A DNA stretch of 64,000 nucleotides, taken from contig NZ_CP071606.1 of assembly GCF_017357225.1 (NCBI RefSeq), positions 372,001 to 436,000 on the forward strand, in the 5' to 3' direction. Position 1 is the stretch's first letter. Every line of letters starts with the position of its first letter. The notes under the pieces are model-generated. The model was not told the origin of the DNA and ran no database searches. It worked only from the letters and a program-made list of their open reading frames with translations. Source of the stretch: Rhizobium binae. GTDB taxonomy: Bacteria > Pseudomonadota > Alphaproteobacteria > Rhizobiales > Rhizobiaceae. This document shows, piece by piece, positions 1 to 64,000 of the stretch. The position numbers were made by a program, and so were the translations under genes.

Positions 1-3000
1 GCCGACCATCCGCTGATGCGGACGCTTGACGTGATCGGGACCGCCGGCGGCAAGGTCTCGGAGATCACGCTTGCGCCGCTCACTAAATACTATCTCCAGC
101 AGTTGATCGCAGATACGCTCCACTGTCAGCCCGATCGTGTGGCCCCGCTCGCTCGAATGATGCACGACAAGACCGGCGGCAATCCGTTCTTCGTCCGTCA
201 GTTCCTGTTTTCGCTCGCCGAAGAGGGAGTGCTCGCGTTCGACTATCGCGCAGCATGCTGGTCCTGGGATCTCAAGCGCATTCACGCCAAGGGATACACC
301 GACAACGTGGTGGACCTCATGGTCGGCAAGCTCTCGCGTCAGCCGCCCGAAACGCGGAAGGCGCTGCAGCAGTTCGCCTGTCTTGGAAACACCGCAGATA
401 TCAGGGTGCTTTCACTCGTGCTCGGGACCCCGGAGGAGCAAGTCGCCGGGGCCTTATGGCCTGCCGTCGCTCACGAACTGCTCGAGCGTCTGGCAGGCAC
501 TTACCGGTTCGTCCACGATCGCGTTCAGGAAGCCGCCTATTCGCTTATCCCGGAGGATCGACGCGGCGAGTTACACCTTCATATAGGCAGACTACTTGCA
601 GCGAATACTACGCCGGAGCGGATTGACGATCATGTCTTCGAGATTGTCAGCCAGCTTAATCGCGGAGCCGCACTGATCACCTCGGCTGAGGAGCGCGAGC
701 AACTGGCAGAGTTCAATCTGATGGCCGGCAAGCGCGCCAAGGCCTCGACGGCATACGCTTCCGCTCTGAACTATTTCGTTGGTGGCACGATCATGCTTTC
801 CGGAGACCGCTGGGAGCGCCAGCACCAACTTGCATTTGCGCTCGAGCTGAACCGGGCCGAATGCGAGTTCCTGCTTGGCGCGCTACCGGATGCGGAGAAC
901 CGGTTAGCCCAGCTTTCCAGTTGTGCTGTCGGCTCCGACGACCAGGCTGCTGTCGCCTGCCTGCGCATTGATCTGTATGCTGCGCTCGGGCAGACCAGCC
1001 GCTCCGCAGACGTCGGTCTCGACTACCTGAGGCAGTATCTCGGCGTCGACTGGTCGCCGCATCCGGCCGCCGCAGAGGTGCAACGAGAATATGACCGGAT
1101 CTGGTCGCAGCTCGGGAGCCGCGCGATCAAGGATCTCATTGATCTGCCGTTGATGAGCGACCCAGCATCCTCCGCGACGTTGGATATTCTCACCCGGCTC
1201 GTGGGGGCGGTATGGCATACCGACGCGAACCTGGCATGTATGGCAATCTGCCTGGCTGTGAATCTGAGCCTCGAGCGCGGCAACAGCGACGGCTCCTGCT
1301 ACCACTATGTGTCGCTTGGGTATATTGCTGGGCCGCGCTTCGGTGACTATGAGGCCGGTTTCCGCTTCGGTCAGCTAGGCTGCCAACTGGTCGAAAAACA
1401 CGACCTCAAGCGCTTTCAGGCGAGGACTTACAAAGACTTCGGGGCTCACGTCATACCGTGGACGAGACATGTCCGAAGCGGCCGCGACATGTTGCGGCGA
1501 GCCCTTGAAATTGCCGATCAAAGCGGCGACCTGACGTTTGCCGGATACAGCTATGCCAGTTTGAATTCGAATCTGCTGGCGGCAGGAGATCCGCTTATGG
1601 AAGTGCAACAGCAAGCGGAGATCGGCCTCACATTTGCGCAAAAGGTGCAGTTCCAGTTCGTCATCGATCTCACCAGCGCGCAGGTCGGGCTCGTTCGGAC
1701 ACTGCGCGGGTTGACCCGGAAATTCGGTTCCTTTGACGACGACGGATTTGACGAAATTGAGACCGAACGCCGGTTTTCGGAAAATCCGAATCTTGCGGAA
1801 ATCTGCTACTTCGTCAGAAAACTCCAGGCCAGATTCTTCGCGGGCGACTATGGGGCGGCCGTCGATGCGTCGTTGCGGGCGCAGAGGCTGCCATGGACAT
1901 CGGTGGCGCATTTCGAAGAAACGCCGGAGCATCATTTCTACGGCGCCCTGTCCCGCGCCGCGTGCTGCGACGATGCTGTGGCAGACCGGCGGGCGCGGCA
2001 TATGGAGGCTCTGGTTTTCCACCACCGACAGCTTCAGATCTACGCGAAGAATTGCCCGGAAAACTTCGAGAACCGCGCCGCCCTTGTCGGCGCCGAGATA
2101 GCACGCCTTGAAGGCCGCGAAATCGACGCCGTGCGCCTATACGAACAAGCGATCCGCGCAGCGCGCACCAACGGCTTCCTTCATCATGAAGCCCTCGCAT
2201 ATGAACTCGCCGCCCGCTTTTATGCGCAGGGGGGCTTCGAGGACTTCAGTCGTCTCTATCTCCGCAACGCGCGAGGCTGTTATTTACGCTGGGGCGCCGA
2301 CGGTAAGGTGAGGCAACTCGACCAACTCTATCCGGACCTGAGAGGGGACGAACGCGGTCCGACTCCAACAAGCACTATTGGTGCACCGGTCGAGCAACTC
2401 GATCTTGCAACCGTAATCAAGATCTCGCAGGCCGTGTCAGGCGAGATTGTCCTTCAAAAGCTGATCGACACTGTCTTGCGCACCGCCGTTGAGCAGGCGG
2501 GCGCCGAGCGCGGCCTGTTGATCCTACCGCATGGCGGTGAGTCACGAATCGCGGCGGAGGCCACGACTTGCGGTGAAGCGGTCGCGGTGCATATGCTCGA
2601 CGAGATAGTCACACAGTTCACGCTGCCACAATCGCTCCTTCGTTATGTCTTGCGCACGAACGAAACCGTGGTCCTCGACGACGCAGCAGCTCAGAATCCA
2701 TTTGCCGCGGACCCATATGTTTGTCAGCACCGCGCTCGTTCTGTTGTCTGTGCGCCGCTGCTCAATCAAGGCCAACTGACCGGGGTACTCTATCTTGAAA
2801 ATAACCTCGCCCCTCGGGTCTTCGCGCCGGCTCGAATCGCGGTGCTGAAGCTGCTCGCCTCGCAGGCAGCAATCTCACTGGAGAATACACGGTTGTACCG
2901 CGATCTCGCTGAGCGCGAAGCCAGGTTCCGTCGCCTCGTCAAGGCCAACATCATCGGCATTATCATCTGGGATATCGATGGTCGCATTTTTGAAGCCAAT

Positions 3001-4089
3001 GACGCGTTCCTCCGCATGTTGGGATACGACCGAGAGGACCTTGCCTCGGGTCGGCTATCATGGACGGACCTGACGCCGGTCGAATGGCGCGACCGCGACG
3101 CACGGACCGTCGCAGAGCTGAGGATGAGGGGGGCAGTCCAACCGTTCGAGAAGGAGTATTTTCGGAAAGATGGCACCCGTCTGCCCGTGCTGATCGGCGG
3201 TGCACTGCTAGAAGAAAGCAGGAACGAAGGTGTCTCTTTCGTCCTCGATCTGACAGAGCGGCGGCAGGCCGAAGAGGCGTTACGGGAGAGCGAGGAAGCC
3301 TTGCGCGAGGTGCAGGGACAACTGGCCCATGCAAATCGCGTCGCCACAATGGGCCAGTTCACAGCGTCCATCGCCCATGAAGTCAATCAGCCGCTCGCCG
3401 CATCGCTCACCAACGCCCAGGCGGGGTTGCGCTGGCTCGGCACCCATCCGCCCAATTTGGAGGAGGCGACTCAGGCGCTGGGCCGGATCGTCGAGAACGC
3501 CAATCGAGCCAGCGATGTCATCGGCCGGATCCGTGCTTTGATCAAGAAGGAGCCGGCTCGCAAGGAGCGATTCGACCTCAATGAAGCCATTCGTCACGTA
3601 ATTGCCTTGACCGGCAGTGAGGTGCTCCGACAGGGCGTCACGCTGAGGACAGAATTCGCAACGGGCCTCCCGCCCGTACAAGGAGATCGCGTCCAGCTGC
3701 AACAGGTGATCCTAAACCTCATCATGAACGCCATCGAGGCGATGAGCGGCAATAATGAGGAACAGCGCGAACTGCTGATTAGCACCGAGATAGGGGCCGC
3801 AGGAGGCGTGGTTGTCGGCGTGCGCGACTCGGGTCCAGGCCTGGACCCACAAACCATAGACCGTGTTTTTGAGGCCTTCTACACGACCAAATCGAGCGGC
3901 ATGGGCATGGGCCTGGCGATCTGCCGTTCGATTATCGAGGCTCACGGCGGTCGGATGTGGGCAACCGCTAGTGAACCTCGCGGGGCAGTCTTTCTGTTTA
4001 CCCTGCCTCTCGAACCAGACGAGACCGCTGGCGCAAAGCATGGCGCAAACGGCAATGTTGGGAAACTGATAGGACCGACAACTGGCTGA
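1..4089 (+). CDS. Large AAA-type ATPase/GAF/PAS sensor histidine kinase, 5' end outside window
   Basis: The frame is open from base 1, so the gene begins upstream of the window. Counting from the first Met in frame (base 16), the visible part has the end of a predicted ATPase/winged-helix region (to about residue 210) and a long helical TPR-like region. A GAF domain (about 795-960), a PAS domain (about 965-1085) and a HisKA domain follow, with phosphoacceptor His1121 in the motif IAHEVNQPLAAS. An HATPase_c domain closes the protein with its N-box (NLIMNAIEAM), DSGPGL and GMGMGLAIC. This is the architecture of very large kinases that carry an N-terminal Ser/Thr-kinase-like and AAA module; that front part is expected off the left edge. 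No transmembrane segment is visible, so it is probably a cytosolic sensor. No partner regulator lies beside it. The histidine kinase identity is secure; the stimulus is unknown. Confidence 0.93.
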   Translation, partial: ADHPLMRTLDVIGTAGGKVSEITLAPLTKYYLQQLIADTLHCQPDRVAPLARMMHDKTGGNPFFVRQFLFSLAEEGVLAFDYRAACWSWDLKRIHAKGYTDNVVDLMVGKLSRQPPETRKALQQFACLGNTADIRVLSLVLGTPEEQVAGALWPAVAHELLERLAGTYRFVHDRVQEAAYSLIPEDRRGELHLHIGRLLAANTTPERIDDHVFEIVSQLNRGAALITSAEEREQLAEFNLMAGKRAKASTAYASALNYFVGGTIMLSGDRWERQHQLAFALELNRAECEFLLGALPDAENRLAQLSSCAVGSDDQAAVACLRIDLYAALGQTSRSADVGLDYLRQYLGVDWSPHPAAAEVQREYDRIWSQLGSRAIKDLIDLPLMSDPASSATLDILTRLVGAVWHTDANLACMAICLAVNLSLERGNSDGSCYHYVSLGYIAGPRFGDYEAGFRFGQLGCQLVEKHDLKRFQARTYKDFGAHVIPWTRHVRSGRDMLRRALEIADQSGDLTFAGYSYASLNSNLLAAGDPLMEVQQQAEIGLTFAQKVQFQFVIDLTSAQVGLVRTLRGLTRKFGSFDDDGFDEIETERRFSENPNLAEICYFVRKLQARFFAGDYGAAVDASLRAQRLPWTSVAHFEETPEHHFYGALSRAACCDDAVADRRARHMEALVFHHRQLQIYAKNCPENFENRAALVGAEIARLEGREIDAVRLYEQAIRAARTNGFLHHEALAYELAARFYAQGGFEDFSRLYLRNARGCYLRWGADGKVRQLDQLYPDLRGDERGPTPTSTIGAPVEQLDLATVIKISQAVSGEIVLQKLIDTVLRTAVEQAGAERGLLILPHGGESRIAAEATTCGEAVAVHMLDEIVTQFTLPQSLLRYVLRTNETVVLDDAAAQNPFAADPYVCQHRARSVVCAPLLNQGQLTGVLYLENNLAPRVFAPARIAVLKLLASQAAISLENTRLYRDLAEREARFRRLVKANIIGIIIWDIDGRIFEANDAFLRMLGYDREDLASGRLSWTDLTPVEWRDRDARTVAELRMRGAVQPFEKEYFRKDGTRLPVLIGGALLEESRNEGVSFVLDLTERRQAEEALRESEEALREVQGQLAHANRVATMGQFTASIAHEVNQPLAASLTNAQAGLRWLGTHPPNLEEATQALGRIVENANRASDVIGRIRALIKKEPARKERFDLNEAIRHVIALTGSEVLRQGVTLRTEFATGLPPVQGDRVQLQQVILNLIMNAIEAMSGNNEEQRELLISTEIGAAGGVVVGVRDSGPGLDPQTIDRVFEAFYTTKSSGMGMGLAICRSIIEAHGGRMWATASEPRGAVFLFTLPLEPDETAGAKHGANGNVGKLIGPTTG

Positions 4090-5626
4090 AGCTCTCGCAG
4101 CCTGGGCAGGTCTCAGCGAAGTGTGAAGGCCATCGGCGTAAACCCCTCCTCCATCACGAGACGACTGAGTTGCGGCCGAAGCTGAATTCACCTTCACGAC
4201 GCGGTCATCGGGCCAACAGGGGCAGCAGTGGCGAAAGCAACAAGCGCGTCGATCATGGTGCGAAATCGTGCGACAGGAAGCTGAACGACGCGGTTGAGAG
4301 CATCAACGTGTTGGCACCAGCTAAAAGGTGCCAGCCATCAAGCTCGATGATCCTCAAGTGCGGACCAAAGACCCTTTCCAAGACGCGGATCGCCTGGCTC
4401 AATTCATGTTCATGGAACTCCCTGAAGGGCAAAATTCCTCGAAGTCCTCTACAAGACGGACAAGCCCGAGGGAGCAGCACCATAGACCGATTGGCGTCCC
4501 GGTCAGGTACAGGGTAAAGGCAGATCTCCCGGCGTGCAAAGCTCGGCCCCAGACAGGCGTGGTTGTTTCACCTCGCATGACGGAAAACATCATCAAGTGA
4601 GCCCCAAAGGCCGTATTCGGCGATGATGAACCATCTAGTGGAATCTGGAGCGGATAGCCCGCAAGCCAGGGCCCAGCTTTCCCATATGCGCTGGGAAATG
4701 ACGTCAAAGGGACCAAATCGATTTCGATGCGGTTGAATTCATGCGTCATGGTGTCAATCCCTAGAAGGAACGCTGAGGAACGAAGATGCAAACGTTGAGG
4801 CCAGCACTCGCCCGCACCGTGTATCTGTGAAACTGCCGTCGGAGCAACGATCCCGACTGCAAAGAATCAGCCGCTGGCTTGCGCATAATGCGCACCTAGA
4901 CTTGAAGCTTTTCCCTTCGTCCAGTTTCCGCTCCGAATAGTGTCTCCGTCCATCCAGGCGGCCCCGCGTCCCGAAGCGCCTTGATCGTTTGCGGCGCCGG
5001 AGAATGTATCCGTACCGTAGCAGGACGCTCCTCGACCTTCTATTGATCAGGAGGAAGGTCGAGTAACGGAGAGGGAGGGGATGACTTATACGAGGGTTTA
5101 GGAGTCCTTAATCGGAGGTACGCAGACGGCGTGATGTCTCCGCTAGAAACTCGGCCATCACCCGCTCCGACATGATGCCGATATCGCGCTCCTTTTCGGC
5201 CAATGACATCGACCAGATAGATGTCGTCCCGAAGTTGCCTTGTACGAGGGTGTTAAGCGCCATTGCGGTGTATGAGGCGAGACGCCGAGACTGTGGGGCC
5301 CTGTCCTACAGCACGTCAATCGTCACGCTGCATCCGTCGTCTTGAGCGCGACCCGCTGGGAGAACACAGGGTAATGCGTGGACACTTCATGCTCGAAATG
5401 AGTGGCTGAGCCCGGCATGGCCCCTGGCAGCCCGCCCATCTGCTGTGTCCGTATAGTTTCCGTATACGCAAGTATGATGGCGGGCCTATGCAGTTTGTCT
5501 TAACGTTTGCTCATAAGTGCTAACTCCGCCAGGCTGCTCATGTTCGCACCGGCGTCGCTACCCATTCACAGAACGTTGGAACCGGTGGCCGGTCTCAGGT
5601 TCCAAAACCGTTAGGAAGGACGCACA
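4090..5626. other. Gene-poor stretch with no confident gene
   Basis: About 1.5 kb follows the kinase stop without an ORF that combines a good ribosome-binding site, sensible composition and a recognisable motif. Short overlapping frames on both strands between 4170 and 4790 look like chance or decayed coding sequence. Around 5030-5055 a short inverted repeat (CTCGACCTTC/GAAGGTCGAG) flanks TATTGATCAGGAG; it could be a hairpin but has no T-tract. The stretch may be a remnant of rearrangement. Confidence 0.5.
5108..5499 (-). pseudogene. Possible remnant of a small protein gene, interrupted by a frame change
   Basis: On the minus strand a 58-codon open stretch (5499 down to the TGA at 5323) contains natural-looking sequence around MGGLPGAMPGSATHFEHEV. 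It is followed in another frame by an open stretch (about 5293 to the TAA at 5108) containing ALNTLVQGNFGTTSIWSMS and MSERVMAEFLAETSRR. Both have amino-acid composition typical of real protein, and together they would make about 120 residues, so one broken gene is plausible. I do not recognise the family. Neither piece has a convincing Shine-Dalgarno sequence. Low confidence: it may also be two unrelated chance frames. Confidence 0.22.
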
Positions 5627-5845
5627 ATGCCGACGGTATCTCCGACTGCTATCACGCCGCCAGACGGGCACGTTGTCACCGCCCGCGAGGCGCTTGAGCC
5701 CCTTTACGAAAGACTGGAGCTTCGCACCGATTCCACCTTGCTTTCGGCGGCAATGGAAGCAGGATGGCCCGCCGAGGAGGCAACGAACGCGGTGGCTGCC
5801 CTAAGATTGCAAGACGCCCTCAATATTCTCGGCCGAGCGTTCTAA
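5627..5845 (+). CDS. Small hypothetical protein, 72 residues
   Basis: The ATG is preceded by AGGAAGGACGCACA, a usable Shine-Dalgarno sequence, and the product is an acidic, probably helical soluble protein. It begins MPTVSPTAITPPDG and ends with a helix-rich segment around EAGWPAEEATNAVAALRL. There is no signal peptide, membrane segment or cysteine motif. I do not recognise a family. It sits alone between a gene-poor stretch and another small ORF, with no operon partner on the same strand, so context gives no functional hint. Confidence 0.5.
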   Translation: MPTVSPTAITPPDGHVVTAREALEPLYERLELRTDSTLLSAAMEAGWPAEEATNAVAALRLQDALNILGRAF

Positions 5846-6091
5846 AGCAATTGAACCAACGAGGATTATCCAACTCGATGAACGAGCGCTGCGTCAATGG
5901 AATCGTCCTCAAGCAATAGAATGTTGAAAGAAGACGTCACTATGGCTTCCCCAGAGCTGCTGGCGGCGGCTCATTGACGGCCGCCTGCTCGCCTTCCTGA
6001 ACTGGCTGCAAGAACAGGAGCCCATGCAGAATCGGCCCAGAGTCACAACCGTGCAAAGGGGCAGGAGCGTTGCGCAAATGGCCAGTTGTTT

Positions 6092-6286
6092 CTAAAGCCA
6101 TTCGGGAAAACACCAGAGACTCGCCTGGTGGCCACGGTTTAGCAGATTAACCAGGGTATCGGCCTCCTCGGCGGTGAGCATGTCCATGACAAACCCATCG
6201 ATAACGGCCGGCTTTCCGATGACGTTATCGAACACCGTCCAGAAAATGTTGAGGTTCTTGCAAAGGCTATATCTTTGCGCTGTCAT
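6092..6286 (-). CDS. Small hypothetical protein, about 64 residues
   Basis: The frame is open up to an ATG at 6352, but no ribosome-binding site precedes that codon. The ATG at 6286 has GGAGG nine bases upstream, so I place the start there. The product begins MTAQRYSLCKNLNIFW and ends LLNRGHQASLWCFPEWL, with two Cys that do not form a zinc motif. The segment AVIDGFVMDMLTAEEADTLVNLL looks like two amphipathic helices. Family unknown. It stands between gene-poor DNA and the 3' end of hemN; confidence that it is expressed is modest. Confidence 0.35.
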   Translation of the reverse strand: MTAQRYSLCKNLNIFWTVFDNVIGKPAVIDGFVMDMLTAEEADTLVNLLNRGHQASLWCFPEWL

Positions 6287-6801
6287 CGTGAACTGCCTCC
6301 GGATGCGGCAAAGTTGGCCTTGCCTTATCCCGATTTTCTCAATTTCAGACATGACTGACCGGCGGTCCTGGACATCTGCGAGGCTCGTGATGGGTAGTCA
6401 GTAGCTCGGCAGAGAAACGAGGGCTCGCATTCAGCGGCTGGTACAGAAACCCCTGCCCCACAGAGAGCTAGGTGGCTCGTTGCCTTTAAGAAGGCCCTCG
6501 CAGTAAAGCATTTTTGTACCTGCCAATGAAGAGATGCATTGGAATCAGGCATGTTATCTACTCGTATAAGCGACCAGAGGATTTGTTGCCGCCCGGCAGC
6601 GTTGGCAATCGGTCGGTGGCGTCTCTGACCGCATTTCTGCTAAAGCTGCCGCTTGAGGACATGCGCGAACAGGCCGGAGCCGCCCGATTGGCGCCTCCGG
6701 TCTGGCTTGATATTCCTTGTTTTCGTGCAACGCGGCTTTAACTCTTTGTTCTCCTACATGTCGTTGTCCCCGAACCGCTGCAAACTTCCGGGCGACATGC
6801 A

Positions 6802-8154
6802 TCAGGCTGCCTTGCTATGCGTGCGTCCGTGCGAGCCGAAATGGGCGTCGAATGCGGCCGCGACGGCACGGACCATGAAACGCGCCTGCTGGGACACGAC
6901 AATCCGCTCGCCGCTGATCGTCACGACGCCGTCGGCCACCAGATCGCCGAGACGGTCGTTGCGCTCGACAAGGAAGCCGGTTTCGAAACCCGACCCGCTG
7001 CTCACCTTTCCGAGATCGACCTCGAAATCGCACATCAGCCTTTCGATGATCCTCGCCCGAAGCTTGTCCTCTTCGCTGAGAAGATATCCCTTGGCCGTCG
7101 GCAGCACGCCGGAGGCAACGCGTTCGACGTAAAGACCGAGAGGCACGTGGTTCTGCATATAGCCGCTCGGCAGCCGCCCGATCGCGGAAGCGCCGAGGCC
7201 GATCAGGCTGTCGCAATCATCCGTGGTATAGCCCTGGAAGTTTCTTCTCATCGCGCCATTGCGGGCGGCGAGCGCCAGCTGGTCGTCCGGCAGTGCATAA
7301 TGATCGAGCCCGATGCGCTGATATCCGGCCTTCTGCAGCTCAGCGGCGATGGCTTCCGCCTGCTCGTTGCGCTGATTTGCGTCCGGCAGCGTGGTCTCGT
7401 CGATCAGGCGCTGATGTTTCTTGAAGGCGGGTATGTGGGCATAACCGAAAACGGCGAAACGTTCGGGACGCAGCGCTGCAGCCAGCCGGACCGTTTCGAT
7501 GCAGGATTGGACGGTCTGTTTCGGAAGGCCATAAATCAGGTCGAAGTTGATGCTGCTCACGCCTGAACAGCGCAGGCCGACGACCGCCGTTTCCGTCTGC
7601 TCGAAGGACTGCAGCCGATTGATGGCCGCCTGTACGATCGGATCGAAGCTCTGGACGCCCAGGCTTGCGCGGTCGACGCCGTTTTCGGCGAGTGCATCGA
7701 TCATGGGAGCGGCCAATGTGCGCGGGTCGATCTCGACGGCGACGCTGGCATCCGCCTCGAATAAGAAGGCGCTCCTGAGCTTTGCCATCAGCGCCGAAAA
7801 TTCCTGCGGCTTCATGATCGTCGGCGTGCCGCCGCCAAAATGCACGTTCCTGACGGGCAGATCGTTTCCGGCCGCAAAGGAAACCAGTTCGATCTCTTGG
7901 CTCATCACATCAAGATAGTCGGCGACCGGAGCATCTTGCCGGGTGATGGTCGTGTGGCAGCCGCAGTACCAGCACATCGAACGGCAGAACGGGACGTGGA
8001 GATAGACCGAAACAGGGCCGGCTTTGGCGATCGCGGCGAGGCCGCTGGCATAGTCATCCGGCCCCACGGCCGCAGAAAAAGCCGGCGCCGTCGGGTAACT
8101 CGTATAACGCGGAAGCCGCGCATCGCCATATTTGGCGATCAGATCATCGGACAT
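6802..8154 (-). CDS. hemN: Oxygen-independent coproporphyrinogen III oxidase (radical SAM)
   Basis: This enzyme converts coproporphyrinogen III to protoporphyrinogen IX without oxygen, allowing haem synthesis under microaerobic conditions. The N-terminal part carries the radical-SAM cluster motif at Cys57, Cys61 and Cys64, within HVPFCRSMCWYCGC. A GGGTP motif follows, and the C-terminal half has the HemN signature NFQGYTT and GLGASAIGRLP. Length (450 residues) fits the family. A TTG 18 bases further upstream is in frame, but AAAGGG is ideally spaced for the ATG at 8154, so that start is preferred. An FNR/FixK-like box at 8212-8225 is centred about 64 bases upstream of the ATG. Rhizobial hemN genes are known FixK/FnrN targets. 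It is monocistronic here. Confidence 0.95.
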   Translation of the reverse strand: MSDDLIAKYGDARLPRYTSYPTAPAFSAAVGPDDYASGLAAIAKAGPVSVYLHVPFCRSMCWYCGCHTTITRQDAPVADYLDVMSQEIELVSFAAGNDLPVRNVHFGGGTPTIMKPQEFSALMAKLRSAFLFEADASVAVEIDPRTLAAPMIDALAENGVDRASLGVQSFDPIVQAAINRLQSFEQTETAVVGLRCSGVSSINFDLIYGLPKQTVQSCIETVRLAAALRPERFAVFGYAHIPAFKKHQRLIDETTLPDANQRNEQAEAIAAELQKAGYQRIGLDHYALPDDQLALAARNGAMRRNFQGYTTDDCDSLIGLGASAIGRLPSGYMQNHVPLGLYVERVASGVLPTAKGYLLSEEDKLRARIIERLMCDFEVDLGKVSSGSGFETGFLVERNDRLGDLVADGVVTISGERIVVSQQARFMVRAVAAAFDAHFGSHGRTHSKAA

Positions 8155-8211
8155 TGTCGCATCCCTTTTCAAAAGCAGGATGCTTTATGACCTGCGGCCG
8201 TGCTGTCTTCC

Positions 8212-8225
8212 TTGTCCCAAATCAA
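8212..8225. promoter_or_regulatory. FNR/FixK-like box, one core mismatch, upstream of hemN
   Basis: TTGTCCCAAATCAA matches the anaerobox core TTGA-N6-TCAA with one mismatch (TTGT). It is centred at 8218.5. A class-II promoter would start transcription near 8177, leaving a leader of about 23 bases before the hemN ATG at 8154. The geometry and the target gene support a real site despite the mismatch. Confidence 0.55.
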
Positions 8226-8370
8226 TGATGATGTCTTCCCGGAATCATCCGGATATTTGTCCGCGTGGCAGGACGGTCCACCCCGCTTCGCCGCTCGTCA
8301 TGCTCGCCATTGCACTGTTGTTTGGCGGCCATAGCGCGATGTTCGGCGCCGATCCCCTCGCCCTCTTCGG

Positions 8371-8384
8371 TTGATCGAAGTCAA
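8371..8384. promoter_or_regulatory. FNR/FixK box, perfect core, upstream of DUF1488-like gene
   Basis: TTGATCGAAGTCAA is a perfect TTGA-N6-TCAA site centred at 8377.5, 88 bases before the ATG of the small gene at 8466. It may also contribute to hemN, which is divergent, but it lies far (over 200 bases) from that start. Confidence 0.75.
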
Positions 8385-8465
8385 AGCATCTTTCAGCCGG
8401 ATCCTTAGCCTGCAGGGAAGTCTGGCGGCAGCCGCGGCGACGAGCCCACGACCCGGAGGGATAAA

Positions 8466-8777
8466 ATGCCATATGAAATCGTCACGGCGAGCCTGGACGC
8501 GAAAGATAAGTCGGGTCGTATCGACGTCCGGTTCGGACCTGAGATCAAGACCCTCGTCGTTTCGCGGCGCGCCCTGCTGTCGGTGGCGTCGCCGCCACGG
8601 GCGACGGAACTCCGCCTTCTCCAGCACGTCGACACGTTCTGCCAGATCGCTGCTCGCCGCCTCGCCTCCACCAACGGCGACACGCTTCGCATCACCGCCA
8701 ACGATGTCCGCAGATGGCTCTGCGCCTGGCAAATCTCGGAAAGCCCGGTGCCAATTCAGACGGCTCGCCATCCGTGA
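8466..8777 (+). CDS. Small DUF1488-like protein, low-oxygen associated
   Basis: A 103-residue soluble protein preceded by GGAGGG five bases before the ATG. The middle (VVSRRALLSVASPPRATELRLL) and the end (DGD-like turn, then LRITANDV) align by eye with the small protein at 27040-27300, which has IDRQALLEVAAPPRCDESRL and IHIHAADL. The two are therefore paralogues. The pattern (Ser/Asp-Arg-x-Ala-Leu, later an Ile-Ala helix, then a short beta strand with ..I.A.D) resembles the DUF1488 family; that assignment is tentative. Function unknown. A perfect FNR/FixK box lies 82 bases upstream of the start, so it probably belongs to the low-oxygen regulon with hemN. Confidence 0.75.
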   Translation: MPYEIVTASLDAKDKSGRIDVRFGPEIKTLVVSRRALLSVASPPRATELRLLQHVDTFCQIAARRLASTNGDTLRITANDVRRWLCAWQISESPVPIQTARHP

Positions 8778-8922
8778 TGCCAGATCCGGATGATTTCGGC
8801 CGAATCGGTTGCCGGTCTCCGATGAGGACAACCGACCGCTTGCTGATGACACCGGCTTGACCGGCATGTTAAAGACGGTGCCTGATACGGTCTGTAACGA
8901 GCAACGGCTTGGCGGATGGACG

Positions 8923-9648
8923 ATGACAGCACCTCAACACGACGCGCACCTTCTCGTCGTCGATGACGACCCGCGCATACGCCAGATGTTGACGCGCTAT
9001 TTCGAGGATGAGGGTTATACGGTCTCGTCTGCCGCCGACGGCACCGAGATGCGAGTGCGCCTGCGCCAGCAGAACTTTGACGCCGTCTTGCTCGACCTCG
9101 TTCTTCCGGGCGGCACGGACGGTCTTGATCTTGCCCGGGAAATCCGGGCCCAGTCCGACGTGCCGATCATGATGCTGACCGGCCGCGACGACGTCGTCGA
9201 CCGAATCGTCGGTCTGGAGGTCGGCGCCGACGATTACATCGCCAAGCCCTTCCATCTCCGGGAAGTTCATGCGCGCCTGAAATCGATCCTGCGCCGCCGG
9301 CAACCTCCCGCGCGCGACGCCGAAGCGGCCAGCGAGGAGATCATCGGCTTCGAGGACTGGAAGCTCAATCTCAGCCGCCGCCAGCTGCTCGACCCCGAGG
9401 GCACGGAAATCGAACTGACGACCGGCGAATTCGATATGCTGACGACCTTCGTGCGGCATGCCGGCCGGGTCCTGACCCGCGACGTGCTGATGGACCTGAC
9501 CAGGGGTCGAAACCTCGAAGCCTTCGACCGGACGATCGACGCCCAGATCGTCCGGCTGCGACGCAAGATCGAGACGGACCCGAAGAAGCCGCAATTCATC
9601 AAGGCGGTTCGCGGCGTCGGCTACGTCTTTACCGCAAGACTGGATTGA
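8923..9648 (+). CDS. OmpR/PhoB-family response regulator (orphan)
   Basis: The N-terminal receiver domain has the acidic pocket (Asp14-Asp16 in VVDDDPR), phosphoacceptor Asp58 (LLDLVLP), Thr86 and Lys108 (IAKPF). The C-terminal winged-helix DNA-binding domain ends with the typical VRGVGYVF. From the ATG at 8923 the protein has 241 residues, the usual family length. An in-frame ATG at 8809 would add 38 residues of atypical sequence, so the internal start, preceded by GGATGG, is preferred. No histidine kinase gene adjoins it, so the partner is encoded elsewhere or the regulator is shared. It converges on the ribokinase gene. Confidence 0.92.
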   Translation: MTAPQHDAHLLVVDDDPRIRQMLTRYFEDEGYTVSSAADGTEMRVRLRQQNFDAVLLDLVLPGGTDGLDLAREIRAQSDVPIMMLTGRDDVVDRIVGLEVGADDYIAKPFHLREVHARLKSILRRRQPPARDAEAASEEIIGFEDWKLNLSRRQLLDPEGTEIELTTGEFDMLTTFVRHAGRVLTRDVLMDLTRGRNLEAFDRTIDAQIVRLRRKIETDPKKPQFIKAVRGVGYVFTARLD

Positions 9649-9705
9649 CGGTTTCAGCGGAGGGCGGTGGCGTCGCTGCTCTTTCGGAGCCTTCGCATCA
9701 GCCGC

Positions 9706-10638
9706 TCATAAGGACCGCAGCAGGGCGTCGATCTCGGCGCGTGAAGGCATGGCGGGGGCCGTGCCATGCCGTGTGACCGCAATGGCAGCGGTCGCGCAGC
9801 CGAAACGGACGGCTTCGATCGGCGCCTGTCCTTCGGAAATCGCCGTCGCGAACCCACCGAGAAAGGCGTCGCCGGCGCCGGTTGTGTCAATGACATTTCC
9901 CGCGGCAAATGCGGGGACGAATTCGCTTTGCCCGGCCGCGTGATAATAGTATGCCCCGCGTTTGCCGAGCGTGATGATCACCGCTTGCGCCCCTCGATCG
10001 ACCAGTGTGCGAGCTGCAGCACGTGCCTGATCATCGGTTTCGATCGCATGGCCCACCAATTCCGCTGCTTCGACTTCATTGGGGACAATGAAATCACACA
10101 GGCTGTAGATGCTGTCCGGTATCACCCGTGCCGGCGCGGGGTTGAAGATCGTCGTGGCCCCCGCCCCTTTCGCCATCGACAATCCATGCATGGCAGCCTC
10201 GAGCGGCTGTTCGAGCTGGGTCATGAAAATGGCGGCGCTTTCGATCTCCGCCCGGTTCGCATCGACATCCTCGATACCGATGAGGCCCGCCGCACCCGGC
10301 GCGACGATGATGGCATTGTCGCCGCTCACCTCGTCGACGAAGATGAAGGCGGCGCCGCTGGAAACGCCGTCCATCTTCATCACATTGGCTTTGACGCCCG
10401 CCTCCGCATAGGCTGACAGCGCCATCGCGCCGAACGGGTCGTTGCCGAGCCGTGAAATGAAGGTCACCTTGCCGCCCGCCTTCGCCGCCGCAATTGCCTG
10501 ATTGGATCCCTTGCCCCCCGGCCCGAGCGTGAAACCGGACCCCATCAGCGTCTCGGCAATATGGGGCAGGCGCTTTGCCTTATAGGCCGTGTCGGCAGCA
10601 AAAATGCCCAGGATGACGATCCCGCTTTTCTCGCTCAT
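9706..10638 (-). CDS. rbsK: Ribokinase-like PfkB-family sugar kinase
   Basis: Phosphorylates a sugar, by family ribose or a related pentose, with ATP. The N-terminal PfkB signature (GPGGKGSNQAIAAAKAGG) and the C-terminal signature with the catalytic Asp in DTTGAGDAF are both present, and the length of 310 residues is normal. The start at 10638 has GGAGGAGG upstream, and its ATGA overlaps the stop codon of the mutarotase gene, so the two are translationally coupled. It is the last gene of a six-gene minus-strand sugar operon. The importer in this operon is MalFGK-like rather than RbsABC-like, so the substrate may not be ribose. Confidence 0.9.
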   Translation of the reverse strand: MSEKSGIVILGIFAADTAYKAKRLPHIAETLMGSGFTLGPGGKGSNQAIAAAKAGGKVTFISRLGNDPFGAMALSAYAEAGVKANVMKMDGVSSGAAFIFVDEVSGDNAIIVAPGAAGLIGIEDVDANRAEIESAAIFMTQLEQPLEAAMHGLSMAKGAGATTIFNPAPARVIPDSIYSLCDFIVPNEVEAAELVGHAIETDDQARAAARTLVDRGAQAVIITLGKRGAYYYHAAGQSEFVPAFAAGNVIDTTGAGDAFLGGFATAISEGQAPIEAVRFGCATAAIAVTRHGTAPAMPSRAEIDALLRSL

Positions 10639-11096
10639 CGGATCGCCTCCTCCGCTGGAATGACGCCCTTGGTCAGAAGGAAACATCCATAGAACCGCAG
10701 TTCCCCGGTTGCGATCACGCAATAAGCCTTCTTGGCAATGTCGTAGAAGGCCATGCGTTCGACGGGATACATCGGCGATGGCTTGCCCTCGGCGCGGTCG
10801 ACGATCGCTTGGACTTCCTGCTGAATCGGCGGAATTTCATCCGGCTTGCCGATCACTTCCATGCGCCCCACCGACGGCTGGATGGGGGTGTCGAGCGGCA
10901 AGACCGACAGGACCGCGTCGATTGCCTGCGGTGCGGGAATGTTCTCCATGGTCAGCAATTTTCCGAGACGCGTCTGGCGGGCGATCGAATCCGACGGAAA
11001 ATTCATGTCGGAGATGACGAGATAATCGCCATGTCCCATGTTGCAAAGTGCTTGCAGAATGTCGCCGTTGAGTTCGGCCCTGATTCCCTTGAGCAT
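10635..11096 (-). CDS. RbsD/FucU-family sugar mutarotase
   Basis: Members of this family interconvert sugar anomers (ribose pyranase RbsD, fucose mutarotase FucU). The sequence has the family start LKGIRAELNGDILQALCNMGHGD with the active-site His, and the FucU-type end with AFYDIAKKAYCVIATGELRFYG. The length (153 residues) and end are closer to FucU than to RbsD. The ATG at 11096 follows GGAAAG; an in-frame ATG at 11108 is the main alternative. It overlaps the ribokinase start by four bases. Together they would convert an imported sugar to the right anomer and phosphorylate it. Confidence 0.9.
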   Translation of the reverse strand: MLKGIRAELNGDILQALCNMGHGDYLVISDMNFPSDSIARQTRLGKLLTMENIPAPQAIDAVLSVLPLDTPIQPSVGRMEVIGKPDEIPPIQQEVQAIVDRAEGKPSPMYPVERMAFYDIAKKAYCVIATGELRFYGCFLLTKGVIPAEEAIR

Positions 11097-11140
11097 TGTT
11101 CTTTCCATCCTGTTCCCGTGGCCGGAGCGCCGGCCATGCT

Positions 11141-12169
11141 TCACTTGATATGTCCCGTCATGTCCGGCTTGGGTTGCGGGCATGGGCCGCTGGAACCGCG
11201 CACGATCAGCGATCCGTCGACCATTTCGTCTGCCGTGCCCGGTGGCTCCTCCAGCAGAAGGCTGACCGCGCGGCGTGCCAGCATTTCGGCCGGCTGCCGT
11301 ATGGTCGTCAGCCGCGGCACGACGAGATTGGCGAGCGAAATGTCATCGAAACCTGTGACGGATAGTTTTCGCGGCACGTCGATCTTGAGGTCGCGGGCCG
11401 CGCGTAATGCGCCGATAGCCTGCTGGTCGCTGGCGGCCGCGATCGCCGTTGGCCGGTCCTGCGCCGGGCGCGACAGCAGGCTACGGGCAATTCTTTCGCC
11501 GGACTCGTAGTCGAATCTGCCGTAAGCGATTTCCAGGTCAACGGCCTCGCCAGTCTTGGCGAATCCGTCCAGGCGACTGACGAAGGCCTCCTTGCGTATG
11601 CGCCCGGCTTCGGTGTCGGTCGGCCCGGCAATATAGGCGATGCGCCGGTGCCCCAGCCCATAGAGATGATCGGCAATCAGCGTGGCCGCCTGCGCATGGT
11701 TGGTCGACACCAGGGGAAAGGCGCCGAAACGCCGGTCCAGCGATATGACCGGCACCGAGGCCGGCAGAGCAAGCCCCGAACCGTCGCTCGAAGCCACGAC
11801 GATGATGCCGCGCACAGATCGGTCGAGAAAGGCCGAAACATGGCTCTGCTCCGCCTCGCTGTCGTTGTGCGAGCTTGCCAGCATCAGGCTATGACCGCAT
11901 TCGAGCGCCGCGCGCTCGATGCTTGCCGCAAGCTGCGCAAAAAAAGGATTGGTGATGTCGGGAACGACGAGACCGATGACGTCGGTTCTGCTGGTGCGGA
12001 GCGCCCTTGCAGTGACGTTCGGCCGGTAACCAAGCGCCGAAATGGCGTCGTTGACCTTTTCGCGCAGCACCGGTTTGACCGCGGCTTCGCCCGACAACAC
12101 GCGCGAAACGGTGCCCACGGATACGCCCGCATGTACGGCAACGTCCTTGACTGTCGGCATCTTCGCCAT
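11141..12169 (-). CDS. LacI-family transcriptional regulator of the sugar operon
   Basis: The N-terminal LacI helix-turn-helix and hinge are clear (TVKDVAVHAGVSVGTVSRVLSG, then GYRPNVTARALR), followed by a periplasmic-binding-protein-like effector domain. Starts at 12178, 12169 and 12160 are all in frame; none has a strong ribosome-binding site, so 12169 is a compromise. The gene lies inside the operon, eight to seventeen bases after the inner-membrane permease gene. Its likely operators are the two perfect palindromes ATGAAACGTTTCAT at 16035 and 16123, which fit the LacI-type pattern with a central CG. It is probably a repressor released by the transported sugar or its phosphate. Confidence 0.92.
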   Translation of the reverse strand: MAKMPTVKDVAVHAGVSVGTVSRVLSGEAAVKPVLREKVNDAISALGYRPNVTARALRTSRTDVIGLVVPDITNPFFAQLAASIERAALECGHSLMLASSHNDSEAEQSHVSAFLDRSVRGIIVVASSDGSGLALPASVPVISLDRRFGAFPLVSTNHAQAATLIADHLYGLGHRRIAYIAGPTDTEAGRIRKEAFVSRLDGFAKTGEAVDLEIAYGRFDYESGERIARSLLSRPAQDRPTAIAAASDQQAIGALRAARDLKIDVPRKLSVTGFDDISLANLVVPRLTTIRQPAEMLARRAVSLLLEEPPGTADEMVDGSLIVRGSSGPCPQPKPDMTGHIK

Positions 12170-12185
12170 TTCCAACATCCCGCAG

Positions 12186-13097
12186 CTATTTTACGGCGCC
12201 CGCGGTCATCCCGGCGATGATATGCTTTTCCAGCACGACCCCGACGACGACCAGCGGCAGAATGCCGGCGGTGGATAGCGCAGCCATCGACCACCAGTTG
12301 ATGCCCTGGCTGCCTGTCTGGCTGGCGATCATCACCGGCAGCGTGTTGGTGTTGGTGGAAGTCAGCAGCGCGGCGAAGAAATATTCGTTCCAGCACAGGA
12401 TCAGTGCCAAAAGGAAGGCGGCAACCATGCCCGGCAGAACGAGCGGCACGATGATGCGGGTAAACGCTCCCCAGATCGACAGGCCGTCGACCAGCGCGGC
12501 CTCCTCGAGCTCGACCGGTATGGTTGCGAACTGATCGCGCATTATCCAGACGACGATCGGCAGAACCATCAGCGTATACACGGCGATCATGCCGGCATAG
12601 GTGTCGAGCAGCGCCAGTTCCTTGTAGAGAACCAGGAATGGCAGGGCGAGGACGACTGGCGGCATGATGAGCTGAGACAGGAAGAAAAAGGAGATGTCGG
12701 AATTGCGCATATGGCCGAATCTATAGGAGAAGCGGCTAAGGCCATAGGCTGCCAGCGATCCGAGCACGACGGCCAGGGCGGATGCGGCGGTGGAGATGAT
12801 GACGCTGTTCCAGAGCCTGCGCATGAATTCGTCACGCACTGTCGAAATCTGCGAGATCGTATCGGGAGAGAGGCCGAGCGAGCGCCAGCCGAGCCAGTTC
12901 GGCGCGAAATTGAACCACGGGATGAGGTTGCCGCGCATGACATCCGCGGCTGTCTTGAACGAGGTCGACACCGTCCAGAACAGCGGGAAGATACAGACAC
13001 ACGCCCAGATGACGAGCAGCCCGTAGACGGCCAAACGCATGGCCCACCAGCGAATGCGTTGGCCCCGTCCGTATTTTTCGAAATCGATGCGAACCAT
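12186..13097 (-). CDS. Sugar ABC transporter permease, MalG type
   Basis: A 303-residue inner-membrane protein with about six hydrophobic segments. The EAA loop, which contacts the ATPase, reads as VELEEAALVDGLSIWGAFTRIIVPLVLPG. An N-terminal segment (LAVYGLLVIWACVCIFPLFWTV) is typical of the MalG/UgpE half. Its ATG shares one base with the TGA stop of the preceding permease (TGATG), so translation is coupled. With the neighbouring MalF-type permease it forms the channel of a carbohydrate importer. Confidence 0.93.
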   Translation of the reverse strand: MVRIDFEKYGRGQRIRWWAMRLAVYGLLVIWACVCIFPLFWTVSTSFKTAADVMRGNLIPWFNFAPNWLGWRSLGLSPDTISQISTVRDEFMRRLWNSVIISTAASALAVVLGSLAAYGLSRFSYRFGHMRNSDISFFFLSQLIMPPVVLALPFLVLYKELALLDTYAGMIAVYTLMVLPIVVWIMRDQFATIPVELEEAALVDGLSIWGAFTRIIVPLVLPGMVAAFLLALILCWNEYFFAALLTSTNTNTLPVMIASQTGSQGINWWSMAALSTAGILPLVVVGVVLEKHIIAGMTAGAVK

Positions 13098-14215
13098 CAG
13101 AGCCTTCCTGTCATCCGCTTCACGATGCGGTCGGAGATCTTCATCAGCCCGGTCATGCCGACGACGATGATCACCAGATAGACGAGCGCGAGCAGGGTTC
13201 CGTAACCGACATTCGAGCGATCACGATATTCGCGGTAGATGAAACTGGTGACGGAATCCGTCGCTCCTCCGGGACCTCCCGATGTCACCGTGATGATGAT
13301 GTCGGCGAGCTTGAGCTTGAAGATGATGCGGATCATCACCGCCGTGACCGATACCGGAAGCATCAGCGGAAAAATCACCTGCCAGAAGCGTTGCCACTTG
13401 GTAGCGCCGTCGACTTCGGCCGCCTCCAGCACCTCCCTCGACAAGGCCTGCAGCCCGGCCAGCAGCATGATCATCATGAAGGGAATGAAGGTCCAGGCAT
13501 CCATGATCATGATCGAAAGCCGCGCCGTCAGCGGCTCGCCGAAAAAGGAAGGGTTTTCCCAGCCGAGCCAGCGAGCCATGCGCGCGATCGGGCCGAAGCG
13601 GGTCTCCAGCATCGATTTGCCGACCATCCAACTCACCGCCACCGGCGACAACATCAAGGGCATGAGGAAAGTGACGCGCCAGAACTTTCGGGCAATGATT
13701 TCCTGGTTGAGGAGCAGCGCCAGCCCGAAGGCAATTGCATATTCTACAGCGATCGCAAGGCAATAAAGGATCATGTTGAACAAGGCGTTGGCATAGAACG
13801 GATCGGAGATCATCCGGCGCACATTGTCGAGCCCGTTGAACCGCCGCCCGGTGGAAGAGGCGAGGTTCCAGTCCGAGAAGCCGATCCAGAACGCAAAGAG
13901 CAGCGGGAAGACCACCATCGATACGACGAAAAGCGCCGCCGGCAGAACAAAGAGCGCCTTCTTGCCGGCCTCGCCGTAGATGACGACGCGGGTGACGCAG
14001 AGGACCACGGCCCAGATGAAATAGGCGTAGAGAACCGGCCGCCAGTTGGCAAAGCCCCAATCGCTCCAGCCAAATTCGTGGACAGCCTGCAATACAAAGG
14101 ATGCCATGAACCATATGGCGCTCAGCCACAGGGCCACGCGGCCCCAGAAACGGCGGCTTGCAGAAATGGAGCCGGTTTCGACCGTGTGGAGCAGGTCGCC
14201 TTCGACTATCGACAT
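13097..14215 (-). CDS. Sugar ABC transporter permease, MalF type
   Basis: A 372-residue membrane protein with an extra hydrophobic N-terminal region and about eight predicted membrane segments. The EAA motif is in LSREVLEAAEVDGATKWQRFWQVIFPLMLPV. The ATG at 14215 follows GAGGAATATCA. It lies 72 bases downstream of the binding-protein stop; that gap holds a strong hairpin. It pairs with the MalG-type permease encoded next. Confidence 0.93.
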   Translation of the reverse strand: MSIVEGDLLHTVETGSISASRRFWGRVALWLSAIWFMASFVLQAVHEFGWSDWGFANWRPVLYAYFIWAVVLCVTRVVIYGEAGKKALFVLPAALFVVSMVVFPLLFAFWIGFSDWNLASSTGRRFNGLDNVRRMISDPFYANALFNMILYCLAIAVEYAIAFGLALLLNQEIIARKFWRVTFLMPLMLSPVAVSWMVGKSMLETRFGPIARMARWLGWENPSFFGEPLTARLSIMIMDAWTFIPFMMIMLLAGLQALSREVLEAAEVDGATKWQRFWQVIFPLMLPVSVTAVMIRIIFKLKLADIIITVTSGGPGGATDSVTSFIYREYRDRSNVGYGTLLALVYLVIIVVGMTGLMKISDRIVKRMTGRL

Positions 14216-14241
14216 TGATATTCCTCGCCCGGACGGGATGG

Positions 14242-14272
14242 GCGCTGGCGGAGCCTTTCAGTCCGCCAGCGC
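14242..14272 (-). other. Strong intercistronic stem-loop after binding-protein gene
   Basis: GCGCTGGCGGA (14242-14252) and TCCGCCAGCGC (14262-14272) form a perfect 11-bp stem with a nine-base loop. It lies between the stop of the binding-protein gene and the start of the first permease. There is no T-tract, so it is more likely an RNA-stabilising or attenuating element that raises the amount of binding protein relative to permeases. Confidence 0.7.
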
Positions 14273-14287
14273 GTTTATGTCAATCGA

Positions 14288-15928
14288 TCAGAGCCCGAGG
14301 CTCGCCCGATAGAGCTTCAGCTGGCTGTCGCGGCCGATCTGATCGGTGATCTTTTCCCAGGCGGCGGCAATCGCATCCGCGGTTTCCTGTGCCGACTTGT
14401 ATTGTCCGGCAAAGCCCTTCGCCAATTCGTCCTCCGCAACGGAGTAGTATTGGAAGATGCCGGGGATGCGCGGCTCGATCGCAGCGTTCGGATGGTTGTA
14501 GCTGTCGGCGTTCGAGCCCAGATAGTCCTCGATGTAGGCGCGGTCGTAACCTGCCTTTTCCCATTCGTCGTAGTTGAAGTGCGACTGACGATAGGGCTGG
14601 AAGCCGGACGGATAGGCCGACGTCCAAAGGGACAGATCCTTGCCGCCGAGATGGGCGGCAGCAGACCAGGCCGCCTTGCGCTTCTTCTCGTCGCTGGAGA
14701 CCCGCTTGGTGACGTAGATGCCCCAGCCGAGATAGGCCATGTTGGGCGCTTCGTTATACTTGTCCTCCCATTGCCCGGACTTGCGGTTGTAGACGCGGTT
14801 GGAGCCGCGGTTGATGCCGAAACCGACCACGTCGCCGACGACCGAGGTGTCCGAGGTGCGCGCGCTGGAGCCGACGTCGCCCCACCACATCAGCATGGCC
14901 CCGGTGCCTGCCAGGAACTGCGAAAAGGCCGTTGTGTTCGGATCCGCATTGATCTGATCGGCCGGATATGCCTTTGCTGCGATCAGATCCAGGACGTCCT
15001 GGATCGCCTGGACCCAGGCAGGGTTGTTGACCAACGGCTTCATGTTTTCTGGGTCGAACAGCCACGCCGGATCACCGGGATATTTGGCATAGGCCGTCGC
15101 GCGGTTCTCGATGAAGTAGAAGCCGAAGCCACCCCAGCCCTTGAGCGGGTCGAGATAGCCGTAGGCCGGCTGGCCGGTCAGCGGATCGGTCTTGCCGATC
15201 AGCGCCTTGGACGCTGCGTTGACGTCCTGCCAGGTCTTCGGCGGCTCGGCCATGCCGCTGATCGAGCCTTCGCCGAAGTAGTCCTTGCGATAGGCGAAGG
15301 TATGGCAATCGCCATCGATCGTGACGCGATAGGTCTTGCCGTCCCAGGTGCCGACCGGCGGTTTCAGGTAGTTCACCAGGTCGTCGGCTTCGATCTGCTT
15401 TGCAGCCCAGTCGGGCATCTCGTCGAGAAGCCCGCGTCCGGCGGTGTCGCCTTCGAAGGGTGCGCCCATTTCCAATATGTCGTAGTCAACCGTGCCGGTT
15501 GCGATCGACTGCTGAAGGCGGGCGTTGTAATCGGCCTGGGCAAGGTCGATCCAGTTGATCTTGGCGCCGGTATAGGCTTCCCAAGGCTTCAGGAAGCCGC
15601 GGAACAGGAAGTTGTGCAGATTCTGGTTGTTGAGCCCCATGAAGGTCAGCTCGACACCTGTGAATTCGCCCTGCTTGACATTGGCCTTGGTCGGGCCGAG
15701 GCAGAGATCGCCGACTTTCTGCCAGTCCGCGTCCGTGGGCGAACCCTTGCCGACGCCCGGGATCTGCAGGAGCTGGGCGCGCAGATCATCGGCGGCGAAT
15801 GCGCTGCCGGCAAATCCGCCCATCGCGCCGGACAGGCCGAGCAGAGCCGCCGCACTTGCCGTTCCGCGCAAAATGTCGCGGCGGCTTGCCTGACGGCGCA
15901 TCAATGCATCGTATATTTCGACTTTCAT
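14288..15928 (-). CDS. Sugar-binding protein of ABC transporter, family 1, Tat-exported
   Basis: A 546-residue extracytoplasmic solute-binding protein. The N-terminus carries a twin-arginine motif (Ser15-Arg16-Arg17-Asp-Ile-Leu), a hydrophobic stretch and a likely cleavage site after GSAFA, so it is probably exported folded. The body has family-1 features such as FLKPWEAYTGAKINW and a Trp-rich C-terminal lobe. GGAGGAGGAAGAC precedes the ATG at 15928 (a GTG lies 15 bases upstream in frame but is less well placed). It is the first gene of the minus-strand operon. The length is above the usual 400-450 residues, as in a subfamily common in rhizobia. Substrate unknown. Confidence 0.93.
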   Translation of the reverse strand: MKVEIYDALMRRQASRRDILRGTASAAALLGLSGAMGGFAGSAFAADDLRAQLLQIPGVGKGSPTDADWQKVGDLCLGPTKANVKQGEFTGVELTFMGLNNQNLHNFLFRGFLKPWEAYTGAKINWIDLAQADYNARLQQSIATGTVDYDILEMGAPFEGDTAGRGLLDEMPDWAAKQIEADDLVNYLKPPVGTWDGKTYRVTIDGDCHTFAYRKDYFGEGSISGMAEPPKTWQDVNAASKALIGKTDPLTGQPAYGYLDPLKGWGGFGFYFIENRATAYAKYPGDPAWLFDPENMKPLVNNPAWVQAIQDVLDLIAAKAYPADQINADPNTTAFSQFLAGTGAMLMWWGDVGSSARTSDTSVVGDVVGFGINRGSNRVYNRKSGQWEDKYNEAPNMAYLGWGIYVTKRVSSDEKKRKAAWSAAAHLGGKDLSLWTSAYPSGFQPYRQSHFNYDEWEKAGYDRAYIEDYLGSNADSYNHPNAAIEPRIPGIFQYYSVAEDELAKGFAGQYKSAQETADAIAAAWEKITDQIGRDSQLKLYRASLGL

Positions 15929-16034
15929 GTCTTCCTCCTCCACGTTTGGTGCGCTGCCGCCAGCCAGTGTTCCGGATCGGCTCCGGCCCGAATTTGGGAC
16001 TGGTCTCGTACAGAACTATCTGGTAAACAAGAAA

Positions 16035-16048
16035 ATGAAACGTTTCAT
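16035..16048. promoter_or_regulatory. LacI-type operator 1, perfect palindrome
   Basis: ATGAAACGTTTCAT is a perfect 14-bp palindrome about 107 bases upstream of the binding-protein ATG. It is flanked by an outer imperfect repeat (AACAAGAA on the left, TTCTTGTT on the right), offset by one base. The central CG and symmetric half-sites fit LacI-family operators. Confidence 0.82.
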
Positions 16049-16122
16049 AATTCTTGTTCGAAACCGCTCCTCCCGGTCTCATCCGTGAGCATTAGACGGG
16101 AAGCGGGAAAAGTCAATAAAAA

Positions 16123-16136
16123 ATGAAACGTTTCAT
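16123..16136. promoter_or_regulatory. LacI-type operator 2, perfect palindrome
   Basis: A second identical ATGAAACGTTTCAT lies 88 bases (centre to centre) from operator 1 and 131 bases before the ATG of the divergent ATPase gene. One operator per divergent promoter is the simplest reading; DNA looping between the two by a tetrameric repressor is also possible. Confidence 0.82.
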
Positions 16137-16267
16137 GGAGGAGGTTTCGCAGGTGTTTCGGGTCGTGGCAGAGCGCGCTTTCGCTGGGTCCTGCACCTTG
16201 GATACTGTCGAGAGATTCATCCCCTGGAATGTGTGCCGGGGGTGACCGGAAAGCGAGTGGGAGGCAT

Positions 16268-17335
16268 ATGGCTGAGGTCAATATTTCTGAGGCGCGGAAG
16301 GCGTACGGCGCCTTAAATATCCTGCATGGGGTCAATATAGACATTCGCGATGGCGAGTTCGTGGTGCTGGTCGGCCCGTCCGGGTGCGGCAAGTCGACCC
16401 TGCTGCGCATGGTCGCGGGCCTTGAGAGCATTACTGGCGGCACCATCTCGATCGGCGGAAAGATCGTCAACAATCTGCCGCCGAAGGACCGCGATATCGC
16501 GATGGTCTTCCAGAGCTATGCGCTCTATCCGCACAAGACTGTTGCCGAAAATATGGTCTTTGCGCTGCGACTGCAGAAGCAGCCGGCGGATGTCATCAAG
16601 CAGCGCCTGCAGGCGGCGGCCGAAACCCTCGATCTCGTCCCCTATCTCGACCGCTATCCGCGCCAGCTTTCAGGTGGCCAGCGGCAGCGCGTGGCGATGG
16701 GACGCGCCATTGTCCGATCGCCGCAAGTCTTCCTCTTCGATGAGCCCCTGTCGAACCTCGACGCCAAGCTGCGCGTGCAGATGCGCAAGGAGATCAAGGA
16801 ACTCCACCAACGCCTGAGAACCACGACCATCTACGTCACCCATGACCAGGTCGAAGCGATGACCATGGCCGACAAGATCGTCGTCATGCAGGGCGGCAAG
16901 GTCGAACAGACCGGGACGCCCCTGGAACTCTATGATCGTCCGCGCAATATATTCGTGGCGACCTTCATCGGCTCGCCGTCGATGAATCTGCTGAAAGGCC
17001 GCTACAAGGCCGATGGCGCGGCCTTCGTCACGGAAACAGGCGACGAGATTGCGCTGGGCTTCACGCCGCAGGCGTCCGACGGCCAGGCTGTGCTTCTCGG
17101 CCTGCGGCCCGAACATCTGTCGCTCGCTCCGAGCGGCTTGAAGACGACCGTCAACGTCACCGAACCCACCGGCCACGAGACGATGGTATTTCTGCGCTAC
17201 GGATCCGGCGAGCTTGTCGCGGTGCTGTCCGAACGTCACGATTTCGAGCCGGGTCAGGTCGTGACGGTAGCTGCCCGGCCGGGCAAGCTGCATCTGTTCG
17301 ATGCGGAGTCCGGTCAGACGCTGCGGCAAGATTAA
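16268..17335 (+). CDS. Sugar ABC transporter ATP-binding protein (MalK/UgpC type)
   Basis: The 355-residue ATPase has Walker [11 protein letters not shown]-loop, signature LSGGQRQRV and Walker [12 protein letters not shown], with a C-terminal TOBE/OB domain typical of carbohydrate importers. GGGAGG precedes the ATG at 16268; an in-frame ATG at 16229 would add 13 residues without a good ribosome-binding site. It is transcribed divergently from the binding-protein/permease operon and shares the region holding both palindromic operators, so the whole importer is probably under the same LacI regulator. Splitting the ATPase from its permeases is slightly unusual. Confidence 0.94.
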
Positions 17336-17416
17336 GATCTGGATGTTTCGGCGATCTGCAGGCGGCGCCGGCGGACGGGGAACCATGACGCTATAGTCAC
17401 GCGGACGGCTGGCCGT

Positions 17417-18400
17417 TCACGGCGTCAGTACGGCTGCCCCGCTCAACCGGCCGGCGCGTAGATCATCGAGCGCCCGGTTGGCGGCGGCAAGCGGATAGCC
17501 GGTCGTGTGGGTTTTGACGCCTGCCTGACGAGCGACGGGAAAGAATTCCTCCGCGTCGCCACGCGTGAGGTTTGCGACCGAAACGACGCTTCGCTCGCCC
17601 CAGATCAAGGCATAGGGCATTGCCGGGATATCGCTCATATGGATCCCCCCGCACACGACCCTGCCGCCCTTGCGCACGACTTTCAAGGCCGCCGGCACGA
17701 GCGCTCCGACCGGAGCGAATATGATGGCTGCATCGAGAGCGACGGGCGGGCTTTCGTCAGAGCTTCCTGCCCAGACGGCGCCGAGGCTGAGGGCAAAGCG
17801 GCGCGCCGTATCATCGCCTGCTCTCGAGAACGCATAGACCTCACGGCCCTGGCAGCGGCAGATTTGGGCGATGATATGAGCGGCCGCACCGAACCCGTAA
17901 ATCCCGATCCTGGCGCCGTCGCCAGCCTTCTTCAACGAACGCCATCCTATGAGACCGGCGCAGAGCAGCGGTGCAAGGGCGACGGGATCAGCCTGTTCGT
18001 CCAGCGCGAAGGCATAGTCGGCATCCGCGACGACATGGGTGGCAAAACCGCCGTCGCGCGTATAGCCGGTGAATTGCGGCCGGTCGCAAAGGTTCTCCTC
18101 GCTGTTGCGACAGAAGGAGCAGCCGCCGCACGTGTGGCCAAGCCACGGCACGCCCACCCTTTGTCCGATCCGCAGCGCGGAGATCCCCTCCCCGACCGCT
18201 TCGACGATGCCGACGATCTCATGGCCGGGAACGAGCGGAAGCTTGGGGTGGGCAAGGTCGCCGTCGCAGACGTGGAGATCCGTCCGGCAGACGGCGCAGG
18301 CCTCCACCCTCAGCATCAATTCTCCCTTTCCCGGCACGGGATCGGGCCACTCGACTGGCCGAAGAGGTGACCCGATCGCTTCAAGGATCATTGCCTTCAT
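17417..18400 (-). CDS. Zinc-dependent alcohol dehydrogenase-like protein
   Basis: A 327-residue medium-chain dehydrogenase. Catalytic zinc ligands lie in ACAVCRTDLH and GHEIVG, and the structural zinc has four Cys in CGGCSFCRNSEENLC. The NAD-binding Rossmann motif (GIYGFGAAAHI) is atypical in having Ala where the usual third Gly stands. GAGGAGG precedes the ATG at 18400. It lies 75 bases after the universal stress protein gene on the same strand and probably shares its transcript and the FNR/FixK box at 19373. The physiological alcohol or aldehyde is unknown; a role in fermentative redox balance is inferred from context. Confidence 0.9.
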   Translation of the reverse strand: MKAMILEAIGSPLRPVEWPDPVPGKGELMLRVEACAVCRTDLHVCDGDLAHPKLPLVPGHEIVGIVEAVGEGISALRIGQRVGVPWLGHTCGGCSFCRNSEENLCDRPQFTGYTRDGGFATHVVADADYAFALDEQADPVALAPLLCAGLIGWRSLKKAGDGARIGIYGFGAAAHIIAQICRCQGREVYAFSRAGDDTARRFALSLGAVWAGSSDESPPVALDAAIIFAPVGALVPAALKVVRKGGRVVCGGIHMSDIPAMPYALIWGERSVVSVANLTRGDAEEFFPVARQAGVKTHTTGYPLAAANRALDDLRAGRLSGAAVLTP

Positions 18401-18475
18401 CAGCTCCTCCTCATCTGCGGTGCCATTTCCGCCGGAAACGCCGGAGATGGCGGTGAACCGGAGCATATTGCGCAT

Positions 18476-19312
18476 TCAATGCGCGAGGAAGAGCGGACGA
18501 TCGGCATTCTCGAGCATAGAGCGGGTGACCCCGCCGAAGATGCGCTCGCGCATGCGCGAGTGGCGATAAGCGCCCATGACGATCATCTCGGCGCCGATGT
18601 CGCGGGCATGGCGGCATAGCACTTCGCCCACCGTCCGACCGCCGCCCGCCAGCACCTGGACCGCGGCTCTGACGCCCTGCCGTGCGAGATAGGTGGCGAT
18701 ATCGGCACCCGGTTCCTCGCCGTTGGCATTGGTCGAGGCCTGCGGATCGACAATTGCGATATTGACTGTGTCAGCCTGGACCAGCAGTTCCAACGCCGAA
18801 CGGATCGCGCGCCCCGCCTCGTCCCGCGAATCCCAGGCGATCATCACGCTGCGCGGTTGGAGCGTTGACGCATGGCCCGCCGGCATTAAGAAAACCGGCG
18901 CCGGCGATTGGAAAAGCGCGCCCTCCAGAGCGTATCGGCCGAGGGCCGCGTCGCTTCGGGCATGGCTGCCCATCACCACCAGATCCGCATAACGCGCCCG
19001 TTCGCCGATCTGGGTATCGGCCCAGCCAACTTCGACATAGAGTGTCTCTACGCCGAAGGAAATGCCCTGCCGCTCGAGCAGGCCCCCTATCGCCGCCGCC
19101 TGCTCCTGGAGCCTTGCGATGTCGCTCCGGCGCTCCTCCAGCCAGGAGTTCAGGACAATTTCTCCGTAGCCGGCGAACGGCGGCGGCGAGATAAGCGAAA
19201 CCACCAGCACGGAAAGATGGGCCTCCGCCTGCCGGCAAAGCTCGACAGCCGAACGGACGTCGTCGGCACTCTGATTCACGCCGATGATATTCAGTACGGT
19301 CTTGAATGGCAT
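18476..19312 (-). CDS. Universal stress protein, tandem UspA domains
   Basis: The 278-residue protein contains two Usp folds: the first ends near PAPVFLMPAG, the second carries the nucleotide-loop motif GAYRHSRMRERIFGGVTRSML. The ATG at 19312 follows GGGGTGGG; the frame runs open far upstream but without sensible sequence. Usp proteins help cells survive starvation and anoxia; the exact activity is unknown. A perfect FNR/FixK box is centred 67 bases upstream of the start. It probably leads an operon with the alcohol dehydrogenase downstream. A second, similar Usp is encoded at 23054-23878. Confidence 0.93.
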   Translation of the reverse strand: MPFKTVLNIIGVNQSADDVRSAVELCRQAEAHLSVLVVSLISPPPFAGYGEIVLNSWLEERRSDIARLQEQAAAIGGLLERQGISFGVETLYVEVGWADTQIGERARYADLVVMGSHARSDAALGRYALEGALFQSPAPVFLMPAGHASTLQPRSVMIAWDSRDEAGRAIRSALELLVQADTVNIAIVDPQASTNANGEEPGADIATYLARQGVRAAVQVLAGGGRTVGEVLCRHARDIGAEMIVMGAYRHSRMRERIFGGVTRSMLENADRPLFLAH

Positions 19313-19372
19313 GATCCCACCCCTTCTCGCTGTCAGATAGCGGCAGGATGATCCCCGAGGGCCGAGCACGCT

Positions 19373-19386
19373 TTGATCAACGTCAA
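19373..19386. promoter_or_regulatory. FNR/FixK box, perfect core, divergent Usp / broken adh
   Basis: TTGATCAACGTCAA lies between the divergent Usp gene (start 19312) and the disrupted alcohol dehydrogenase (start 19501). Its centre is 67 and 121 bases from these starts, so it could serve both. Confidence 0.8.
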
Positions 19387-19500
19387 GTTCGGGGCACGCT
19401 CCGGTCCAATCTTCCGCCCTTTTTTGCGATGGGTCAATGTGCGGGGCTCGCAACGCCAGCATCATCCGCGCCGGACAATCACGGGAAAGGGATAAGGATC

Positions 19501-20556
19501 ATGCCGGGCAAAATGATGAAGGCGGCGGTGGTGCGCGAATTCGGCAAACCGCTCGCAATCGAGTGCGTAGCAGTGCCTGGCCAGGCCCAGGCGAGATACT
19601 GGTGAAGGTCGTCGCCTGCGGCGTATGCCATACCGATCTGCATGCCGCAGAGGGCGACTGGCCGGTCAAGCCGACGCCTCCGTTCATCCCCGGGCACGAG
19701 GCGGCCGGAATTGTCGCAGCCCTCGGTCCCGGCGTCACCGAATTCAACGAAGGCGATGCTGTCGGCGTCGCCTGGCTGCACGACGCCTGCCTGCGCTGCG
19801 AGTATTGCGAAACCGGCTGGGAAACGCTTTGCGAGCACCAGCACAATACCGGCTACAGCTGCAACGGCCGAATATGTCATCGCCTCGGCCGCCTTCGCCG
19901 CCCGCCTGCCTGCCGGTGTCGATTTCGCCGAGATTGCGCCGATCCTCTGCGCCGGCGTGACGACTTACAAGGGACTGAAGGAAACCGAGGCGCGGCCCGG
20001 TGAGTGGGTTGCAATTTCAGGCGTCGGCGGCCTCGGCCATGTCGCGATCCAATATGCCAAGGCCATGGGTCTCAAGGTGATCGCCCTTGATATCGCCGCC
20101 GCCAAGCTCGATCTCGCCCGCCATGTCGGCGCCGATCTCGCGCTGAACGCGCTTTCCGAGGATACTGTGGAGACGGTGCTGAAGGCGACGAGCGGGGGCG
20201 CGCATGGCGTCCTCGTCACCGCCGTCTCGCCTCCGGCCTTCTCCCAGGCTATCGGCATGGTGCGTCGCAAGGGCACCGTCAGCCTCGTCGGCCTGCCGCC
20301 GGGCAATTTTCCAACACCGATCTTCGATGTCGTACTGAAGCGCATCACCGTCCGCGGTTCGATCGTCGGAACGCGCCGCGACCTCGACGAGGCGCTTGCC
20401 TTCGCCGCGGAAGGCCGAATCCGGGCCGCGATCGCCAAGGCGCCGCTCGACGATGTCAACGATATTTTCACCGGCCTTAAGGCGGGGACGATCGAGGGTC
20501 GCATGGTGTTCGATCTCGCAGGACAGGCGGGCGCATCCGCAGCGGCGGAGCAATAG
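19501..20556 (+). pseudogene. adhP: AdhP-type zinc alcohol dehydrogenase, disrupted by two compensating indels
   Basis: The product would be a propanol-preferring-type alcohol dehydrogenase of about 340 residues. The start ([18 protein letters not shown]) is in one frame up to about 19588. The zinc-binding middle ([40 protein letters not shown]) is in another frame to about 19868. The NAD-binding and C-terminal part (GVGGLGHVAIQYAKAMGLKV to AGTIEGRMVFDL) returns to the first frame. At the first junction, TGGCCAGGCCCAGG looks like a five-base duplication. At the second, AACGGCCGAATATG lacks about eight bases that should encode part of Gly-Phe-Ala. The frame after the first indel meets TGA at 19603. 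Unless both are sequencing errors the gene is dead. Confidence 0.85.
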
Positions 20557-20665
20557 TGTGCCTGCAGTCCGCCGCTCTTCCCATACACAAGGGCGGCGAA
20601 AACCGTCCGCATTTCCGGTGAGAGCCGCGACGATGCGACGAGCAGAGGGTCGCCGACGTTCAGTT

Positions 20666-20679
20666 TTGACGTTGATCAA
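20666..20679. promoter_or_regulatory. FNR/FixK box, perfect core, upstream of CBS-BON gene
   Basis: TTGACGTTGATCAA is centred 131 bases before the ATG at 20804. It sits between the broken dehydrogenase and the CBS-BON gene, which heads a possible plus-strand operon. Confidence 0.78.
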
Positions 20680-20803
20680 AGAACTCCGGCTGTATCGCGG
20701 CTAGCTTATTCCCGCGGATCTCGTCGGAAAATTCCGGCGCATTCAGATGTTCGGAGCCATGTCCGCGACGTGACGCGGAATCTTGTCTCATCAGGAGTCG
20801 ACC

Positions 20804-21526
20804 ATGCTCGTTCAAGCCATCATGACCTCGCCGGCGATCACCATCACCGCATCCGCTTCCGTGGCTGAAGCCGCCAGGCTGATGCTCGACAACAGGATCA
20901 GCGGCCTGCCGGTCGTCGATGCCAACGGCGCGCTTGTCGGCATCGTCAGCGAAGGGGATTTTCTGCGTCGCAGCGAACTGAACACCGAGCGCAAACGGTC
21001 TTGGTTGCTCGAATGGCTGACAAGCTCGGGAAAGATCGCCGCAGAATATGTGCGCACGCACGGGCGGCGGGTGGAGGAGGTCATGACCTCGACCGTCAGC
21101 GCGATTGCCCCGACCGCCTCCATTTCCGATGCGGTCAGGCTGATGGAGCGCCGGGACATCAAGCGCCTGCCGGTGGTGGAGGGTGGCAAGCTCGTCGGCA
21201 TCGTCGCCCGCTCCGACCTGCTGCGCGCGCTTTCGCAGGCGCTGCCGGCTGCTTCCGTTTCCGCCGGAGATGCGCAGATCCAGGCGGCGATCGAGGCAGA
21301 GCTGGCAAAGCAGAGCTGGAGCCGCAACGGCTTCATCCACTGTCGCGTGACCGACGGGATTGCCGAGCTCACCGGAACCATCTTCGACGAACGGGAGCGT
21401 CTCGCCGCAAAAGTCGCCGTCGAGAATGTTGCAGGTGTCACGTCGGTCAAGGATCAGCTCGTCTGGGTCGATCCTTATTACGGCATCGCGCTGCCGCCGC
21501 CGGATGCCGAAACCAGGCAGGCCTGA
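20804..21526 (+). CDS. CBS-domain pair with C-terminal BON domain
   Basis: The 240-residue protein has two CBS motifs (about residues 5-60 and 90-150), each with the ..V.EA..LM....I..LPVVD..G.LVGIVS pattern, and a BON domain (about 165-230). CBS pairs bind adenine nucleotides and act as energy sensors; BON domains often bind membranes or other surfaces. The AGGAG before the ATG at 20804 decides the start; an in-frame ATG at 20783 lacks one. It is likely cotranscribed with the SPW protein 17 bases downstream. The upstream FNR/FixK box suggests induction by low oxygen. Confidence 0.92.
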   Translation: MLVQAIMTSPAITITASASVAEAARLMLDNRISGLPVVDANGALVGIVSEGDFLRRSELNTERKRSWLLEWLTSSGKIAAEYVRTHGRRVEEVMTSTVSAIAPTASISDAVRLMERRDIKRLPVVEGGKLVGIVARSDLLRALSQALPAASVSAGDAQIQAAIEAELAKQSWSRNGFIHCRVTDGIAELTGTIFDERERLAAKVAVENVAGVTSVKDQLVWVDPYYGIALPPPDAETRQA

Positions 21527-21543
21527 ACTCAAGGAGATAAATT

Positions 21544-21927
21544 ATGGAACGTCCCGCTTTCAATGATCGCATGGCACAACGGCTCGCGGCCTTGATGTTT
21601 GTCATGTCGGCGGCCTTCCCGTTGCTCCTTTCCGATATGGAAAAGCTTGCCCTCAGTTCGTCAAATCTCGCGCTCTGCGGGCTTTTGCTGCGCACCGGCC
21701 GCGGCCGGGATGTCGCAGCGCGGCGGCGGGAGCAGGTGACGATTGCCACATGGCTCGCCGTTTCGCCATGGGTGCTGGGCTTCGACCATGTCGGGGTAAG
21801 CCTCTGGCCGACGGTCGCCTGCGCCGTACTCCTCTTTCTTCCCGCCGCCTGGCTGGCGAGCCGGCAGGAGACGCCGCAAAAAGCGGAAGCCTGCACTCGC
21901 CGATCGCAATGGCGCCGGCCCTTCTGA
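21544..21927 (+). CDS. SPW-repeat small membrane protein
   Basis: A 127-residue protein preceded by AAGGAGATAAATT. It has two hydrophobic segments near the N-terminus and two more near the C-terminus, the latter opening with the SPW signature (WLAVSPWVLGF), typical of the SPW-repeat family of small inner-membrane proteins. Function unknown. It follows the CBS-BON gene closely, so both probably belong to one low-oxygen-induced transcript. Confidence 0.8.
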   Translation: MERPAFNDRMAQRLAALMFVMSAAFPLLLSDMEKLALSSSNLALCGLLLRTGRGRDVAARRREQVTIATWLAVSPWVLGFDHVGVSLWPTVACAVLLFLPAAWLASRQETPQKAEACTRRSQWRRPF

Positions 21928-22007
21928 CACGCGAGGCGAGCGGTCGCAATGCGGGCCGCGACCTGATCAAACTTCCCGCACAGACAAGGACGGGGCAAGA
22001 CATTAAA

Positions 22008-22964
22008 ATGCCGAAAACTTTGCTCGGTTTCGTGTTCCTCATCGGCCGCTATCACCAGATGGCGATTGCAGCCCTGTCCATCGTTCTCTTCCTCGCCGGC
22101 ACCGCACCGCTCGAAATCCAGAGGCGCATTGTCAATGCCGCCACCGAGGGCGCCCCCTATCGGGCGATCCTGATCCTCGTCCTTGCCTATCTCGGCCTGG
22201 TGCTGCTGGAGGGATTGACCAAGTTGATGCTGAACCTCTATCGCGGCTGGATCGGTGAGGTCGCGGTCCGCTGGCTGCGCAAGTCGGCGCTTGCCGCCTC
22301 GAGAGAGTCGGAGGAGACTCCCTTCGACGCGCTTGCCGAAGGCGTTCAGCTGTCGATCCTCATCGCCGAGGCCGAACCGGTCGGCGGCTTCGTCGGCACC
22401 AGCATCTCCGAGCCGTTGCTGCAGGCCGGCATCCTTGTCGCCGTCGGCGGCTACATGATCTTTCTGCAGCCTCTGATGGCGCTTGCCGTCGCTGTCGTCT
22501 TCCTGCCGCAGATCGGCTTCGTGCCGCTGATGCAATCGGCAATCAATCGTCGGGTCGAGACCAAGATCACCGTCACACGCCATGTCAGCCAGAGCATGAT
22601 CCAGCATGTCGCCAGCAACGACGCGTTCGATGCTCAGGGAACTCGGGTGCAGCGGCTGTTCTCGCTGAATATGGGTATCTACAAAATCAAGTTCACGATG
22701 AACTTCATGATGAACTTGATGACGCAGCTCGGCTACGCCGGCATCTTCGCACTCGGCGGCTATTATGTCGTCACCGGCAAAACCGAGATCGGTACCGTTG
22801 TTGTCTTTATATCCGGCCTCACCAAGATCCGGGACCCGTGGGGAGAACTCGTCGACTGGTATCGCGATCTAAGGGTCACGCAGGTCAAATATGCCATGAT
22901 CCGCGATGCGAGCGCTGCCGCGGAGGTGCAGGATGAAATCCTCGTTCCGGAGAGGATGGCCTGA
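22008..22964 (+). CDS. ABC-transporter transmembrane domain protein without ATPase domain
   Basis: The 318-residue protein resembles the six-helix exporter-type ABC membrane domain: hydrophobic helices around AIAALSIVLFLAG, ILVLAYLGLVLLEG, GILVAVGGYMIF and a late YAGIFALGGYYVV, ending VVVFISGLTKIRDPWGELVDWYRDLRVTQVKY. That end corresponds to the linker that normally leads into the nucleotide-binding domain, but the gene stops there, and no Walker motif or partner ATPase is nearby. The ATG at 22008 has only a weak GGGGCAAG upstream. It lies 80 bases after the SPW gene on the same strand. Confidence 0.82.
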   Translation: MPKTLLGFVFLIGRYHQMAIAALSIVLFLAGTAPLEIQRRIVNAATEGAPYRAILILVLAYLGLVLLEGLTKLMLNLYRGWIGEVAVRWLRKSALAASRESEETPFDALAEGVQLSILIAEAEPVGGFVGTSISEPLLQAGILVAVGGYMIFLQPLMALAVAVVFLPQIGFVPLMQSAINRRVETKITVTRHVSQSMIQHVASNDAFDAQGTRVQRLFSLNMGIYKIKFTMNFMMNLMTQLGYAGIFALGGYYVVTGKTEIGTVVVFISGLTKIRDPWGELVDWYRDLRVTQVKYAMIRDASAAAEVQDEILVPERMA

Positions 22965-23053
22965 AGAGGTGACCGTGCAAGGCACGCCGTTGTCAGCAGA
23001 TTGGTCTGGACGGCTCCCTTAGCGCCCTAGCCTTGGCTATCGCACTCGGTGCC

Positions 23054-23878
23054 TCAGTGCGACAGCAGGACGGGCAGGGTGATGCTGGTCAGCACGGCCC
23101 GAGTGGCACCGCCGAGCACGAATTCACGCAGGCGCGAATGGCCGAAGCCGCCCATGACAAGAAGATCGGCCCGCATCTCGGAGGCCTTGCCCTGCAATAC
23201 CTCTCCGACCGGCTCGCCGTGTGCGCGCACCCGTGTCGCCTCGGCCATCACGCCGCTCTTGAGCATATTCTCAATGAGATAATCGCCCGTCTCGTATGTC
23301 ACGGGCTTCTCGTCGATGACGGAGAGCAGGAAGACCTTGGACGCCCGTTCCAGGAAGACCGAGGCGTCGTGGGCGGCCCGAGCGGCGGCCCGGCTGCCGT
23401 CCCAGGCGATGGCGATGTTATCCATCCGGCCGCCGAAAGGCGCGGGGGGATAAAGGATGAGCGGTCGACCGGATCCGAACAGCACTGCCTCGACGATCGG
23501 ACGCGAGAGTTCCGCCAGTTCCAGAAGCGCGAGATCGTAGGCGCGCGAGGCTTCCGCCAGCGCTTCGACGACGAAAGGCTCTTCAACCTTGATCGCGCGC
23601 GTACGCAGATCGACGGCAGCCGCCCTTGCCTCGTCCACCGCCTTCTGCGTCAGCACCGAAGCGCGCTTGCGGCTCAGCGCGCCCGCCTGCCGAGCCATCT
23701 GCGCCGCATCGATAATCAGCGAAGACAGTGCATTGGAGACATCGGGAACGGTAATCTCAACCGCGCAGACTGTAAGCGTCGCCTGCATGTGACGCGCAAG
23801 GGCAACGGCGTTGGCGATCATGAACTCCGACGTCGCATCCGGATAGGTGAGGAGCGGAAGAAAGATATGCCGTTTCAT
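23054..23878 (-). CDS. Universal stress protein, tandem UspA domains
   Basis: A 274-residue protein with two Usp folds. The second ends in the conserved loop GGFGHSRLREFVLGGATRAVL, close to the equivalent loop of the Usp at 18476, so the two are paralogues. The start MKRHIFLPLLTYPDA at 23878 has GCGGAG upstream. It is divergent from the DksA-like gene, and the gap holds two FNR/FixK-core sites in tandem, centred 70 and 94 bases from this start. Role in anoxic survival is inferred from family and promoter. Confidence 0.93.
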   Translation of the reverse strand: MKRHIFLPLLTYPDATSEFMIANAVALARHMQATLTVCAVEITVPDVSNALSSLIIDAAQMARQAGALSRKRASVLTQKAVDEARAAAVDLRTRAIKVEEPFVVEALAEASRAYDLALLELAELSRPIVEAVLFGSGRPLILYPPAPFGGRMDNIAIAWDGSRAAARAAHDASVFLERASKVFLLSVIDEKPVTYETGDYLIENMLKSGVMAEATRVRAHGEPVGEVLQGKASEMRADLLVMGGFGHSRLREFVLGGATRAVLTSITLPVLLSH

Positions 23879-23941
23879 GGTGTACTCCGCAGGAGAATGA
23901 GCGTCTGATACCCCACTCTGGCGCCCGGCCAAACTTGCGCA

Positions 23942-23955
23942 TTGACATGCCTCAA
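23942..23955. promoter_or_regulatory. FNR/FixK core site, first of a tandem pair
   Basis: TTGACATGCCTCAA fulfils TTGA-N6-TCAA, although the base before TCAA is C rather than A or G. It is centred 70 bases upstream of the Usp start at 23878 and 24 bases from the next site. Confidence 0.6.
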
Positions 23956-23965
23956 ACCGGGCACC

Positions 23966-23979
23966 TTGACGCGGATCAA
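23966..23979. promoter_or_regulatory. FNR/FixK box, perfect, second of a tandem pair
   Basis: TTGACGCGGATCAA lies between the Usp gene and the divergent DksA-like gene (ATG 24093, centre distance 120 bases). With the site at 23942 each divergent promoter could have its own box. Confidence 0.8.
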
Positions 23980-24092
23980 TGCAGCGTTCCGCGGTGGCCG
24001 TAGCGTGATCACCATTGCTCGATAACCGACGATCGGTCGGTTGAATGGGCTGGCAGAGGCGGGCATGTGCCGCCGTTCCCGGAAAGCGATCG

Positions 24093-24431
24093 ATGAAGCA
24101 CGAAGATCTGGAAAACAAACTGAAGACCGCGAAAGCGGACCTGCAACGCCGGCTGTCGGCGATCGATGCCGATCTCGGCGCCGCACTGGATCCGGATAGC
24201 GAAGATCGCGTTACCCAGCTCGAGAACGATCAGGTGCTGACGGAAATGCGCAAGGAAGCACGTGAGCAAATCCTATCGATCGACGCGGCTCTCGAGCGCC
24301 TGAACCATGGAACGTTTGGCCGCTGCGTCAGGTGTCTTGCTCCTATCGAAACCGCCCGACTGGATGTTATTCCCCACACGCCCTACTGCGCGACCTGCGC
24401 CCGCCTAGCGGCTGAGAAGCGCTCCTCGTAA
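24093..24431 (+). CDS. DksA/TraR-family zinc-finger protein
   Basis: A 112-residue protein with an N-terminal coiled-coil region (about residues 1-75) and a C4 zinc finger, CVRC at the start and CATC near the end. DksA-type proteins insert the coiled coil into the RNA polymerase secondary channel and modulate the stringent response. Canonical DksA is longer (about 140-150 residues), so this is a short paralogue. The ATG at 24093 follows GGAAAGCGATCG. It is expressed divergently from the Usp gene with FNR/FixK boxes between them, hinting at a low-oxygen-specific polymerase modulator. Confidence 0.88.
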   Translation: MKHEDLENKLKTAKADLQRRLSAIDADLGAALDPDSEDRVTQLENDQVLTEMRKEAREQILSIDAALERLNHGTFGRCVRCLAPIETARLDVIPHTPYCATCARLAAEKRSS

Positions 24432-24529
24432 GGTGGAACAAGGAGCGCAGCTGTCTCGTGGTCTCAGCATGGCAGCTCCTGTCTCGATGGCCTGAGCCTC
24501 CAGCCGGACGTGGCGGATCCAAGTCGAAA

Positions 24530-24543
24530 TTGCTCTTTATCAA
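24530..24543. promoter_or_regulatory. FNR/FixK-like box, one core mismatch
   Basis: TTGCTCTTTATCAA differs from TTGA-N6-TCAA at one base and is centred 64 bases before the ATG at 24601, the same geometry as the Usp and hemN sites. Confidence 0.55.
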
Positions 24544-24600
24544 TGCGCGAAATGAACGTCGGCCTACGGTGATGTTCGAGTCAGCTAAAAGGAGCGTCTC

Positions 24601-25056
24601 ATGTCATTGGGTCTACGGGAATTAACGCTGGCTGAATGCTATGCCATGTTGGAAGAAGCACGATTTGGGCATCTGGCTTGCTGCAAAGATGGCCAACCAT
24701 ATGTCGTGCCGATCTATTTCTCTTACGAAAAAGGCGTCGCTTACTGTTTTTCGATGCCCGGCCGCAAACTGGAGTGGATGCGGGAAAACGACAGTGTTTG
24801 CCTGCAGGTAGATCGGCGGGTGGGCAGAGGCTGGACGAGCGTCATCGTTGAAGGAAGGTTTGAGGAATTTCCTGACACCGCACTCTGGCGAAGCGAACGC
24901 CTGCATGCCTGGGAAATGTTGCAGAAGCACTCTGACTGGTGGGAAGTCGGTTCGCTCAAGCCGAAAGAGGTTCCTGTGCTTGCCGAATCTCCGCACATCT
25001 TCTTTGGAGTCCTTGTCCGGAAATTGTCGGGCCGCGCCGCTTTTGCCATCGACTAG
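24601..25056 (+). CDS. Pyridoxamine 5'-phosphate oxidase-like flavin-binding protein
   Basis: A 151-residue protein of the small split-barrel flavin family. The start ELTLAECYAMLEEARFGHLACCKDGQPYVVPIYFSYEKG is typical of the Pyridox_ox_2 group, as is the later GRKLEWMRENDSVCLQVD. Members bind FMN, F420 or haem; the substrate cannot be predicted. AAAAGGAGCGTCTC precedes the ATG. A near-consensus FNR/FixK box lies 57 bases upstream, which places it in the low-oxygen island. Confidence 0.87.
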   Translation: MSLGLRELTLAECYAMLEEARFGHLACCKDGQPYVVPIYFSYEKGVAYCFSMPGRKLEWMRENDSVCLQVDRRVGRGWTSVIVEGRFEEFPDTALWRSERLHAWEMLQKHSDWWEVGSLKPKEVPVLAESPHIFFGVLVRKLSGRAAFAID

Positions 25057-25094
25057 GTGGAGAGCCTTCTGGTTCTCAAACCCCAGCGCGTTGC

Positions 25095-25108
25095 TTGACC
25101 TTTGTCAA
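25095..25108. promoter_or_regulatory. FNR/FixK box, perfect core, upstream of unknown gene
   Basis: TTGACCTTTGTCAA is centred 119 bases before the ATG at 25221. Confidence 0.76.
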
Positions 25109-25220
25109 AGCGAGGCCGATTTTCACCTTGTAGGCTGCCTCTTCACACAGGAGTGGCCGTGGATTGCGATAGGGATTTTCATCGAGCAGCGAAGTTCCAC
25201 CATCGGTTTGGGAGGCATAG

Positions 25221-25547
25221 ATGCTTTCGACAGAGCGAGACTTGAAGCGGGGCGGTGAGCGCTTCCCCATTCCTTCGCAAGGGGAAGTCGAAGGCAGGCT
25301 GCTGATGTTCGAGGTGGTGGCCGTCACCTGCCTGCAGGAGCTTCTGGCAAAAACGGACCCGCATCTGGTTTTCAGGCTTCGCCGAAAGCTCCTGCGCAAT
25401 CTGAAGGAGAGGTGCGTGCCGCTGAAGCTATGTGCAGATGACGAAAAGGCCGCAAAGGAGTTCGCGCTCCAGCTGTTGAGTGCAGCTCTGGAAGAGGCAG
25501 AAGATGAGGGACGAGCCGGTCGCCATAATCTGCGTAAGAGCAGCTAG
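25221..25547 (+). CDS. Conserved-looking hypothetical protein, 108 residues
   Basis: The ATG follows GGGAGGCATAG. The product is charged and probably all-helical, with a central segment LLMFEVVAVTCLQELLAKTDP followed by a basic stretch (FRLRRKLLRNLKERC) and an acidic end (EEAEDEGRAGRHNL). No signal peptide, membrane segment or metal motif. I do not recognise a family. The upstream FNR/FixK box makes it a candidate new member of the oxygen-limitation regulon. Confidence 0.68.
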   Translation: MLSTERDLKRGGERFPIPSQGEVEGRLLMFEVVAVTCLQELLAKTDPHLVFRLRRKLLRNLKERCVPLKLCADDEKAAKEFALQLLSAALEEAEDEGRAGRHNLRKSS

Positions 25548-25697
25548 CAGCAACTGCTTCATCTCCTTCTCGCATTACGATCAAGGGCTGCCTGTGGGTG
25601 GGTTCGAGGATGGGCAGATTGAAATAGACGGTTATTGCGGCATGTCCGATAGAAGTTTCCCCAGAGGCCAGACGACTGGCAATATCTGGATCCGCGC

Positions 25698-26960
25698 ATG
25701 ATGACGTCAATCATGATGACCGACGCATTCCAACGTCTCGGCCTCGCGCTGGCGATCGGCATTCTCGTCGGTATCGAGCGCGGGTGGCGCGAACGCGAGG
25801 CCGCACCGGGCAAGAGGGTGGCCGGGATCCGCACCTATGGGCTCTCAAGCTTCCTCGGCGGTTTTTGCGGTTTGCTGCACCCCATCACGGGGCCGATCCT
25901 GCCGACCATCATCTTTGTATTTTTCTGCATCACGATCCTTGGCTTCAGCGGCGTGCAGGCACTGCGCGAGCGGGACTACAGCGCAACGGGCGCCATCGCC
26001 GCGATAACGGTTTTTGCCCTAGGCTTCGGCGCCGTCGTCGCGGACATGACGATGACCGCGGCGAGTGCAGTCGCCATCACAGCGCTCCTGGCGGCGCGGG
26101 AGCCGCTGCACGGATTTCTGCGCAAGCTGACCTGGCTCGAGCTCAGAGCCGCCCTGATCTTGCTGACGATGACGGTCGTCATTCTTCCAATTCTTCCCAA
26201 TGAGGCCATCGATCCGTGGCATATGATCAATCCCTTCGAGCTGTGGATGCTGACCGTATTCGTGGCAGCGGTTTCATTTGCGGGCTATGTGATGATCAGG
26301 CTCAGCGACGCCAGAGCCGGCCTGCTGCTGACGGGTGCTTGCGGCGGTATCGTCTCCTCGACGGCCCTGACGCTTTCCTTTGCCCGTCAATCGAAGCAGA
26401 CGCCTGCCCTCTCGCCGCTGCTTGCGGCCGGAGCGATGCTGGCGGGGGCCGTATCCCTAAGCCGGGTGCTTTTGATCTGCGGCGTCATCGCGCCGGCGGT
26501 GCTGATCGAGCTTGCGGCATTGCTCGGACCGGCTGCCGCTGTGCTCGCCATCGGCGGCGGCCTCGCCGCCTTCTCGCCGCGCTCCGATCACGGCCCCGAC
26601 TATTCACCGAAAAATCCTTTGGAGGTGATGGTCGTATTGCGTTTTGCTCTGCTGCTTGCCATCGTGACCATCGTGACGCGGGCGACGCTGGCATATTTCG
26701 GAACGCAATCGCTGTTTGCCGTTGCCTTCATCACCGGCCTCGGCGATCTAGACGCGATAACCCTGTCGATTGCGAAGCTGCCGTCGTCAAACGTGCAAGC
26801 GGATGCGGCCGCCCATGCCATCGCGGTTGCCGCCTTCGCCAATCTTCTTGCGAAGACAGGTCTTGCTGCCAGCGCGGGAAGCCTGGTCTATGTGGTTCGG
26901 CTCGGCGTCGCGAGCTGCATTGCGACGCTCGCCGGCGCCGCCGGCTTGCTGCTAGCTTAG
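25698..26960 (+). CDS. MgtC/SapB-DUF4010 membrane protein
   Basis: The 420-residue integral membrane protein starts with an MgtC/SapB-like segment (LGLALAIGILVGIERGWRER, GIRTYGLSSFLGGFCGLL), followed by more than eight further hydrophobic helices typical of the DUF4010 C-terminal part, including GACGGIVSSTALTLSFAR. Proteins of this fusion type are widespread but not biochemically defined; MgtC relatives affect magnesium starvation survival and membrane ATP synthase. The ATG codons at 25698 and 25716 are both possible; neither has a strong ribosome-binding site. It converges on the DUF1488-like gene at 27040. Confidence 0.88.
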   Translation: MMTSIMMTDAFQRLGLALAIGILVGIERGWREREAAPGKRVAGIRTYGLSSFLGGFCGLLHPITGPILPTIIFVFFCITILGFSGVQALRERDYSATGAIAAITVFALGFGAVVADMTMTAASAVAITALLAAREPLHGFLRKLTWLELRAALILLTMTVVILPILPNEAIDPWHMINPFELWMLTVFVAAVSFAGYVMIRLSDARAGLLLTGACGGIVSSTALTLSFARQSKQTPALSPLLAAGAMLAGAVSLSRVLLICGVIAPAVLIELAALLGPAAAVLAIGGGLAAFSPRSDHGPDYSPKNPLEVMVVLRFALLLAIVTIVTRATLAYFGTQSLFAVAFITGLGDLDAITLSIAKLPSSNVQADAAAHAIAVAAFANLLAKTGLAASAGSLVYVVRLGVASCIATLAGAAGLLLA

Positions 26961-27039
26961 ACCTCGTGCGCGCCCGGTTGGACGCGCCGTGGAGCTGGGC
27001 CCATCAGACAGCTGAGGCGGATCGCGCCGCCTCCCCTCG

Positions 27040-27300
27040 TCATACGCCAAGGTCGGCTGCATGAATGTGGATGCGCCCATCCCGCTCGACATCCCCGCGA
27101 TCGTACTTCGCGCAGGCAATCCGGCTGAAGAGGTCGATGTTTTCCTGAAGCCGGCTTTCGTCGCAACGCGGTGGCGCGGCAACCTCAAGAAGGGCTTGCC
27201 TGTCGATAACGACCATTTGGTTCGTACCGTCCGCATCCATGACCAGCAGCGCTTCCTCGCCGGACGACTTCATCATTCCACTGATCAGCTTCAAAGACAT
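27040..27300 (-). CDS. Small DUF1488-like protein, paralogue of the 8466 gene
   Basis: An 86-residue protein whose middle (VVIDRQALLEVAAPPRCDESRL) and end (DGRIHIHAADL) match the protein at 8466-8777. GGAG lies upstream of the ATG at 27300; longer in-frame starts add sequence without a ribosome-binding site. The DUF1488 assignment is tentative and the function unknown. A perfect FNR/FixK box is centred 111 bases upstream. Two paralogues, each preceded by such a box, suggests a real role in low-oxygen physiology. Confidence 0.76.
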   Translation of the reverse strand: MSLKLISGMMKSSGEEALLVMDADGTNQMVVIDRQALLEVAAPPRCDESRLQENIDLFSRIACAKYDRGDVERDGRIHIHAADLGV

Positions 27301-27404
27301 CGCTTTTCTCCGCATCGTTTGATTTCGTAAGACCTGCCGCGGGAAGCTGCCGGGCTCCTGGCGCAGTTTGTCGGACATTCTGTCGTGATGCCGGGCAACC
27401 TGCC

Positions 27405-27418
27405 TTGACGCATATCAA
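27405..27418. promoter_or_regulatory. FNR/FixK box, perfect core, upstream of DUF1488-like gene
   Basis: TTGACGCATATCAA is centred 111 bases upstream of the minus-strand ATG at 27300. The other flanking gene (27451-28035) ends, rather than starts, beside it. Confidence 0.78.
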
Positions 27419-27450
27419 GTAAAATCGCCCACAGGACACCTTACGCCTTC

Positions 27451-28035
27451 TCAGCCGAGGCCGCTCAAGAACTCATCGGTCTCCATGAGTTCCAGCTGGA
27501 CGGAAAATCGATCATGCAGCAGTTCCAGCGACGCGTCATAAGTGTCGTCGGCGCTGCTGCAGACGGCGTCCTTCAGCACGATGACACGATAGGCGAGATC
27601 GATGGCGCCGAGGGCCGTCGCAAGCACGCAGACATCCGTCTCCCCACCGGTGATCACAAGGGTGTCGACCCGCTCCGACTGAAGGACCGTATGGAGGCGG
27701 CCGTCGATCCAGGGCGAATAGGTGCGTTTGTCGAAGTATCGCGCCGGCGGAACAAGCGAGGCCAGCGAGGATGCCAGATCGACGAGCTCGGCCGGCAGAT
27801 GCTCGCCCGTCATCATCCACCATTTCTGATAGTAGTCGCGCCATTTTCCCGGCATCGCGTCCGGATGCTCGGGGGGCACGAAGCGGGTAAAAATCGTCCG
27901 GGACGGATGCCGGCCGGCAAGTTCCTCGATCTGTGGAGAGATCCGAGCCATCCAGGGCACGTGCCATGGGGTGTCTTCGGCAAACATGCGCTGCATGTCG
28001 ACGCAAAGATGCCGCCACTCGCCGATCCCGGCCAT
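27451..28035 (-). CDS. Isochorismatase-family cysteine hydrolase
   Basis: A 194-residue cysteine hydrolase with the expected catalytic triad: Asp13 (CVDMQRMF), Lys103 (FDKRTYSPW) and Cys136 (GGETDVCVLATA). Family members hydrolyse isochorismate, nicotinamide, N-carbamoyl compounds or biuret-like amides; the substrate here is not predictable. GGGAGGATGTG precedes the ATG at 28035, with an in-frame GTG just before it. It reads in the same direction as the DUF1488-like gene, 150 bases upstream of that gene's start, with the FNR/FixK box between them. Confidence 0.9.
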   Translation of the reverse strand: MAGIGEWRHLCVDMQRMFAEDTPWHVPWMARISPQIEELAGRHPSRTIFTRFVPPEHPDAMPGKWRDYYQKWWMMTGEHLPAELVDLASSLASLVPPARYFDKRTYSPWIDGRLHTVLQSERVDTLVITGGETDVCVLATALGAIDLAYRVIVLKDAVCSSADDTYDASLELLHDRFSVQLELMETDEFLSGLG

Positions 28036-28206
28036 CACATCCTCCCTTCGTCTTCGGGCGTCAACCGTTGCCCGGAACGAAAGTTCCCGAGGGGTGGAAG
28101 ATCAAAGCCTCCAGGGCATGTCGCGCAGAAGTGTGCAGCGGTCTTGGGTAAATGACATGCGTAAAACCAAGCTCTGAGGCGCGAATCTGAAAGATCGTGA
28201 TGCGCT

Positions 28207-30597
28207 TTAGGCAGTGGCTCCTGAAGCGATCGTCCGTGATCCGGCGCCACTCTCCGATTTGGCGAAGCAGTCGAGTTCGCGAAGAGGAACCGGCTTGGAG
28301 AAGAAATAGCCTTGCAGATCGGTGCAGCCGAGGGCGGTCAGGAAGTCGCGCTGATATTCGGTTTCGACCCCTTCCGCCGTCGTCGAAATGCCGAGGTTGC
28401 GGCTGAGGGTGACGATGGCGCCGATGATGGCCGCTCCGGTGGCTTTGGCGCCGAGCTGCGAGACGAAAGAACGATCGATCTTGATGCGGTCGATGTCGAA
28501 ACGCACCAGGTGGCTGAGGCATGAAAAGCCGGTCCCGAAATCATCGAGGGAAATTTGAACGCCCCGGCTGCGCAGTGATTTCAGCACCGTATGGACATCC
28601 GAATTGTCCTCGATCAGCGAGGACTCGGTGAGCTCGAGCTCGAGGCGGGATGGCGGCAGGCCGGTCTCTTCGAGGACGGCGAAGACTTCCCCGGCGAAAT
28701 TTGGTCTTCTGAGCTGGGCCGGCGACACGTTGACCGCTACAAAGGTGTCTTCAGGCCATTTGCAGGCGGCCCTGCAGGCTTCGCGCAGGACCCAGAAACC
28801 GAGGGCGTCGATGAGGCCGCCCTCCTCGGCTGCGGGGATGAAGCTGGCCGGCGTCAGCAGTCCGCGCTGGCTGTGACGCCAGCGCACGAGGGCTTCCGCG
28901 CCGGAGGCCGAATATCCGCCCTCGGCGCGATGCACCGTCTGGTAATAGACCTCAAGCGATCCGAAATCCGGCTTGCTGCCGCCCGGGCCGGGTTGGGGAC
29001 TGTCGGCGGACGCGGCCGTGCCTTTGGCCAGAACTTCGCGCAATTCGTTCTTGAGGATGTCGCGCGCATTCCTGCCGCCGTCCATGGACGGGGAATAGAC
29101 GCGCCATTGGCCTCTGCCGCCCATCTTTGCCTCGTAAAGCGCGACGTCGGCATAACGCATGAGGTCATCGGCAGTTCGCCCGGCATCCGGCACGATGGTG
29201 ATGCCGATCGAGCCGCCAACCCGGGCGACCGCTTCACCCCTCAGAAGCGGGAAGGGCCTGCCAAGTTCGGCGACGATCGCGTCGCATATCGATCGCAGGA
29301 TATGATCATCATCCTTGATGTCCCGGAGAAGCAGGGCAAATTCATCGCCTCCGAGGCGGGCGAGCGTATCATCAGGGCGAAGGACAGAGCGGATCCGCTC
29401 CGCGGCCATCCTGATGAGTTCATCACCGGCGGCGTGGCCGAACGTGTCGTTCACCGCTTTGAAGCGGTCGAGGTCGAGAAGCGCCACGGCCGAGCGCTCG
29501 GTCGAATGCCGCGTCTGGGTCACGCACTCCTCGAACCGCATGGCGAATAGAGCGCGGTTGGGAAGGCCGGTCAGCACGTCATGCAAGGCGAGCTGCCGTG
29601 CATGCAGCTCGCTTCTCTTCAGTTCGCCGAGACTGCTCCGAAGCCGCACGAGCAGCACTGAAAACAGCACGGCGATCACCAGGGCGGCAATCGAAAGCGC
29701 CGGCATCAATCGACCGATTACCCGTGAACCCGGCAGATCGGGTCGCCATACGATGAAGCCGATCGGTTCACCATTTGCCGTCGCGTCGATTTGGAACGCG
29801 ACCTCATTTTCGTCGGCATCGGCCGTGCGGGCAAAGCGCGCCCCGTTGAGACCCTGCTGCCGGCTCAATTCGTCGAGGGCGGCACCATCGAGAAACCGAA
29901 CGACGATCAGGAATTGCCGCATCGGCTGCGGATGTCCCCCGGGAGCTTCGTTGATGGCGACGATGCCGACGATCGTCGGTCGGCCCTCCAGCCGCATCAG
30001 ATTGGCCAGCGCATGGTTGGGGCGAACCGCGCTCGCCCGACGACTCTCCAGCGAGGATGGCGTTCGGTCGCTGAAAATCGGATTTTGGCTTGCCGTAAGA
30101 CGGCTATCCTTAAGAAGCGGCAAAAAGAGGGGTTTCATCCAGCGATAGCGTTTTTCCGTTTTCGCGTCGGTCAGCATGCTCAGCTGCGCCTTCTCGTCGA
30201 CGACAAAGGCCTGGTCGTATCCGAAGGCGGACATTGCGGTTTCGCTGATTGCACTGCCGGCCGCCCCGGTCAGAACCGTATCGAGGCTGGAGGAAACATC
30301 TGCCGACCGGGACGCGGGATAAACGCGGGCGAGATAGCCGTTGCCGAACTGACCGATGACATGGGCGACCTGATCGACCTGTTCCCGCAGGCGGGCATTC
30401 ACCAGCTGACGCTGGCGATCAAGGGCCGCAGCGTCGCTTTCGGTTCCCGCCCAAAGCGCCGATAGCACGACGAGTCCAATCGCTCCGAGCCCGCTGATAG
30501 CGATCAGAAAGAGAATTCTTCCCGAGGCGATCCAGGACTTCTGAAACGTGTTGGAGCTGGAAGGAACGACGATGTGCAAGCCTGGACCCCTGGACAC
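28207..30597 (-). CDS. Membrane-bound GGDEF-EAL cyclic-di-GMP protein
   Basis: The 796-residue protein has an N-terminal membrane helix (about residues 25-50), a periplasmic sensor region of about 220 residues, resembling CHASE4 in size and position, and a second helix near residue 300. A GGDEF domain follows with intact GGDEF at 416-420 and an inhibitory RxxD site at 407-410, then an EAL domain with intact EAL at 568-570. Both catalytic motifs look functional, so it may make and degrade c-di-GMP. The GTG start at 30597 is uncertain, since no strong ribosome-binding site is visible. It is divergent from an amino-acid-type binding protein gene. Confidence 0.92.
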   Translation of the reverse strand: MSRGPGLHIVVPSSSNTFQKSWIASGRILFLIAISGLGAIGLVVLSALWAGTESDAAALDRQRQLVNARLREQVDQVAHVIGQFGNGYLARVYPASRSADVSSSLDTVLTGAAGSAISETAMSAFGYDQAFVVDEKAQLSMLTDAKTEKRYRWMKPLFLPLLKDSRLTASQNPIFSDRTPSSLESRRASAVRPNHALANLMRLEGRPTIVGIVAINEAPGGHPQPMRQFLIVVRFLDGAALDELSRQQGLNGARFARTADADENEVAFQIDATANGEPIGFIVWRPDLPGSRVIGRLMPALSIAALVIAVLFSVLLVRLRSSLGELKRSELHARQLALHDVLTGLPNRALFAMRFEECVTQTRHSTERSAVALLDLDRFKAVNDTFGHAAGDELIRMAAERIRSVLRPDDTLARLGGDEFALLLRDIKDDDHILRSICDAIVAELGRPFPLLRGEAVARVGGSIGITIVPDAGRTADDLMRYADVALYEAKMGGRGQWRVYSPSMDGGRNARDILKNELREVLAKGTAASADSPQPGPGGSKPDFGSLEVYYQTVHRAEGGYSASGAEALVRWRHSQRGLLTPASFIPAAEEGGLIDALGFWVLREACRAACKWPEDTFVAVNVSPAQLRRPNFAGEVFAVLEETGLPPSRLELELTESSLIEDNSDVHTVLKSLRSRGVQISLDDFGTGFSCLSHLVRFDIDRIKIDRSFVSQLGAKATGAAIIGAIVTLSRNLGISTTAEGVETEYQRDFLTALGCTDLQGYFFSKPVPLRELDCFAKSESGAGSRTIASGATA

Positions 30598-30703
30598 CTC
30601 GATACGGGCGCGTTCGCCAACGCTAACAAATAAGCGTTCACGTAGAATTAAAGGCTGCGGCGCACTATAGGGCGAGATCGATTACGCCCAGGGGGTTCCG
30701 GCG

Positions 30704-31510
30704 ATGTTGCGAATATCCATTCAGACTTTATTGCGCGGAGCGCTGATGGTGGGCGCAGTGGGTATCGTTTTGGCTGCGGTCTCGCCGCAGCCGGTGGCCG
30801 CGCAAGAGCGAATGCCGATGAGAATTGCCGTCGAAGGTGCGTTTCCGCCCTTCAACTATCTCGATGCGAACAACAAACTTCAGGGTTTTGACATCGATAT
30901 TGCCAATGCCCTCTGCGAGACCGGCAAGTTCGAATGCGAGTTCATCATCGAGAAGTGGGACGACATGATTCCCGATCTCATTGCCGGAAAATACGACGCG
31001 ATCATCTCATCCATGTCGATGAGCCTGGAGCGGCGTCAGAAGGTCGCTTTCACCGAGAAATATTACAACAGCCCGACAGTGTTCATCGCTCGGAAGGATT
31101 CGCCGATCAGTGACATCAGCCCTACCGCCCTCAGTGGCAAAAATCTCGGGGTGACGTCGTCGACGGCGCAGGAATCTTATGCCAACCATTTCTATCCCGA
31201 CATGAAAAAGACGGTATTCCGGTCGTCGCCGGAACTGTACAAAGGGCTGTCGGACGGGCGCGTCGACATTATCCTAGAGGATAAGCTCGCCATTTACGAC
31301 TGGATCGCCAATACGAAGGCGGGAACCTGCTGCGCGTTCAAGGGGCCGGATCTGCTCGACGTCACTTATTTTGGCGAAGGTGCCGGGATTGCGGTGCGTC
31401 TGGACGACAAGGAGCGTCTTGCACGCCTGAACGAGGCGTTGAAGGCGATCAAGGAAGACGGGACCTATGACATGATCAATGCCAAATATTTCCCGTTCAG
31501 CATCCAGTAG
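30704..31510 (+). CDS. Orphan amino-acid-type periplasmic binding protein
   Basis: A 268-residue family-3 solute-binding protein of the HisJ/ArgT type. A signal peptide (hydrophobic stretch about residues 11-28, cleavage after PVAAQ) precedes the ligand-binding opening MRIAVEGAFPPFNYLDANN and the family signature GFDIDIANAL. The C-terminal lobe has LSDGRVDIILEDKLAI. The family usually imports polar or basic amino acids, but no permease or ATPase gene adjoins. It is divergent from the GGDEF-EAL gene and followed by a strong terminator, so it forms its own transcript. It may share a transporter encoded elsewhere or present ligand to a sensor. Confidence 0.92.
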   Translation: MLRISIQTLLRGALMVGAVGIVLAAVSPQPVAAQERMPMRIAVEGAFPPFNYLDANNKLQGFDIDIANALCETGKFECEFIIEKWDDMIPDLIAGKYDAIISSMSMSLERRQKVAFTEKYYNSPTVFIARKDSPISDISPTALSGKNLGVTSSTAQESYANHFYPDMKKTVFRSSPELYKGLSDGRVDIILEDKLAIYDWIANTKAGTCCAFKGPDLLDVTYFGEGAGIAVRLDDKERLARLNEALKAIKEDGTYDMINAKYFPFSIQ

Positions 31511-31540
31511 CAGACAACAGAATTTTCGTGTGACTGCTGC

Positions 31541-31575
31541 GAGATGGCCGGTTCTTCCCGGCCATCTCCTTTTTT
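31541..31575 (+). terminator. Rho-independent terminator after binding-protein gene
   Basis: GAGATGGCCGG (31541-31551) and CCGGCCATCTC (31558-31568) form a perfect 11-bp stem with a six-base loop, followed by C and six T residues. It ends the plus-strand transcript; the fdhA gene converges from the other side. Confidence 0.93.
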
Positions 31576-31618
31576 AGCTCAAGCGCCGCGGCCCACTTTA
31601 GCGCGACATGTTTTAGCG

Positions 31619-32809
31619 TCAGGCGGCTTTCGCGACCTCTCCATGCGGATCGAGAACAAACTTCGTCGCCGCGCCATGGTCGAAGCTCTCATATCCCTGG
31701 ACGGCTTCGTCGAGCGGGATGACCTTGGCGTTGACGATGTCGGCGATCGGCAAGCGGTCGTGGAGGATCGCTTGCATGAGCTGGCGGTTATATTTGAGCA
31801 CCGGCGTCTGGCCGGTGTGGAAGGACTGCGCCTTGGCCCAGCCGAGGCCGAAGCGAAGCGAAAGATTGCCATGTTTGGCGGCATTGTCGACGGCGCCCGG
31901 ATCCTCGGTGACGTAGAGGCCGGGAATGCCGATCGAGCCGGCGGCGCGGGTGATCTCCATCATCTGGTTGAGCACGATCGCCGGCTGTTCACCGCCCGAA
32001 TGGCCGCGGGCCTCGAAGCCGACGGCGTCGATGGCGCTGTCCACCTCGTTGCTGCCGACGACCTCCGCGATCATGTCGCCGAGACGGTCGCTCTTGGAGA
32101 GGTCGATCGGTTCGAAACCGACCTTGGCCGCATGCGCCAGGCGATCCTTGTTGAAATCACCGATCATGACAACGGCCGCGCCGAGGATGCGGGCCGAAGC
32201 AGCTGCCGCAAGGCCGACAGGGCCGGCGCCGGCGATGTAGACCGTCGAGCCGACGCCGACGCCGGCGCGCACTGCGCCATGGAAGCCAGTCGGCAGAATG
32301 TCGGAGAGCATGGTGAGATCGCGGATCTTCGCCATCGCCTTGTCCCGATCCGGGATCTTCAGCAGGTTGAAATCAGCGTAGGGGATGGTGACATAGCGTG
32401 CCTGTCCGCCGATCCAGCCACCCATGTCGACATAGCCGTATGCGCCACCGGCGCGGGCCGGATTGACCGTCAGGCAGACGCCGGTATCCTGGGATTTGCA
32501 GCAGCGGCAACGGCCGCAGGCGACATTGAACGGCACCGAGACGATATCGCCGATGTCGAGCATCTCGACGTCGATCCCTTTCTCGATGATCTCGCCGGTG
32601 ATTTCGTGGCCGAGGACCAGGCCCGGCATCGCCGTCGTGCGGCCGCGGACCATGTGCTGGTCGGAGCCGCAGATGTTGGTCGAGATCACTTTCAGAATGA
32701 CGCCGTGTTCGATGCGGCGGCCGTCGGGCGCCTCCAGCTTCGGGTCGTCGATGTCGCGAACTTCGACCTTGCCCGGCCTCAGGTAAACGACGCCTCTATT
32801 CTTGCTCAT
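31619..32809 (-). CDS. fdhA: Glutathione-independent formaldehyde dehydrogenase
   Basis: The 396-residue zinc enzyme oxidises formaldehyde (and dismutates aldehydes) with tightly bound NAD. Features: MSKNRGVVYLRPGKVEVRDI at the start, catalytic zinc region NICGSDQHMVRGR and GHEITGE, structural zinc Cys in CGRCRCCKSQDTGVC, and the NAD motif AGAGPVGLAAAASAR. These closely match the Pseudomonas FdhA family. GGGAGGAATCC precedes the ATG. Formaldehyde is released by demethylation of betaine and sarcosine, so the gene is functionally linked to the carnitine/betaine cluster a few kilobases away; that link is inference. It is monocistronic. Confidence 0.95.
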   Translation of the reverse strand: MSKNRGVVYLRPGKVEVRDIDDPKLEAPDGRRIEHGVILKVISTNICGSDQHMVRGRTTAMPGLVLGHEITGEIIEKGIDVEMLDIGDIVSVPFNVACGRCRCCKSQDTGVCLTVNPARAGGAYGYVDMGGWIGGQARYVTIPYADFNLLKIPDRDKAMAKIRDLTMLSDILPTGFHGAVRAGVGVGSTVYIAGAGPVGLAAAASARILGAAVVMIGDFNKDRLAHAAKVGFEPIDLSKSDRLGDMIAEVVGSNEVDSAIDAVGFEARGHSGGEQPAIVLNQMMEITRAAGSIGIPGLYVTEDPGAVDNAAKHGNLSLRFGLGWAKAQSFHTGQTPVLKYNRQLMQAILHDRLPIADIVNAKVIPLDEAVQGYESFDHGAATKFVLDPHGEVAKAA

Positions 32810-33410
32810 GGATTCCTCCCATTTGTTGAATGCCTGGATCTGCAGCCGATGCAGCCGATGGCATTAGCTTTCTCCGGGCTGCCTCCTCTGCAGTCCGGCA
32901 TTCACACGCCGCATCGGGCGAAGTTCGAATTTCGCAGATAGGCGGGGACAGACTGGATCGAGGAGAGAGTGAACACGATAGGCTTGGCCTGTCGTGTCGC
33001 TCGTCTTCGCCCGCCGCAATCCGTAGATCTGCTGCGAAAGAGCTGGTTAGGCTACAGAACCTCCTTTCGATCCGTCAGGATCGCTTTCCGGTGATTCCTG
33101 AGGATTTCAGTTCTTCTATCACCGCGGGGCAGCGCGCCGGCGGCCTGCCTGCCATACTTCATGTCGCTGGCTTGCTAGGCAGCGCCGTGAACATGACAAG
33201 AAAACCATGCCTGACGAAAAACAGAGCCCGGAAAAACGACACGGGTGCCCCTCAAGACGACAATCGGCAAAGTCGTCCGGCCTGAGGTGATCATATCCGT
33301 TCGGCAAGAGGCAGAAACCGTCGTCAATCGTGATTGGACATCGGCTGCGACCTGAGCCACGCTATTTGCTGGGAGCGGACCGTCTATTTCTCCGAAGATA
33401 GGAGGCCGGA
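32810..33410. other. 600-bp intergenic region without a convincing gene
   Basis: A plus-strand frame (32830-33285) is open but has low-complexity, antisense-like composition and no ribosome-binding site, so I do not call it. No FNR box, operator or terminator-like hairpin stands out. It must hold the promoters of fdhA (left, minus) and of the unknown gene at 33411 (right, plus). Confidence 0.5.
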
Positions 33411-33845
33411 ATGGAACAGTACGCACTGGAGCAGCTGAAAACAGTTGCCAAGATCAGCACGAGCCTTAAGCGCCTTGAACTGACACGGCGCGAACGCATT
33501 GAACGGTGGGCCGAAAGTCTCGAACGCAGCCCCAAACCGTTTCTGAAGACGCTTCACGAAACAGAATATCAGCCGATCGCAGATCGGATTGCCCTGCGGG
33601 ATGACGACACCCCGATCTCTGTTGCTTTCGCTGATCCCATTCTGCGGGCGGCCGGAATGGAAAATGACAGCTATGGAGAAGCGAAACGGTTCTTCGAACT
33701 CAGCGACGAACAGTTGCACGAGCTTGTCTGCTTCTGTCATTTTGGCGAAAGCGTCAGCGCTGCAGCAGTTGCTCGCCGCGTGCGAAGGATCGCAGATCCG
33801 AGATCGGGCGGGTTTTTCGCTCAGCTTCGTGCGTTCTTTAGCTGA
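33411..33845 (+). CDS. Hypothetical protein, 144 residues
   Basis: The ATG is preceded by the strong AGGAGG (TAGGAGGCCGGA). The product is soluble and helical, with an N-terminal charged segment (LKRLELTRRERIERWAESLERSP), a middle containing ETEYQPIADRIALRDDDTPI, and a C-terminal part with CFCHFGESVSAAAVARRVRRIAD. Three Cys lie close together but do not form a recognisable metal site. I do not recognise a family. It stands alone between fdhA and the EamA transporter gene. Confidence 0.72.
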   Translation: MEQYALEQLKTVAKISTSLKRLELTRRERIERWAESLERSPKPFLKTLHETEYQPIADRIALRDDDTPISVAFADPILRAAGMENDSYGEAKRFFELSDEQLHELVCFCHFGESVSAAAVARRVRRIADPRSGGFFAQLRAFFS

Positions 33846-33960
33846 TTGGGGCTAAAGAGCTCGCGACGGCGGCCGCGCCAGCGGCGTGAAATCTGCGGCC
33901 TTGTCCGGCCTGCAGGGACTTGCGCTGTTACCCGGCCAAGTAGGTCGACGACCGTCCGGC

Positions 33961-34866
33961 TTAGCGGTCGTGCGACCAACGGCTTCGTCTAGCGTCGATT
34001 GCCGTATGCCAGAGCACGGCGCCGAGGATGATGGCGCCGCCGAAATAGGTGGCGACGGGCGGCTCTTCGGAAAATAGCAGCCACACCCAGAAGGGCGTGA
34101 GCACGATTTCCATCGTGCCGATCAGTGCGGCTTCCGCCGGCGGCATCCGTTTTGCCCCTGCGAGGAAGAGCACCAGCGCCAGCGAGAAATTTGTGGCGCC
34201 GAAGGCGGCAAGGACAACCCAATTGTGCAGGTCGAGCGAGCCGACCGAGCTGAAAGGCGCGAAGATGACGAGGGTCAGGAAGGCGCTGACCACGGTCGGC
34301 GGCAGGCTCGGCACGCCGGGATTGATGCGCGGAATGATGATGACGAGCGCGAAGGAGGCGGTCATGCCGAGCGCCAGCAGATCGCCCCAGCCGGTGCCGC
34401 CGCCGATTGATGAGGCGACGATGACGCCGACGCCGAAGAGGGACACGGCGCCGGCGATCAGCGTTCGCCTGGCAACCCTCTCCCTGAGGATGAGCCAGCC
34501 GAACAGAGCCGCGATGAAGGGCGTCGTCGCATAGATCATCGTCACATTGGCGACGGTGGTCATGTAGAGCGCCCCAATGAAACATCCCTGACTGAAGGTC
34601 TGGCATGCGATCATCGCAAGACCTGACGGATGGAAGACGGAACGCCATTGCCGCCGCGAGATGCCCCCTTCGAGGAAAAGGCAGGGGATCAGCAGGAACA
34701 GGCCTCCGAACAGCGACCGCCAGGCGATCGCCGTCCATACGTCGGTGGTGAGGAGTCGCGAGTAAACGCCGCTCGCGCTCCAGGCAAGTGTCGCGGCAAC
34801 AATGAGAAGCACACCCTTCTCGTGCTCGCTGCCTGCGAGCTGTCTTGGCGGATTTTGAATGGTCAC
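33961..34866 (-). CDS. EamA-family (DMT) transporter
   Basis: A membrane protein of about 301 residues with ten hydrophobic helices in two EamA repeats (the first ending near LFGWLILRERVARR, the second ending near FGGAIILGAVLWHTAI), the standard layout of drug/metabolite exporters. I place the start at GTG 34866; longer frames run into the divergent promoter and no strong ribosome-binding site is visible. It is divergent from a LysR regulator, and the gap contains a 12-bp palindrome. Such pairs usually mean that the regulator controls the exporter. Substrate unknown. Confidence 0.88.
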   Translation of the reverse strand: MTIQNPPRQLAGSEHEKGVLLIVAATLAWSASGVYSRLLTTDVWTAIAWRSLFGGLFLLIPCLFLEGGISRRQWRSVFHPSGLAMIACQTFSQGCFIGALYMTTVANVTMIYATTPFIAALFGWLILRERVARRTLIAGAVSLFGVGVIVASSIGGGTGWGDLLALGMTASFALVIIIPRINPGVPSLPPTVVSAFLTLVIFAPFSSVGSLDLHNWVVLAAFGATNFSLALVLFLAGAKRMPPAEAALIGTMEIVLTPFWVWLLFSEEPPVATYFGGAIILGAVLWHTAIDARRSRWSHDR

Positions 34867-34943
34867 GCAGGGATTCTCAAAGAAGGAAGTCGAACGCCGC
34901 TCATTTCTGCGCCAGCATTTGACATTAGACAAACGAATAGTAG

Positions 34944-34955
34944 TGATAGCTATCA
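34944..34955. promoter_or_regulatory. Candidate LysR-type operator between exporter and regulator
   Basis: TGATAGCTATCA is a perfect 12-bp palindrome in the 111-bp divergent gap, 23 bases before the LysR ATG. LysR proteins bind dyads with T/A ends and often repress their own gene from such a position. Confidence 0.45.
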
Positions 34956-34977
34956 TCGAATTTTTCTATGACTGCCG

Positions 34978-35850
34978 ATGCAAGAGCCGATCGAAAGCGA
35001 CCTCCTCAGAACCTTCCTTGTTGTCGCCGAGACATCGAACTTTTCGGCGGCCGCCCAGCGTATCGGGCGGACGCAATCTGCCGTCAGCACCCAGATCAAA
35101 AGGCTCGAGGCGGCGATCGGCGAAAGCCTTTTTGAGCGCGGTGCCCGCGGCGTGCTGCTGACGCGCCAAGGCATTCAGCTGGTGCCCTATGCCCGCAGGG
35201 TCATCGATCTTCTCAACGAGGCGGCCGCGACGATCCGCAGCAAGCCGCTCGACGGGCCGGTGCGCATCGGAATTCCCGAGGAATATAGCCAGACGGTGCT
35301 GCCGGCAGCGCTTGCGGCTTTTGCGGTTCGACATCCGGCGGTCGAAGTCACGGTCTCCTGCGACTACACGGCCCGCAACCTCGCCGCCCTGGAACGGGAC
35401 GAGCTCGATCTCGCCGTCGTTTTTGACTGGAGCGACCAGAACAAGGGTGAGGTTCTCTGCGTCGATCCGACCGTCTGGGTGACATCCGTGGTGCACCGGC
35501 TGCACGACATCGACCCCCTTCCGGTTGCGACCTATCGCAACTCTTCCTGGTCACGTGATTTTGCGCTCCGCTCGCTGGAGCAGATCGGCCGCAGCTACCG
35601 GGTCGCCTTCATCGCAGACACCGGTTCGGGGCTGAAGAATGCCCTGACCGCCGGCCTCGCCGTCACGACGCTTTCCCGCAGCAGCATTCCGCCCGGCTGC
35701 CGCGAGCTGACCGCCGAGGATGGCTTCCCGCCGGTCGATTCCTCGAAGGTCGTGCTGCGTCGCAATAGTTTCCGCTCTAGCGAGGCCGTGCGGGAATTGG
35801 CCGAAATGCTGCGGGACGCATTCCAGCCTATGTCGGCGCCGATGGTATGA
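34978..35850 (+). CDS. LysR-family transcriptional regulator
   Basis: A 290-residue regulator with the N-terminal winged helix (LLRTFLVVAETSNFSAAAQRIGRTQSAVSTQIKRLEAAIG) and a PBP-like effector domain beginning near PVRIGIPEEYSQTVLP. It reads divergently from the EamA exporter, its probable target. The ATG at 34978 lacks a clear ribosome-binding site. Its 3' end overlaps the convergent GlxA-type gene by 23 bases. Confidence 0.93.
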   Translation: MQEPIESDLLRTFLVVAETSNFSAAAQRIGRTQSAVSTQIKRLEAAIGESLFERGARGVLLTRQGIQLVPYARRVIDLLNEAAATIRSKPLDGPVRIGIPEEYSQTVLPAALAAFAVRHPAVEVTVSCDYTARNLAALERDELDLAVVFDWSDQNKGEVLCVDPTVWVTSVVHRLHDIDPLPVATYRNSSWSRDFALRSLEQIGRSYRVAFIADTGSGLKNALTAGLAVTTLSRSSIPPGCRELTAEDGFPPVDSSKVVLRRNSFRSSEAVRELAEMLRDAFQPMSAPMV

Positions 35851-36817
35851 TGCGGCGGCGCAAGCGGCGCCGCGTTTCCGATGGGCTCTCGGAAAAACTC
35901 GCCCGGTAGCTTCTCGCAAAGGCCGAGGCTGAATTGAAGCCGGTTGCCGCCGCGATGTCGGCGAAGGAGGCCGTCGTCTCGATCACCTTGCGTCGCGCCG
36001 TATTCAGGCGAAGGGCGAGATAATGCACGTGCGGCGGCGCGCCGATGCTCTGCTGGAAGAGATCCTGCAGATGCCGGGCGCTGACGCCGACCCTGCGGGC
36101 GAGCCGGGCCAAAACCAGAGGCTGCTCGATATGCTCCTCCATCAGATGCACCGCCTGCGTCACGCGCGGATCGTGCGCGCGCAGTCCCGCCGAAGCGGCG
36201 GAAAGCATTTCGCCGGCATGGAAGGAAGGCTGCTCATAGCGGAACAGCCGGCTGACTTCCAGCGCCAGCGAATAACCCTGCCGCTGCCGGATCACCTCCA
36301 GCATCAGGTCCACGGTCGGGAGCGAACCCGATGTCGTCAGCCGCTTGCCGTCGATGACGAACCGATCCTTGACGGCCCCGACCTCAGGATAGGCGAGTGC
36401 AAACTCCTCGTAATCCTCCCAATGAACAGTCGCCCGCAGCCCGTCTAGCAGGCTTGCTTCGGCGAGCAGCCACGTGCCGGACTCGATGCCGGCAATGATC
36501 CTGCGGTAGCGGGCAACCTTGGAAAGCTGCATCTTCAGCGCCGGCGTCGCGCTCAGTTGCCAGTTGTAACTTGCCAGCACGAAGAGCGGCTTTTCCTCGT
36601 TCGTGGCCTGGAAGGTGCCTTCTGCCGGGATGGCGATGTGGCTGGTGGTTGGCACCGGGGCGCCGTCCGGCGTCAGCAGCCGCCAGCGGTAAAGCTCGCT
36701 GCCGGCAATGCGGTTGGCGCCGCGCAGCGGTTCAATGACCGATGCGATCAGGATCAGGTTCGTATCCGGCAGGACGAGAAGGTCGATATCGAGCCGTTCC
36801 GTCGATCGCTGCAGCAA
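35828..36817 (-). CDS. GlxA/CdhR-type AraC-family regulator of the carnitine cluster
   Basis: The protein (329 residues) has an N-terminal DJ-1/PfpI-like domain (IDLLVLPDTNLILIASVIEPLRGANRI, then GIESGTWLLAEASLLDG) and a C-terminal AraC helix-turn-helix (LARRVGVSARHLQDLFQQSIG). This is the layout of GlxA and of CdhR, which activates carnitine dehydrogenase genes in Pseudomonas. It is divergent from the BKACE/carnitine dehydrogenase operon, so an activator role there is likely. AGGAGG ends five bases or so before a TTG at 36817, which is better spaced than the GTG at 36823 that overlaps the Shine-Dalgarno; I therefore choose TTG. Confidence 0.9.
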   Translation of the reverse strand: MLQRSTERLDIDLLVLPDTNLILIASVIEPLRGANRIAGSELYRWRLLTPDGAPVPTTSHIAIPAEGTFQATNEEKPLFVLASYNWQLSATPALKMQLSKVARYRRIIAGIESGTWLLAEASLLDGLRATVHWEDYEEFALAYPEVGAVKDRFVIDGKRLTTSGSLPTVDLMLEVIRQRQGYSLALEVSRLFRYEQPSFHAGEMLSAASAGLRAHDPRVTQAVHLMEEHIEQPLVLARLARRVGVSARHLQDLFQQSIGAPPHVHYLALRLNTARRKVIETTASFADIAAATGFNSASAFARSYRASFSESPSETRRRLRRRIIPSAPT

Positions 36818-36923
36818 GGCCACCTCCTACGGTTTCCGATAATGTATCGATGAGATCCGAAAATGCAAAGCATCGCAGCCCATCCTGTCGCCTAATGCTT
36901 GACAAGACGAGGAGAACAAAAAC

Positions 36924-37826
36924 ATGCCGCTTGCGATGAACCGCGATGTTTTCATCACCTGTGCTGTCACCGGCGCCGGCGATACGGTTTCCAAATCCAG
37001 CCACGTTCCCATTACTCCCAAGCAGATCGCGGAATCCGCGATCGACGCCGCCAAGGCTGGGGCGGCCGTTGTTCACTGCCATGTTCGCGATCCGGAAACG
37101 GGGGCGGCCAGCCGCCGCAACGATCTCTACAGGGAAGTCACCGACCGCATCCGCTCGGCGGATGTCGATGTCGTGCTCAATCTGACCGCAGGCATGGGCG
37201 GGGATCTGGTCTTCGGCAATGTCGAAAGCCCCCTGCCCCTCAATGCGAAAGGCACCGATATGGCCGGCGCCAGCGAGCGTGTCAGCCATGTCGCCGAATG
37301 CCGGCCCGAGATCTGCACGCTCGACTGCGGCACGATGAACTTCAACCTCGGCGACTATGTGATGACGAACACGCCGGCCATGCTGCGGGCCATGGCGAAA
37401 AAGATGACCGATCTCGGCGTGCGGCCGGAGATCGAGGCTTTCGACACCGGCCATCTCTGGTTCGCCAAGCAGCTCGCCGAGGAAGGCCTGATCGAAGACC
37501 CGGTGCTGATCCAGCTCTGCATGGGCATTCCCTGGGGTGCGCCAGACGATCTCAACACCTTCATAGCGATGGTCAACAACGTGCCTCCGAGCTGGACCTT
37601 CTCGGCCTTTTCGATCGGCCGCAACGCCATGGCCTATCCGGCGGCAGCGGTGCTGGCCGGCGGCAACGTGCGCGTCGGACTTGAAGACAATCTCTTCGTC
37701 GGCAAGGGCCAGCTCGCCACCAATGCGCAGCTCGTCGAAAAGGCGGTGCAGGTGGTCGAAGGCATGGGGGCGCGCATCATTGGACCGGAGGATGTCCGCA
37801 AGAAGCTGAAGCTGACGAAGCGCTGA
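36924..37826 (+). CDS. BKACE-family beta-keto acid cleavage enzyme, probably 3-dehydrocarnitine cleavage
   Basis: A 300-residue DUF849/BKACE enzyme that condenses a beta-keto acid with acetyl-CoA and splits it into a CoA ester and acetoacetate. The zinc-binding motif His51-Cys-His53 (VVHCHVRDPETGA) is intact, as are the conserved VNNVPPSW-type and HVRVGLEDN-like regions (NVRVGLEDN here). Followed seven bases later by a carnitine 3-dehydrogenase, it most likely converts 3-dehydrocarnitine and acetyl-CoA to betainyl-CoA and acetoacetate, as shown for carnitine-degrading bacteria such as Sinorhizobium meliloti. AGGAG lies upstream of the ATG; an alternative ATG lies 12 bases further in. Confidence 0.92.
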   Translation: MPLAMNRDVFITCAVTGAGDTVSKSSHVPITPKQIAESAIDAAKAGAAVVHCHVRDPETGAASRRNDLYREVTDRIRSADVDVVLNLTAGMGGDLVFGNVESPLPLNAKGTDMAGASERVSHVAECRPEICTLDCGTMNFNLGDYVMTNTPAMLRAMAKKMTDLGVRPEIEAFDTGHLWFAKQLAEEGLIEDPVLIQLCMGIPWGAPDDLNTFIAMVNNVPPSWTFSAFSIGRNAMAYPAAAVLAGGNVRVGLEDNLFVGKGQLATNAQLVEKAVQVVEGMGARIIGPEDVRKKLKLTKR

Positions 37827-37833
37827 GGATATC

Positions 37834-39321
37834 ATGACCAAGATCAGCAAAGCGGCCTGTATCGGCGGCGGCGTCATCGGCGGCGGATGGATCGCCCGGT
37901 TCCTGCTGGCCGGCATCGACGTCGATGTCTTCGACCCGCATCCGGAAGCAGGCCGCATCGTCGGCGAAGTGATAGCCAATGCCGAAAAAGCCTATTCCAT
38001 GCTGACCGGCGCGCCCTTGCCGCCGCGCGGCAGGCTGACCTTCTGCGAGACGCTCGCCGAAGCCGTTGCGGGTGCCGACTGGATCCAGGAGAGTGTGCCG
38101 GAAAGGCTCGATCTCAAGCGCGGCGTCCTGACCGAGATCGATGCCGCGGCGCATCAGGACGCGCTGATCGGCTCTTCCACCTCGGGCCTGCTGCCGACCG
38201 ATCTGCAGCGCGACATGAGGCATCCCGAACGCCTCTTCGTTGCTCACCCCTATAATCCGGTCTACCTGCTGCCGCTCGTCGAAATTGTCGGCGGCGAGAA
38301 GACCTCCGCGGCGACAATCCAGACGGCGATCGAAAGACTGGCGCCGATCGGCATGAAGGGCGTCCACATCGCCAAGGAAATCGAGGCCTTCGTCGGCGAC
38401 CGGCTGCTCGAGGCGCTCTGGCGTGAGGCCCTCTGGCTCATCCACGACGATATCTGCACGGTCGAGACGCTCGACGACGTCATCCGCTACTCTTTCGGCC
38501 TGCGCTGGGCGCAGATGGGCCTCTTCCAGACCTACCGTATCGCCGGCGGCGAGGCCGGCATGCGTCATTTCCTCGCCCAGTTCGGCCCCTGCCTTGCCTG
38601 GCCCTGGACCAAGCTCACCGATGTCGTCGATCTCGACGATGCGCTGATCGAAAAGATCGGCCGGCAATCCGACGAACAGGCGGCTGGCCTGTCGATCCGC
38701 GAGCTCGAGCGCATCCGCGACGAAAACCTCGTCGGTATCCTCCAGGCGCTGAAGGGCGGTCACGGCGGCAAGGGCTGGGGCGCCGGCAAGCTGTTGAAGG
38801 ACTTCGAGCAATCGCTCTGGGCCGGGGCCGGCGGGACGGCGTCCTTCGATCCGACGAAGCCGTTGAGGCTCGTCGACGCGAAGGTCAGTCCCGCCTGGGT
38901 CGACTATAACGGCCATATGACCGAGCACCGTTATCTCCAGCTGTTCGGCGATACATCAGACGCATTGCTGCGCCTCATCGGCGTCGATCTCGCCTATGTC
39001 GAGGCAGGGTACAGCTACTACACGGTGGAAAGCCACATCCGCCATCTCGGCGAGGCAAAGCTCGGCCAGGCAATCCATTCCACCTGCCAGATCCTGTCGG
39101 TCGATGAGAAACGGCTGCATGTCTTCCACACGCTGTACGACACGGCGACCCGCGAAGCCCTGGCTACCGGCGAACATATGCTGCTGCATGTCGACAGCAA
39201 GGCGGGCAAGGCGGTGGCGGCGCCGGCCGCCGTCCTCGGCAAGGCCATGGCGATCGCCGCAGCGCATGCGAAGCTGGCTGCGCCCGACGGTACCGGCCGC
39301 CACGTCGGCCAGAAACGCTAG
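37834..39321 (+). CDS. L-carnitine 3-dehydrogenase fused to betainyl-CoA thioesterase
   Basis: The 495-residue protein starts with a 3-hydroxyacyl-CoA-dehydrogenase-like Rossmann domain (GGGVIGGGWIARFLLAG) and the catalytic His motif AHPYNPVYLLPLVEIVGG. From about residue 350 it continues with a hot-dog thioesterase domain (SPAWVDYNGHMTEHRYLQLF). The dehydrogenase oxidises L-carnitine to 3-dehydrocarnitine with NAD; the thioesterase would release glycine betaine from betainyl-CoA made by the BKACE encoded upstream. In many bacteria these are separate genes; fusions are known in rhizobia. The two activities flank the BKACE step, so the fusion links first and third reactions. Confidence 0.93.
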   Translation: MTKISKAACIGGGVIGGGWIARFLLAGIDVDVFDPHPEAGRIVGEVIANAEKAYSMLTGAPLPPRGRLTFCETLAEAVAGADWIQESVPERLDLKRGVLTEIDAAAHQDALIGSSTSGLLPTDLQRDMRHPERLFVAHPYNPVYLLPLVEIVGGEKTSAATIQTAIERLAPIGMKGVHIAKEIEAFVGDRLLEALWREALWLIHDDICTVETLDDVIRYSFGLRWAQMGLFQTYRIAGGEAGMRHFLAQFGPCLAWPWTKLTDVVDLDDALIEKIGRQSDEQAAGLSIRELERIRDENLVGILQALKGGHGGKGWGAGKLLKDFEQSLWAGAGGTASFDPTKPLRLVDAKVSPAWVDYNGHMTEHRYLQLFGDTSDALLRLIGVDLAYVEAGYSYYTVESHIRHLGEAKLGQAIHSTCQILSVDEKRLHVFHTLYDTATREALATGEHMLLHVDSKAGKAVAAPAAVLGKAMAIAAAHAKLAAPDGTGRHVGQKR

Positions 39322-39331
39322 GAGGAGCGGC

Positions 39332-40492
39332 ATGAATCTTGGTCTCAGCGAAGAACAGGAAATGATCGTCGAGACGGTCCGCGCCTTCGTCGAGACCGAA
39401 ATCTATCCGCACGAGAACGAGGTCGAGCGAACCGGTGTCGTCCCGCCGGAGCTCGGCCGCGAGATCCAGCGCAAATGCCTCGATCTCGGATTTTACGCCT
39501 GCAATTTTCCCGAGGAGGTCGGCGGCGCCGGCCTCGACCATGTTACCTTCACGCTGGTCGAGCGGGAGCTCGGCCGCGGATCGCTCGGGCTGACGGTCTT
39601 CTTCGGCCGGCCCTCCGGCATTCTGATGGCCTGTGAGGGCGAGCAGCGCGAGCGTTATCTTCTGCCGGCGGTGCGCGGTGAGAAGATCGACGCGCTTGCC
39701 ATTACCGAGCCGGATGCCGGTTCCGACATGCGCGGCATGAAATGCACTGCCCGCCGCGATGGCGGCGACTTCGTGCTGAACGGCACGAAGCATTTCATCT
39801 CCCATGCAGACGTCGCCGATTTCGTCATCGTCTTTGCCGCGACCGGCGAGGAGGAAACGCCGAAGGGCATCAAGAAGAAGATCACCGCCTTTCTCGTCGA
39901 TCGCGGCACGCCGGGCTTTCAAATCCTCAAAGGCTACGATTCCGTTTCGCATCGCGGCTATCACAACTCGACGCTCAGTTTCGAAGATTGCCGCATTCCT
40001 GAAGCCCAGGTACTGGGCGAGGTGCATCGCGGCTTCGATATCGCCAATCAATGGCTTTACGGTACGCGGCTGACGGTCGCCGCCACCTGCGTCGGCCGGG
40101 CGCGGCGCGTCTTCGATATGACTTTGCCCTATGCCGCCGAACGCAAGCAGTTCGGCAGGCCGATCGGCGCCAATCAGGGCGTGTCGTTCAAGCTTGCCGA
40201 TATGATCACCGAGATCGACGCGGCCGACTGGTTGACGCTTTCAGCCGCCTGGCGGCTCGACGCCGGCCTTGCCGCCGACCGGCAGATCGCTTCGGCCAAG
40301 CTCTATGCCTCCGAAATGCTGGCTCGCGTGACGGATGAGGCGATCCAGATCTATGGCGGAATGGGCCTGATGGACGACCTGCCGCTTGCCCGCTTCTGGC
40401 GAGACGCGCGCGTCGAGCGCATCTGGGACGGCACCTCGGAAATCCAGCGGCATATCATCAGCCGCGACCTGCTTCGGCCTCTGGGAGCCTGA
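39332..40492 (+). CDS. Acyl-CoA dehydrogenase, probably gamma-butyrobetainyl-CoA
   Basis: A 386-residue FAD-dependent acyl-CoA dehydrogenase with the usual signatures AITEPDAGSDMRG, the FAD-binding region and the C-terminal QIYGGMGLMDDLPLARFWRD followed by IWDGTSEIQRHIISR. GGAGGAGCGGC precedes the ATG, ten bases after the carnitine dehydrogenase stop. Neighbours encode a CoA ligase and a CaiD-like hydratase, so the expected role is oxidation of gamma-butyrobetainyl-CoA to crotonobetainyl-CoA. The exact substrate is inferred from context, not from the sequence. Confidence 0.92.
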   Translation: MNLGLSEEQEMIVETVRAFVETEIYPHENEVERTGVVPPELGREIQRKCLDLGFYACNFPEEVGGAGLDHVTFTLVERELGRGSLGLTVFFGRPSGILMACEGEQRERYLLPAVRGEKIDALAITEPDAGSDMRGMKCTARRDGGDFVLNGTKHFISHADVADFVIVFAATGEEETPKGIKKKITAFLVDRGTPGFQILKGYDSVSHRGYHNSTLSFEDCRIPEAQVLGEVHRGFDIANQWLYGTRLTVAATCVGRARRVFDMTLPYAAERKQFGRPIGANQGVSFKLADMITEIDAADWLTLSAAWRLDAGLAADRQIASAKLYASEMLARVTDEAIQIYGGMGLMDDLPLARFWRDARVERIWDGTSEIQRHIISRDLLRPLGA

Positions 40493-40496
40493 GCCG

Positions 40497-42551
40497 ATGA
40501 CATCCAGCCCGCTCGACCGCCTGCTCAGACCGCAAACGATCGCCGTCTTCGGCGGTCGCGAGGCGCGCAGGGTCATCGAGCAATGCGACCGCATGGGGTT
40601 TGCCGGCGAGATATGGCCGGTCCACCCTAAGCTCGACGAAGTGCTCGGGCGCCGCTGCTATCGCTCCGTCGCCGATCTGCCTTCCGCGCCGGACGCTGCC
40701 TTTGTCGGCGTCAACAGGACGCTGACCGTCGAGATCGTGCGCAGCCTTTCAGAGGCCGGCGCAGGCGGCGCGGTCTGTTATGCCTCGGGCTTCAGCGAGG
40801 CGACGGCGGAACTTGCCGATGGCGCCGAACTGCAGCAGGCCCTGCTTTCGGCAGCCGGCCGCATGCCGATCCTCGGACCGAACTGCTACGGGCTCATCAA
40901 CGGTCTCGACGGCGCATTGCTGTGGCCCGATCAACACGGTATGCAGCGTATCGAGCGCGGCGTGGCGATCCTCACCCAGTCTTCCAATATCGCCATCAAC
41001 CTGACCATGCAGACCCGTGGGCTGCCGATCGCCTATGTGGTCACGGCAGGCAACCAGGCGCAGACTTCGCTTGCCGACGTTGCCTGCGCGCTGATCGACG
41101 ATCCGCGTGTGACGGCGATCGGCCTTCACGTCGAAGGTTTCGGCGATCTCGCCTCCCTCGAACGGCTGGCCGCCATCGCCCGCCAGTCGAGGAAGCCTGT
41201 GATCGTGCTGAAGGTCGGCCGGTCTGAGCAGGCAAAACGGGCGGCGGTGTCGCATACCGCCTCGCTTGCCGGCAGCGATGCGGTCGCCGACGCCGTGCTC
41301 GCCCGCCTCGGCATCGGCCGCGTCGGCACCTTGCCTGCACTGCTTGAAACCTTGAAACTGCTGCATGTCGCCGGGCCGCTCGAAAGCCGCTCGATCTCTT
41401 CGATGAGCTGCTCCGGGGGCGAGGCATCGCTGATGGCCGACGCCGCCGTCGGCCACGATGTCGAATTTTCCGCACTGCCGCCGCAGCATTTGCCGCGTCT
41501 GCGCCAGGCGCTCGGCGAGATGGTGACGCTTTCCAATCCGCTCGATTACCACACCTTCGTCTGGGGTGATCTCGCCCGCCAGACCGAAGCCTTCAGCGCC
41601 ATGTTCGAAGGCGGCTATGCTCTCAATCTCGTCGTTCTCGACTTCCCGCGCGCTGATCGCTGCGATGCGGCCGAATGGGCGATGACGGCGGACGCCGTCA
41701 CGATGGCGGCTGCCGCAACCGGCGCGCTGGCCGGCATTCTGGCGACGCTTCCGGAAAACATGCCGGAGCCGATCGCCCGACGTTTGCTCGCAAATGGCAT
41801 CGTCGCCTTCTCAGGCATAGACGAAACCATTGCCGCGGTGGAGGTCGCAGCCGGCATCGGCCGCGCCTGGAACGCGCCGCCTCCCCTGCCGCTACTCGAC
41901 GTGCCCTGCAGGGGCGGCGAGATCGAGACGCTGACGGAAGCTGATGCGAAGACGGAACTTGCTGCCTGCGGCCTTCCCGTTCCCCGGGGGCTGCAGGCTT
42001 TTTCTTCCCACGAGGCCGCCGAGCAGGCCGAACGGCTCGGCTTTCCGGTCGTGCTGAAGGCTCTCGGCATTGCCCACAAGAGCGAGGCTGGCGCCGTTGC
42101 GCTCAACCTATGGGATATTGAAGCCGTGTCGGATGCGGTGGCGGCAATGCCGCCGAATGATGGCTATCTCGTCGAAAAGATGATCGATCCGCCGGTCGCC
42201 GAGCTCATTGTCGGCGCCGTCCGCGACCCGGTCTTCGGATTGTCGCTGACCCTGGGAGCGGGCGGAATCTTCGTTGAATTGCTTGAAGATTCCGTCATTT
42301 TGCCGCTTCCGGCGACGAAAACCGAGATCCATGCGGCGATTTCGCGCCTCAAACTTGCGAAGTTGCTGAATGGCTATCGCGGACGGCCAAGAGGCGATGT
42401 CGAAGCGGCAATCGCCGTTATCTCAGCAGCGGCAGATTATGTCGTAAAGAACGCGTCATGCCTGGAGGAACTGGACATTAATCCCCTGATGGTTCTTCCC
42501 GAAGGGCGCGGCGTTGCCGCGGTCGATGTCCTGATACGGCGGAGGAGGTAG
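40497..42551 (+). CDS. NDP-forming acyl-CoA synthetase (fused alpha/beta)
   Basis: The 684-residue protein has a CoA-binding Rossmann domain (LRPQTIAVFGGREARRVIEQC), succinyl-CoA-synthetase-like middle domains with the phospho-His motif VSHTASLAGSD, and a C-terminal ATP-grasp domain (EAEQAERLGFPVVLKALG, HKSEAGAVALNL). This is the ADP-forming acetate-CoA-ligase architecture. The ATG at 40497 lies just after the preceding stop and follows GGGAGCC. In this cluster it probably activates gamma-butyrobetaine, crotonobetaine or carnitine. Known carnitine systems use an AMP-forming ligase (CaiC) or a CoA transferase (CaiB), so the enzyme type is notable. Confidence 0.92.
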   Translation: MTSSPLDRLLRPQTIAVFGGREARRVIEQCDRMGFAGEIWPVHPKLDEVLGRRCYRSVADLPSAPDAAFVGVNRTLTVEIVRSLSEAGAGGAVCYASGFSEATAELADGAELQQALLSAAGRMPILGPNCYGLINGLDGALLWPDQHGMQRIERGVAILTQSSNIAINLTMQTRGLPIAYVVTAGNQAQTSLADVACALIDDPRVTAIGLHVEGFGDLASLERLAAIARQSRKPVIVLKVGRSEQAKRAAVSHTASLAGSDAVADAVLARLGIGRVGTLPALLETLKLLHVAGPLESRSISSMSCSGGEASLMADAAVGHDVEFSALPPQHLPRLRQALGEMVTLSNPLDYHTFVWGDLARQTEAFSAMFEGGYALNLVVLDFPRADRCDAAEWAMTADAVTMAAAATGALAGILATLPENMPEPIARRLLANGIVAFSGIDETIAAVEVAAGIGRAWNAPPPLPLLDVPCRGGEIETLTEADAKTELAACGLPVPRGLQAFSSHEAAEQAERLGFPVVLKALGIAHKSEAGAVALNLWDIEAVSDAVAAMPPNDGYLVEKMIDPPVAELIVGAVRDPVFGLSLTLGAGGIFVELLEDSVILPLPATKTEIHAAISRLKLAKLLNGYRGRPRGDVEAAIAVISAAADYVVKNASCLEELDINPLMVLPEGRGVAAVDVLIRRRR

Positions 42552-42557
42552 CATAGG

Positions 42558-43340
42558 TTGAACGACCACATTCGCACGCGACATGACGGCGGCGTGCTCG
42601 AAGTCGTCATCGACCGGCCGAAGGCAAACGCCATCGACCTTGCGACGAGCCGTGCCCTCGGATTGATCTTCCGCGATTTTCGCGACGATCCTGAATTGCG
42701 TGTCGCCATCGTCTCGGGCGCCGGCGAAAAATTCTTTTGCGCCGGATGGGACCTCAAGGCGGCTGCATCAGGCGACGCGGTCGACGGAGATTACGGTGTC
42801 GGAGGTTTCGGCGGGCTGCAGGAACTGCGCGACCTCAACAAGCCTGTCATCGCAGCGGTCAATGGTATCTGTTGCGGCGGCGGGCTGGAGATCGCACTGT
42901 CTGCCGACCTGATCATCGCCGCTGAACATGCGACATTCGCCCTGCCGGAAATCCGTTCGGGCACCGTTGCCGATGCCGCCTCGATCAAGCTGCCGAAGCG
43001 CATCCCCTATCACATCGCCATGGACATGCTTTTGACCGGGCGCTGGCTCGACGTTCACGAGGCGCATCGCTGGGGTTTCGTCAACGAGGTCCTGCCGGCC
43101 GACAGGATGATGGAGCGGGCCTGGGAGCTTGCCCGGCTACTCGCAGGCGGGCCGCCGCTCGTCTATGCGGCGATAAAGGAGATCGTGCGCGAAGCTGAAG
43201 GTTCGACGTTCCAGACTGTCATGAACAGGATCACCAAGCGGCAGTTTGAAACGGTCGACCGGCTCTATTCGAGCGAAGACCAATTGGAAGGCGCGCGGGC
43301 TTTCGCGGAAAAGCGAAGCCCCATTTGGAAAGGAAAATAA
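42558..43340 (+). CDS. caiD: Crotonobetainyl-CoA hydratase-like (CaiD type)
   Basis: A 260-residue crotonase-fold enzyme that resembles Escherichia coli CaiD along its whole length: ILE-like opening then VIDRPKANAIDLATS, FRDDPELRVAIVSGAGEKFFCAGWDLKAAA in part, GGGLEIALSADL and the end FAEKRSPIWKGK. The catalytic Glu positions in GGGLEIA-PEIRSG regions are present. CaiD hydrates crotonobetainyl-CoA to L-carnitinyl-CoA. The start is a TTG at 42558 with GGAGG about nine bases upstream. Together with the acyl-CoA dehydrogenase and ligase it would feed gamma-butyrobetaine into the carnitine pathway. Confidence 0.92.
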   Translation: MNDHIRTRHDGGVLEVVIDRPKANAIDLATSRALGLIFRDFRDDPELRVAIVSGAGEKFFCAGWDLKAAASGDAVDGDYGVGGFGGLQELRDLNKPVIAAVNGICCGGGLEIALSADLIIAAEHATFALPEIRSGTVADAASIKLPKRIPYHIAMDMLLTGRWLDVHEAHRWGFVNEVLPADRMMERAWELARLLAGGPPLVYAAIKEIVREAEGSTFQTVMNRITKRQFETVDRLYSSEDQLEGARAFAEKRSPIWKGK

Positions 43341-43458
43341 CGAGGCGGCGGCAACCGCACTATTTTCCCGCATGATGCGGGCACCGGAGGTGGAGAGGAA
43401 ACCGCCTGCGATCCTGCCCGGAAGTTCTGTCAACGCACTACAAAGAAGGAACTGGGGA

Positions 43459-45048
43459 ATGAACGACTATACGAAATACCTCGCAAGCCGCGTCACCGCA
43501 GGCGGACTCAGCCGCCGCGAATTCATGGGACGTGCCATGGCGGCGGGCATCACACTCGCCGTCGCCGACAAGCTCTTTACCGAAAGCGCCGAAGCGGCCG
43601 AACCGAAGCGCGGCGGCCACCTGAAGCTCGGTCTCGAAGGCGGTGCCGCCACCGATTCCAAGGACCCGGCGAAATTTCTGTCGCAATTCATGTTCTGCGT
43701 CGGCCGCTGCTGGGGCGACATGCTGGTTGAGTCAGACCCGCTGACGGGTGCGGCCGTGCCGGCGCTCGCAGAATCCTGGGAACCCTCGAAGGACGCCGTC
43801 ACCTGGACCTTCAAGATCCGCAAGGGGGTCAAGTTCCACGATGGCAAGGAACTGACGATCGACGACGTCGTCGCCACACTGAAGCGTCACACCGACAAAA
43901 AGTCGGAATCCGGCGCGCTCGGCGTGCTCGGCTCGATCAAGGAGATCAAGGCCGACGGCGGCAATCTAGTGCTGACGCTCAGCGAAGGCAACGCCGACAT
44001 GCCGTTGCTGCTGTCGGACTACCATCTGGTCATCCAGCCGAATGGCGGCGTCGACGATCCCCTCGCCTCGATCGGCACTGGCCCGTACAAGCTGACGAGC
44101 TTCGAACCGGGCGTGCGCGCCACCTTCGAGAAGAATAACGACGACTGGCGCAGCGACCGCGGTTATGTCGATTCGATCGAGATCATCGGCATGAACGACG
44201 CCACCGCCCGCATCGCCGCACTTTCGTCCGGCCAGGTGCACTATATCAACCGCGTCGATCCGAAGACGGTCAACCTCCTGAAACGCGCCCCCAACGTCGA
44301 GATCCTCTCGACCGCCGGCCGCGGCCATTATGTCTTCATCATGCATTGCGACAAGGCGCCGTTCGACAATAACGACCTGCGGCTTGCGCTCAAATACGCC
44401 ATGGACCGCGAAACCATGGTGGAGAAAATCCTCGGCGGCTACGGCAAGGTCGGCAACGATTTTCCGATCAATGCGACCTATGCGCTGTTTCCCGAAGGCA
44501 TCGAGCAGCGCGCCTACGATCCCGACAAGGCCGCCTTCCATTACAAGAAGTCGGGTCATAGCGGCTCGGTTCTGCTGCGCACCTCCGAAGTCGCCTTCCC
44601 CGGCGCCGTCGACGCGGCCGTTCTCTATCAGGAAAGCTGCAAGAAGGCCGGCATCGAGATCGAGGTCAAGCGCGAACCAGGTGATGGCTACTGGACCAAT
44701 GTCTGGAACGTCCAGCCCTTCTCGACCTCCTATTGGGGCGGCCGTCCGACGCAAGATCAGATGTATTCCACCGCCTATCTCTCGACGGCGGACTGGAACG
44801 ACACCAAGTTCAAGCGTCCTGACTTCGACAAGCTGCTCCTGCAGGCCCGCTCCGAACTTGATGAAGCCAAGCGCAAGGACATGTACCGCACGATGGCGAT
44901 GATGGTGCGGGACGAAGGCGGGGTGATCCTGCCGATGTTCAACGACTTCGTGAACGCCTCCACCAAGCAGGTGAAGGGTTATGTCCACGATATCGGCAAC
45001 GACATGTCGAACGGCTACGTCGCGACGCGCGTCTGGCTGGACGCCTGA
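43459..45048 (+). CDS. Oligopeptide-type binding protein (family 5), Tat-exported, probably for carnitine-like betaines
   Basis: A 529-residue family-5 (DppA/OppA-like) solute-binding protein. The N-terminus has a twin-arginine motif (LSRREFMG) followed by a hydrophobic stretch and likely cleavage after SAEAAE; the mature part shows LAESWEPSKDAVTWTFKIRKGVKFHDGKEL, the family hallmark. An upstream open frame reaches into caiD, but AAGGAACTGGGGA before the ATG at 43459 and the signal peptide fix the start. It heads the transport half of the carnitine cluster, so quaternary-ammonium compounds or their esters are the likely ligand; the fold alone would also allow peptides. Confidence 0.93.
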   Translation: MNDYTKYLASRVTAGGLSRREFMGRAMAAGITLAVADKLFTESAEAAEPKRGGHLKLGLEGGAATDSKDPAKFLSQFMFCVGRCWGDMLVESDPLTGAAVPALAESWEPSKDAVTWTFKIRKGVKFHDGKELTIDDVVATLKRHTDKKSESGALGVLGSIKEIKADGGNLVLTLSEGNADMPLLLSDYHLVIQPNGGVDDPLASIGTGPYKLTSFEPGVRATFEKNNDDWRSDRGYVDSIEIIGMNDATARIAALSSGQVHYINRVDPKTVNLLKRAPNVEILSTAGRGHYVFIMHCDKAPFDNNDLRLALKYAMDRETMVEKILGGYGKVGNDFPINATYALFPEGIEQRAYDPDKAAFHYKKSGHSGSVLLRTSEVAFPGAVDAAVLYQESCKKAGIEIEVKREPGDGYWTNVWNVQPFSTSYWGGRPTQDQMYSTAYLSTADWNDTKFKRPDFDKLLLQARSELDEAKRKDMYRTMAMMVRDEGGVILPMFNDFVNASTKQVKGYVHDIGNDMSNGYVATRVWLDA

Positions 45049-45053
45049 GGGTA

Positions 45054-45113
45054 AGGGGCGTTTGCCCCTCCGATCTCCAACGCAGCCGGGACCGTGGGTG
45101 AAACCCGCGGTCC
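45054..45113 (+). other. Two stem-loops between binding-protein and permease genes
   Basis: AGGGGC-GTTT-GCCCCT (45054-45069) is followed by a longer hairpin, GGACCGTGGGT pairing with ACCCGCGGTCC around a GAA loop (45089-45113) with one mismatched position. Neither is followed by a T-run, so they probably protect the upstream mRNA or attenuate readthrough. Confidence 0.6.
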
Positions 45114-45142
45114 TCCCGACGTTTAAGCGCGAGGTCCTCGCC

Positions 45143-46150
45143 ATGACCGATCCTGCCCCAAGCAATATTTTGCCCGGCCTCGGGTTTCGGCAGCGTTTTC
45201 CGCTGCTTGCCCTTATCCTCGAGCGCTTTGTGCTCAGCCTTGTCCTGCTTTTTGCCGTTTCCATCCTGATCTTCGGCGGGCTCGAAGCCCTGCCCGGCGA
45301 TTTTGCCACCACCTATCTCGGCCAGTCGGCAACACCGCAGGCCGTTGCCAATATCCGTGAGGATCTTGGGTTGAACCGTCCGGTGACGACGCGCTACGTC
45401 GAATGGCTTGGCAACGCCGTTCAGGGGGACTTCGGCACGTCCTGGGCCAGCAAGAATTCGGTGAGCGAACAGATCGGCAAGCGCCTCGGCAATTCGCTCT
45501 TCCTGGCGGGTTTCGCGGCGGTGATCTCGGTGCCGCTCGCCGTCGGCCTCGGCATGCTGTCGGTGCACTTCCGCAATCGCATGCCTGACAAGATCATCAA
45601 CGTGATCTCGCTTGCGGCGATCTCGCTGCCGGAATTTTTCATCGGCTACCTGCTGATCCTCTTCTTCGCCGTCAAGTTCGGCATGGCGACCTTTCCGGCG
45701 ACCGTCTACGACAGCATGGGCTTCGTCGAGCGGTTGAAGGCGATCGCGTTGCCGACGGCGACGCTGGTGCTCGTCGTGCTCGCGCATATGATGCGCATGA
45801 CGCGGGCGGCGATCCTTTCCGTCATGTCCTCCGCCTATATGGAAACCGCGGAGTTGAAGGGCCTCAGCGCCTTCCGTTCGATCGTCAAACACGCAGCTCC
45901 CAACGCGCTGGCGCCGATCATCAACGTCGTCGCGCTGAACCTCGCCTATCTCGTGGTCGGTGTGGTCGTCGTCGAAGTCGTCTTCGTCTATCCCGGCATG
46001 GGACAATACATGGTCGACGCAGTCACGGTGCGGGACATGCCCGTGGTACAGGCCTGCGGCCTGATCTTCGCGGCCGTCTATATCTTCCTCAACATGACGG
46101 CGGATATCCTAGCGATCGTCGCCAATCCAAGGCTGAGGCATCCGCGATGA
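45143..46150 (+). CDS. ABC transporter permease, DppB type
   Basis: A 335-residue membrane protein with a long first helix (LERFVLSLVLLFAVSILIFGG) and about five more, plus the DppB EAA-loop sequence METAELKGLSAFRSIVKHAAPNALAP. A frame open from 44981 overlaps the binding-protein gene, but GAGG before the ATG at 45143 sets the start. The stop overlaps the next permease start by ATGA. With DppC it forms the channel for the family-5 binding protein. Confidence 0.93.
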   Translation: MTDPAPSNILPGLGFRQRFPLLALILERFVLSLVLLFAVSILIFGGLEALPGDFATTYLGQSATPQAVANIREDLGLNRPVTTRYVEWLGNAVQGDFGTSWASKNSVSEQIGKRLGNSLFLAGFAAVISVPLAVGLGMLSVHFRNRMPDKIINVISLAAISLPEFFIGYLLILFFAVKFGMATFPATVYDSMGFVERLKAIALPTATLVLVVLAHMMRMTRAAILSVMSSAYMETAELKGLSAFRSIVKHAAPNALAPIINVVALNLAYLVVGVVVVEVVFVYPGMGQYMVDAVTVRDMPVVQACGLIFAAVYIFLNMTADILAIVANPRLRHPR

Positions 46151-46974
46151 GATTGAGAGACATTCCCATCACCGCCTGGATCGGCATAACCGGCATAACC
46201 CTGGCCTTCATCTTCGCAATCTTCGCACCCTGGATCGCCCCCTATGGGGAGACGCAAGTCGTCGGCGACGTCTGGCAGCTGCCGGATGATAAATACATCT
46301 TCGGACTCGATAATCTCGGCCGCGACATCCTCTCGCGCCTGATCTATGGCGCGCGCACGACGCTCTTGGTCGCCTCCGCCGCCACCATCATCTCCTTCTC
46401 GCTCGGTGTGATCCTGAGCTTCACCGCCGCCGTCTCGCGCGGCCTCATCGACACTGTCTTCTCGCGCTTCAACGATCTGATGATGTCGATCCCGACGCTG
46501 ATCTTCGCGCTGGTGGTGCTTGCGGTTCTGCCGCAGAATATCATCGTCCTGATCCTTGTCATGGCGGTCCTCGATTCCACCCGCGTCTACCGTCTCGGCC
46601 GTGCCGTGGCGCTCGATGTCGCGGTGATGGAATTCGTCGAGGCGGCCAAGCTGCGCGGCGAAGGCAAGCTCTGGATCATCTTCCGCGAAATCCTGCCCAA
46701 CACCCTGTCGCCGCTGCTCGCCGAGTTCGGACTGCGCTTCGCCTTCTCGATTCTCTTCCTCTCGACGCTATCCTTCCTCGGCCTCGGCATTCAGCCACCG
46801 GCGGCCGATTGGGGCGGCATGGTCAAGGACAACAAGGACGGCATCATCTTCGGCATATCGGCCGCACTGGTGCCGGGCACGGCGATCGCTGTGCTCGCCG
46901 TCTGCGTTAACCTTGTCGTCGATTGGCTGCTGAAACGCACATCCAGCCTCAAGGGAGGGCGCGGCGATGCCTGA
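46147..46974 (+). CDS. ABC transporter permease, DppC type
   Basis: A 275-residue membrane protein with six hydrophobic helices, the DppC-type opening (FAIFAPWIAPYG, FGLDNLGRDILSRLIYGARTTL) and the EAA-type loop EFVEAAKLRGEGKLWIIFREILPNTLSP. It overlaps the preceding permease by four bases and the ATPase gene by eight, which indicates tight coupling. Confidence 0.94.
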   Translation: MRLRDIPITAWIGITGITLAFIFAIFAPWIAPYGETQVVGDVWQLPDDKYIFGLDNLGRDILSRLIYGARTTLLVASAATIISFSLGVILSFTAAVSRGLIDTVFSRFNDLMMSIPTLIFALVVLAVLPQNIIVLILVMAVLDSTRVYRLGRAVALDVAVMEFVEAAKLRGEGKLWIIFREILPNTLSPLLAEFGLRFAFSILFLSTLSFLGLGIQPPAADWGGMVKDNKDGIIFGISAALVPGTAIAVLAVCVNLVVDWLLKRTSSLKGGRGDA

Positions 46975-48598
46975 GCTTCTTTCCGTTCGCAATCTCAAGA
47001 TCGAGGCGACCAGCTATCCGCCGGGCGAGCCGCCCAAGCGGGTAACGATCGTCGACGGCGTTTCCTTCGACCTCAAGAAGGGCAAGGTTCTCGGCCTGAT
47101 TGGAGAATCGGGCGCCGGCAAGTCGACGATCGGCCTCTCGGCGCTCGCCTACGGCCGCGGCGGCGCCGAAATCACCGGCGGCGAGGTTCGGCTCGATGGC
47201 ACCGATATTCTGGTGCTCGGCAAGAACGGCATCCGGAAAATCCGCGGCGCCCGGGTCTGCTATGTCGCTCAATCGGCGGCGGCCGCCTTCAATCCGGCGC
47301 ATAGGCTGGGCGACCAGGTGATCGAAGCTTCGGTCAAGCATGGACTGATGACGAGGGAGCAGGCGCGCAAGCGGGCGCTTCATCTGTTCCGGGTCCTCGG
47401 TCTGCCCAGTCCTGAAACCTTCGGCGAGCGCTTTGCTCATCAGGTCTCCGGCGGCCAGCTGCAGCGTGCGATGACGGCGATGGCGCTCTGCTCGAACCCT
47501 GAACTTATCGTCTTCGACGAGCCGACCACGGCGCTCGACGTCACCACGCAGATCGACGTGCTGGCGGCAATCAAACACGCGATCGAGGAGACTCATACGG
47601 CTGCCCTCTACATCACCCATGATCTTGCTGTCGTCGCGCAGGTTTCGGACGACATCATGGTCCTGCGTCATGGCAAGCAGGTCGAGTATGGCAGCGTTCA
47701 GCAGATCATCGAGGCGCCGCGAGAAGACTATACCCGCGCTCTCGTCAATGTCAGGCAGGCCTATCGCGAGGAAGCCGCCGATCAGTCCACGGCACTTCTC
47801 AAAGTGGAGAATGTAAGCGCCGAATATTCCAACGGCTTCAAGGTACTGCATGATGTCTCGCTGCATGTGCCAAAGGGGCAGACGCTTGCCGTCGTCGGCG
47901 AATCCGGCTCCGGAAAATCGAGCCTGGCACGCGCCATTACCGGCCTCTTGCCGCCAAGCAGCGGGCGCATCGTCTTCGACGGAAAGCCACTGGTGCCCGA
48001 TCTGAAGAACCGGCCGAACGACGACCTCAGGCGTATCCAGCTGATCTATCAGATGGCCGACACCGCGATGAACCCGAGGCAGACGGTCCGCGACATCATC
48101 GGCCGTCCGTTGACCTTCTATTATGGCCTCAGAGGTGCCGAGAAGACGACCAGAGTGAAGGAATTGCTCGATCAGATCGAAATGGGCAACGGCTTCATCG
48201 ACCGCTATCCTGCGGAACTCTCCGGCGGCCAGAAGCAGCGGGTGGCGATTGCGAGGGCGCTCGCCGCCAAGCCCGAGCTCATCCTTTGCGACGAGCCGAC
48301 ATCGGCGCTCGACCCGCTGGTGGCCGAAGGCATCCTCAAGCTGTTGCTGCGGCTGCAGCAGGAGGAACAGCTGTCCTACATCTTCATCACCCATGACATT
48401 GCGATCGTCCGGGCGATCGCCGACAGTGTGGCGGTGATGCATCGCGGCAAGGTGGTGCGCTTCGGGCCGAAATCGACGGCGTTGTCGCCACCCTTCGATG
48501 ATTATACCGATCTGCTGTTGAAATCGGTGCCGGAGATGGAAATAGGCTGGCTGGAACGCGTGCTTGCCACGCGGCGTATGGAGAGCGCCGGTCACTGA
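46967..48598 (+). CDS. Fused ABC ATPase, DppD-DppF type
   Basis: The 543-residue protein holds two complete ATPase domains: Walker A GESGAGKST near residue 45 with signature VSGGQLQRA, and Walker A GESGSGKSS near residue 310 with signature LSGGQKQRV. The two halves correspond to DppD and DppF, normally separate. The C-terminal 'oligopeptide ATPase' extension is short. It supplies energy to the two permeases before it. Confidence 0.94.
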   Translation: MPELLSVRNLKIEATSYPPGEPPKRVTIVDGVSFDLKKGKVLGLIGESGAGKSTIGLSALAYGRGGAEITGGEVRLDGTDILVLGKNGIRKIRGARVCYVAQSAAAAFNPAHRLGDQVIEASVKHGLMTREQARKRALHLFRVLGLPSPETFGERFAHQVSGGQLQRAMTAMALCSNPELIVFDEPTTALDVTTQIDVLAAIKHAIEETHTAALYITHDLAVVAQVSDDIMVLRHGKQVEYGSVQQIIEAPREDYTRALVNVRQAYREEAADQSTALLKVENVSAEYSNGFKVLHDVSLHVPKGQTLAVVGESGSGKSSLARAITGLLPPSSGRIVFDGKPLVPDLKNRPNDDLRRIQLIYQMADTAMNPRQTVRDIIGRPLTFYYGLRGAEKTTRVKELLDQIEMGNGFIDRYPAELSGGQKQRVAIARALAAKPELILCDEPTSALDPLVAEGILKLLLRLQQEEQLSYIFITHDIAIVRAIADSVAVMHRGKVVRFGPKSTALSPPFDDYTDLLLKSVPEMEIGWLERVLATRRMESAGH

Positions 48599-48624
48599 AG
48601 GACCGATGCCTGAAAGGAATGAGC

Positions 48625-50628
48625 ATGGCCTCACGCGGCTTCGCCACCATCGAGAATGAATGGATCACGCTGAAGGACGGAACGCGGCTTGCCGCGCGCA
48701 TCTGGATGCCTGACGGTGCGGAGCAGGATCCGGTTCCGGCCGTCTTCGAATTCCTGCCCTACCGCAAGCGGGACGGGACCAGCCCCCGGGACGAGTCGAC
48801 CTATCCGGTGTTCGCCGCCGCCGGCATTGCCGGCGTGCGGGTCGATATCCGCGGATCGGGGGAATCCGCCGGCGTCATCGACGGCGAATATACCGAGCGT
48901 GAACTGGCCGATGCCTGCGAGCTGATCGCCTGGATCGCGGCGCAGCCCTGGTCGAACGGTTCGGTCGGCATGATGGGCATCTCCTGGGGCGGTTTCAACA
49001 GCCTGCAGGTCGCCGCATTGCGCCCGCCTGCGCTCAAAGCCGTGATCTCGATCGCCTCGACCGTCGACCGTTATAATGACGATATCCACTATAAGAACGG
49101 CTGCCATCTCTCCGCCCAGCTCTCATGGGCGGCGACGATGCTTGGCTACCAGTCGCGCCCGCCCGATCCGGCTCTTGTCGGCGAGCGCTGGAAGGAGATG
49201 TGGCTTGAGCGCCTGGCAGGCGAACCTTTTTTCATGGAGGAGTGGCTGGCCCATCAGCGGCGCGATGAATTCTGGCGCCACGGCTCGATCTCGGAGGATT
49301 TTTCGAGTGTCGAAATCCCGACGCTCGTGATTGCCGGTTGGGCGGATGGCTACCGCAATACGCCGCTGATGGCGGTCGAGGGTCTGGGCGAGAAGGCGAA
49401 GGCGCTGATCGGCCCCTGGGTGCACAAATATCCGCACTTCGCCTGGCCGAAACCGCGCGCCGATTTCCACGGCGAAGCGATCGCCTGGTGGAACAAATGG
49501 CTGCGTGGCGAGGACAATGGCATCGACAGGCTGCCGCAGGCCCGCGCCTATATTCTCGATGCCGTCCGCCCGGCGCCGCGGCGCGACAGCGATCCCGGTT
49601 TCTGGATCGCGCGGGATGTCTGGACGCCGCCGCACATGCAATGTTTCTACGTCGAGCAATTCGGCAGGCTGACCGAAGGCATGCCGATCCCGCATGCGCC
49701 CGAGCATCCGGTCTATGTGCGTTCTCCTCTCGATACCGGCACGGCATCGGGTGACTATTTCACGCTGAAGCCAGATGCGGAAATGGCGGTCGATCAACGC
49801 TCAGACGATGCCGGCTCGCTGGTCTTCGATACCATGCCGCTTGCCTCTGATTGCGACTATCTCGGCCGGCCCGTGCTGACACTTAGGCTGCGTTCCCGAG
49901 CGGCGCATGCAAACCTCTGCGCCCGGCTGATCGACGTCCATCCCGACGGCACGGCAATGCGCGTCGCCTTCGGCGTCGTCAATCTCACCCACCGCGACGG
50001 CAATGCCGATCCGAAACCGCTGGTCCCGGGCGAGGCGATGTCGATCCGGCTGGTGCTCGATGCCTGCGGCTATCGCTTCCGCAAGGGGCATCGCATCCGC
50101 CTTTCGCTGTCCACTGCCTATTGGCCGATGATCCTGCCGCCGCCCGAGGACGAAGGGATCGACATCGATATCGCCTCGCTCGGCCTGGGGTTGCCGGTGC
50201 TCGGCGATCATCGCGGGATCGAGATCGACGAACCGGCCAATCCCGATCCCCTGCCGAGATATATCGAGCGCGCGGCTGCCGCGACGAAACGGCAGATTGT
50301 CCGGGATCTCTCGGCCAACCGGACGGACTATCGCATCCACGAGGATACCGGGCTCTACGAACATCCCGAGACGGGCCTGTCGACCCGGCAATTGCGCGAG
50401 GAAGTCTGGTCGATTTCGCCAAATGATCCGCTGTCGATGACCGGCATGTCCACCTGGACCTGCGACATGCACCGTCCCGGCTGGTTCGTGCGGAGCGTGG
50501 CAACGGCGCGGATTGCCTGTACCGCAACCGATTGGATCGTCAGCGCCGTCGTCACTGCGTTCGAGGACGACGTGCAGATCTTCGAAAAGATCTTCGCGGA
50601 AAAGAAGATTGCGCGCGACCTGATGTGA
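48625..50628 (+). CDS. CocE/NonD-family serine hydrolase
   Basis: A 667-residue alpha/beta hydrolase of the X-Pro dipeptidyl-peptidase S15 type with a C-terminal jelly-roll domain. The nucleophile is Ser120 in GMMGISWGGFNS; HYKNGCHL and the DTGTASGDYF region are typical of the family. No signal peptide. An ATG at 48619 is in frame six bases earlier, but AAAGGA is better placed for 48625. It lies 26 bases after the ATPase gene, so it belongs to the carnitine operon. CocE-type enzymes cleave esters or amides; hydrolysis of O-acylcarnitines or betaine-containing amides is a reasonable guess. Confidence 0.9.
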   Translation: MASRGFATIENEWITLKDGTRLAARIWMPDGAEQDPVPAVFEFLPYRKRDGTSPRDESTYPVFAAAGIAGVRVDIRGSGESAGVIDGEYTERELADACELIAWIAAQPWSNGSVGMMGISWGGFNSLQVAALRPPALKAVISIASTVDRYNDDIHYKNGCHLSAQLSWAATMLGYQSRPPDPALVGERWKEMWLERLAGEPFFMEEWLAHQRRDEFWRHGSISEDFSSVEIPTLVIAGWADGYRNTPLMAVEGLGEKAKALIGPWVHKYPHFAWPKPRADFHGEAIAWWNKWLRGEDNGIDRLPQARAYILDAVRPAPRRDSDPGFWIARDVWTPPHMQCFYVEQFGRLTEGMPIPHAPEHPVYVRSPLDTGTASGDYFTLKPDAEMAVDQRSDDAGSLVFDTMPLASDCDYLGRPVLTLRLRSRAAHANLCARLIDVHPDGTAMRVAFGVVNLTHRDGNADPKPLVPGEAMSIRLVLDACGYRFRKGHRIRLSLSTAYWPMILPPPEDEGIDIDIASLGLGLPVLGDHRGIEIDEPANPDPLPRYIERAAAATKRQIVRDLSANRTDYRIHEDTGLYEHPETGLSTRQLREEVWSISPNDPLSMTGMSTWTCDMHRPGWFVRSVATARIACTATDWIVSAVVTAFEDDVQIFEKIFAEKKIARDLM

Positions 50629-50631
50629 TCG

Positions 50632-51543
50632 TCAAAGCATCGCGAAATGCCCGATGGCCTCGCAGACCGCACGGAACCCGTCGCGCGCGCCATCGCTCAT
50701 ATGGCGGGCGCGCAGCCAGGCATGCACCATCTGCGGCTCTTCCCGGAACCAGACTTCGATGCCCTCCGCGGACAGCCGGGCGGCATAATGCCGGCCGTCG
50801 TCCCTCAAGGGGTCGAAATGCGCGACGGTGATGAAGGCCGGCGGCAGGTCGGCAACGGACGATGCCCGCAGCGGCTCGGCGATCTCATTTCCTTCAGGCG
50901 CCCGCAGGATCTCGCGATAATAGGCGACATCGGCCGTCGTCAGGCCGGGTGCGGCGGCCATTTCCAAATAGGATCCTGCGTCCATGTCACCGCCGAGGGT
51001 GGGGTAGATCAGCACCTGGCCGACGACGCCTGATAGCGCCTCATCGCGCGCCCGCAAGGCAAGGCCCGCCGCAAGGTTGCCGCCGGCGCTGTCGCCGATC
51101 AGCACGACTTTGTTGCCGGCGGCAAGCAGATGTTTGAGCACGGCGAAGCCGTCATCCGTCTGTGCCGGCCAGCGATATTCGGGGGCCAGCCGGTAATCGA
51201 CGGAAACGAGTTCGGCGCCGGCAAAGTCGGCGATCTCGGCGCAGATGGCGTGATGGCTCTCGAGCGAACCGACCACGAAGCCGCCGCCATGGATATAGAG
51301 CAGAATGGTCCGGGTGATGATTTTCCGCGGACGGTAGCGCCGGATCGGTATGCGTTGGACCATACCGTCCGCAAAGATAATATCCGGGGGCAGCGGGCGA
51401 TCGAAACGCGCGCAAAGAGCATCGTACCAACGCCGTTGCTGTTCGACCGGCGCCTCGACGGCGTCCGCGGGATAGAGGTTATCGCAAATCTGGAGAAATT
51501 GCAGGATGCCCTTTTCGGTGGGGACGGGCGATGGAGCGGACAT
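50632..51543 (-). CDS. HSL-family alpha/beta hydrolase (esterase)
   Basis: A 303-residue esterase of the hormone-sensitive-lipase group: oxyanion motif YIHGGGFVVG, nucleophile Ser152 in GDSAGGN, later PPAFITVAHFDPLRDDGRHYA with the Asp and a C-terminal MVHAWL with the His. AAAGGA precedes the ATG at 51543; the open frame upstream has no sensible sequence. It converges on the CocE-type gene with a gap of three bases. Substrate unknown; an ester of carnitine or choline would fit the neighbourhood. Confidence 0.92.
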   Translation of the reverse strand: MSAPSPVPTEKGILQFLQICDNLYPADAVEAPVEQQRRWYDALCARFDRPLPPDIIFADGMVQRIPIRRYRPRKIITRTILLYIHGGGFVVGSLESHHAICAEIADFAGAELVSVDYRLAPEYRWPAQTDDGFAVLKHLLAAGNKVVLIGDSAGGNLAAGLALRARDEALSGVVGQVLIYPTLGGDMDAGSYLEMAAAPGLTTADVAYYREILRAPEGNEIAEPLRASSVADLPPAFITVAHFDPLRDDGRHYAARLSAEGIEVWFREEPQMVHAWLRARHMSDGARDGFRAVCEAIGHFAML

Positions 51544-51808
51544 TGAGGGTCCTTTCGATTGGGACATGTGGATCATGCCCTTGGCCGACTCTGCGTCCAT
51601 CATGCGCCATTGCGGCGGAGGCAATCGGTCTGGCCGCGACCCGTGGATGTCGCGATGCTCTCTTATTTTGGCCCTGCCTTTCCAAGGCTTTGCCGTTTTT
51701 TCAAAAAAGATCCGATAATTTTTTCGTCGCCGACCCAAGGAAAGCTATCGGAGAAACGTCTCAATCCTGAAATAGCATCTTGCTTGATAGCTTGGGGGTA
51801 GGTGCGCA

Positions 51809-52336
51809 TTGGATGCGGAGCTCATAGAACGAGCACAGCGCGGCGATAGGGAGGCTTTCGGGCAACTGGTCTCACGCCACTATGATTTCGTCCGCGCGAC
51901 GGCGTGGCGATGGTCGGGCAGTTCCACGGATGCGGACGATATCGCCCAGGAGGTCTGCGTCAAAATCGGTGCCGCCATCCGCGGCTTTCGCGGCACCAGC
52001 CGCTTCAGGACATGGCTTTATACGCTGACGCTCAACGCCGCTCGCGATCACAGACGCAAACGCGTACGAGAACAGCAGACATTCCGCGCCTATGCTGCCG
52101 AACCGCAGCAGCCGGATGCGCCGGGCGGAGAAGACGACGAGATGTCGAGCGCATTATGGGCGGCCGTGCGCGCTTTGCCGGAACGGCAATGCGACGCCGT
52201 GATGCTCGTCTATGGTGAAGGCCTCAGCCACTCGGCCGCCGCCGATGTCATGGGCTGCTCGGAGGCGACCGTGTCCTGGCAGGTCCACGAGGCGCGCAAG
52301 CGGCTGAAGGCCATGTTCGGCAAGGAAGAGGTGTGA
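51809..52336 (+). CDS. ECF-family RNA polymerase sigma factor
   Basis: A 175-residue sigma-70-family protein with region 2 (QRGDREAFGQLVSRHYDFVRATAWRWSG, then DADDIAQEVCVKIG) and region 4 (ALPERQCDAVMLVYGEGLSHSAAADVMGCSEATVSWQVHEARKRLK). The start is TTG at 51809 with GGGGGTAGG upstream. The stop shares bases with the ATG of the vWA gene (TGATG), so the two are translationally coupled. No classical anti-sigma gene adjoins. Regulon unknown. Confidence 0.93.
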   Translation: MDAELIERAQRGDREAFGQLVSRHYDFVRATAWRWSGSSTDADDIAQEVCVKIGAAIRGFRGTSRFRTWLYTLTLNAARDHRRKRVREQQTFRAYAAEPQQPDAPGGEDDEMSSALWAAVRALPERQCDAVMLVYGEGLSHSAAADVMGCSEATVSWQVHEARKRLKAMFGKEEV

Positions 52337-54396
52337 TGGACAAGGAACTCGAAAAACTCTCCCGCCTCACCCCGCCGGCCTTCGATCCGCAGGCGCGGGC
52401 GCGCGCCCTTGCGGCGGCGATGCAGGCCTTCGACAGCGCGGAAAATAATGCAGCGGCAGCCCAAGGAATTGCAAAAGACTGGCGTCCAAGCTCCATCATC
52501 AACTGGATATGGAGCCCTGCCGTGAATAAGAAATTCCTCGCCGGTTCAGCCCTTGCGACGTTGCTCATCATTCCCGCTGCGGGTTATCTCACCGTCGAGC
52601 TGACCCGAAACCGATCGATTATCGACCATGAAAAGATCGCCGGCACTGTTTCGAAAAATGAGGTGACGAAACCGGCCGGGCCGGTCACGGCTGCGCCTCG
52701 GCTTCCCGAGGCGGCGGCCGACAGCGCTCAAGTCTCGGAGCCGCAGACCGCCGCGAAACCCACGAGCGCTGAGATCGCCGAGTTCGATGCCAAGGAAGCG
52801 ACGACGCTGCTGGACAAGTCTGGCGGGACGGTAGCAGCAGGGGCCAAGCGCTCTATCGCACAAGGTATCGTCGCCCCAGATCAGCAGCCAGCCGAGCCGA
52901 TGGCCGTCGCCCCCTCACCTGTCCCGCCGGCGGATGGACGGGCCCAGCTCCAGCTCGATCCCAGCCGCGAGCGGTTTGCCAATGCCGCGGCAAATCCGAT
53001 CATGAGTGTCGCGACCCATCCGGTCTCGACCTTCTCCGCCGATGTCGACAGCGCTTCCTATTCCTTTGTCCGCCGATCGCTCACCGGCGGGGCGATGCCC
53101 GATCCGCAATCGGTTCGCGTCGAGGAGATGATCAATTATTTCCCCTATGACTGGCCGGGTCCCGAGAAGGCCGACCAGCCTTTCAAGGCGACCGTGACGG
53201 TGATGCCGACCCCATGGAACCACGACACGGAACTAATGCACGTGGCGATCAAGGGGTATGATATCGCGCCGGCGACCGCGCCGCACGCCAATCTGGTCTT
53301 TCTGATCGACGTCTCGGGTTCGATGGACGAGCCGGACAAGCTGCCGCTGCTGAAGAGCGCCTTCCGGCTGCTGGTCAACAGGCTGAAGGCCGACGACACC
53401 GTCTCGATCGTCACCTATGCCGGCAATGCCGGCACGGTGCTCGAGCCGACGCGGGTGGCGGAGAAAGCGAAGATCCTTTCGGCGATCGACAGGCTGGAGG
53501 CTGGAGGCTCGACCGGCGGCGCCGAGGGCATCGAGGCGGCCTACGATCTTGCCGAAAAGGCCTTCGTCAAGGACGGCGTCAACCGGGTGATGCTGGCGAC
53601 GGACGGCGACTTCAATGTCGGCCCGTCGAGCGACGAGGATCTGAAACGCATCATCGAGGAGAAACGCAAGGACGGCATCTTCCTGACCGTTCTCGGCTTC
53701 GGCCGCGGCAACCTCAACGATTCCCTGATGCAGACGCTCGCCCAGAATGGCAATGGCAGTGCCGCCTATATCGACACCCTGGCGGAAGCGCAGAAGACCT
53801 TGGTCGAAGAAGCCGGATCGACGCTGTTTCCGATTGCGAAGGACGTCAAGTTCCAGGTCGAGTTCAATTCGGAACGGATCGCCGAATACCGGCTGATCGG
53901 CTATGAGACGCGCGCCCTCAAACGCGAGGACTTCAACAATGATCGCGTCGATGCCGGCGATATCGGCTCCGGTCACAGCGTCACGGCGATTTACGAGATC
54001 ACGCCCAAGGGAAGTCCCGCGGTCATGAATGACGATCTGCGGTACGGCCTGCCCAATAAGGCACCGGCCGAGACATCGGTCAGCGCGCATCAGGGCGAGC
54101 TCGCCTTCGTCAAGATGCGCTACAAGCGGCCAGGCGAAGACAAGAGCGCCCTGATCACCACGCCGGTCGGTGACGCCAACGCGGTCGCCACGATCGACGC
54201 CGCGCCGCAAGATGTTCGCTTCTCGGTGGCCGTCGCTGCCTTCGGCCAGAAACTCAGCCGTGCCAGCGCCCTCGATGCCTATCCTTATCAGGCGATTGCC
54301 GATCTCGCTGCGGCATCGCGGGGGGCCGATCCCTTCGGCTACAGATCGGACTTCCTCGGTCTCGTCAGACTGGCTGACGGTCTCAGCCAGCGATAA
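52336..54396 (+). CDS. Membrane-anchored von Willebrand factor A protein (YfbK type)
   Basis: The 686-residue protein has a cytoplasmic N-terminus of about 60 residues, one membrane helix (about residues 66-86, FLAGSALATLLIIPAAGYL), and a low-complexity linker rich in Pro/Ala. A YfbK-type N-terminal domain follows (VSTFSADVDSASYSFVRR), then a vWA domain with the metal-site motif DVSGSMD starting at Asp325, and a DUF3520-like C-terminus. vWA domains bind proteins through a metal site. The N-terminal part resembles the cytosolic tail of an anti-sigma factor in size and position, so with the coupled ECF sigma gene it may form a signalling pair; this is inference. Confidence 0.92.
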   Translation: MDKELEKLSRLTPPAFDPQARARALAAAMQAFDSAENNAAAAQGIAKDWRPSSIINWIWSPAVNKKFLAGSALATLLIIPAAGYLTVELTRNRSIIDHEKIAGTVSKNEVTKPAGPVTAAPRLPEAAADSAQVSEPQTAAKPTSAEIAEFDAKEATTLLDKSGGTVAAGAKRSIAQGIVAPDQQPAEPMAVAPSPVPPADGRAQLQLDPSRERFANAAANPIMSVATHPVSTFSADVDSASYSFVRRSLTGGAMPDPQSVRVEEMINYFPYDWPGPEKADQPFKATVTVMPTPWNHDTELMHVAIKGYDIAPATAPHANLVFLIDVSGSMDEPDKLPLLKSAFRLLVNRLKADDTVSIVTYAGNAGTVLEPTRVAEKAKILSAIDRLEAGGSTGGAEGIEAAYDLAEKAFVKDGVNRVMLATDGDFNVGPSSDEDLKRIIEEKRKDGIFLTVLGFGRGNLNDSLMQTLAQNGNGSAAYIDTLAEAQKTLVEEAGSTLFPIAKDVKFQVEFNSERIAEYRLIGYETRALKREDFNNDRVDAGDIGSGHSVTAIYEITPKGSPAVMNDDLRYGLPNKAPAETSVSAHQGELAFVKMRYKRPGEDKSALITTPVGDANAVATIDAAPQDVRFSVAVAAFGQKLSRASALDAYPYQAIADLAAASRGADPFGYRSDFLGLVRLADGLSQR

Positions 54397-54553
54397 AGGC
54401 GAGGTATCACAGGACGGAGGCCGCCCTGCAAAGGCGGGCCTCTGCTGCGAATATAAAAAATCAGCCAATGAGTTGAATGGCACGCGCATTTATACAGGTC
54501 ACAGGCTGATTCTGATATCAAACCCCACCCGAGAAAGGGACGATGCGCGCGCT

Positions 54554-55480
54554 CTATCCCAGCCTTGAGCCGTTGGCCGTGAGATAGACAGCGTAGAGCG
54601 AAGTGGTTGCGGTGATGAAGAGGCGGTTTCGTTTCTCGCTGCCGAAAGCGACATTGGAGACGATCTCGGGAATATGGATCTTGCCGAGCAGTGTGCCATC
54701 TGGGTCATAGCAGTGCACACCGTCGCCAGCGCTCGTCCAGATCCTTCCCTTCCGGTCGACGCGAAAACCATCGAAAAAGCCAGCGGTGCATTCGGCAAAA
54801 ATGCCGAGGTCGCTGAGCTTGCCAGTATCGCACACGGCGAGCTTTCTGATATGGCGCGGACCGCCGGACAGGTGCGATGCCCCGGTATCGGCGATATAAA
54901 GAACCGTTTCGTCGGGGGAGAAAGCCAGCCCGTTCGGCTTGACGAAATCCGAGGTCATCTGATCGGTGGCGCCTGTTGCCGGATCGTGCCGGTAGACGTG
55001 GCATCCGCCGATTTCCTCCTCGCCGTAATCACCCTCATAGTCGTGGAGGATGCCGTAGCTAGGGTCGGTGAACCAGACGGTGCCGTCGGACTTCACGGTG
55101 ACGTCGTTCGGCGAATTGAGCCTTTTGCCCGCAATGCGGTCGGCCAGCACGCTGATCCCGCCGTCGAAATCCGTTCGCGTGACGCGGCGCGCCAGATGCT
55201 CACAGGTGATCAGCCGCCCCTGGTTGTCGACGGTGTTGCCGTTCGAATTGTTGCTGGGCGAGCGGAAGACCGATGTCTGCCCGCTGGTGTCGTCGTAGCG
55301 CATCATGCGATTGTTGGGGATATCGGAGAAAACCAGATAACGGCCGGCGGCAAACCAGGCCGGTCCCTCCAGCCAGCGGCCGCCCGTCCAAAGCCGCTCG
55401 ACGCGGGCATGGCCGACGAAGCAGCTTTCAAAGCGCGGGTCGAGAACTTCAAAACCCGTACCCTCGATTTCCCCGAACAT
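54554..55480 (-). CDS. SMP-30/gluconolactonase-family lactonase
   Basis: A 308-residue beta-propeller lactonase. Metal-binding and catalytic regions are recognisable: LEGPAWF near the start (Glu), LNSPNDVTVKSDGTVWFTDPSYG (Asn) and KPNGLAFSPDETVLYIADTG (Asp). No signal peptide, so it is probably cytosolic. It would open a gluconolactone or related aldonolactone. GAGGGGAGC lies upstream of the ATG. It is divergent from the LacI regulator gene; two degenerate operator-like sequences lie in the gap. Role in the gluconate/idonate pathway is supported by neighbours. Confidence 0.92.
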   Translation of the reverse strand: MFGEIEGTGFEVLDPRFESCFVGHARVERLWTGGRWLEGPAWFAAGRYLVFSDIPNNRMMRYDDTSGQTSVFRSPSNNSNGNTVDNQGRLITCEHLARRVTRTDFDGGISVLADRIAGKRLNSPNDVTVKSDGTVWFTDPSYGILHDYEGDYGEEEIGGCHVYRHDPATGATDQMTSDFVKPNGLAFSPDETVLYIADTGASHLSGGPRHIRKLAVCDTGKLSDLGIFAECTAGFFDGFRVDRKGRIWTSAGDGVHCYDPDGTLLGKIHIPEIVSNVAFGSEKRNRLFITATTSLYAVYLTANGSRLG

Positions 55481-55500
55481 GATGCTCCCCTCGTGTCAAA

Positions 55501-55516
55501 TTGTTAGCGATATCAT
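55501..55516. promoter_or_regulatory. Degenerate GntR/IdnR-like operator near SMP-30 gene
   Basis: TTGTTAGCGATATCAT matches ATGTTATCGATAACAT at 13 of 16 positions and begins 21 bases upstream of the SMP-30 ATG, a position where a repressor would block transcription. Confidence 0.55.
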
Positions 55517-55595
55517 TCTGCCCGGTTTCGCGGACTTCGTACAGAGGACGACGGACTGTGGAACGCTGCATTCCTGCAATAATATCGATTGTGCG

Positions 55596-55611
55596 ATGAT
55601 AGCGATAACTT
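55596..55611. promoter_or_regulatory. Degenerate GntR/IdnR-like operator near LacI gene
   Basis: ATGATAGCGATAACTT matches ATGTTATCGATAACAT at 13 of 16 positions, 50 bases upstream of the LacI GTG start; probably an autoregulatory site. Confidence 0.55.
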
Positions 55612-55660
55612 TATCGTGTGCTCAACTGCCAGCTCGGAAGCTGTTTGGGGGCGGAGACAA

Positions 55661-56731
55661 GTGAAAAACGAGGATGAGCCAAAAGACAAGCGCCTCAAAG
55701 GAGGAGACGCCCAAAAGCTGACGATGGCTGAGGTCGCCAAATATGTCGGCGTATCGGCCATGACCGTTTCGCGCGCCTTTCGCCAGGATGCAAGCGTTTC
55801 CGAAGAGACGCGCAAGCGCATCATGGAGGCGGTCGATGCGCTTGGCTACGTACTCGACCTTTCCGCCGGCAGTCTCTCGTCGCGGCGCAGCGGCTTCATC
55901 GTGGCGCTGGTGCCCTCCATCAACAATTCGAATTTTTCCGACACTGCACGCGGCATCACCGATGCCCTGGAAAATACCGGCCTCCAGCTTCTTCTCGGCT
56001 ATACCGATTATTCCGCCGAAAAAGAGGAAAAGCTGATCGAGGCGATGCTGCGCCGGCGCCCCGAGGGCATTATCCTGACAGGCGGTTCGCACACCGCCCG
56101 GGCGCGGCGCATGCTGGATAAGGCCGGCATTCCGGTGGTTGAAACCTGGGAAATTCCAGAAGAACCGATCAATCACGTCGTCGGCTTTTCCAACAGCGAG
56201 GCGATGTCGCTGCTGGTGCGGACGCTTGCGAGCCAGGGCTATCGCAGGTTCGGTTATATCGGCGGTACGACAGCGCGCGATACGCGCGGCAGCCAGCGGC
56301 GAAGCGGTTTCCTGAAGACTGTCGAAGAACTCGGCCTGGGACCGGGCAGGGCGATTTCCTTCGGTGTGCCGCCGATTACCATGGAACAGGGCGGCCAGGC
56401 GGTCGTCAGCCTCCTGGAGCGCTGGCCCGACACGGAGGTCGTGCTCTGCGTTTCCGACCTTTCCGCCTTCGGCGCGATCATGGAGTGCAAGCGCAGGGGG
56501 ATGCGCGTGCCTGAAGATATCGCCATTGCCGGCTTCGGCGATTACGAGATCTCGTCGATCTGTCATCCCAGCATCACCACGATCAATGTCGACTGTTACG
56601 GCATCGGCCGCCAGGCAGCCGTCCGCCTGCTGGATGCCCTGCAGGCGGACAGCGAGGCGACCGGGGACGAGATCACATTGACCAGCTACAGGGTCGTCCT
56701 GCGCGAAAGCACGGATCGCCGCGCCCGATAA
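55661..56731 (+). CDS. LacI-family regulator, GntR/IdnR-like, of the aldonate cluster
   Basis: A 356-residue LacI-family protein with the helix-turn-helix LTMAEVAKYVGVSAMTVSRAFRQ and an effector domain typical of gluconate regulators (ending GFGDYEISSICHPSITTINVDCYGIGRQAAVRLLD). The GTG at 55661 follows GGCGGAG. Its likely operator, ATGTTATCGATAACAT, resembles the known GntR/IdnR site ATGTTACCGGTAACAT-like pattern and occurs perfectly at two promoters of this cluster (58759 and 61128). Probable ligand: gluconate, 6-phosphogluconate, idonate or 5-ketogluconate. Confidence 0.92.
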   Translation: MKNEDEPKDKRLKGGDAQKLTMAEVAKYVGVSAMTVSRAFRQDASVSEETRKRIMEAVDALGYVLDLSAGSLSSRRSGFIVALVPSINNSNFSDTARGITDALENTGLQLLLGYTDYSAEKEEKLIEAMLRRRPEGIILTGGSHTARARRMLDKAGIPVVETWEIPEEPINHVVGFSNSEAMSLLVRTLASQGYRRFGYIGGTTARDTRGSQRRSGFLKTVEELGLGPGRAISFGVPPITMEQGGQAVVSLLERWPDTEVVLCVSDLSAFGAIMECKRRGMRVPEDIAIAGFGDYEISSICHPSITTINVDCYGIGRQAAVRLLDALQADSEATGDEITLTSYRVVLRESTDRRAR

Positions 56732-56743
56732 TGAGAGCCGATC

Positions 56744-57775
56744 TCAGAAGGCGATCTGGACTTTCATCGACTTGCTGCGGTCGCTCGCCAATTCGAAGGC
56801 GGCGACGGCCTCATCGATCTTGAAGACCCCTGTGAGCAGCGGCTTCAAATCGACGCGGCGCGCGTTGATCAGCTCGACGGCCAGCGCAAATTCCTCGTGA
56901 AAGCGGAATGTTCCGCGCATCTCGATTTCCTTGGCGACGATCATATTCTGCGGGATGGAGACATCACCGCCGAGGCCGAGCTGCACGAGAACGGCACGGG
57001 GCTTCAGCGCCTCCAGGCCGGCGCGCACCGCCCGCTCATTGCCCGATGCTTCGAACATGACGTCGAAATATCCCTTGTCGGCGCCGTAGGCGGCCAGGTC
57101 GGCGGCATGCGTGGCAACATTGATCGTTCGATCCGCGCCGCTGGTGCGGGCGATCGCCAGAACGCTGTCGGTCACATCAGTCGCGACGATTTCGCGGGCG
57201 CCGAGAACCCGCGCCGCAACGATCGCCAGCATGCCGATCGGGCCGCAGCCGGTGACGAGAACCCGTTTGCCCAGCAGCGATCCGGCGCGGCTGGCGGCAT
57301 GCAGCGTCACGGCAAAGGGTTCGGCGAAGGCCGCCTCGTGAATGGAGATGCCGTCGGCAACCCTGTGGCATTGCCAGCGCTCCGCTACCAGCCGCTGGCG
57401 AAAGCCGCCCTGAATATGCGGCATCGGCATGGCGCTGCCGTAAAACCGCATGTTGAGGCAGTGGTTCTGCTGTCCCTTCAGGCAATATTGACAACGATTG
57501 CACGGCCGGCTCGGGGACACCGCAACCCGGTCGCCGACGGCAAGATCGCTCACACCGGCGCCGAGCGCCTTGACCGTGCCGGCGATTTCGTGGCCGAGGA
57601 TCATCGGCTCGCGCAGACGCACGGTGCCGAAGCCGCCATGATTGTAATAATGCAGGTCGGAGCCGCAAATGCCGCCGGCTTCGATGGCGATTTCCACCTG
57701 CCCCTCCCCCGCAACCTCGGGCTCGCGCTCCTCGATCCTGAGATCCTTGGCGGCATGAATGACGATGGCTTTCAT
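56744..57775 (-). CDS. idnD: L-idonate 5-dehydrogenase
   Basis: A 343-residue zinc-dependent medium-chain dehydrogenase converting L-idonate to 5-ketogluconate. Signatures: GICGSDLHYYNHGGFGTVRLREP-type opening (with the catalytic Cys), GHEIAG, four structural Cys in CNRCQYCLKGQQNHC, and the NAD motif GCGPIGMLAI. The HYYNHGGFG stretch is characteristic of IdnD. It lies ten bases downstream of the hydroxyacid dehydrogenase gene on the same strand, and ends 12 bases from the regulator stop. Confidence 0.92.
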   Translation of the reverse strand: MKAIVIHAAKDLRIEEREPEVAGEGQVEIAIEAGGICGSDLHYYNHGGFGTVRLREPMILGHEIAGTVKALGAGVSDLAVGDRVAVSPSRPCNRCQYCLKGQQNHCLNMRFYGSAMPMPHIQGGFRQRLVAERWQCHRVADGISIHEAAFAEPFAVTLHAASRAGSLLGKRVLVTGCGPIGMLAIVAARVLGAREIVATDVTDSVLAIARTSGADRTINVATHAADLAAYGADKGYFDVMFEASGNERAVRAGLEALKPRAVLVQLGLGGDVSIPQNMIVAKEIEMRGTFRFHEEFALAVELINARRVDLKPLLTGVFKIDEAVAAFELASDRSKSMKVQIAF

Positions 57776-57785
57776 AGCGAAACTC

Positions 57786-58727
57786 TCACACGACGGGGGT
57801 TGTAAGCGGGTTGCCGGCAAAATGCGCAGCGAGGTTGTCTCTGACCAGCTGGCCCATGGCCTTGCGGGTTTCGACGGTACCGGAGCCATGATGGGGCTGC
57901 AACACCACGTTCTGCAGCGTCAGGAAACGCGCATCGATCTTCGGTTCGTTGAGGAACACGTCGAGGCCGGCAGCCTGGATGGTGCCGTTCTCAAGGGCAG
58001 CGATCAGCGCCTCTTCATCGACCGTCGTCCCGCGCGAAACATTGATCAGCATGCCGTTGGGACCGAGGGCTTTCAGCACCTCGGCGTCGATGATCTTCAT
58101 CGTCGCCTGTCCGCCGGGGACGATGACGATCAGAAAATCGGCCCAATCGGCAAGCGCCACCAGGTCCGGCTGGTAGGCATAGGCGACATCCGCGTGTTCA
58201 TTGCGGGCGAAATAGGCGATGTCGCAGCCGAAGGCGGCAGCCCGCCTGGCGATCGCCTTGCCGATCCGCCCCATGCCGGCCAGTCCCACCTTCTTGCCGG
58301 AGACCCGCGTCACCAGCGGCATGGCGACATTGCCCCACTGGCCGGCGCGGACGAAGACATCGGCCTGCGGAATCTGCCGCGCCGTGGCAAGCAACAGTCC
58401 GATGGCGATATCGGCGACGTCCTCGGTCAGCACGTCGGGGGTATTGGTGACGCGAATGCCGTTGGCGCGGGCATAGGCGAGGTCGATGGCGTCGGTGCCA
58501 ACCCCATAGCAGGAGACGATCTCGAGCTTCGGCAACTGCTTCATCAGCTCGGCGGACGCGCCGATTTCACCGCGCGTCGCGATGGCGCGAACATCTTTGC
58601 CGACCCTTGTGATCAGTTCCTGCCGGTCTGTCGCTTCCCACAGGCGGTGAACACGATATTTCGCCTCCAGATCGACCATATCCCATTCCGGATAGGCTCC
58701 GGTCATCAAGATCTCTGCCTCAGGCAT
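57786..58727 (-). CDS. D-isomer-specific 2-hydroxyacid dehydrogenase, probably 2-ketogluconate/hydroxypyruvate reductase
   Basis: A 313-residue NAD(P)-dependent dehydrogenase with the Rossmann motif GLAGMGRIGKAIARRAAAFG and the catalytic Arg (INVSRGTTVDEEAL), Glu and His (QPHHGSGTVET). GGAGACGGA precedes the ATG at 58727; the ATG at 58745 has no ribosome-binding site. Family members reduce glyoxylate, hydroxypyruvate or 2-ketogluconate; the last fits the cluster. A perfect operator lies 32 bases upstream. Confidence 0.9.
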   Translation of the reverse strand: MPEAEILMTGAYPEWDMVDLEAKYRVHRLWEATDRQELITRVGKDVRAIATRGEIGASAELMKQLPKLEIVSCYGVGTDAIDLAYARANGIRVTNTPDVLTEDVADIAIGLLLATARQIPQADVFVRAGQWGNVAMPLVTRVSGKKVGLAGMGRIGKAIARRAAAFGCDIAYFARNEHADVAYAYQPDLVALADWADFLIVIVPGGQATMKIIDAEVLKALGPNGMLINVSRGTTVDEEALIAALENGTIQAAGLDVFLNEPKIDARFLTLQNVVLQPHHGSGTVETRKAMGQLVRDNLAAHFAGNPLTTPVV

Positions 58728-58758
58728 TCCGTCTCCGTCCCGCATTTTGATAGTTGAT

Positions 58759-58776
58759 TATGTTATCGATAACATA
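58759..58776. promoter_or_regulatory. GntR/IdnR-like operator, perfect 18-bp palindrome
   Basis: TATGTTATCGATAACATA is a perfect palindrome in the gap between the hydroxyacid dehydrogenase (minus) and gluconate 5-dehydrogenase (plus), and could control both divergent transcripts. Confidence 0.85.
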
Positions 58777-58862
58777 TAATCCGGACAAGCGATGTCAAGT
58801 GAGTTTCACCTGAAGTGGCGGTATAAGCCGTCATTCGCAGCGACACCGGAGGAGTTATTTGC

Positions 58863-59627
58863 ATGAAGAACCTGTTTGATCTGACCGGACGGCTTGCCCT
58901 GATTACCGGCTCGAGCCAGGGCATCGGGTATGCGCTGGCCGAGGGCCTGGCGCAGCATGGCGCCGAGGTCGTCATCAACGGCCGCACGCCAGAAAGCGTC
59001 AAACGGGCCGTCGAGAGCCTCAAGGCTCAAGGCCTGTCTGCCCATGCGGCCATCTTCGATGTGACCAGCAAGGACGCCGCCAAACAGGGTATCGATGCGA
59101 TCGAGGCCGATATCGGGCCGCTCGACATCCTGATCAACAATGCCGGCATGCAGTTTCGCACGCCGCTGGAAGACTTTCCGGCGGACAAATGGGAACTGCT
59201 GCTGACCACCAATATTTCGAGCGTGTTTTACGTCGGCCAGGCGGTCGCCAAAGCCATGATCGCCCGCGGTCAGGGCAAGATCATCAACATTGCCTCGGTG
59301 CAGAGCGAACTCGCCCGCCCCGGCATCGCGCCTTATACGGCAACCAAGGGCGCAGTGCGCAACCTGACGCGCGGCATGTGCGCCGACTGGGCCAAGTACG
59401 GTCTGCAGATCAACGCGATCGCGCCCGGCTATTTCAAGACGCCGCTGAACCAGGCGCTTGTCGACAATCCCGAATTCTCGTGCTGGCTGGAGAAGCGGAC
59501 GCCGGCCGGACGCTGGGGCAATGTCGAGGAACTGGTGGGTGCCGCCGTTTTCCTCTCGGGCAGCGGCTCGTCTTTCATCAACGGCCACACGCTTTATGTC
59601 GATGGCGGCATCACCACCTGCCTCTGA
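58863..59627 (+). CDS. idnO: Gluconate 5-dehydrogenase (SDR family)
   Basis: A 254-residue short-chain dehydrogenase with the NAD motif TGSSQGIGYALAE, NNAG, catalytic Ser (IASVQSE) and YTATK. The region VINGRTPESVKRAV and the C-terminal NGHTLYVDGGI match the Gno/IdnO group, which interconverts 5-ketogluconate and D-gluconate. GGAGGAG lies upstream of the ATG. It follows the operator at 58759 and is coupled to gluconokinase, 13 bases downstream. Confidence 0.92.
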   Translation: MKNLFDLTGRLALITGSSQGIGYALAEGLAQHGAEVVINGRTPESVKRAVESLKAQGLSAHAAIFDVTSKDAAKQGIDAIEADIGPLDILINNAGMQFRTPLEDFPADKWELLLTTNISSVFYVGQAVAKAMIARGQGKIINIASVQSELARPGIAPYTATKGAVRNLTRGMCADWAKYGLQINAIAPGYFKTPLNQALVDNPEFSCWLEKRTPAGRWGNVEELVGAAVFLSGSGSSFINGHTLYVDGGITTCL

Positions 59628-59640
59628 CAGAGACGCGACG

Positions 59641-60195
59641 ATGGAGCTCGAGAAACAAGCGCCGCTTCCGGCCGTCGTGGTCATGGGCGTGAGTGGCTGC
59701 GGCAAATCCTCGGTTGGAGCGGGCGTCGCCGCGCGAAACGGCGTGCGGTTTGTGGAGGGCGACCAACTCCATCCGACGCGAAACGTCGAGAAGATGGCGC
59801 AGGGTATGCCGCTCACCGACGATGACCGGCTGCCCTGGCTCGACCGGATCGGCGAGGAAATAAAGACCGCACAAAAGGCGTCGCAGGGTCTGGTGATTTC
59901 CTGCTCGGCGCTGAAGCGCAGCTATCGTGACCGGTTGAGACAGGCGGCGGGCGGGCGCCTGACCTTTGTTTTCCTGGAGGGCTCGCGCGACCTGCTGCTG
60001 TCGCGGATGCAGGCCCGACAGGGCCACTTCATGCCGGCGTCGCTGCTCGACAGCCAGATGCAGACGCTCGAGCCGCCGACCGGTGAAGCCGGTGTGGTCA
60101 CGGTGGCGATCGATATGGGTTTGGATGATATGGTCGCGCTGGCCTGTGAGGGGCTGAAGAGCGCGGCCATCAAGGGAGGGTTTGATGCAGGATGA
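59641..60195 (+). CDS. gntK: Gluconokinase
   Basis: A 184-residue kinase of the GntK/IdnK family with the P-loop GVSGCGKSSVG, EGDQLHP and CSALKRSYRDRLR, the family hallmarks. It phosphorylates gluconate to 6-phosphogluconate, for the Entner-Doudoroff or pentose phosphate route. An open frame exists upstream, but the ATG at 59641 and the typical start VVVMGVSGCGKS support this start. It overlaps the next gene by 11 bases. Confidence 0.93.
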   Translation: MELEKQAPLPAVVVMGVSGCGKSSVGAGVAARNGVRFVEGDQLHPTRNVEKMAQGMPLTDDDRLPWLDRIGEEIKTAQKASQGLVISCSALKRSYRDRLRQAAGGRLTFVFLEGSRDLLLSRMQARQGHFMPASLLDSQMQTLEPPTGEAGVVTVAIDMGLDDMVALACEGLKSAAIKGGFDAG

Positions 60196-61078
60196 TTATA
60201 GAGCAGACGTCGCCGTCATCGGCGCCGGCATCATGGGAACGGCGATCGTCACGCGACTGATCGAGACCGGCCACAAAGTATCGGTCTTCGATCTCGATGC
60301 CGAAAAGGTCGCGGCATTGGTGGACAAGGGCGCGCATGCGGCGAGCTCTGTCGCGGGTGCCGTCTCGGCCTCGGAATTCTGCATTCTCAGCCTCAATCAC
60401 GCCAACATCGTGCGCGCCGTCGTCTTCGGTGAGAACGGGGTCGCGGCGGCGGCCAGCGTAGACAAGTTGCTGATCGACATGTCCTCCATTGACCCCGCCG
60501 AGACGGCCGACATGGCGAAGCGGCTGCGTACGGAAACGGGCATGGCATGGGTCGATTGCCCGCTTTCCGGCGGTGTGCCCGGCGCGCTCGGCGGCAAATT
60601 GACGATCATGGCCGGCGGCAGCCCCGAGGATTTCGAGCGGGCGCGGGTGGTGATGCGGCATCTTGCCGCCAATTACACGCTGATGGGCGCCTCCGGCGCC
60701 GGGCAGACCACCAAGCTGATCAATCAGCTGTTTTGCGCGGTGCTGTTCCAGGCGGTTGCCGAAGCCGTCAAGCTCGCCGAAGCCGGCGCTGTCGATCCCG
60801 CCGCAATTCCGGCAGCCCTTGCCGGCGGCAGGGCGGACAGCCGGATATTGCAGGAATTCATGGCGAAATTCGCCGCCCGGGATTTCTCGCCGACAGGCCG
60901 GATCGACAATATGCTGAAGGACCTGGATTCGCTCCAGGCCTTTGCGCTGAAGACCAAGACGCCGTTGCCGATGACCGGTGCGGTGGTGGAGATCCACCGC
61001 CTGCTCTGCGCCGCCGGCCTGGGGCCGAAGGACTCGGCCGAGATGATGCGCCTTCTCGATGGATTGCCGGCCGACTGA
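60185..61078 (+). CDS. HIBADH-family NAD(P)-dependent dehydrogenase
   Basis: A 297-residue beta-hydroxyacid dehydrogenase with the dinucleotide motif VIGAGIMGTAIVTRL, DCPLSGGVPGA (substrate loop) and the catalytic Lys in GQTTKLINQ. GGGAGGG is about five bases before the ATG at 60185; a TTG just upstream is less likely. Family members include 3-hydroxyisobutyrate, tartronate semialdehyde and L-threonate dehydrogenases; the exact substrate is open. It is the third gene of the gluconate operon. Confidence 0.9.
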   Translation: MQDDYRADVAVIGAGIMGTAIVTRLIETGHKVSVFDLDAEKVAALVDKGAHAASSVAGAVSASEFCILSLNHANIVRAVVFGENGVAAAASVDKLLIDMSSIDPAETADMAKRLRTETGMAWVDCPLSGGVPGALGGKLTIMAGGSPEDFERARVVMRHLAANYTLMGASGAGQTTKLINQLFCAVLFQAVAEAVKLAEAGAVDPAAIPAALAGGRADSRILQEFMAKFAARDFSPTGRIDNMLKDLDSLQAFALKTKTPLPMTGAVVEIHRLLCAAGLGPKDSAEMMRLLDGLPAD

Positions 61079-61127
61079 CTCTTCGACGGCGTTTGGAGAT
61101 TGTCACTTTACGCTTGACTACCGACGA

Positions 61128-61143
61128 ATGTTATCGATAACAT
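61128..61143. promoter_or_regulatory. GntR/IdnR-like operator, perfect 16-bp palindrome
   Basis: ATGTTATCGATAACAT lies 40 bases before the GTG of the ABC ATPase gene, so the importer can be controlled separately from the preceding catabolic operon by the same LacI regulator. Confidence 0.85.
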
Positions 61144-61182
61144 CGTTTCGTGAGGATAGCTGCAGCTTTGGGAGGAGCCACA

Positions 61183-62679
61183 GTGGAAGCCAAGAGACTG
61201 CTGGAGTTCCAATCGATCACCAAGAGCTTCGGCGGCACGCAGGCGCTGCGTGACGTATCGATCGATCTGCGCGAGGGCGAGATCCTGGCACTGCTGGGCG
61301 AAAACGGCGCCGGGAAATCGACGCTGATCAAGACGCTTGCCGGCATCTACAAGCCGGATAATGGCGACATCCTCTTTCGTGGCCAGAGCTACCATCATCG
61401 CCCGCCGAAACCGAACGAGCGGCAGCCGGTCGCCTTCATCCATCAGGATCTCGGTCTGATCGAGTGGATGACGGTCGGCGAGAATATGGGTCTGTCGCAG
61501 GGCTTCTCAATGCGCAGCGGCCTGATCGACTGGGGAAGGACGCAGGCGCGCGCCCGGGAGGCCTTGAAGCTGGTCGGCTGCGATTTCGATCCGACGACGC
61601 GGGTCTCGGCCCTGTCGCGCACCGAAAAATCGCTCGTCGCCATTGCCCGCGCGCTCGCCGTCGAAGCCGATGTTCTCGTGCTCGACGAGCCGACCGCAAG
61701 CCTTCCCGCCGACGAAGTCGATCGGCTGTTCAACGCGATCCGCCCGCTGAAGGAGCGCGGCGTCGGGATGATCTACGTCTCGCACAGGCTCGACGAGATC
61801 TTCCGCATTGCCGATCGTGTCGCCGTCCTACGCGACGGATGCATGGTCGGGCAGAAGCCCGTCAGCGAGACCACGCCCGACGAACTGGTGACGATGATCA
61901 TCGGCCGCAGCGGCGACAGCCTGTTTTCGAAGGCGGAGATCAAGCCCGGCAAGGCGATCGTCCAGGTCCGCGACCTCGTCTGCGCCGGCACGAGCCCGAT
62001 CTCCTTCGATATCCGTCAGGGCGAGTTGCTGGGCCTCGCCGGATTGCGCGGCGCCGGCCAGGAGCGGATCGGCCGGGCGCTGTTCGGCTGCGAACCGTTC
62101 AACGGTTCGGTTCTGCTGCATGAGCGGGCGCCAGACCTTTCCAGCCCGCGGCAGGCCATGGCCTCGGGCATTGGTCTGATCGCCCGTGACCGGACCGAGG
62201 AATCCGTCGCACTGTCGCTGTCCATCCGCGAAAACACCTACCTCAATCCGGGCGCCGTCGGCCGCGGGCTTTTCTCCTTCCTGTCGCCGCGCCGCGAAGC
62301 CGATCTCGCCCATGCGATCGGACGTTCCGTCGGCCTCAGGCCGAACGATCCGGATCTGCCGGCGGAAGCGCTGTCGGGCGGCAATCAGCAGAAGGTGGTC
62401 GTCGGACGCTGGCTGGCGACCGGCCGCAAGCTCTTGGTCGCCGAAGACCCGACCGCGGGCGTCGACATCGGCGCGCGTGCCGAAATCTACCGCCTGATCA
62501 CCCAGGCGCTGGAGGCGGGTCTCGCGGTCGTCGTGGTCTCGACGGATTTCGAGGAAATCGCCCATATCTGCCACCGCGCGCTGGTTTTCTCGCGCGGCAA
62601 AATCGTCAGCGAACTGAGTGGAAGCGCTCTGACGACGGAGGCGGTCATCACGGCCGCCTCTGCGTCGGAAGCGGCTTGA
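61183..62679 (+). CDS. Sugar ABC transporter ATPase, RbsA type (two domains)
   Basis: A 498-residue protein with two ATPase domains: the first has Walker A GENGAGKST, a degenerate signature (SRTEKS instead of SGGxx) and Walker B VLVLDEPTASL. The second has a degenerate Walker A (GLRGAGQER) but an intact signature LSGGNQQKV and VAEDPTAGVD. One good and one degenerate half each is usual for RbsA-like proteins. The GTG at 61183 follows GGGAGGAG. An in-frame GTG at 61150 lacks this. It forms an operon with permease and binding protein. Confidence 0.92.
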   Translation: MEAKRLLEFQSITKSFGGTQALRDVSIDLREGEILALLGENGAGKSTLIKTLAGIYKPDNGDILFRGQSYHHRPPKPNERQPVAFIHQDLGLIEWMTVGENMGLSQGFSMRSGLIDWGRTQARAREALKLVGCDFDPTTRVSALSRTEKSLVAIARALAVEADVLVLDEPTASLPADEVDRLFNAIRPLKERGVGMIYVSHRLDEIFRIADRVAVLRDGCMVGQKPVSETTPDELVTMIIGRSGDSLFSKAEIKPGKAIVQVRDLVCAGTSPISFDIRQGELLGLAGLRGAGQERIGRALFGCEPFNGSVLLHERAPDLSSPRQAMASGIGLIARDRTEESVALSLSIRENTYLNPGAVGRGLFSFLSPRREADLAHAIGRSVGLRPNDPDLPAEALSGGNQQKVVVGRWLATGRKLLVAEDPTAGVDIGARAEIYRLITQALEAGLAVVVVSTDFEEIAHICHRALVFSRGKIVSELSGSALTTEAVITAASASEAA

Positions 62680-62697
62680 GCCATCGGGAGAACAGCC

Positions 62698-63738
62698 ATG
62701 CAATCCATTGAATCCACCGCGCTGGAGCCGACCAAGAGCGAAATGGCCGGCCTGTCCACCGGCCAGAAGATCGGACGCCTGATCCCGGTCTACGGGCTGG
62801 TCATCCTGACCGTTGGCCTGATCGTGCTCTTCTCGATCCTCCTGCCCGATACGTTCCCGACCGTGCTGAATGTTCGCTCGATCGTCTCCGACAAAGCGAT
62901 CATCGCGCTTCTGTCGCTCGCCGCGATGATCCCGATGGCAGCGGGCCGCATCGACCTGACCGTCGGTTACGGCATCGTGCTCTGGCACATTCTCGCCATC
63001 AGCCTTCAGACGGTCTACGGCCTGCCCTGGCCGGTCGCGGTCGTCATCGTTCTCGCACTCGGCGTCCTCACGGGCTTCATCAACGGCCTGCTGGTCGAAG
63101 TCGCCAAGATCGACAGCTTCATCGCCACGCTCGGCACCGGAACCGTCCTCTACGCGCTTGCCCTTTGGCACACCGGCGGGCGGCAGGTGGTCGGCGTGTT
63201 GCCGGATGGTTTCTACGCGTTGAACGGCACCATGCTGTTCGGCCTGCCGATCACCGGCTTCTACGTGCTCCTGATCGCGATCTGCATGTGGGTCGTGCTC
63301 GAATACCTGCCGATCGGCCGTTACCTCTACGCCATCGGCGCCAATCCCAAGGCCGCCGCCCTCAACGGCATTCCGGTCCGCAAATTCGTGATCGGCGCCT
63401 TCGTCACATCAGGCCTCATGGCGGCCCTGACCGGCGTGCTTCTCGCCTCGAAGCTGCGCATCGGCCAGGCGAGCGTCGGCCTCGAATATCTGCTGCCGGC
63501 GCTGGTCGGCGCATTCCTGGGATCGACGACGATTAAGCCGGGCCGGGTGAACGTCTGGGGCACTCTGATCGGCGTCATCATCCTGGCGGTCGGGATTTCA
63601 GGAATTCAGCAATTCGGCGGGTCGTTCTTCGTCGAACCGCTGTTCAACGGCGTGACCCTGCTGATTGCCATCGGCATTGCAGGTTACGCCCAGCGCAAGC
63701 GCGGGGCTGTGAGGAGGATCACGCCCGCATCCAAATGA
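62698..63738 (+). CDS. Sugar ABC transporter permease, RbsC type
   Basis: A 346-residue permease with about nine to ten hydrophobic helices and the family regions AAMIPMAAGRIDLTVGYGIVLW, ATLGTGTVLYALA and GRYLYAIGANPKAAALNGIPV. It forms the channel with the RbsA-type ATPase, starting 18 bases after it. Confidence 0.93.
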   Translation: MQSIESTALEPTKSEMAGLSTGQKIGRLIPVYGLVILTVGLIVLFSILLPDTFPTVLNVRSIVSDKAIIALLSLAAMIPMAAGRIDLTVGYGIVLWHILAISLQTVYGLPWPVAVVIVLALGVLTGFINGLLVEVAKIDSFIATLGTGTVLYALALWHTGGRQVVGVLPDGFYALNGTMLFGLPITGFYVLLIAICMWVVLEYLPIGRYLYAIGANPKAAALNGIPVRKFVIGAFVTSGLMAALTGVLLASKLRIGQASVGLEYLLPALVGAFLGSTTIKPGRVNVWGTLIGVIILAVGISGIQQFGGSFFVEPLFNGVTLLIAIGIAGYAQRKRGAVRRITPASK

Positions 63739-63740
63739 GG

Positions 63741-63758
63741 ATGCCGGCTCACCGGCAT
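63741..63758 (+). other. Stem-loop between permease and binding-protein genes
   Basis: ATGCCGG-CTCA-CCGGCAT forms a perfect 7-bp stem with a four-base loop. No T-tract follows, so it is not a standard terminator; it may mark a processing site upstream of the binding-protein gene. Confidence 0.5.
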
Positions 63759-63787
63759 TCATAACAAACAATATGGAGGAGTGAACA

Positions 63788-64000
63788 ATGAAGCGCAGAA
63801 CTTTAATGCGGGCAACGGTCGCAACCGTCGCTCTTATGCTCAGCGTGCCGGCGATGGCGGATTCGATGGCCGACGCCAAGGCCGTGGTCGCCAAATACGC
63901 GTCCAAGGTGAGTGCCTGGGATGGCCCGACGAGCGGCCCGAAGGGCGCGAGCGGCAAGAACATCGTCATTCTTGCCGCCGATATGAAGAACGGCGGCATT
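63788..64000 (+). CDS. Periplasmic sugar-binding protein, RbsB type, 3' end outside window
   Basis: Starts at ATG 63788 after GGAGGAGTGAACA. The N-terminus (MKRRTLMRATVATVALMLSV, cleavage likely after AMA) is a Sec signal peptide, and the visible mature part (NIVILAADMKNGGI) resembles the first strand of a family-4-type binding protein. It completes the RbsABC-type importer. The gene continues beyond base 64000, so length and ligand cannot be judged. Confidence 0.88.
   Translation, partial: MKRRTLMRATVATVALMLSVPAMADSMADAKAVVAKYASKVSAWDGPTSGPKGASGKNIVILAADMKNGGI

Follow-up and report, generated by a model that had tools for sequence, protein, structure and literature searches.

A 48-kb island on the 498-kb contig C3 of Rhizobium binae is packed with likely FixK/FnrN on-switches, and it combines oxygen-sensing genes with a block of stress-survival genes. 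The TTGA-N6-TCAA sites that mark it are putative operators (anaeroboxes) of FixK and FnrN, to which a probability of about 0.88 is given; this reading, already proposed in the initial annotation as an FNR/FixK-type regulon, is supported by the genome-wide enrichment and clustering of the sites, the conservation of their footprints, a class II promoter spacing, and the occurrence in the island of an hFixL-FxkR-FixK cassette together with fixN and fixG. The window, i.e., the whole stretch analysed (64,000 nucleotides, 372001-436000 of C3), holds the right part of the island, which is cut by the window edge. The dense cluster initially placed within 19 kb is indeed present, but it extends 20 kb upstream, beyond the left edge of the window.

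The genome scan suggested as a check in the initial annotation was run as a pattern count on the whole genome (7,055,288 bases) and gave 145 TTGAN6TCAA sites, compared with 34 for the reversed pattern; the strict form TTGAYN4RTCAA was found 69 times, against 5 in the reversed control. Contig C3 contains 15 strict sites, 13 of which fall within C3:351574-399418, and none of 20,000 random placements equalled this clustering (13/15 in 48 kb). The sole other comparably dense place in the genome is C1:3671035-3710660, with 17 sites, while outside both the maximum is 3 strict sites per 48 kb (0.47 expected). According to gene calls obtained with a home-made ORF/GC scheme, 56 of the 69 strict sites are non-coding, with a C3 baseline of 0.27; this figure is lenient, because sites up to 150 bases into an ORF were scored as non-coding, and control sites of the non-strict form were also frequently outside coding sequence (22/36, from a total of 76 non-strict sites). 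In the spacer, the 30 island sites have only a slight preference, for C at position 6 (0.43) and for G at position 9 (0.43); the consensus quoted in the accessible part of PMC4999443 is stronger.

Eight perfect cores are present in the window (8371, 19373, 20666, 23942, 23966, 25095, 27405 and 31439), against an expectation of 0.43 (100 shuffles, maximum 2), and cores with one mismatch were found at 8212 and 24530; all had been located correctly before, and the earlier estimate of fewer than one chance site per 64 kb agrees with the shuffles. By the gene starts adopted here, seven of the eight are intergenic, and the distance from box centre to assigned start codon is 64.5-131.5 bases, in line with the 65-130 bases first reported. 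Site 23942, a perfect core, falls outside the strict pattern. The remaining core, 31439, lies in a solute-binding-protein gene (30704-31510) and is probably due to chance; it is also conserved in 3/3 aligned relatives, which coding constraint can explain, so that conservation alone is no proof of function. The sugar-transport genes located between the two parts of the island (9706-17335) have no perfect site.

Table 1. Features of the island. Positions refer to the window unless preceded by C3; the last column gives the TANNNT hexamer and its distance downstream of the box.
Feature	Position	Strand	Domains, conservation or context	Hexamer
K-box	C3:363008		before fixK	
fixK	C3:363109-363840		78% identical to FixK9a	
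hybrid fixL	C3:363840-365792		hybrid FixL domains	
hemN, oxygen-independent coproporphyrinogen III oxidase	6802..8154	-	TIGR00538, 431 bits (cut-off 325); start ATG at 8154	
one-mismatch anaerobox TTGTCCCAAATCAA (TTGATTTGGGACAA read on hemN strand)	8212..8225	-	core letters identical in 5/5 aligned relatives	absent at offsets 17-27
anaerobox TTGATCGAAGTCAA	8371..8384	+	perfect in 3/3 aligned relatives	TAGCCT, 21 bases
103-aa protein, no known family	8466..8777	+	no Pfam match; just upstream of fxkR	
fxkR, OmpR-type response regulator	8923..9648	+	receiver and Trans_reg_C domains	
universal stress protein	18476..19312	-	PF00582	
anaerobox TTGATCAACGTCAA	19373..19386	.	between usp and adhP; perfect in R630, 7/8 core in CFN42 and Pop5	absent in both directions
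adhP, alcohol dehydrogenase	19501..20556	+	frame disrupted at two places; start ATG at 19501	
anaerobox TTGACGTTGATCAA	20666..20679	+	perfect in 3/3 aligned relatives	TAGCTT, 22 bases
CBS-BON protein	20804..21526	+	PF00571 x2, PF04972	
SPW-repeat protein and ABC-transporter membrane protein	21544..22964	+	PF03779, PF00664	
universal stress protein	23054..23878	-	PF00582	
anaerobox TTGACATGCCTCAA, non-strict form	23942..23955	-	perfect in 3/5 aligned relatives, 7/8 core in 2/5 (Pop5, R. lentis)	absent at class II distance
anaerobox TTGACGCGGATCAA, DksA-like gene	23966..23979	+	perfect in 3/3 aligned relatives	TAGCGT, 21 bases
DksA/TraR-like zinc-finger protein	24093..24431	+	PF21173, PF01258; start set by alignment	
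one-mismatch anaerobox TTGCTCTTTATCAA	24530..24543	+	core letters identical in 3/3 aligned relatives	TACGGT, 21 bases
PNPOx-like flavin protein	24601..25056	+	PF12900, PF01243	
anaerobox TTGACCTTTGTCAA	25095..25108	+	perfect in 2/2 aligned relatives	TAGGCT, 22 bases
108-aa protein, no known family	25221..25547	+	no Pfam match	
MgtC/DUF4010 membrane protein	25698..26960	+	PF02308, PF13194	
86-aa protein, no known family	27040..27300	-	no Pfam match	
anaerobox TTGACGCATATCAA	27405..27418	-	perfect in 3/3 aligned relatives	absent at class II distance
perfect core within coding sequence	31439..31452	.		

Footprints were compared across nine stretches from seven strains, relatives lacking an alignment across the site being left out. 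In the resulting 19 site-relative alignments, identity was 150/152 in the core (98.7%), 90/114 in the spacer and 942/1347 (70%) in the 40-base flanks, among relatives that are not mutually independent, R630 and CFN42 being close kin; core conservation was the rule, with 7/8 matches at 19373 and 23942 as exceptions. As regards promoter spacing, TANNNT occurs five times at offset 21 and five at offset 22 among the 56 site-direction pairs of the genome set, and no more than once at any of the remaining 62 offsets, although it is missing at offsets 21-22 in 46 of the 56 pairs. Among the seven perfect cores that are intergenic in the window, four (8371, 20666, 23966 and 25095) have a -10-like hexamer at this class II distance downstream, as does 24530; it is missing in the other three and at 8212.

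Box 8212 is a putative, probable site of hemN. Box 8371 more likely serves the 103-aa gene upstream of fxkR than hemN, since in R630 the perfect box (L065:42100) remains adjacent to the small gene (42181) and fxkR, with hemN 7.7 kb away, and hemN was set aside as its target. Judging from position and annotation, a small “hypothetical” gene occupies the same place in R630 (L065), L088, L089 and L090. Concerning the stress block, adhP, the alcohol dehydrogenase named earlier as a target, is one possible target of box 19373, its start codon being 121.5 bases from the box centre; its frame is broken, as indicated by three frame-separated tblastn pieces against the intact R630 AdhP. The two genes that follow the CBS-BON gene are possibly cotranscribed with it, box 23942 probably serves the adjacent usp (23054-23878), and box 27405 probably the 86-aa gene, at whose place R630 also has a gene. 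The MgtC/DUF4010 gene may be a distal target. For the 108-aa protein, all 90 matching plasmid records are from Rhizobium.

Left of the window, the island contains hemA, fixGHIS and fixNOQP, together with hybrid fixL and a fixK that has a K-box in front of it; ccoN, ccoG and 5-aminolevulinate synthase gave profile matches above cut-off. Hybrid FixL, FxkR and a fixK preceded by a K-box, the components of the hFixL-FxkR-FixK cascade, are all present. The remark that the window lacks a fixK/fnrN gene holds, no match to the Crp/Fnr HTH being found between C3:372001 and 436000, but it misleads, as the end of fixK is 8.2 kb short of the window edge and FxkR is encoded inside the window. The fxkR gene had been overlooked at that stage. 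In relatives, FxkR is the activator of fixK; the protein encoded here is 97% identical to its R630 counterpart and 89% identical to RL_RS26015 of strain 3841, which on pRL9 occupies the FxkR9 position (as named in the available text of PMC7888657). FixK-type proteins are encoded on C3 and C1, the chromosomal one being 70% identical to FixK9b and belonging to the C1:3671035-3710660 stress island, which has its own K-box and fixK. Two FnrN-type genes, typed by their N-terminal Cys cluster, lie elsewhere in the genome; HTH_Crp_2 proteins of at least 37 bits are 11 among the 30 matches listed, and the Cys-cluster read-out covered 3 of these 11.

From these elements we infer the following scheme, modeled on the published cascade. 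When oxygen falls, the hybrid FixL would activate FxkR, which would bind the K-box and turn fixK on; FixK and, at lower oxygen, FnrN, whose sites are indistinguishable by motif, would then bind the anaeroboxes and activate the class II promoters of hemA, fixGHIS, fixNOQP and hemN. The stress block (usp, CBS-BON, DksA-like, PNPOx-like and small proteins) would be activated likewise, and may protect the protein, redox and energy status of cells that are microaerobic or inside nodules. Moreover, since box 8371 precedes the gene upstream of fxkR, FixK may raise its own activator.

A different member of the Crp/Fnr family might be the main reader of the sites, for example an NO-responsive NnrR/DNR with a near-identical box: the motifs of FNR, FixK and DNR closely resemble one another, and a UspA gene is also among the predicted DNR targets (PMC2908626, accessible part); furthermore, the genome encodes the 11 HTH_Crp_2 proteins mentioned above, and in R630 nirK and a further Crp/Fnr gene sit between hemN and fxkR. 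However, that block is missing here between the end of hemN (8154) and 8466, and denitrification targets such as nirK would be expected for NnrR/DNR, whereas a genome profile search found no nirK above cut-off (52.8 bits for the top match, against a cut-off of 296.3). Known targets of FixK/FnrN, namely the fix operons and hemA, are in the same island; an NO regulator is not favoured and appears very improbable.

It is similarly doubtful, to a marked degree, that function is confined to the canonical sites (fix operons, hemA, hemN) and that those of the stress block are drifting remnants of a once-linked regulon. The loss of one base of box 19373 in two relatives, the broken frame of its possible target adhP, and the three window sites without hexamer would agree with such decay; but the cores of the window sites are more conserved than their flanks, 20666, 23966, 25095 and 24530 retain a hexamer at class II spacing, and in a related cluster of strain UPM791 all boxes (11/11, i.e., all those in the 49 kb examined) are intergenic, its gene-order match being induced in bacteroids (PMC6421345, available part). 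Chance, base composition or copying of a single repeat element can practically be dismissed: no shuffle out of 100 reached eight perfect cores, and chance was rejected also on the reversed-pattern control and the random placements, while a repeat origin was rejected on comparison of the flanks of the seven sites, which are dissimilar, the best pair (23942/23966, with overlapping flanks) agreeing at 39/100 positions.

With the FixK/FnrN reading, a list of motif hits becomes a low-oxygen regulon that can be tested and whose regulators are in place, and several small proteins without known family are named as likely low-oxygen genes. We also lean, if slightly, towards the view that rhizobia carry recurrent, modular FixK/FnrN stress-survival islands, each dense in anaeroboxes, which break up, relocate between plasmid and chromosome and often have their own K-box-fixK, with FixK possibly feeding forward onto fxkR via box 8371; the window island, C1:3671035-3710660, pRL9, R. 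lentis p1 and UPM791 pRlvB would be members. Shared FixK/FnrN boxes are a simple candidate cause for a published bacteroid-induced cluster of stress genes: in R. leguminosarum, 24 of the just over 30 genes RHLb6065-6098 on plasmid B are up more than 5-fold in bean and pea bacteroids, and the significance of the clustering is given as “not known” in the accessible part of PMC6421345. Modular islands, if real, would explain it. On names and order only, this cluster corresponds to UPM791 pRlvB 270574-303094 (L126), by the ordinal position of eight landmarks (Usp, P-ATPase, DksA, P-ATPase, Usp, Hsp20, EF-hand and response regulator). Compared with the window proteins, the pRlvB DksA is 56% and the PNPOx 64% identical, but the first Usp only 29%, and fixNOQP is not among the annotated genes of the pRlvB stretch. 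The K-box of that stretch is imperfect.

One of the closest known systems is the hFixL-FxkR-FixK/FnrN anaerobox regulon of R. johnstonii 3841 (pRL9) and R. etli CFN42, which shares counterparts of FixK (78%) and FxkR (89%), the K-box, the fix operons, hemN, adhP, the CBS block and the same box; anaeroboxes are FixK/FnrN operators in strain 3841 (PMC7888657, available text). In contrast to that system, no fixK9b-type gene lies beside fxkR here, the FixK9b-like protein being encoded in the separate chromosomal island, and sugar-transport genes stand between fxkR and usp/adhP; CFN42 has its fix half on p42f and its stress half on p42c. In the part of PMC2908626 available, the predicted FixK list for Alphaproteobacteria includes Hsp20, a CBS-domain protein, Zn-alcohol dehydrogenase, HlyD, ABC proteins and phosphoketolase, and the FNR list UspA, hemN, fix/cco operons, a heavy-metal P-ATPase and the DnaK suppressor protein; thus, much of what the window and chromosomal islands contain had been predicted before in general terms, although that text (section 9, part 1) treats gene families across genomes and describes no single packed island. 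An FnrN-dependent sHSP gene also carries an anaerobox (PMC11784457, accessible part). In the open-access PMC literature searched, no text was found that describes this FixK/FnrN regulon as an island. Regulation of this type and much of the gene content are known from publications, while the arrangement as an island and its division among replicons seem to have received little description. By content alone, as judged from the available part of PMC9733578, the island resembles the low-oxygen-induced lxa locus of Burkholderia cenocepacia, which has 50 genes, six of them Usp, and in which low-oxygen genes likewise form one uninterrupted block with many universal stress proteins.

The sequence analyses indicate that the FixK/FnrN regulon forms a real island with its regulators in place, that this island exceeds what was first noted, and that the window carries part of it. 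Eight perfect TTGA-N6-TCAA cores are present, against 0.43 expected from shuffled sequence, exactly where the initial annotation had placed them; seven (8371, 19373, 20666, 23942, 23966, 25095 and 27405) lie between genes and one (31439) within a solute-binding-protein gene. The two proposed one-mismatch sites, 8212 and 24530, are also present, and the window boxes are centred 64.5-131.5 bases before their assigned start codons. Genome-wide (7.06 Mb, 8 contigs), perfect cores number 145, versus 34 for a reversed-pattern control, and the strict form TTGAYN4RTCAA occurs 69 times versus 5 in the control. Against the possibility, raised at the outset, that the motif is equally dense elsewhere, the genome scan revealed a strongly uneven distribution: none of 20,000 random placements reproduced the clustering on contig C3, contig C1 holds a second dense region, and outside these two islands strict sites reach at most 3 per 48 kb. 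The motif exceeds its control in all 41 genomes examined, R. binae among them, which has the highest count.

Anaerobox islands and genes neighbouring the boxes
Feature	Location	Content
First island, R. binae	C3:351574-399418 (end = window 27418)	13 of the 15 strict boxes of the 498-kb contig
Second anaerobox island, R. binae (L068-L070)	G000:C1:3671035-3710660	17 further strict boxes in 40 kb, K-box-fixK
R. leguminosarum UPM791 (L126)	pRlvB 270574-303094	all 11 perfect boxes of a 49-kb stretch, every one intergenic
R. johnstonii 3841	pRL9	15 strict boxes in 44 kb
R. lentis (L125)	p1	15 strict boxes in 48 kb
Very large ORF	C3:370534-376089	1851 aa; starts upstream, its end is window 1-4089
fxkR	8923-9648	89% identity to FxkR9 of strain 3841
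Sugar ABC transporter, regulator, ribokinase block	9706-17335	no perfect anaerobox
adhP	19501-20556	three pieces in two frames, against intact R630 AdhP
108-aa protein gene	25221-25547	no match in Pfam search
CHASE4-GGDEF-EAL gene, adjoining the island	28207-30597	no perfect box upstream in the window scan

Strict sites fall outside coding sequence in 56 of 69 cases (C3 baseline 0.27, lenient census); since 22 of the 36 non-strict sites examined are noncoding too, part of this excess may come from spacers rich in AT or from real sites that are weaker. Over 19 site-relative alignments, from relatives that are not mutually independent, identity was 150/152 bases in the core, 90/114 in the spacer and 942/1347 in the flanks, a count that leaves out the alignments of 23942 in Pop5 and R. 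lentis, where 7 of 8 core letters are kept. Site 19373 likewise keeps 7 of 8 core letters in CFN42 and Pop5, two alignments that the count includes, and the coding site 31439 is also kept in relatives. Across the genome, the intergenic strict sites give 56 site-direction pairs; TANNNT follows the box at offset 21 in five of these and at offset 22 in five, and at most once at each of the other 62 offsets. In the window this spacing is found at 8371, 20666, 23966, 25095 and 24530, always rightward, and is absent for 8212, 19373, 23942 and 27405. It would put the near box edge at about -34, the same as for the fixNOQP and fixGHIS boxes listed in PMC7888657, if the near edge is what was measured there. 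Conservation, TANNNT spacing and noncoding location are evidence, short of experiment, for functional boxes.

The site cluster originally described is real; its extent needed revision, since the window edge cuts an island that continues upstream in C3. That part contains 5-aminolevulinate synthase (hemA), a second CBS-BON gene, a Crp/Fnr gene, fixG, fixN, fixK, a copper P-type ATPase occupying the fixI place, and a hybrid FixL with PAS, kinase and receiver domains; other fixGHIS and fixNOQP members take their names from the annotation of corresponding regions in R. phaseoli R630 and R. etli CFN42. The C3 FixK shares 78% identity with FixK9a of strain 3841, and a K-box, GTTACA-N4-GTTACA, lies about 100 bases upstream of its gene. 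The names FixK9a, FixK9b, FxkR9, K-box and anaerobox are those of PMC7888657, whose gene names were assigned to pRL9 genes by position. C1 and C5 each carry an FnrN-type gene whose product has a cysteine cluster at its N-terminus, and C5 also carries nifH; the C1 gene has two boxes 31 bases apart, resembling the dual-box fnrN promoter of PMC7888657. A profile search of the genome gave no nirK above the cut-off.

As to the neighbouring genes, adhP is either a pseudogene or an assembly error. All 90 plasmid records matching the 108-aa protein are from Rhizobium, and the match adjoins an MBL-fold gene in 4 of the 25 records listed, all R. leguminosarum. The sugar block separates the fxkR part from the usp/adhP part, and the annotations of R630, CFN42 p42c and R. 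bangladeshense show a similar block. CFN42 p42c also has a large gene for an AAA-family ATPase, with a response regulator after it, which is a candidate counterpart of the very large ORF.

Box 8371 is more likely a site of the 103-aa gene that precedes fxkR than of hemN. A perfect box begins 81-107 bases ahead of a small gene at the matching place in R630, strain 3841, Pop5 and R. bangladeshense (with DNA alignment across 8371 for all but strain 3841), and in R630 hemN is 7.7 kb distant from this box. The R. binae hemN probably uses 8212. With 8371 as a predicted FixK site and fixK as the target of FxkR, a positive FixK-FxkR loop is possible; it would require read-through of the 145-base gap between the 103-aa gene and fxkR. 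In strain 3841 fixK9b sits between the small gene and fxkR.

The island is built of modules. On pRL9 of strain 3841, a hemN-fixK9b-fxkR-adhP-CBS block (the CBS gene lacks annotation) is followed contiguously by usp, groEL, BON, rbbA and another usp; relatives of this second part in R. binae are in the separate chromosomal island (Cpn60 90%, RbbA 54%, APH-AAA protein 55%). The FixK of that island, with its own K-box upstream, is 70% identical to FixK9b, and a domain scan of twenty proteins identified Hsp20, three Usp, acetate kinase, P-type ATPases, CBS-BON and ATPase inhibitor zeta. R. lentis p1 holds both kinds of block within about 50 kb; in R. etli CFN42 the island is divided between two plasmids, p42f holding the fix half and p42c the stress half.

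A link to a bacteroid-induced cluster is probable. In R. leguminosarum, 24 of the slightly more than 30 genes of RHLb6065-6098 are more than 5-fold up in bean and pea bacteroids, and PMC6421345 calls the meaning of their clustering not known. By ordinal position of locus tags, the UPM791 pRlvB region agrees with it at 8 of 8 landmarks compared, and gene names and order suggest that the two are the same. Its annotated helix-turn-helix protein, PAS sensor kinase and response regulator, adjoined by an imperfect K-box (GTTACG-N4-GTTACA), may form a FixK-FixL-FxkR-type cassette, as read from annotation and place only. UPM791 also has an sHSP gene that depends on FnrN and carries an anaerobox (PMC11784457).

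The gene kinds of the R. binae island are expected, since the targets predicted in PMC2908626 include Hsp20, a CBS-domain protein and Zn-alcohol dehydrogenase for alphaproteobacterial FixK, and UspA, hemN, fix operons and DnaK suppressor protein for FNR. Less described are the packing of such genes into islands, the splitting of the island between replicons and the probable connection with the bacteroid-induced cluster; the mechanism is of a known kind.
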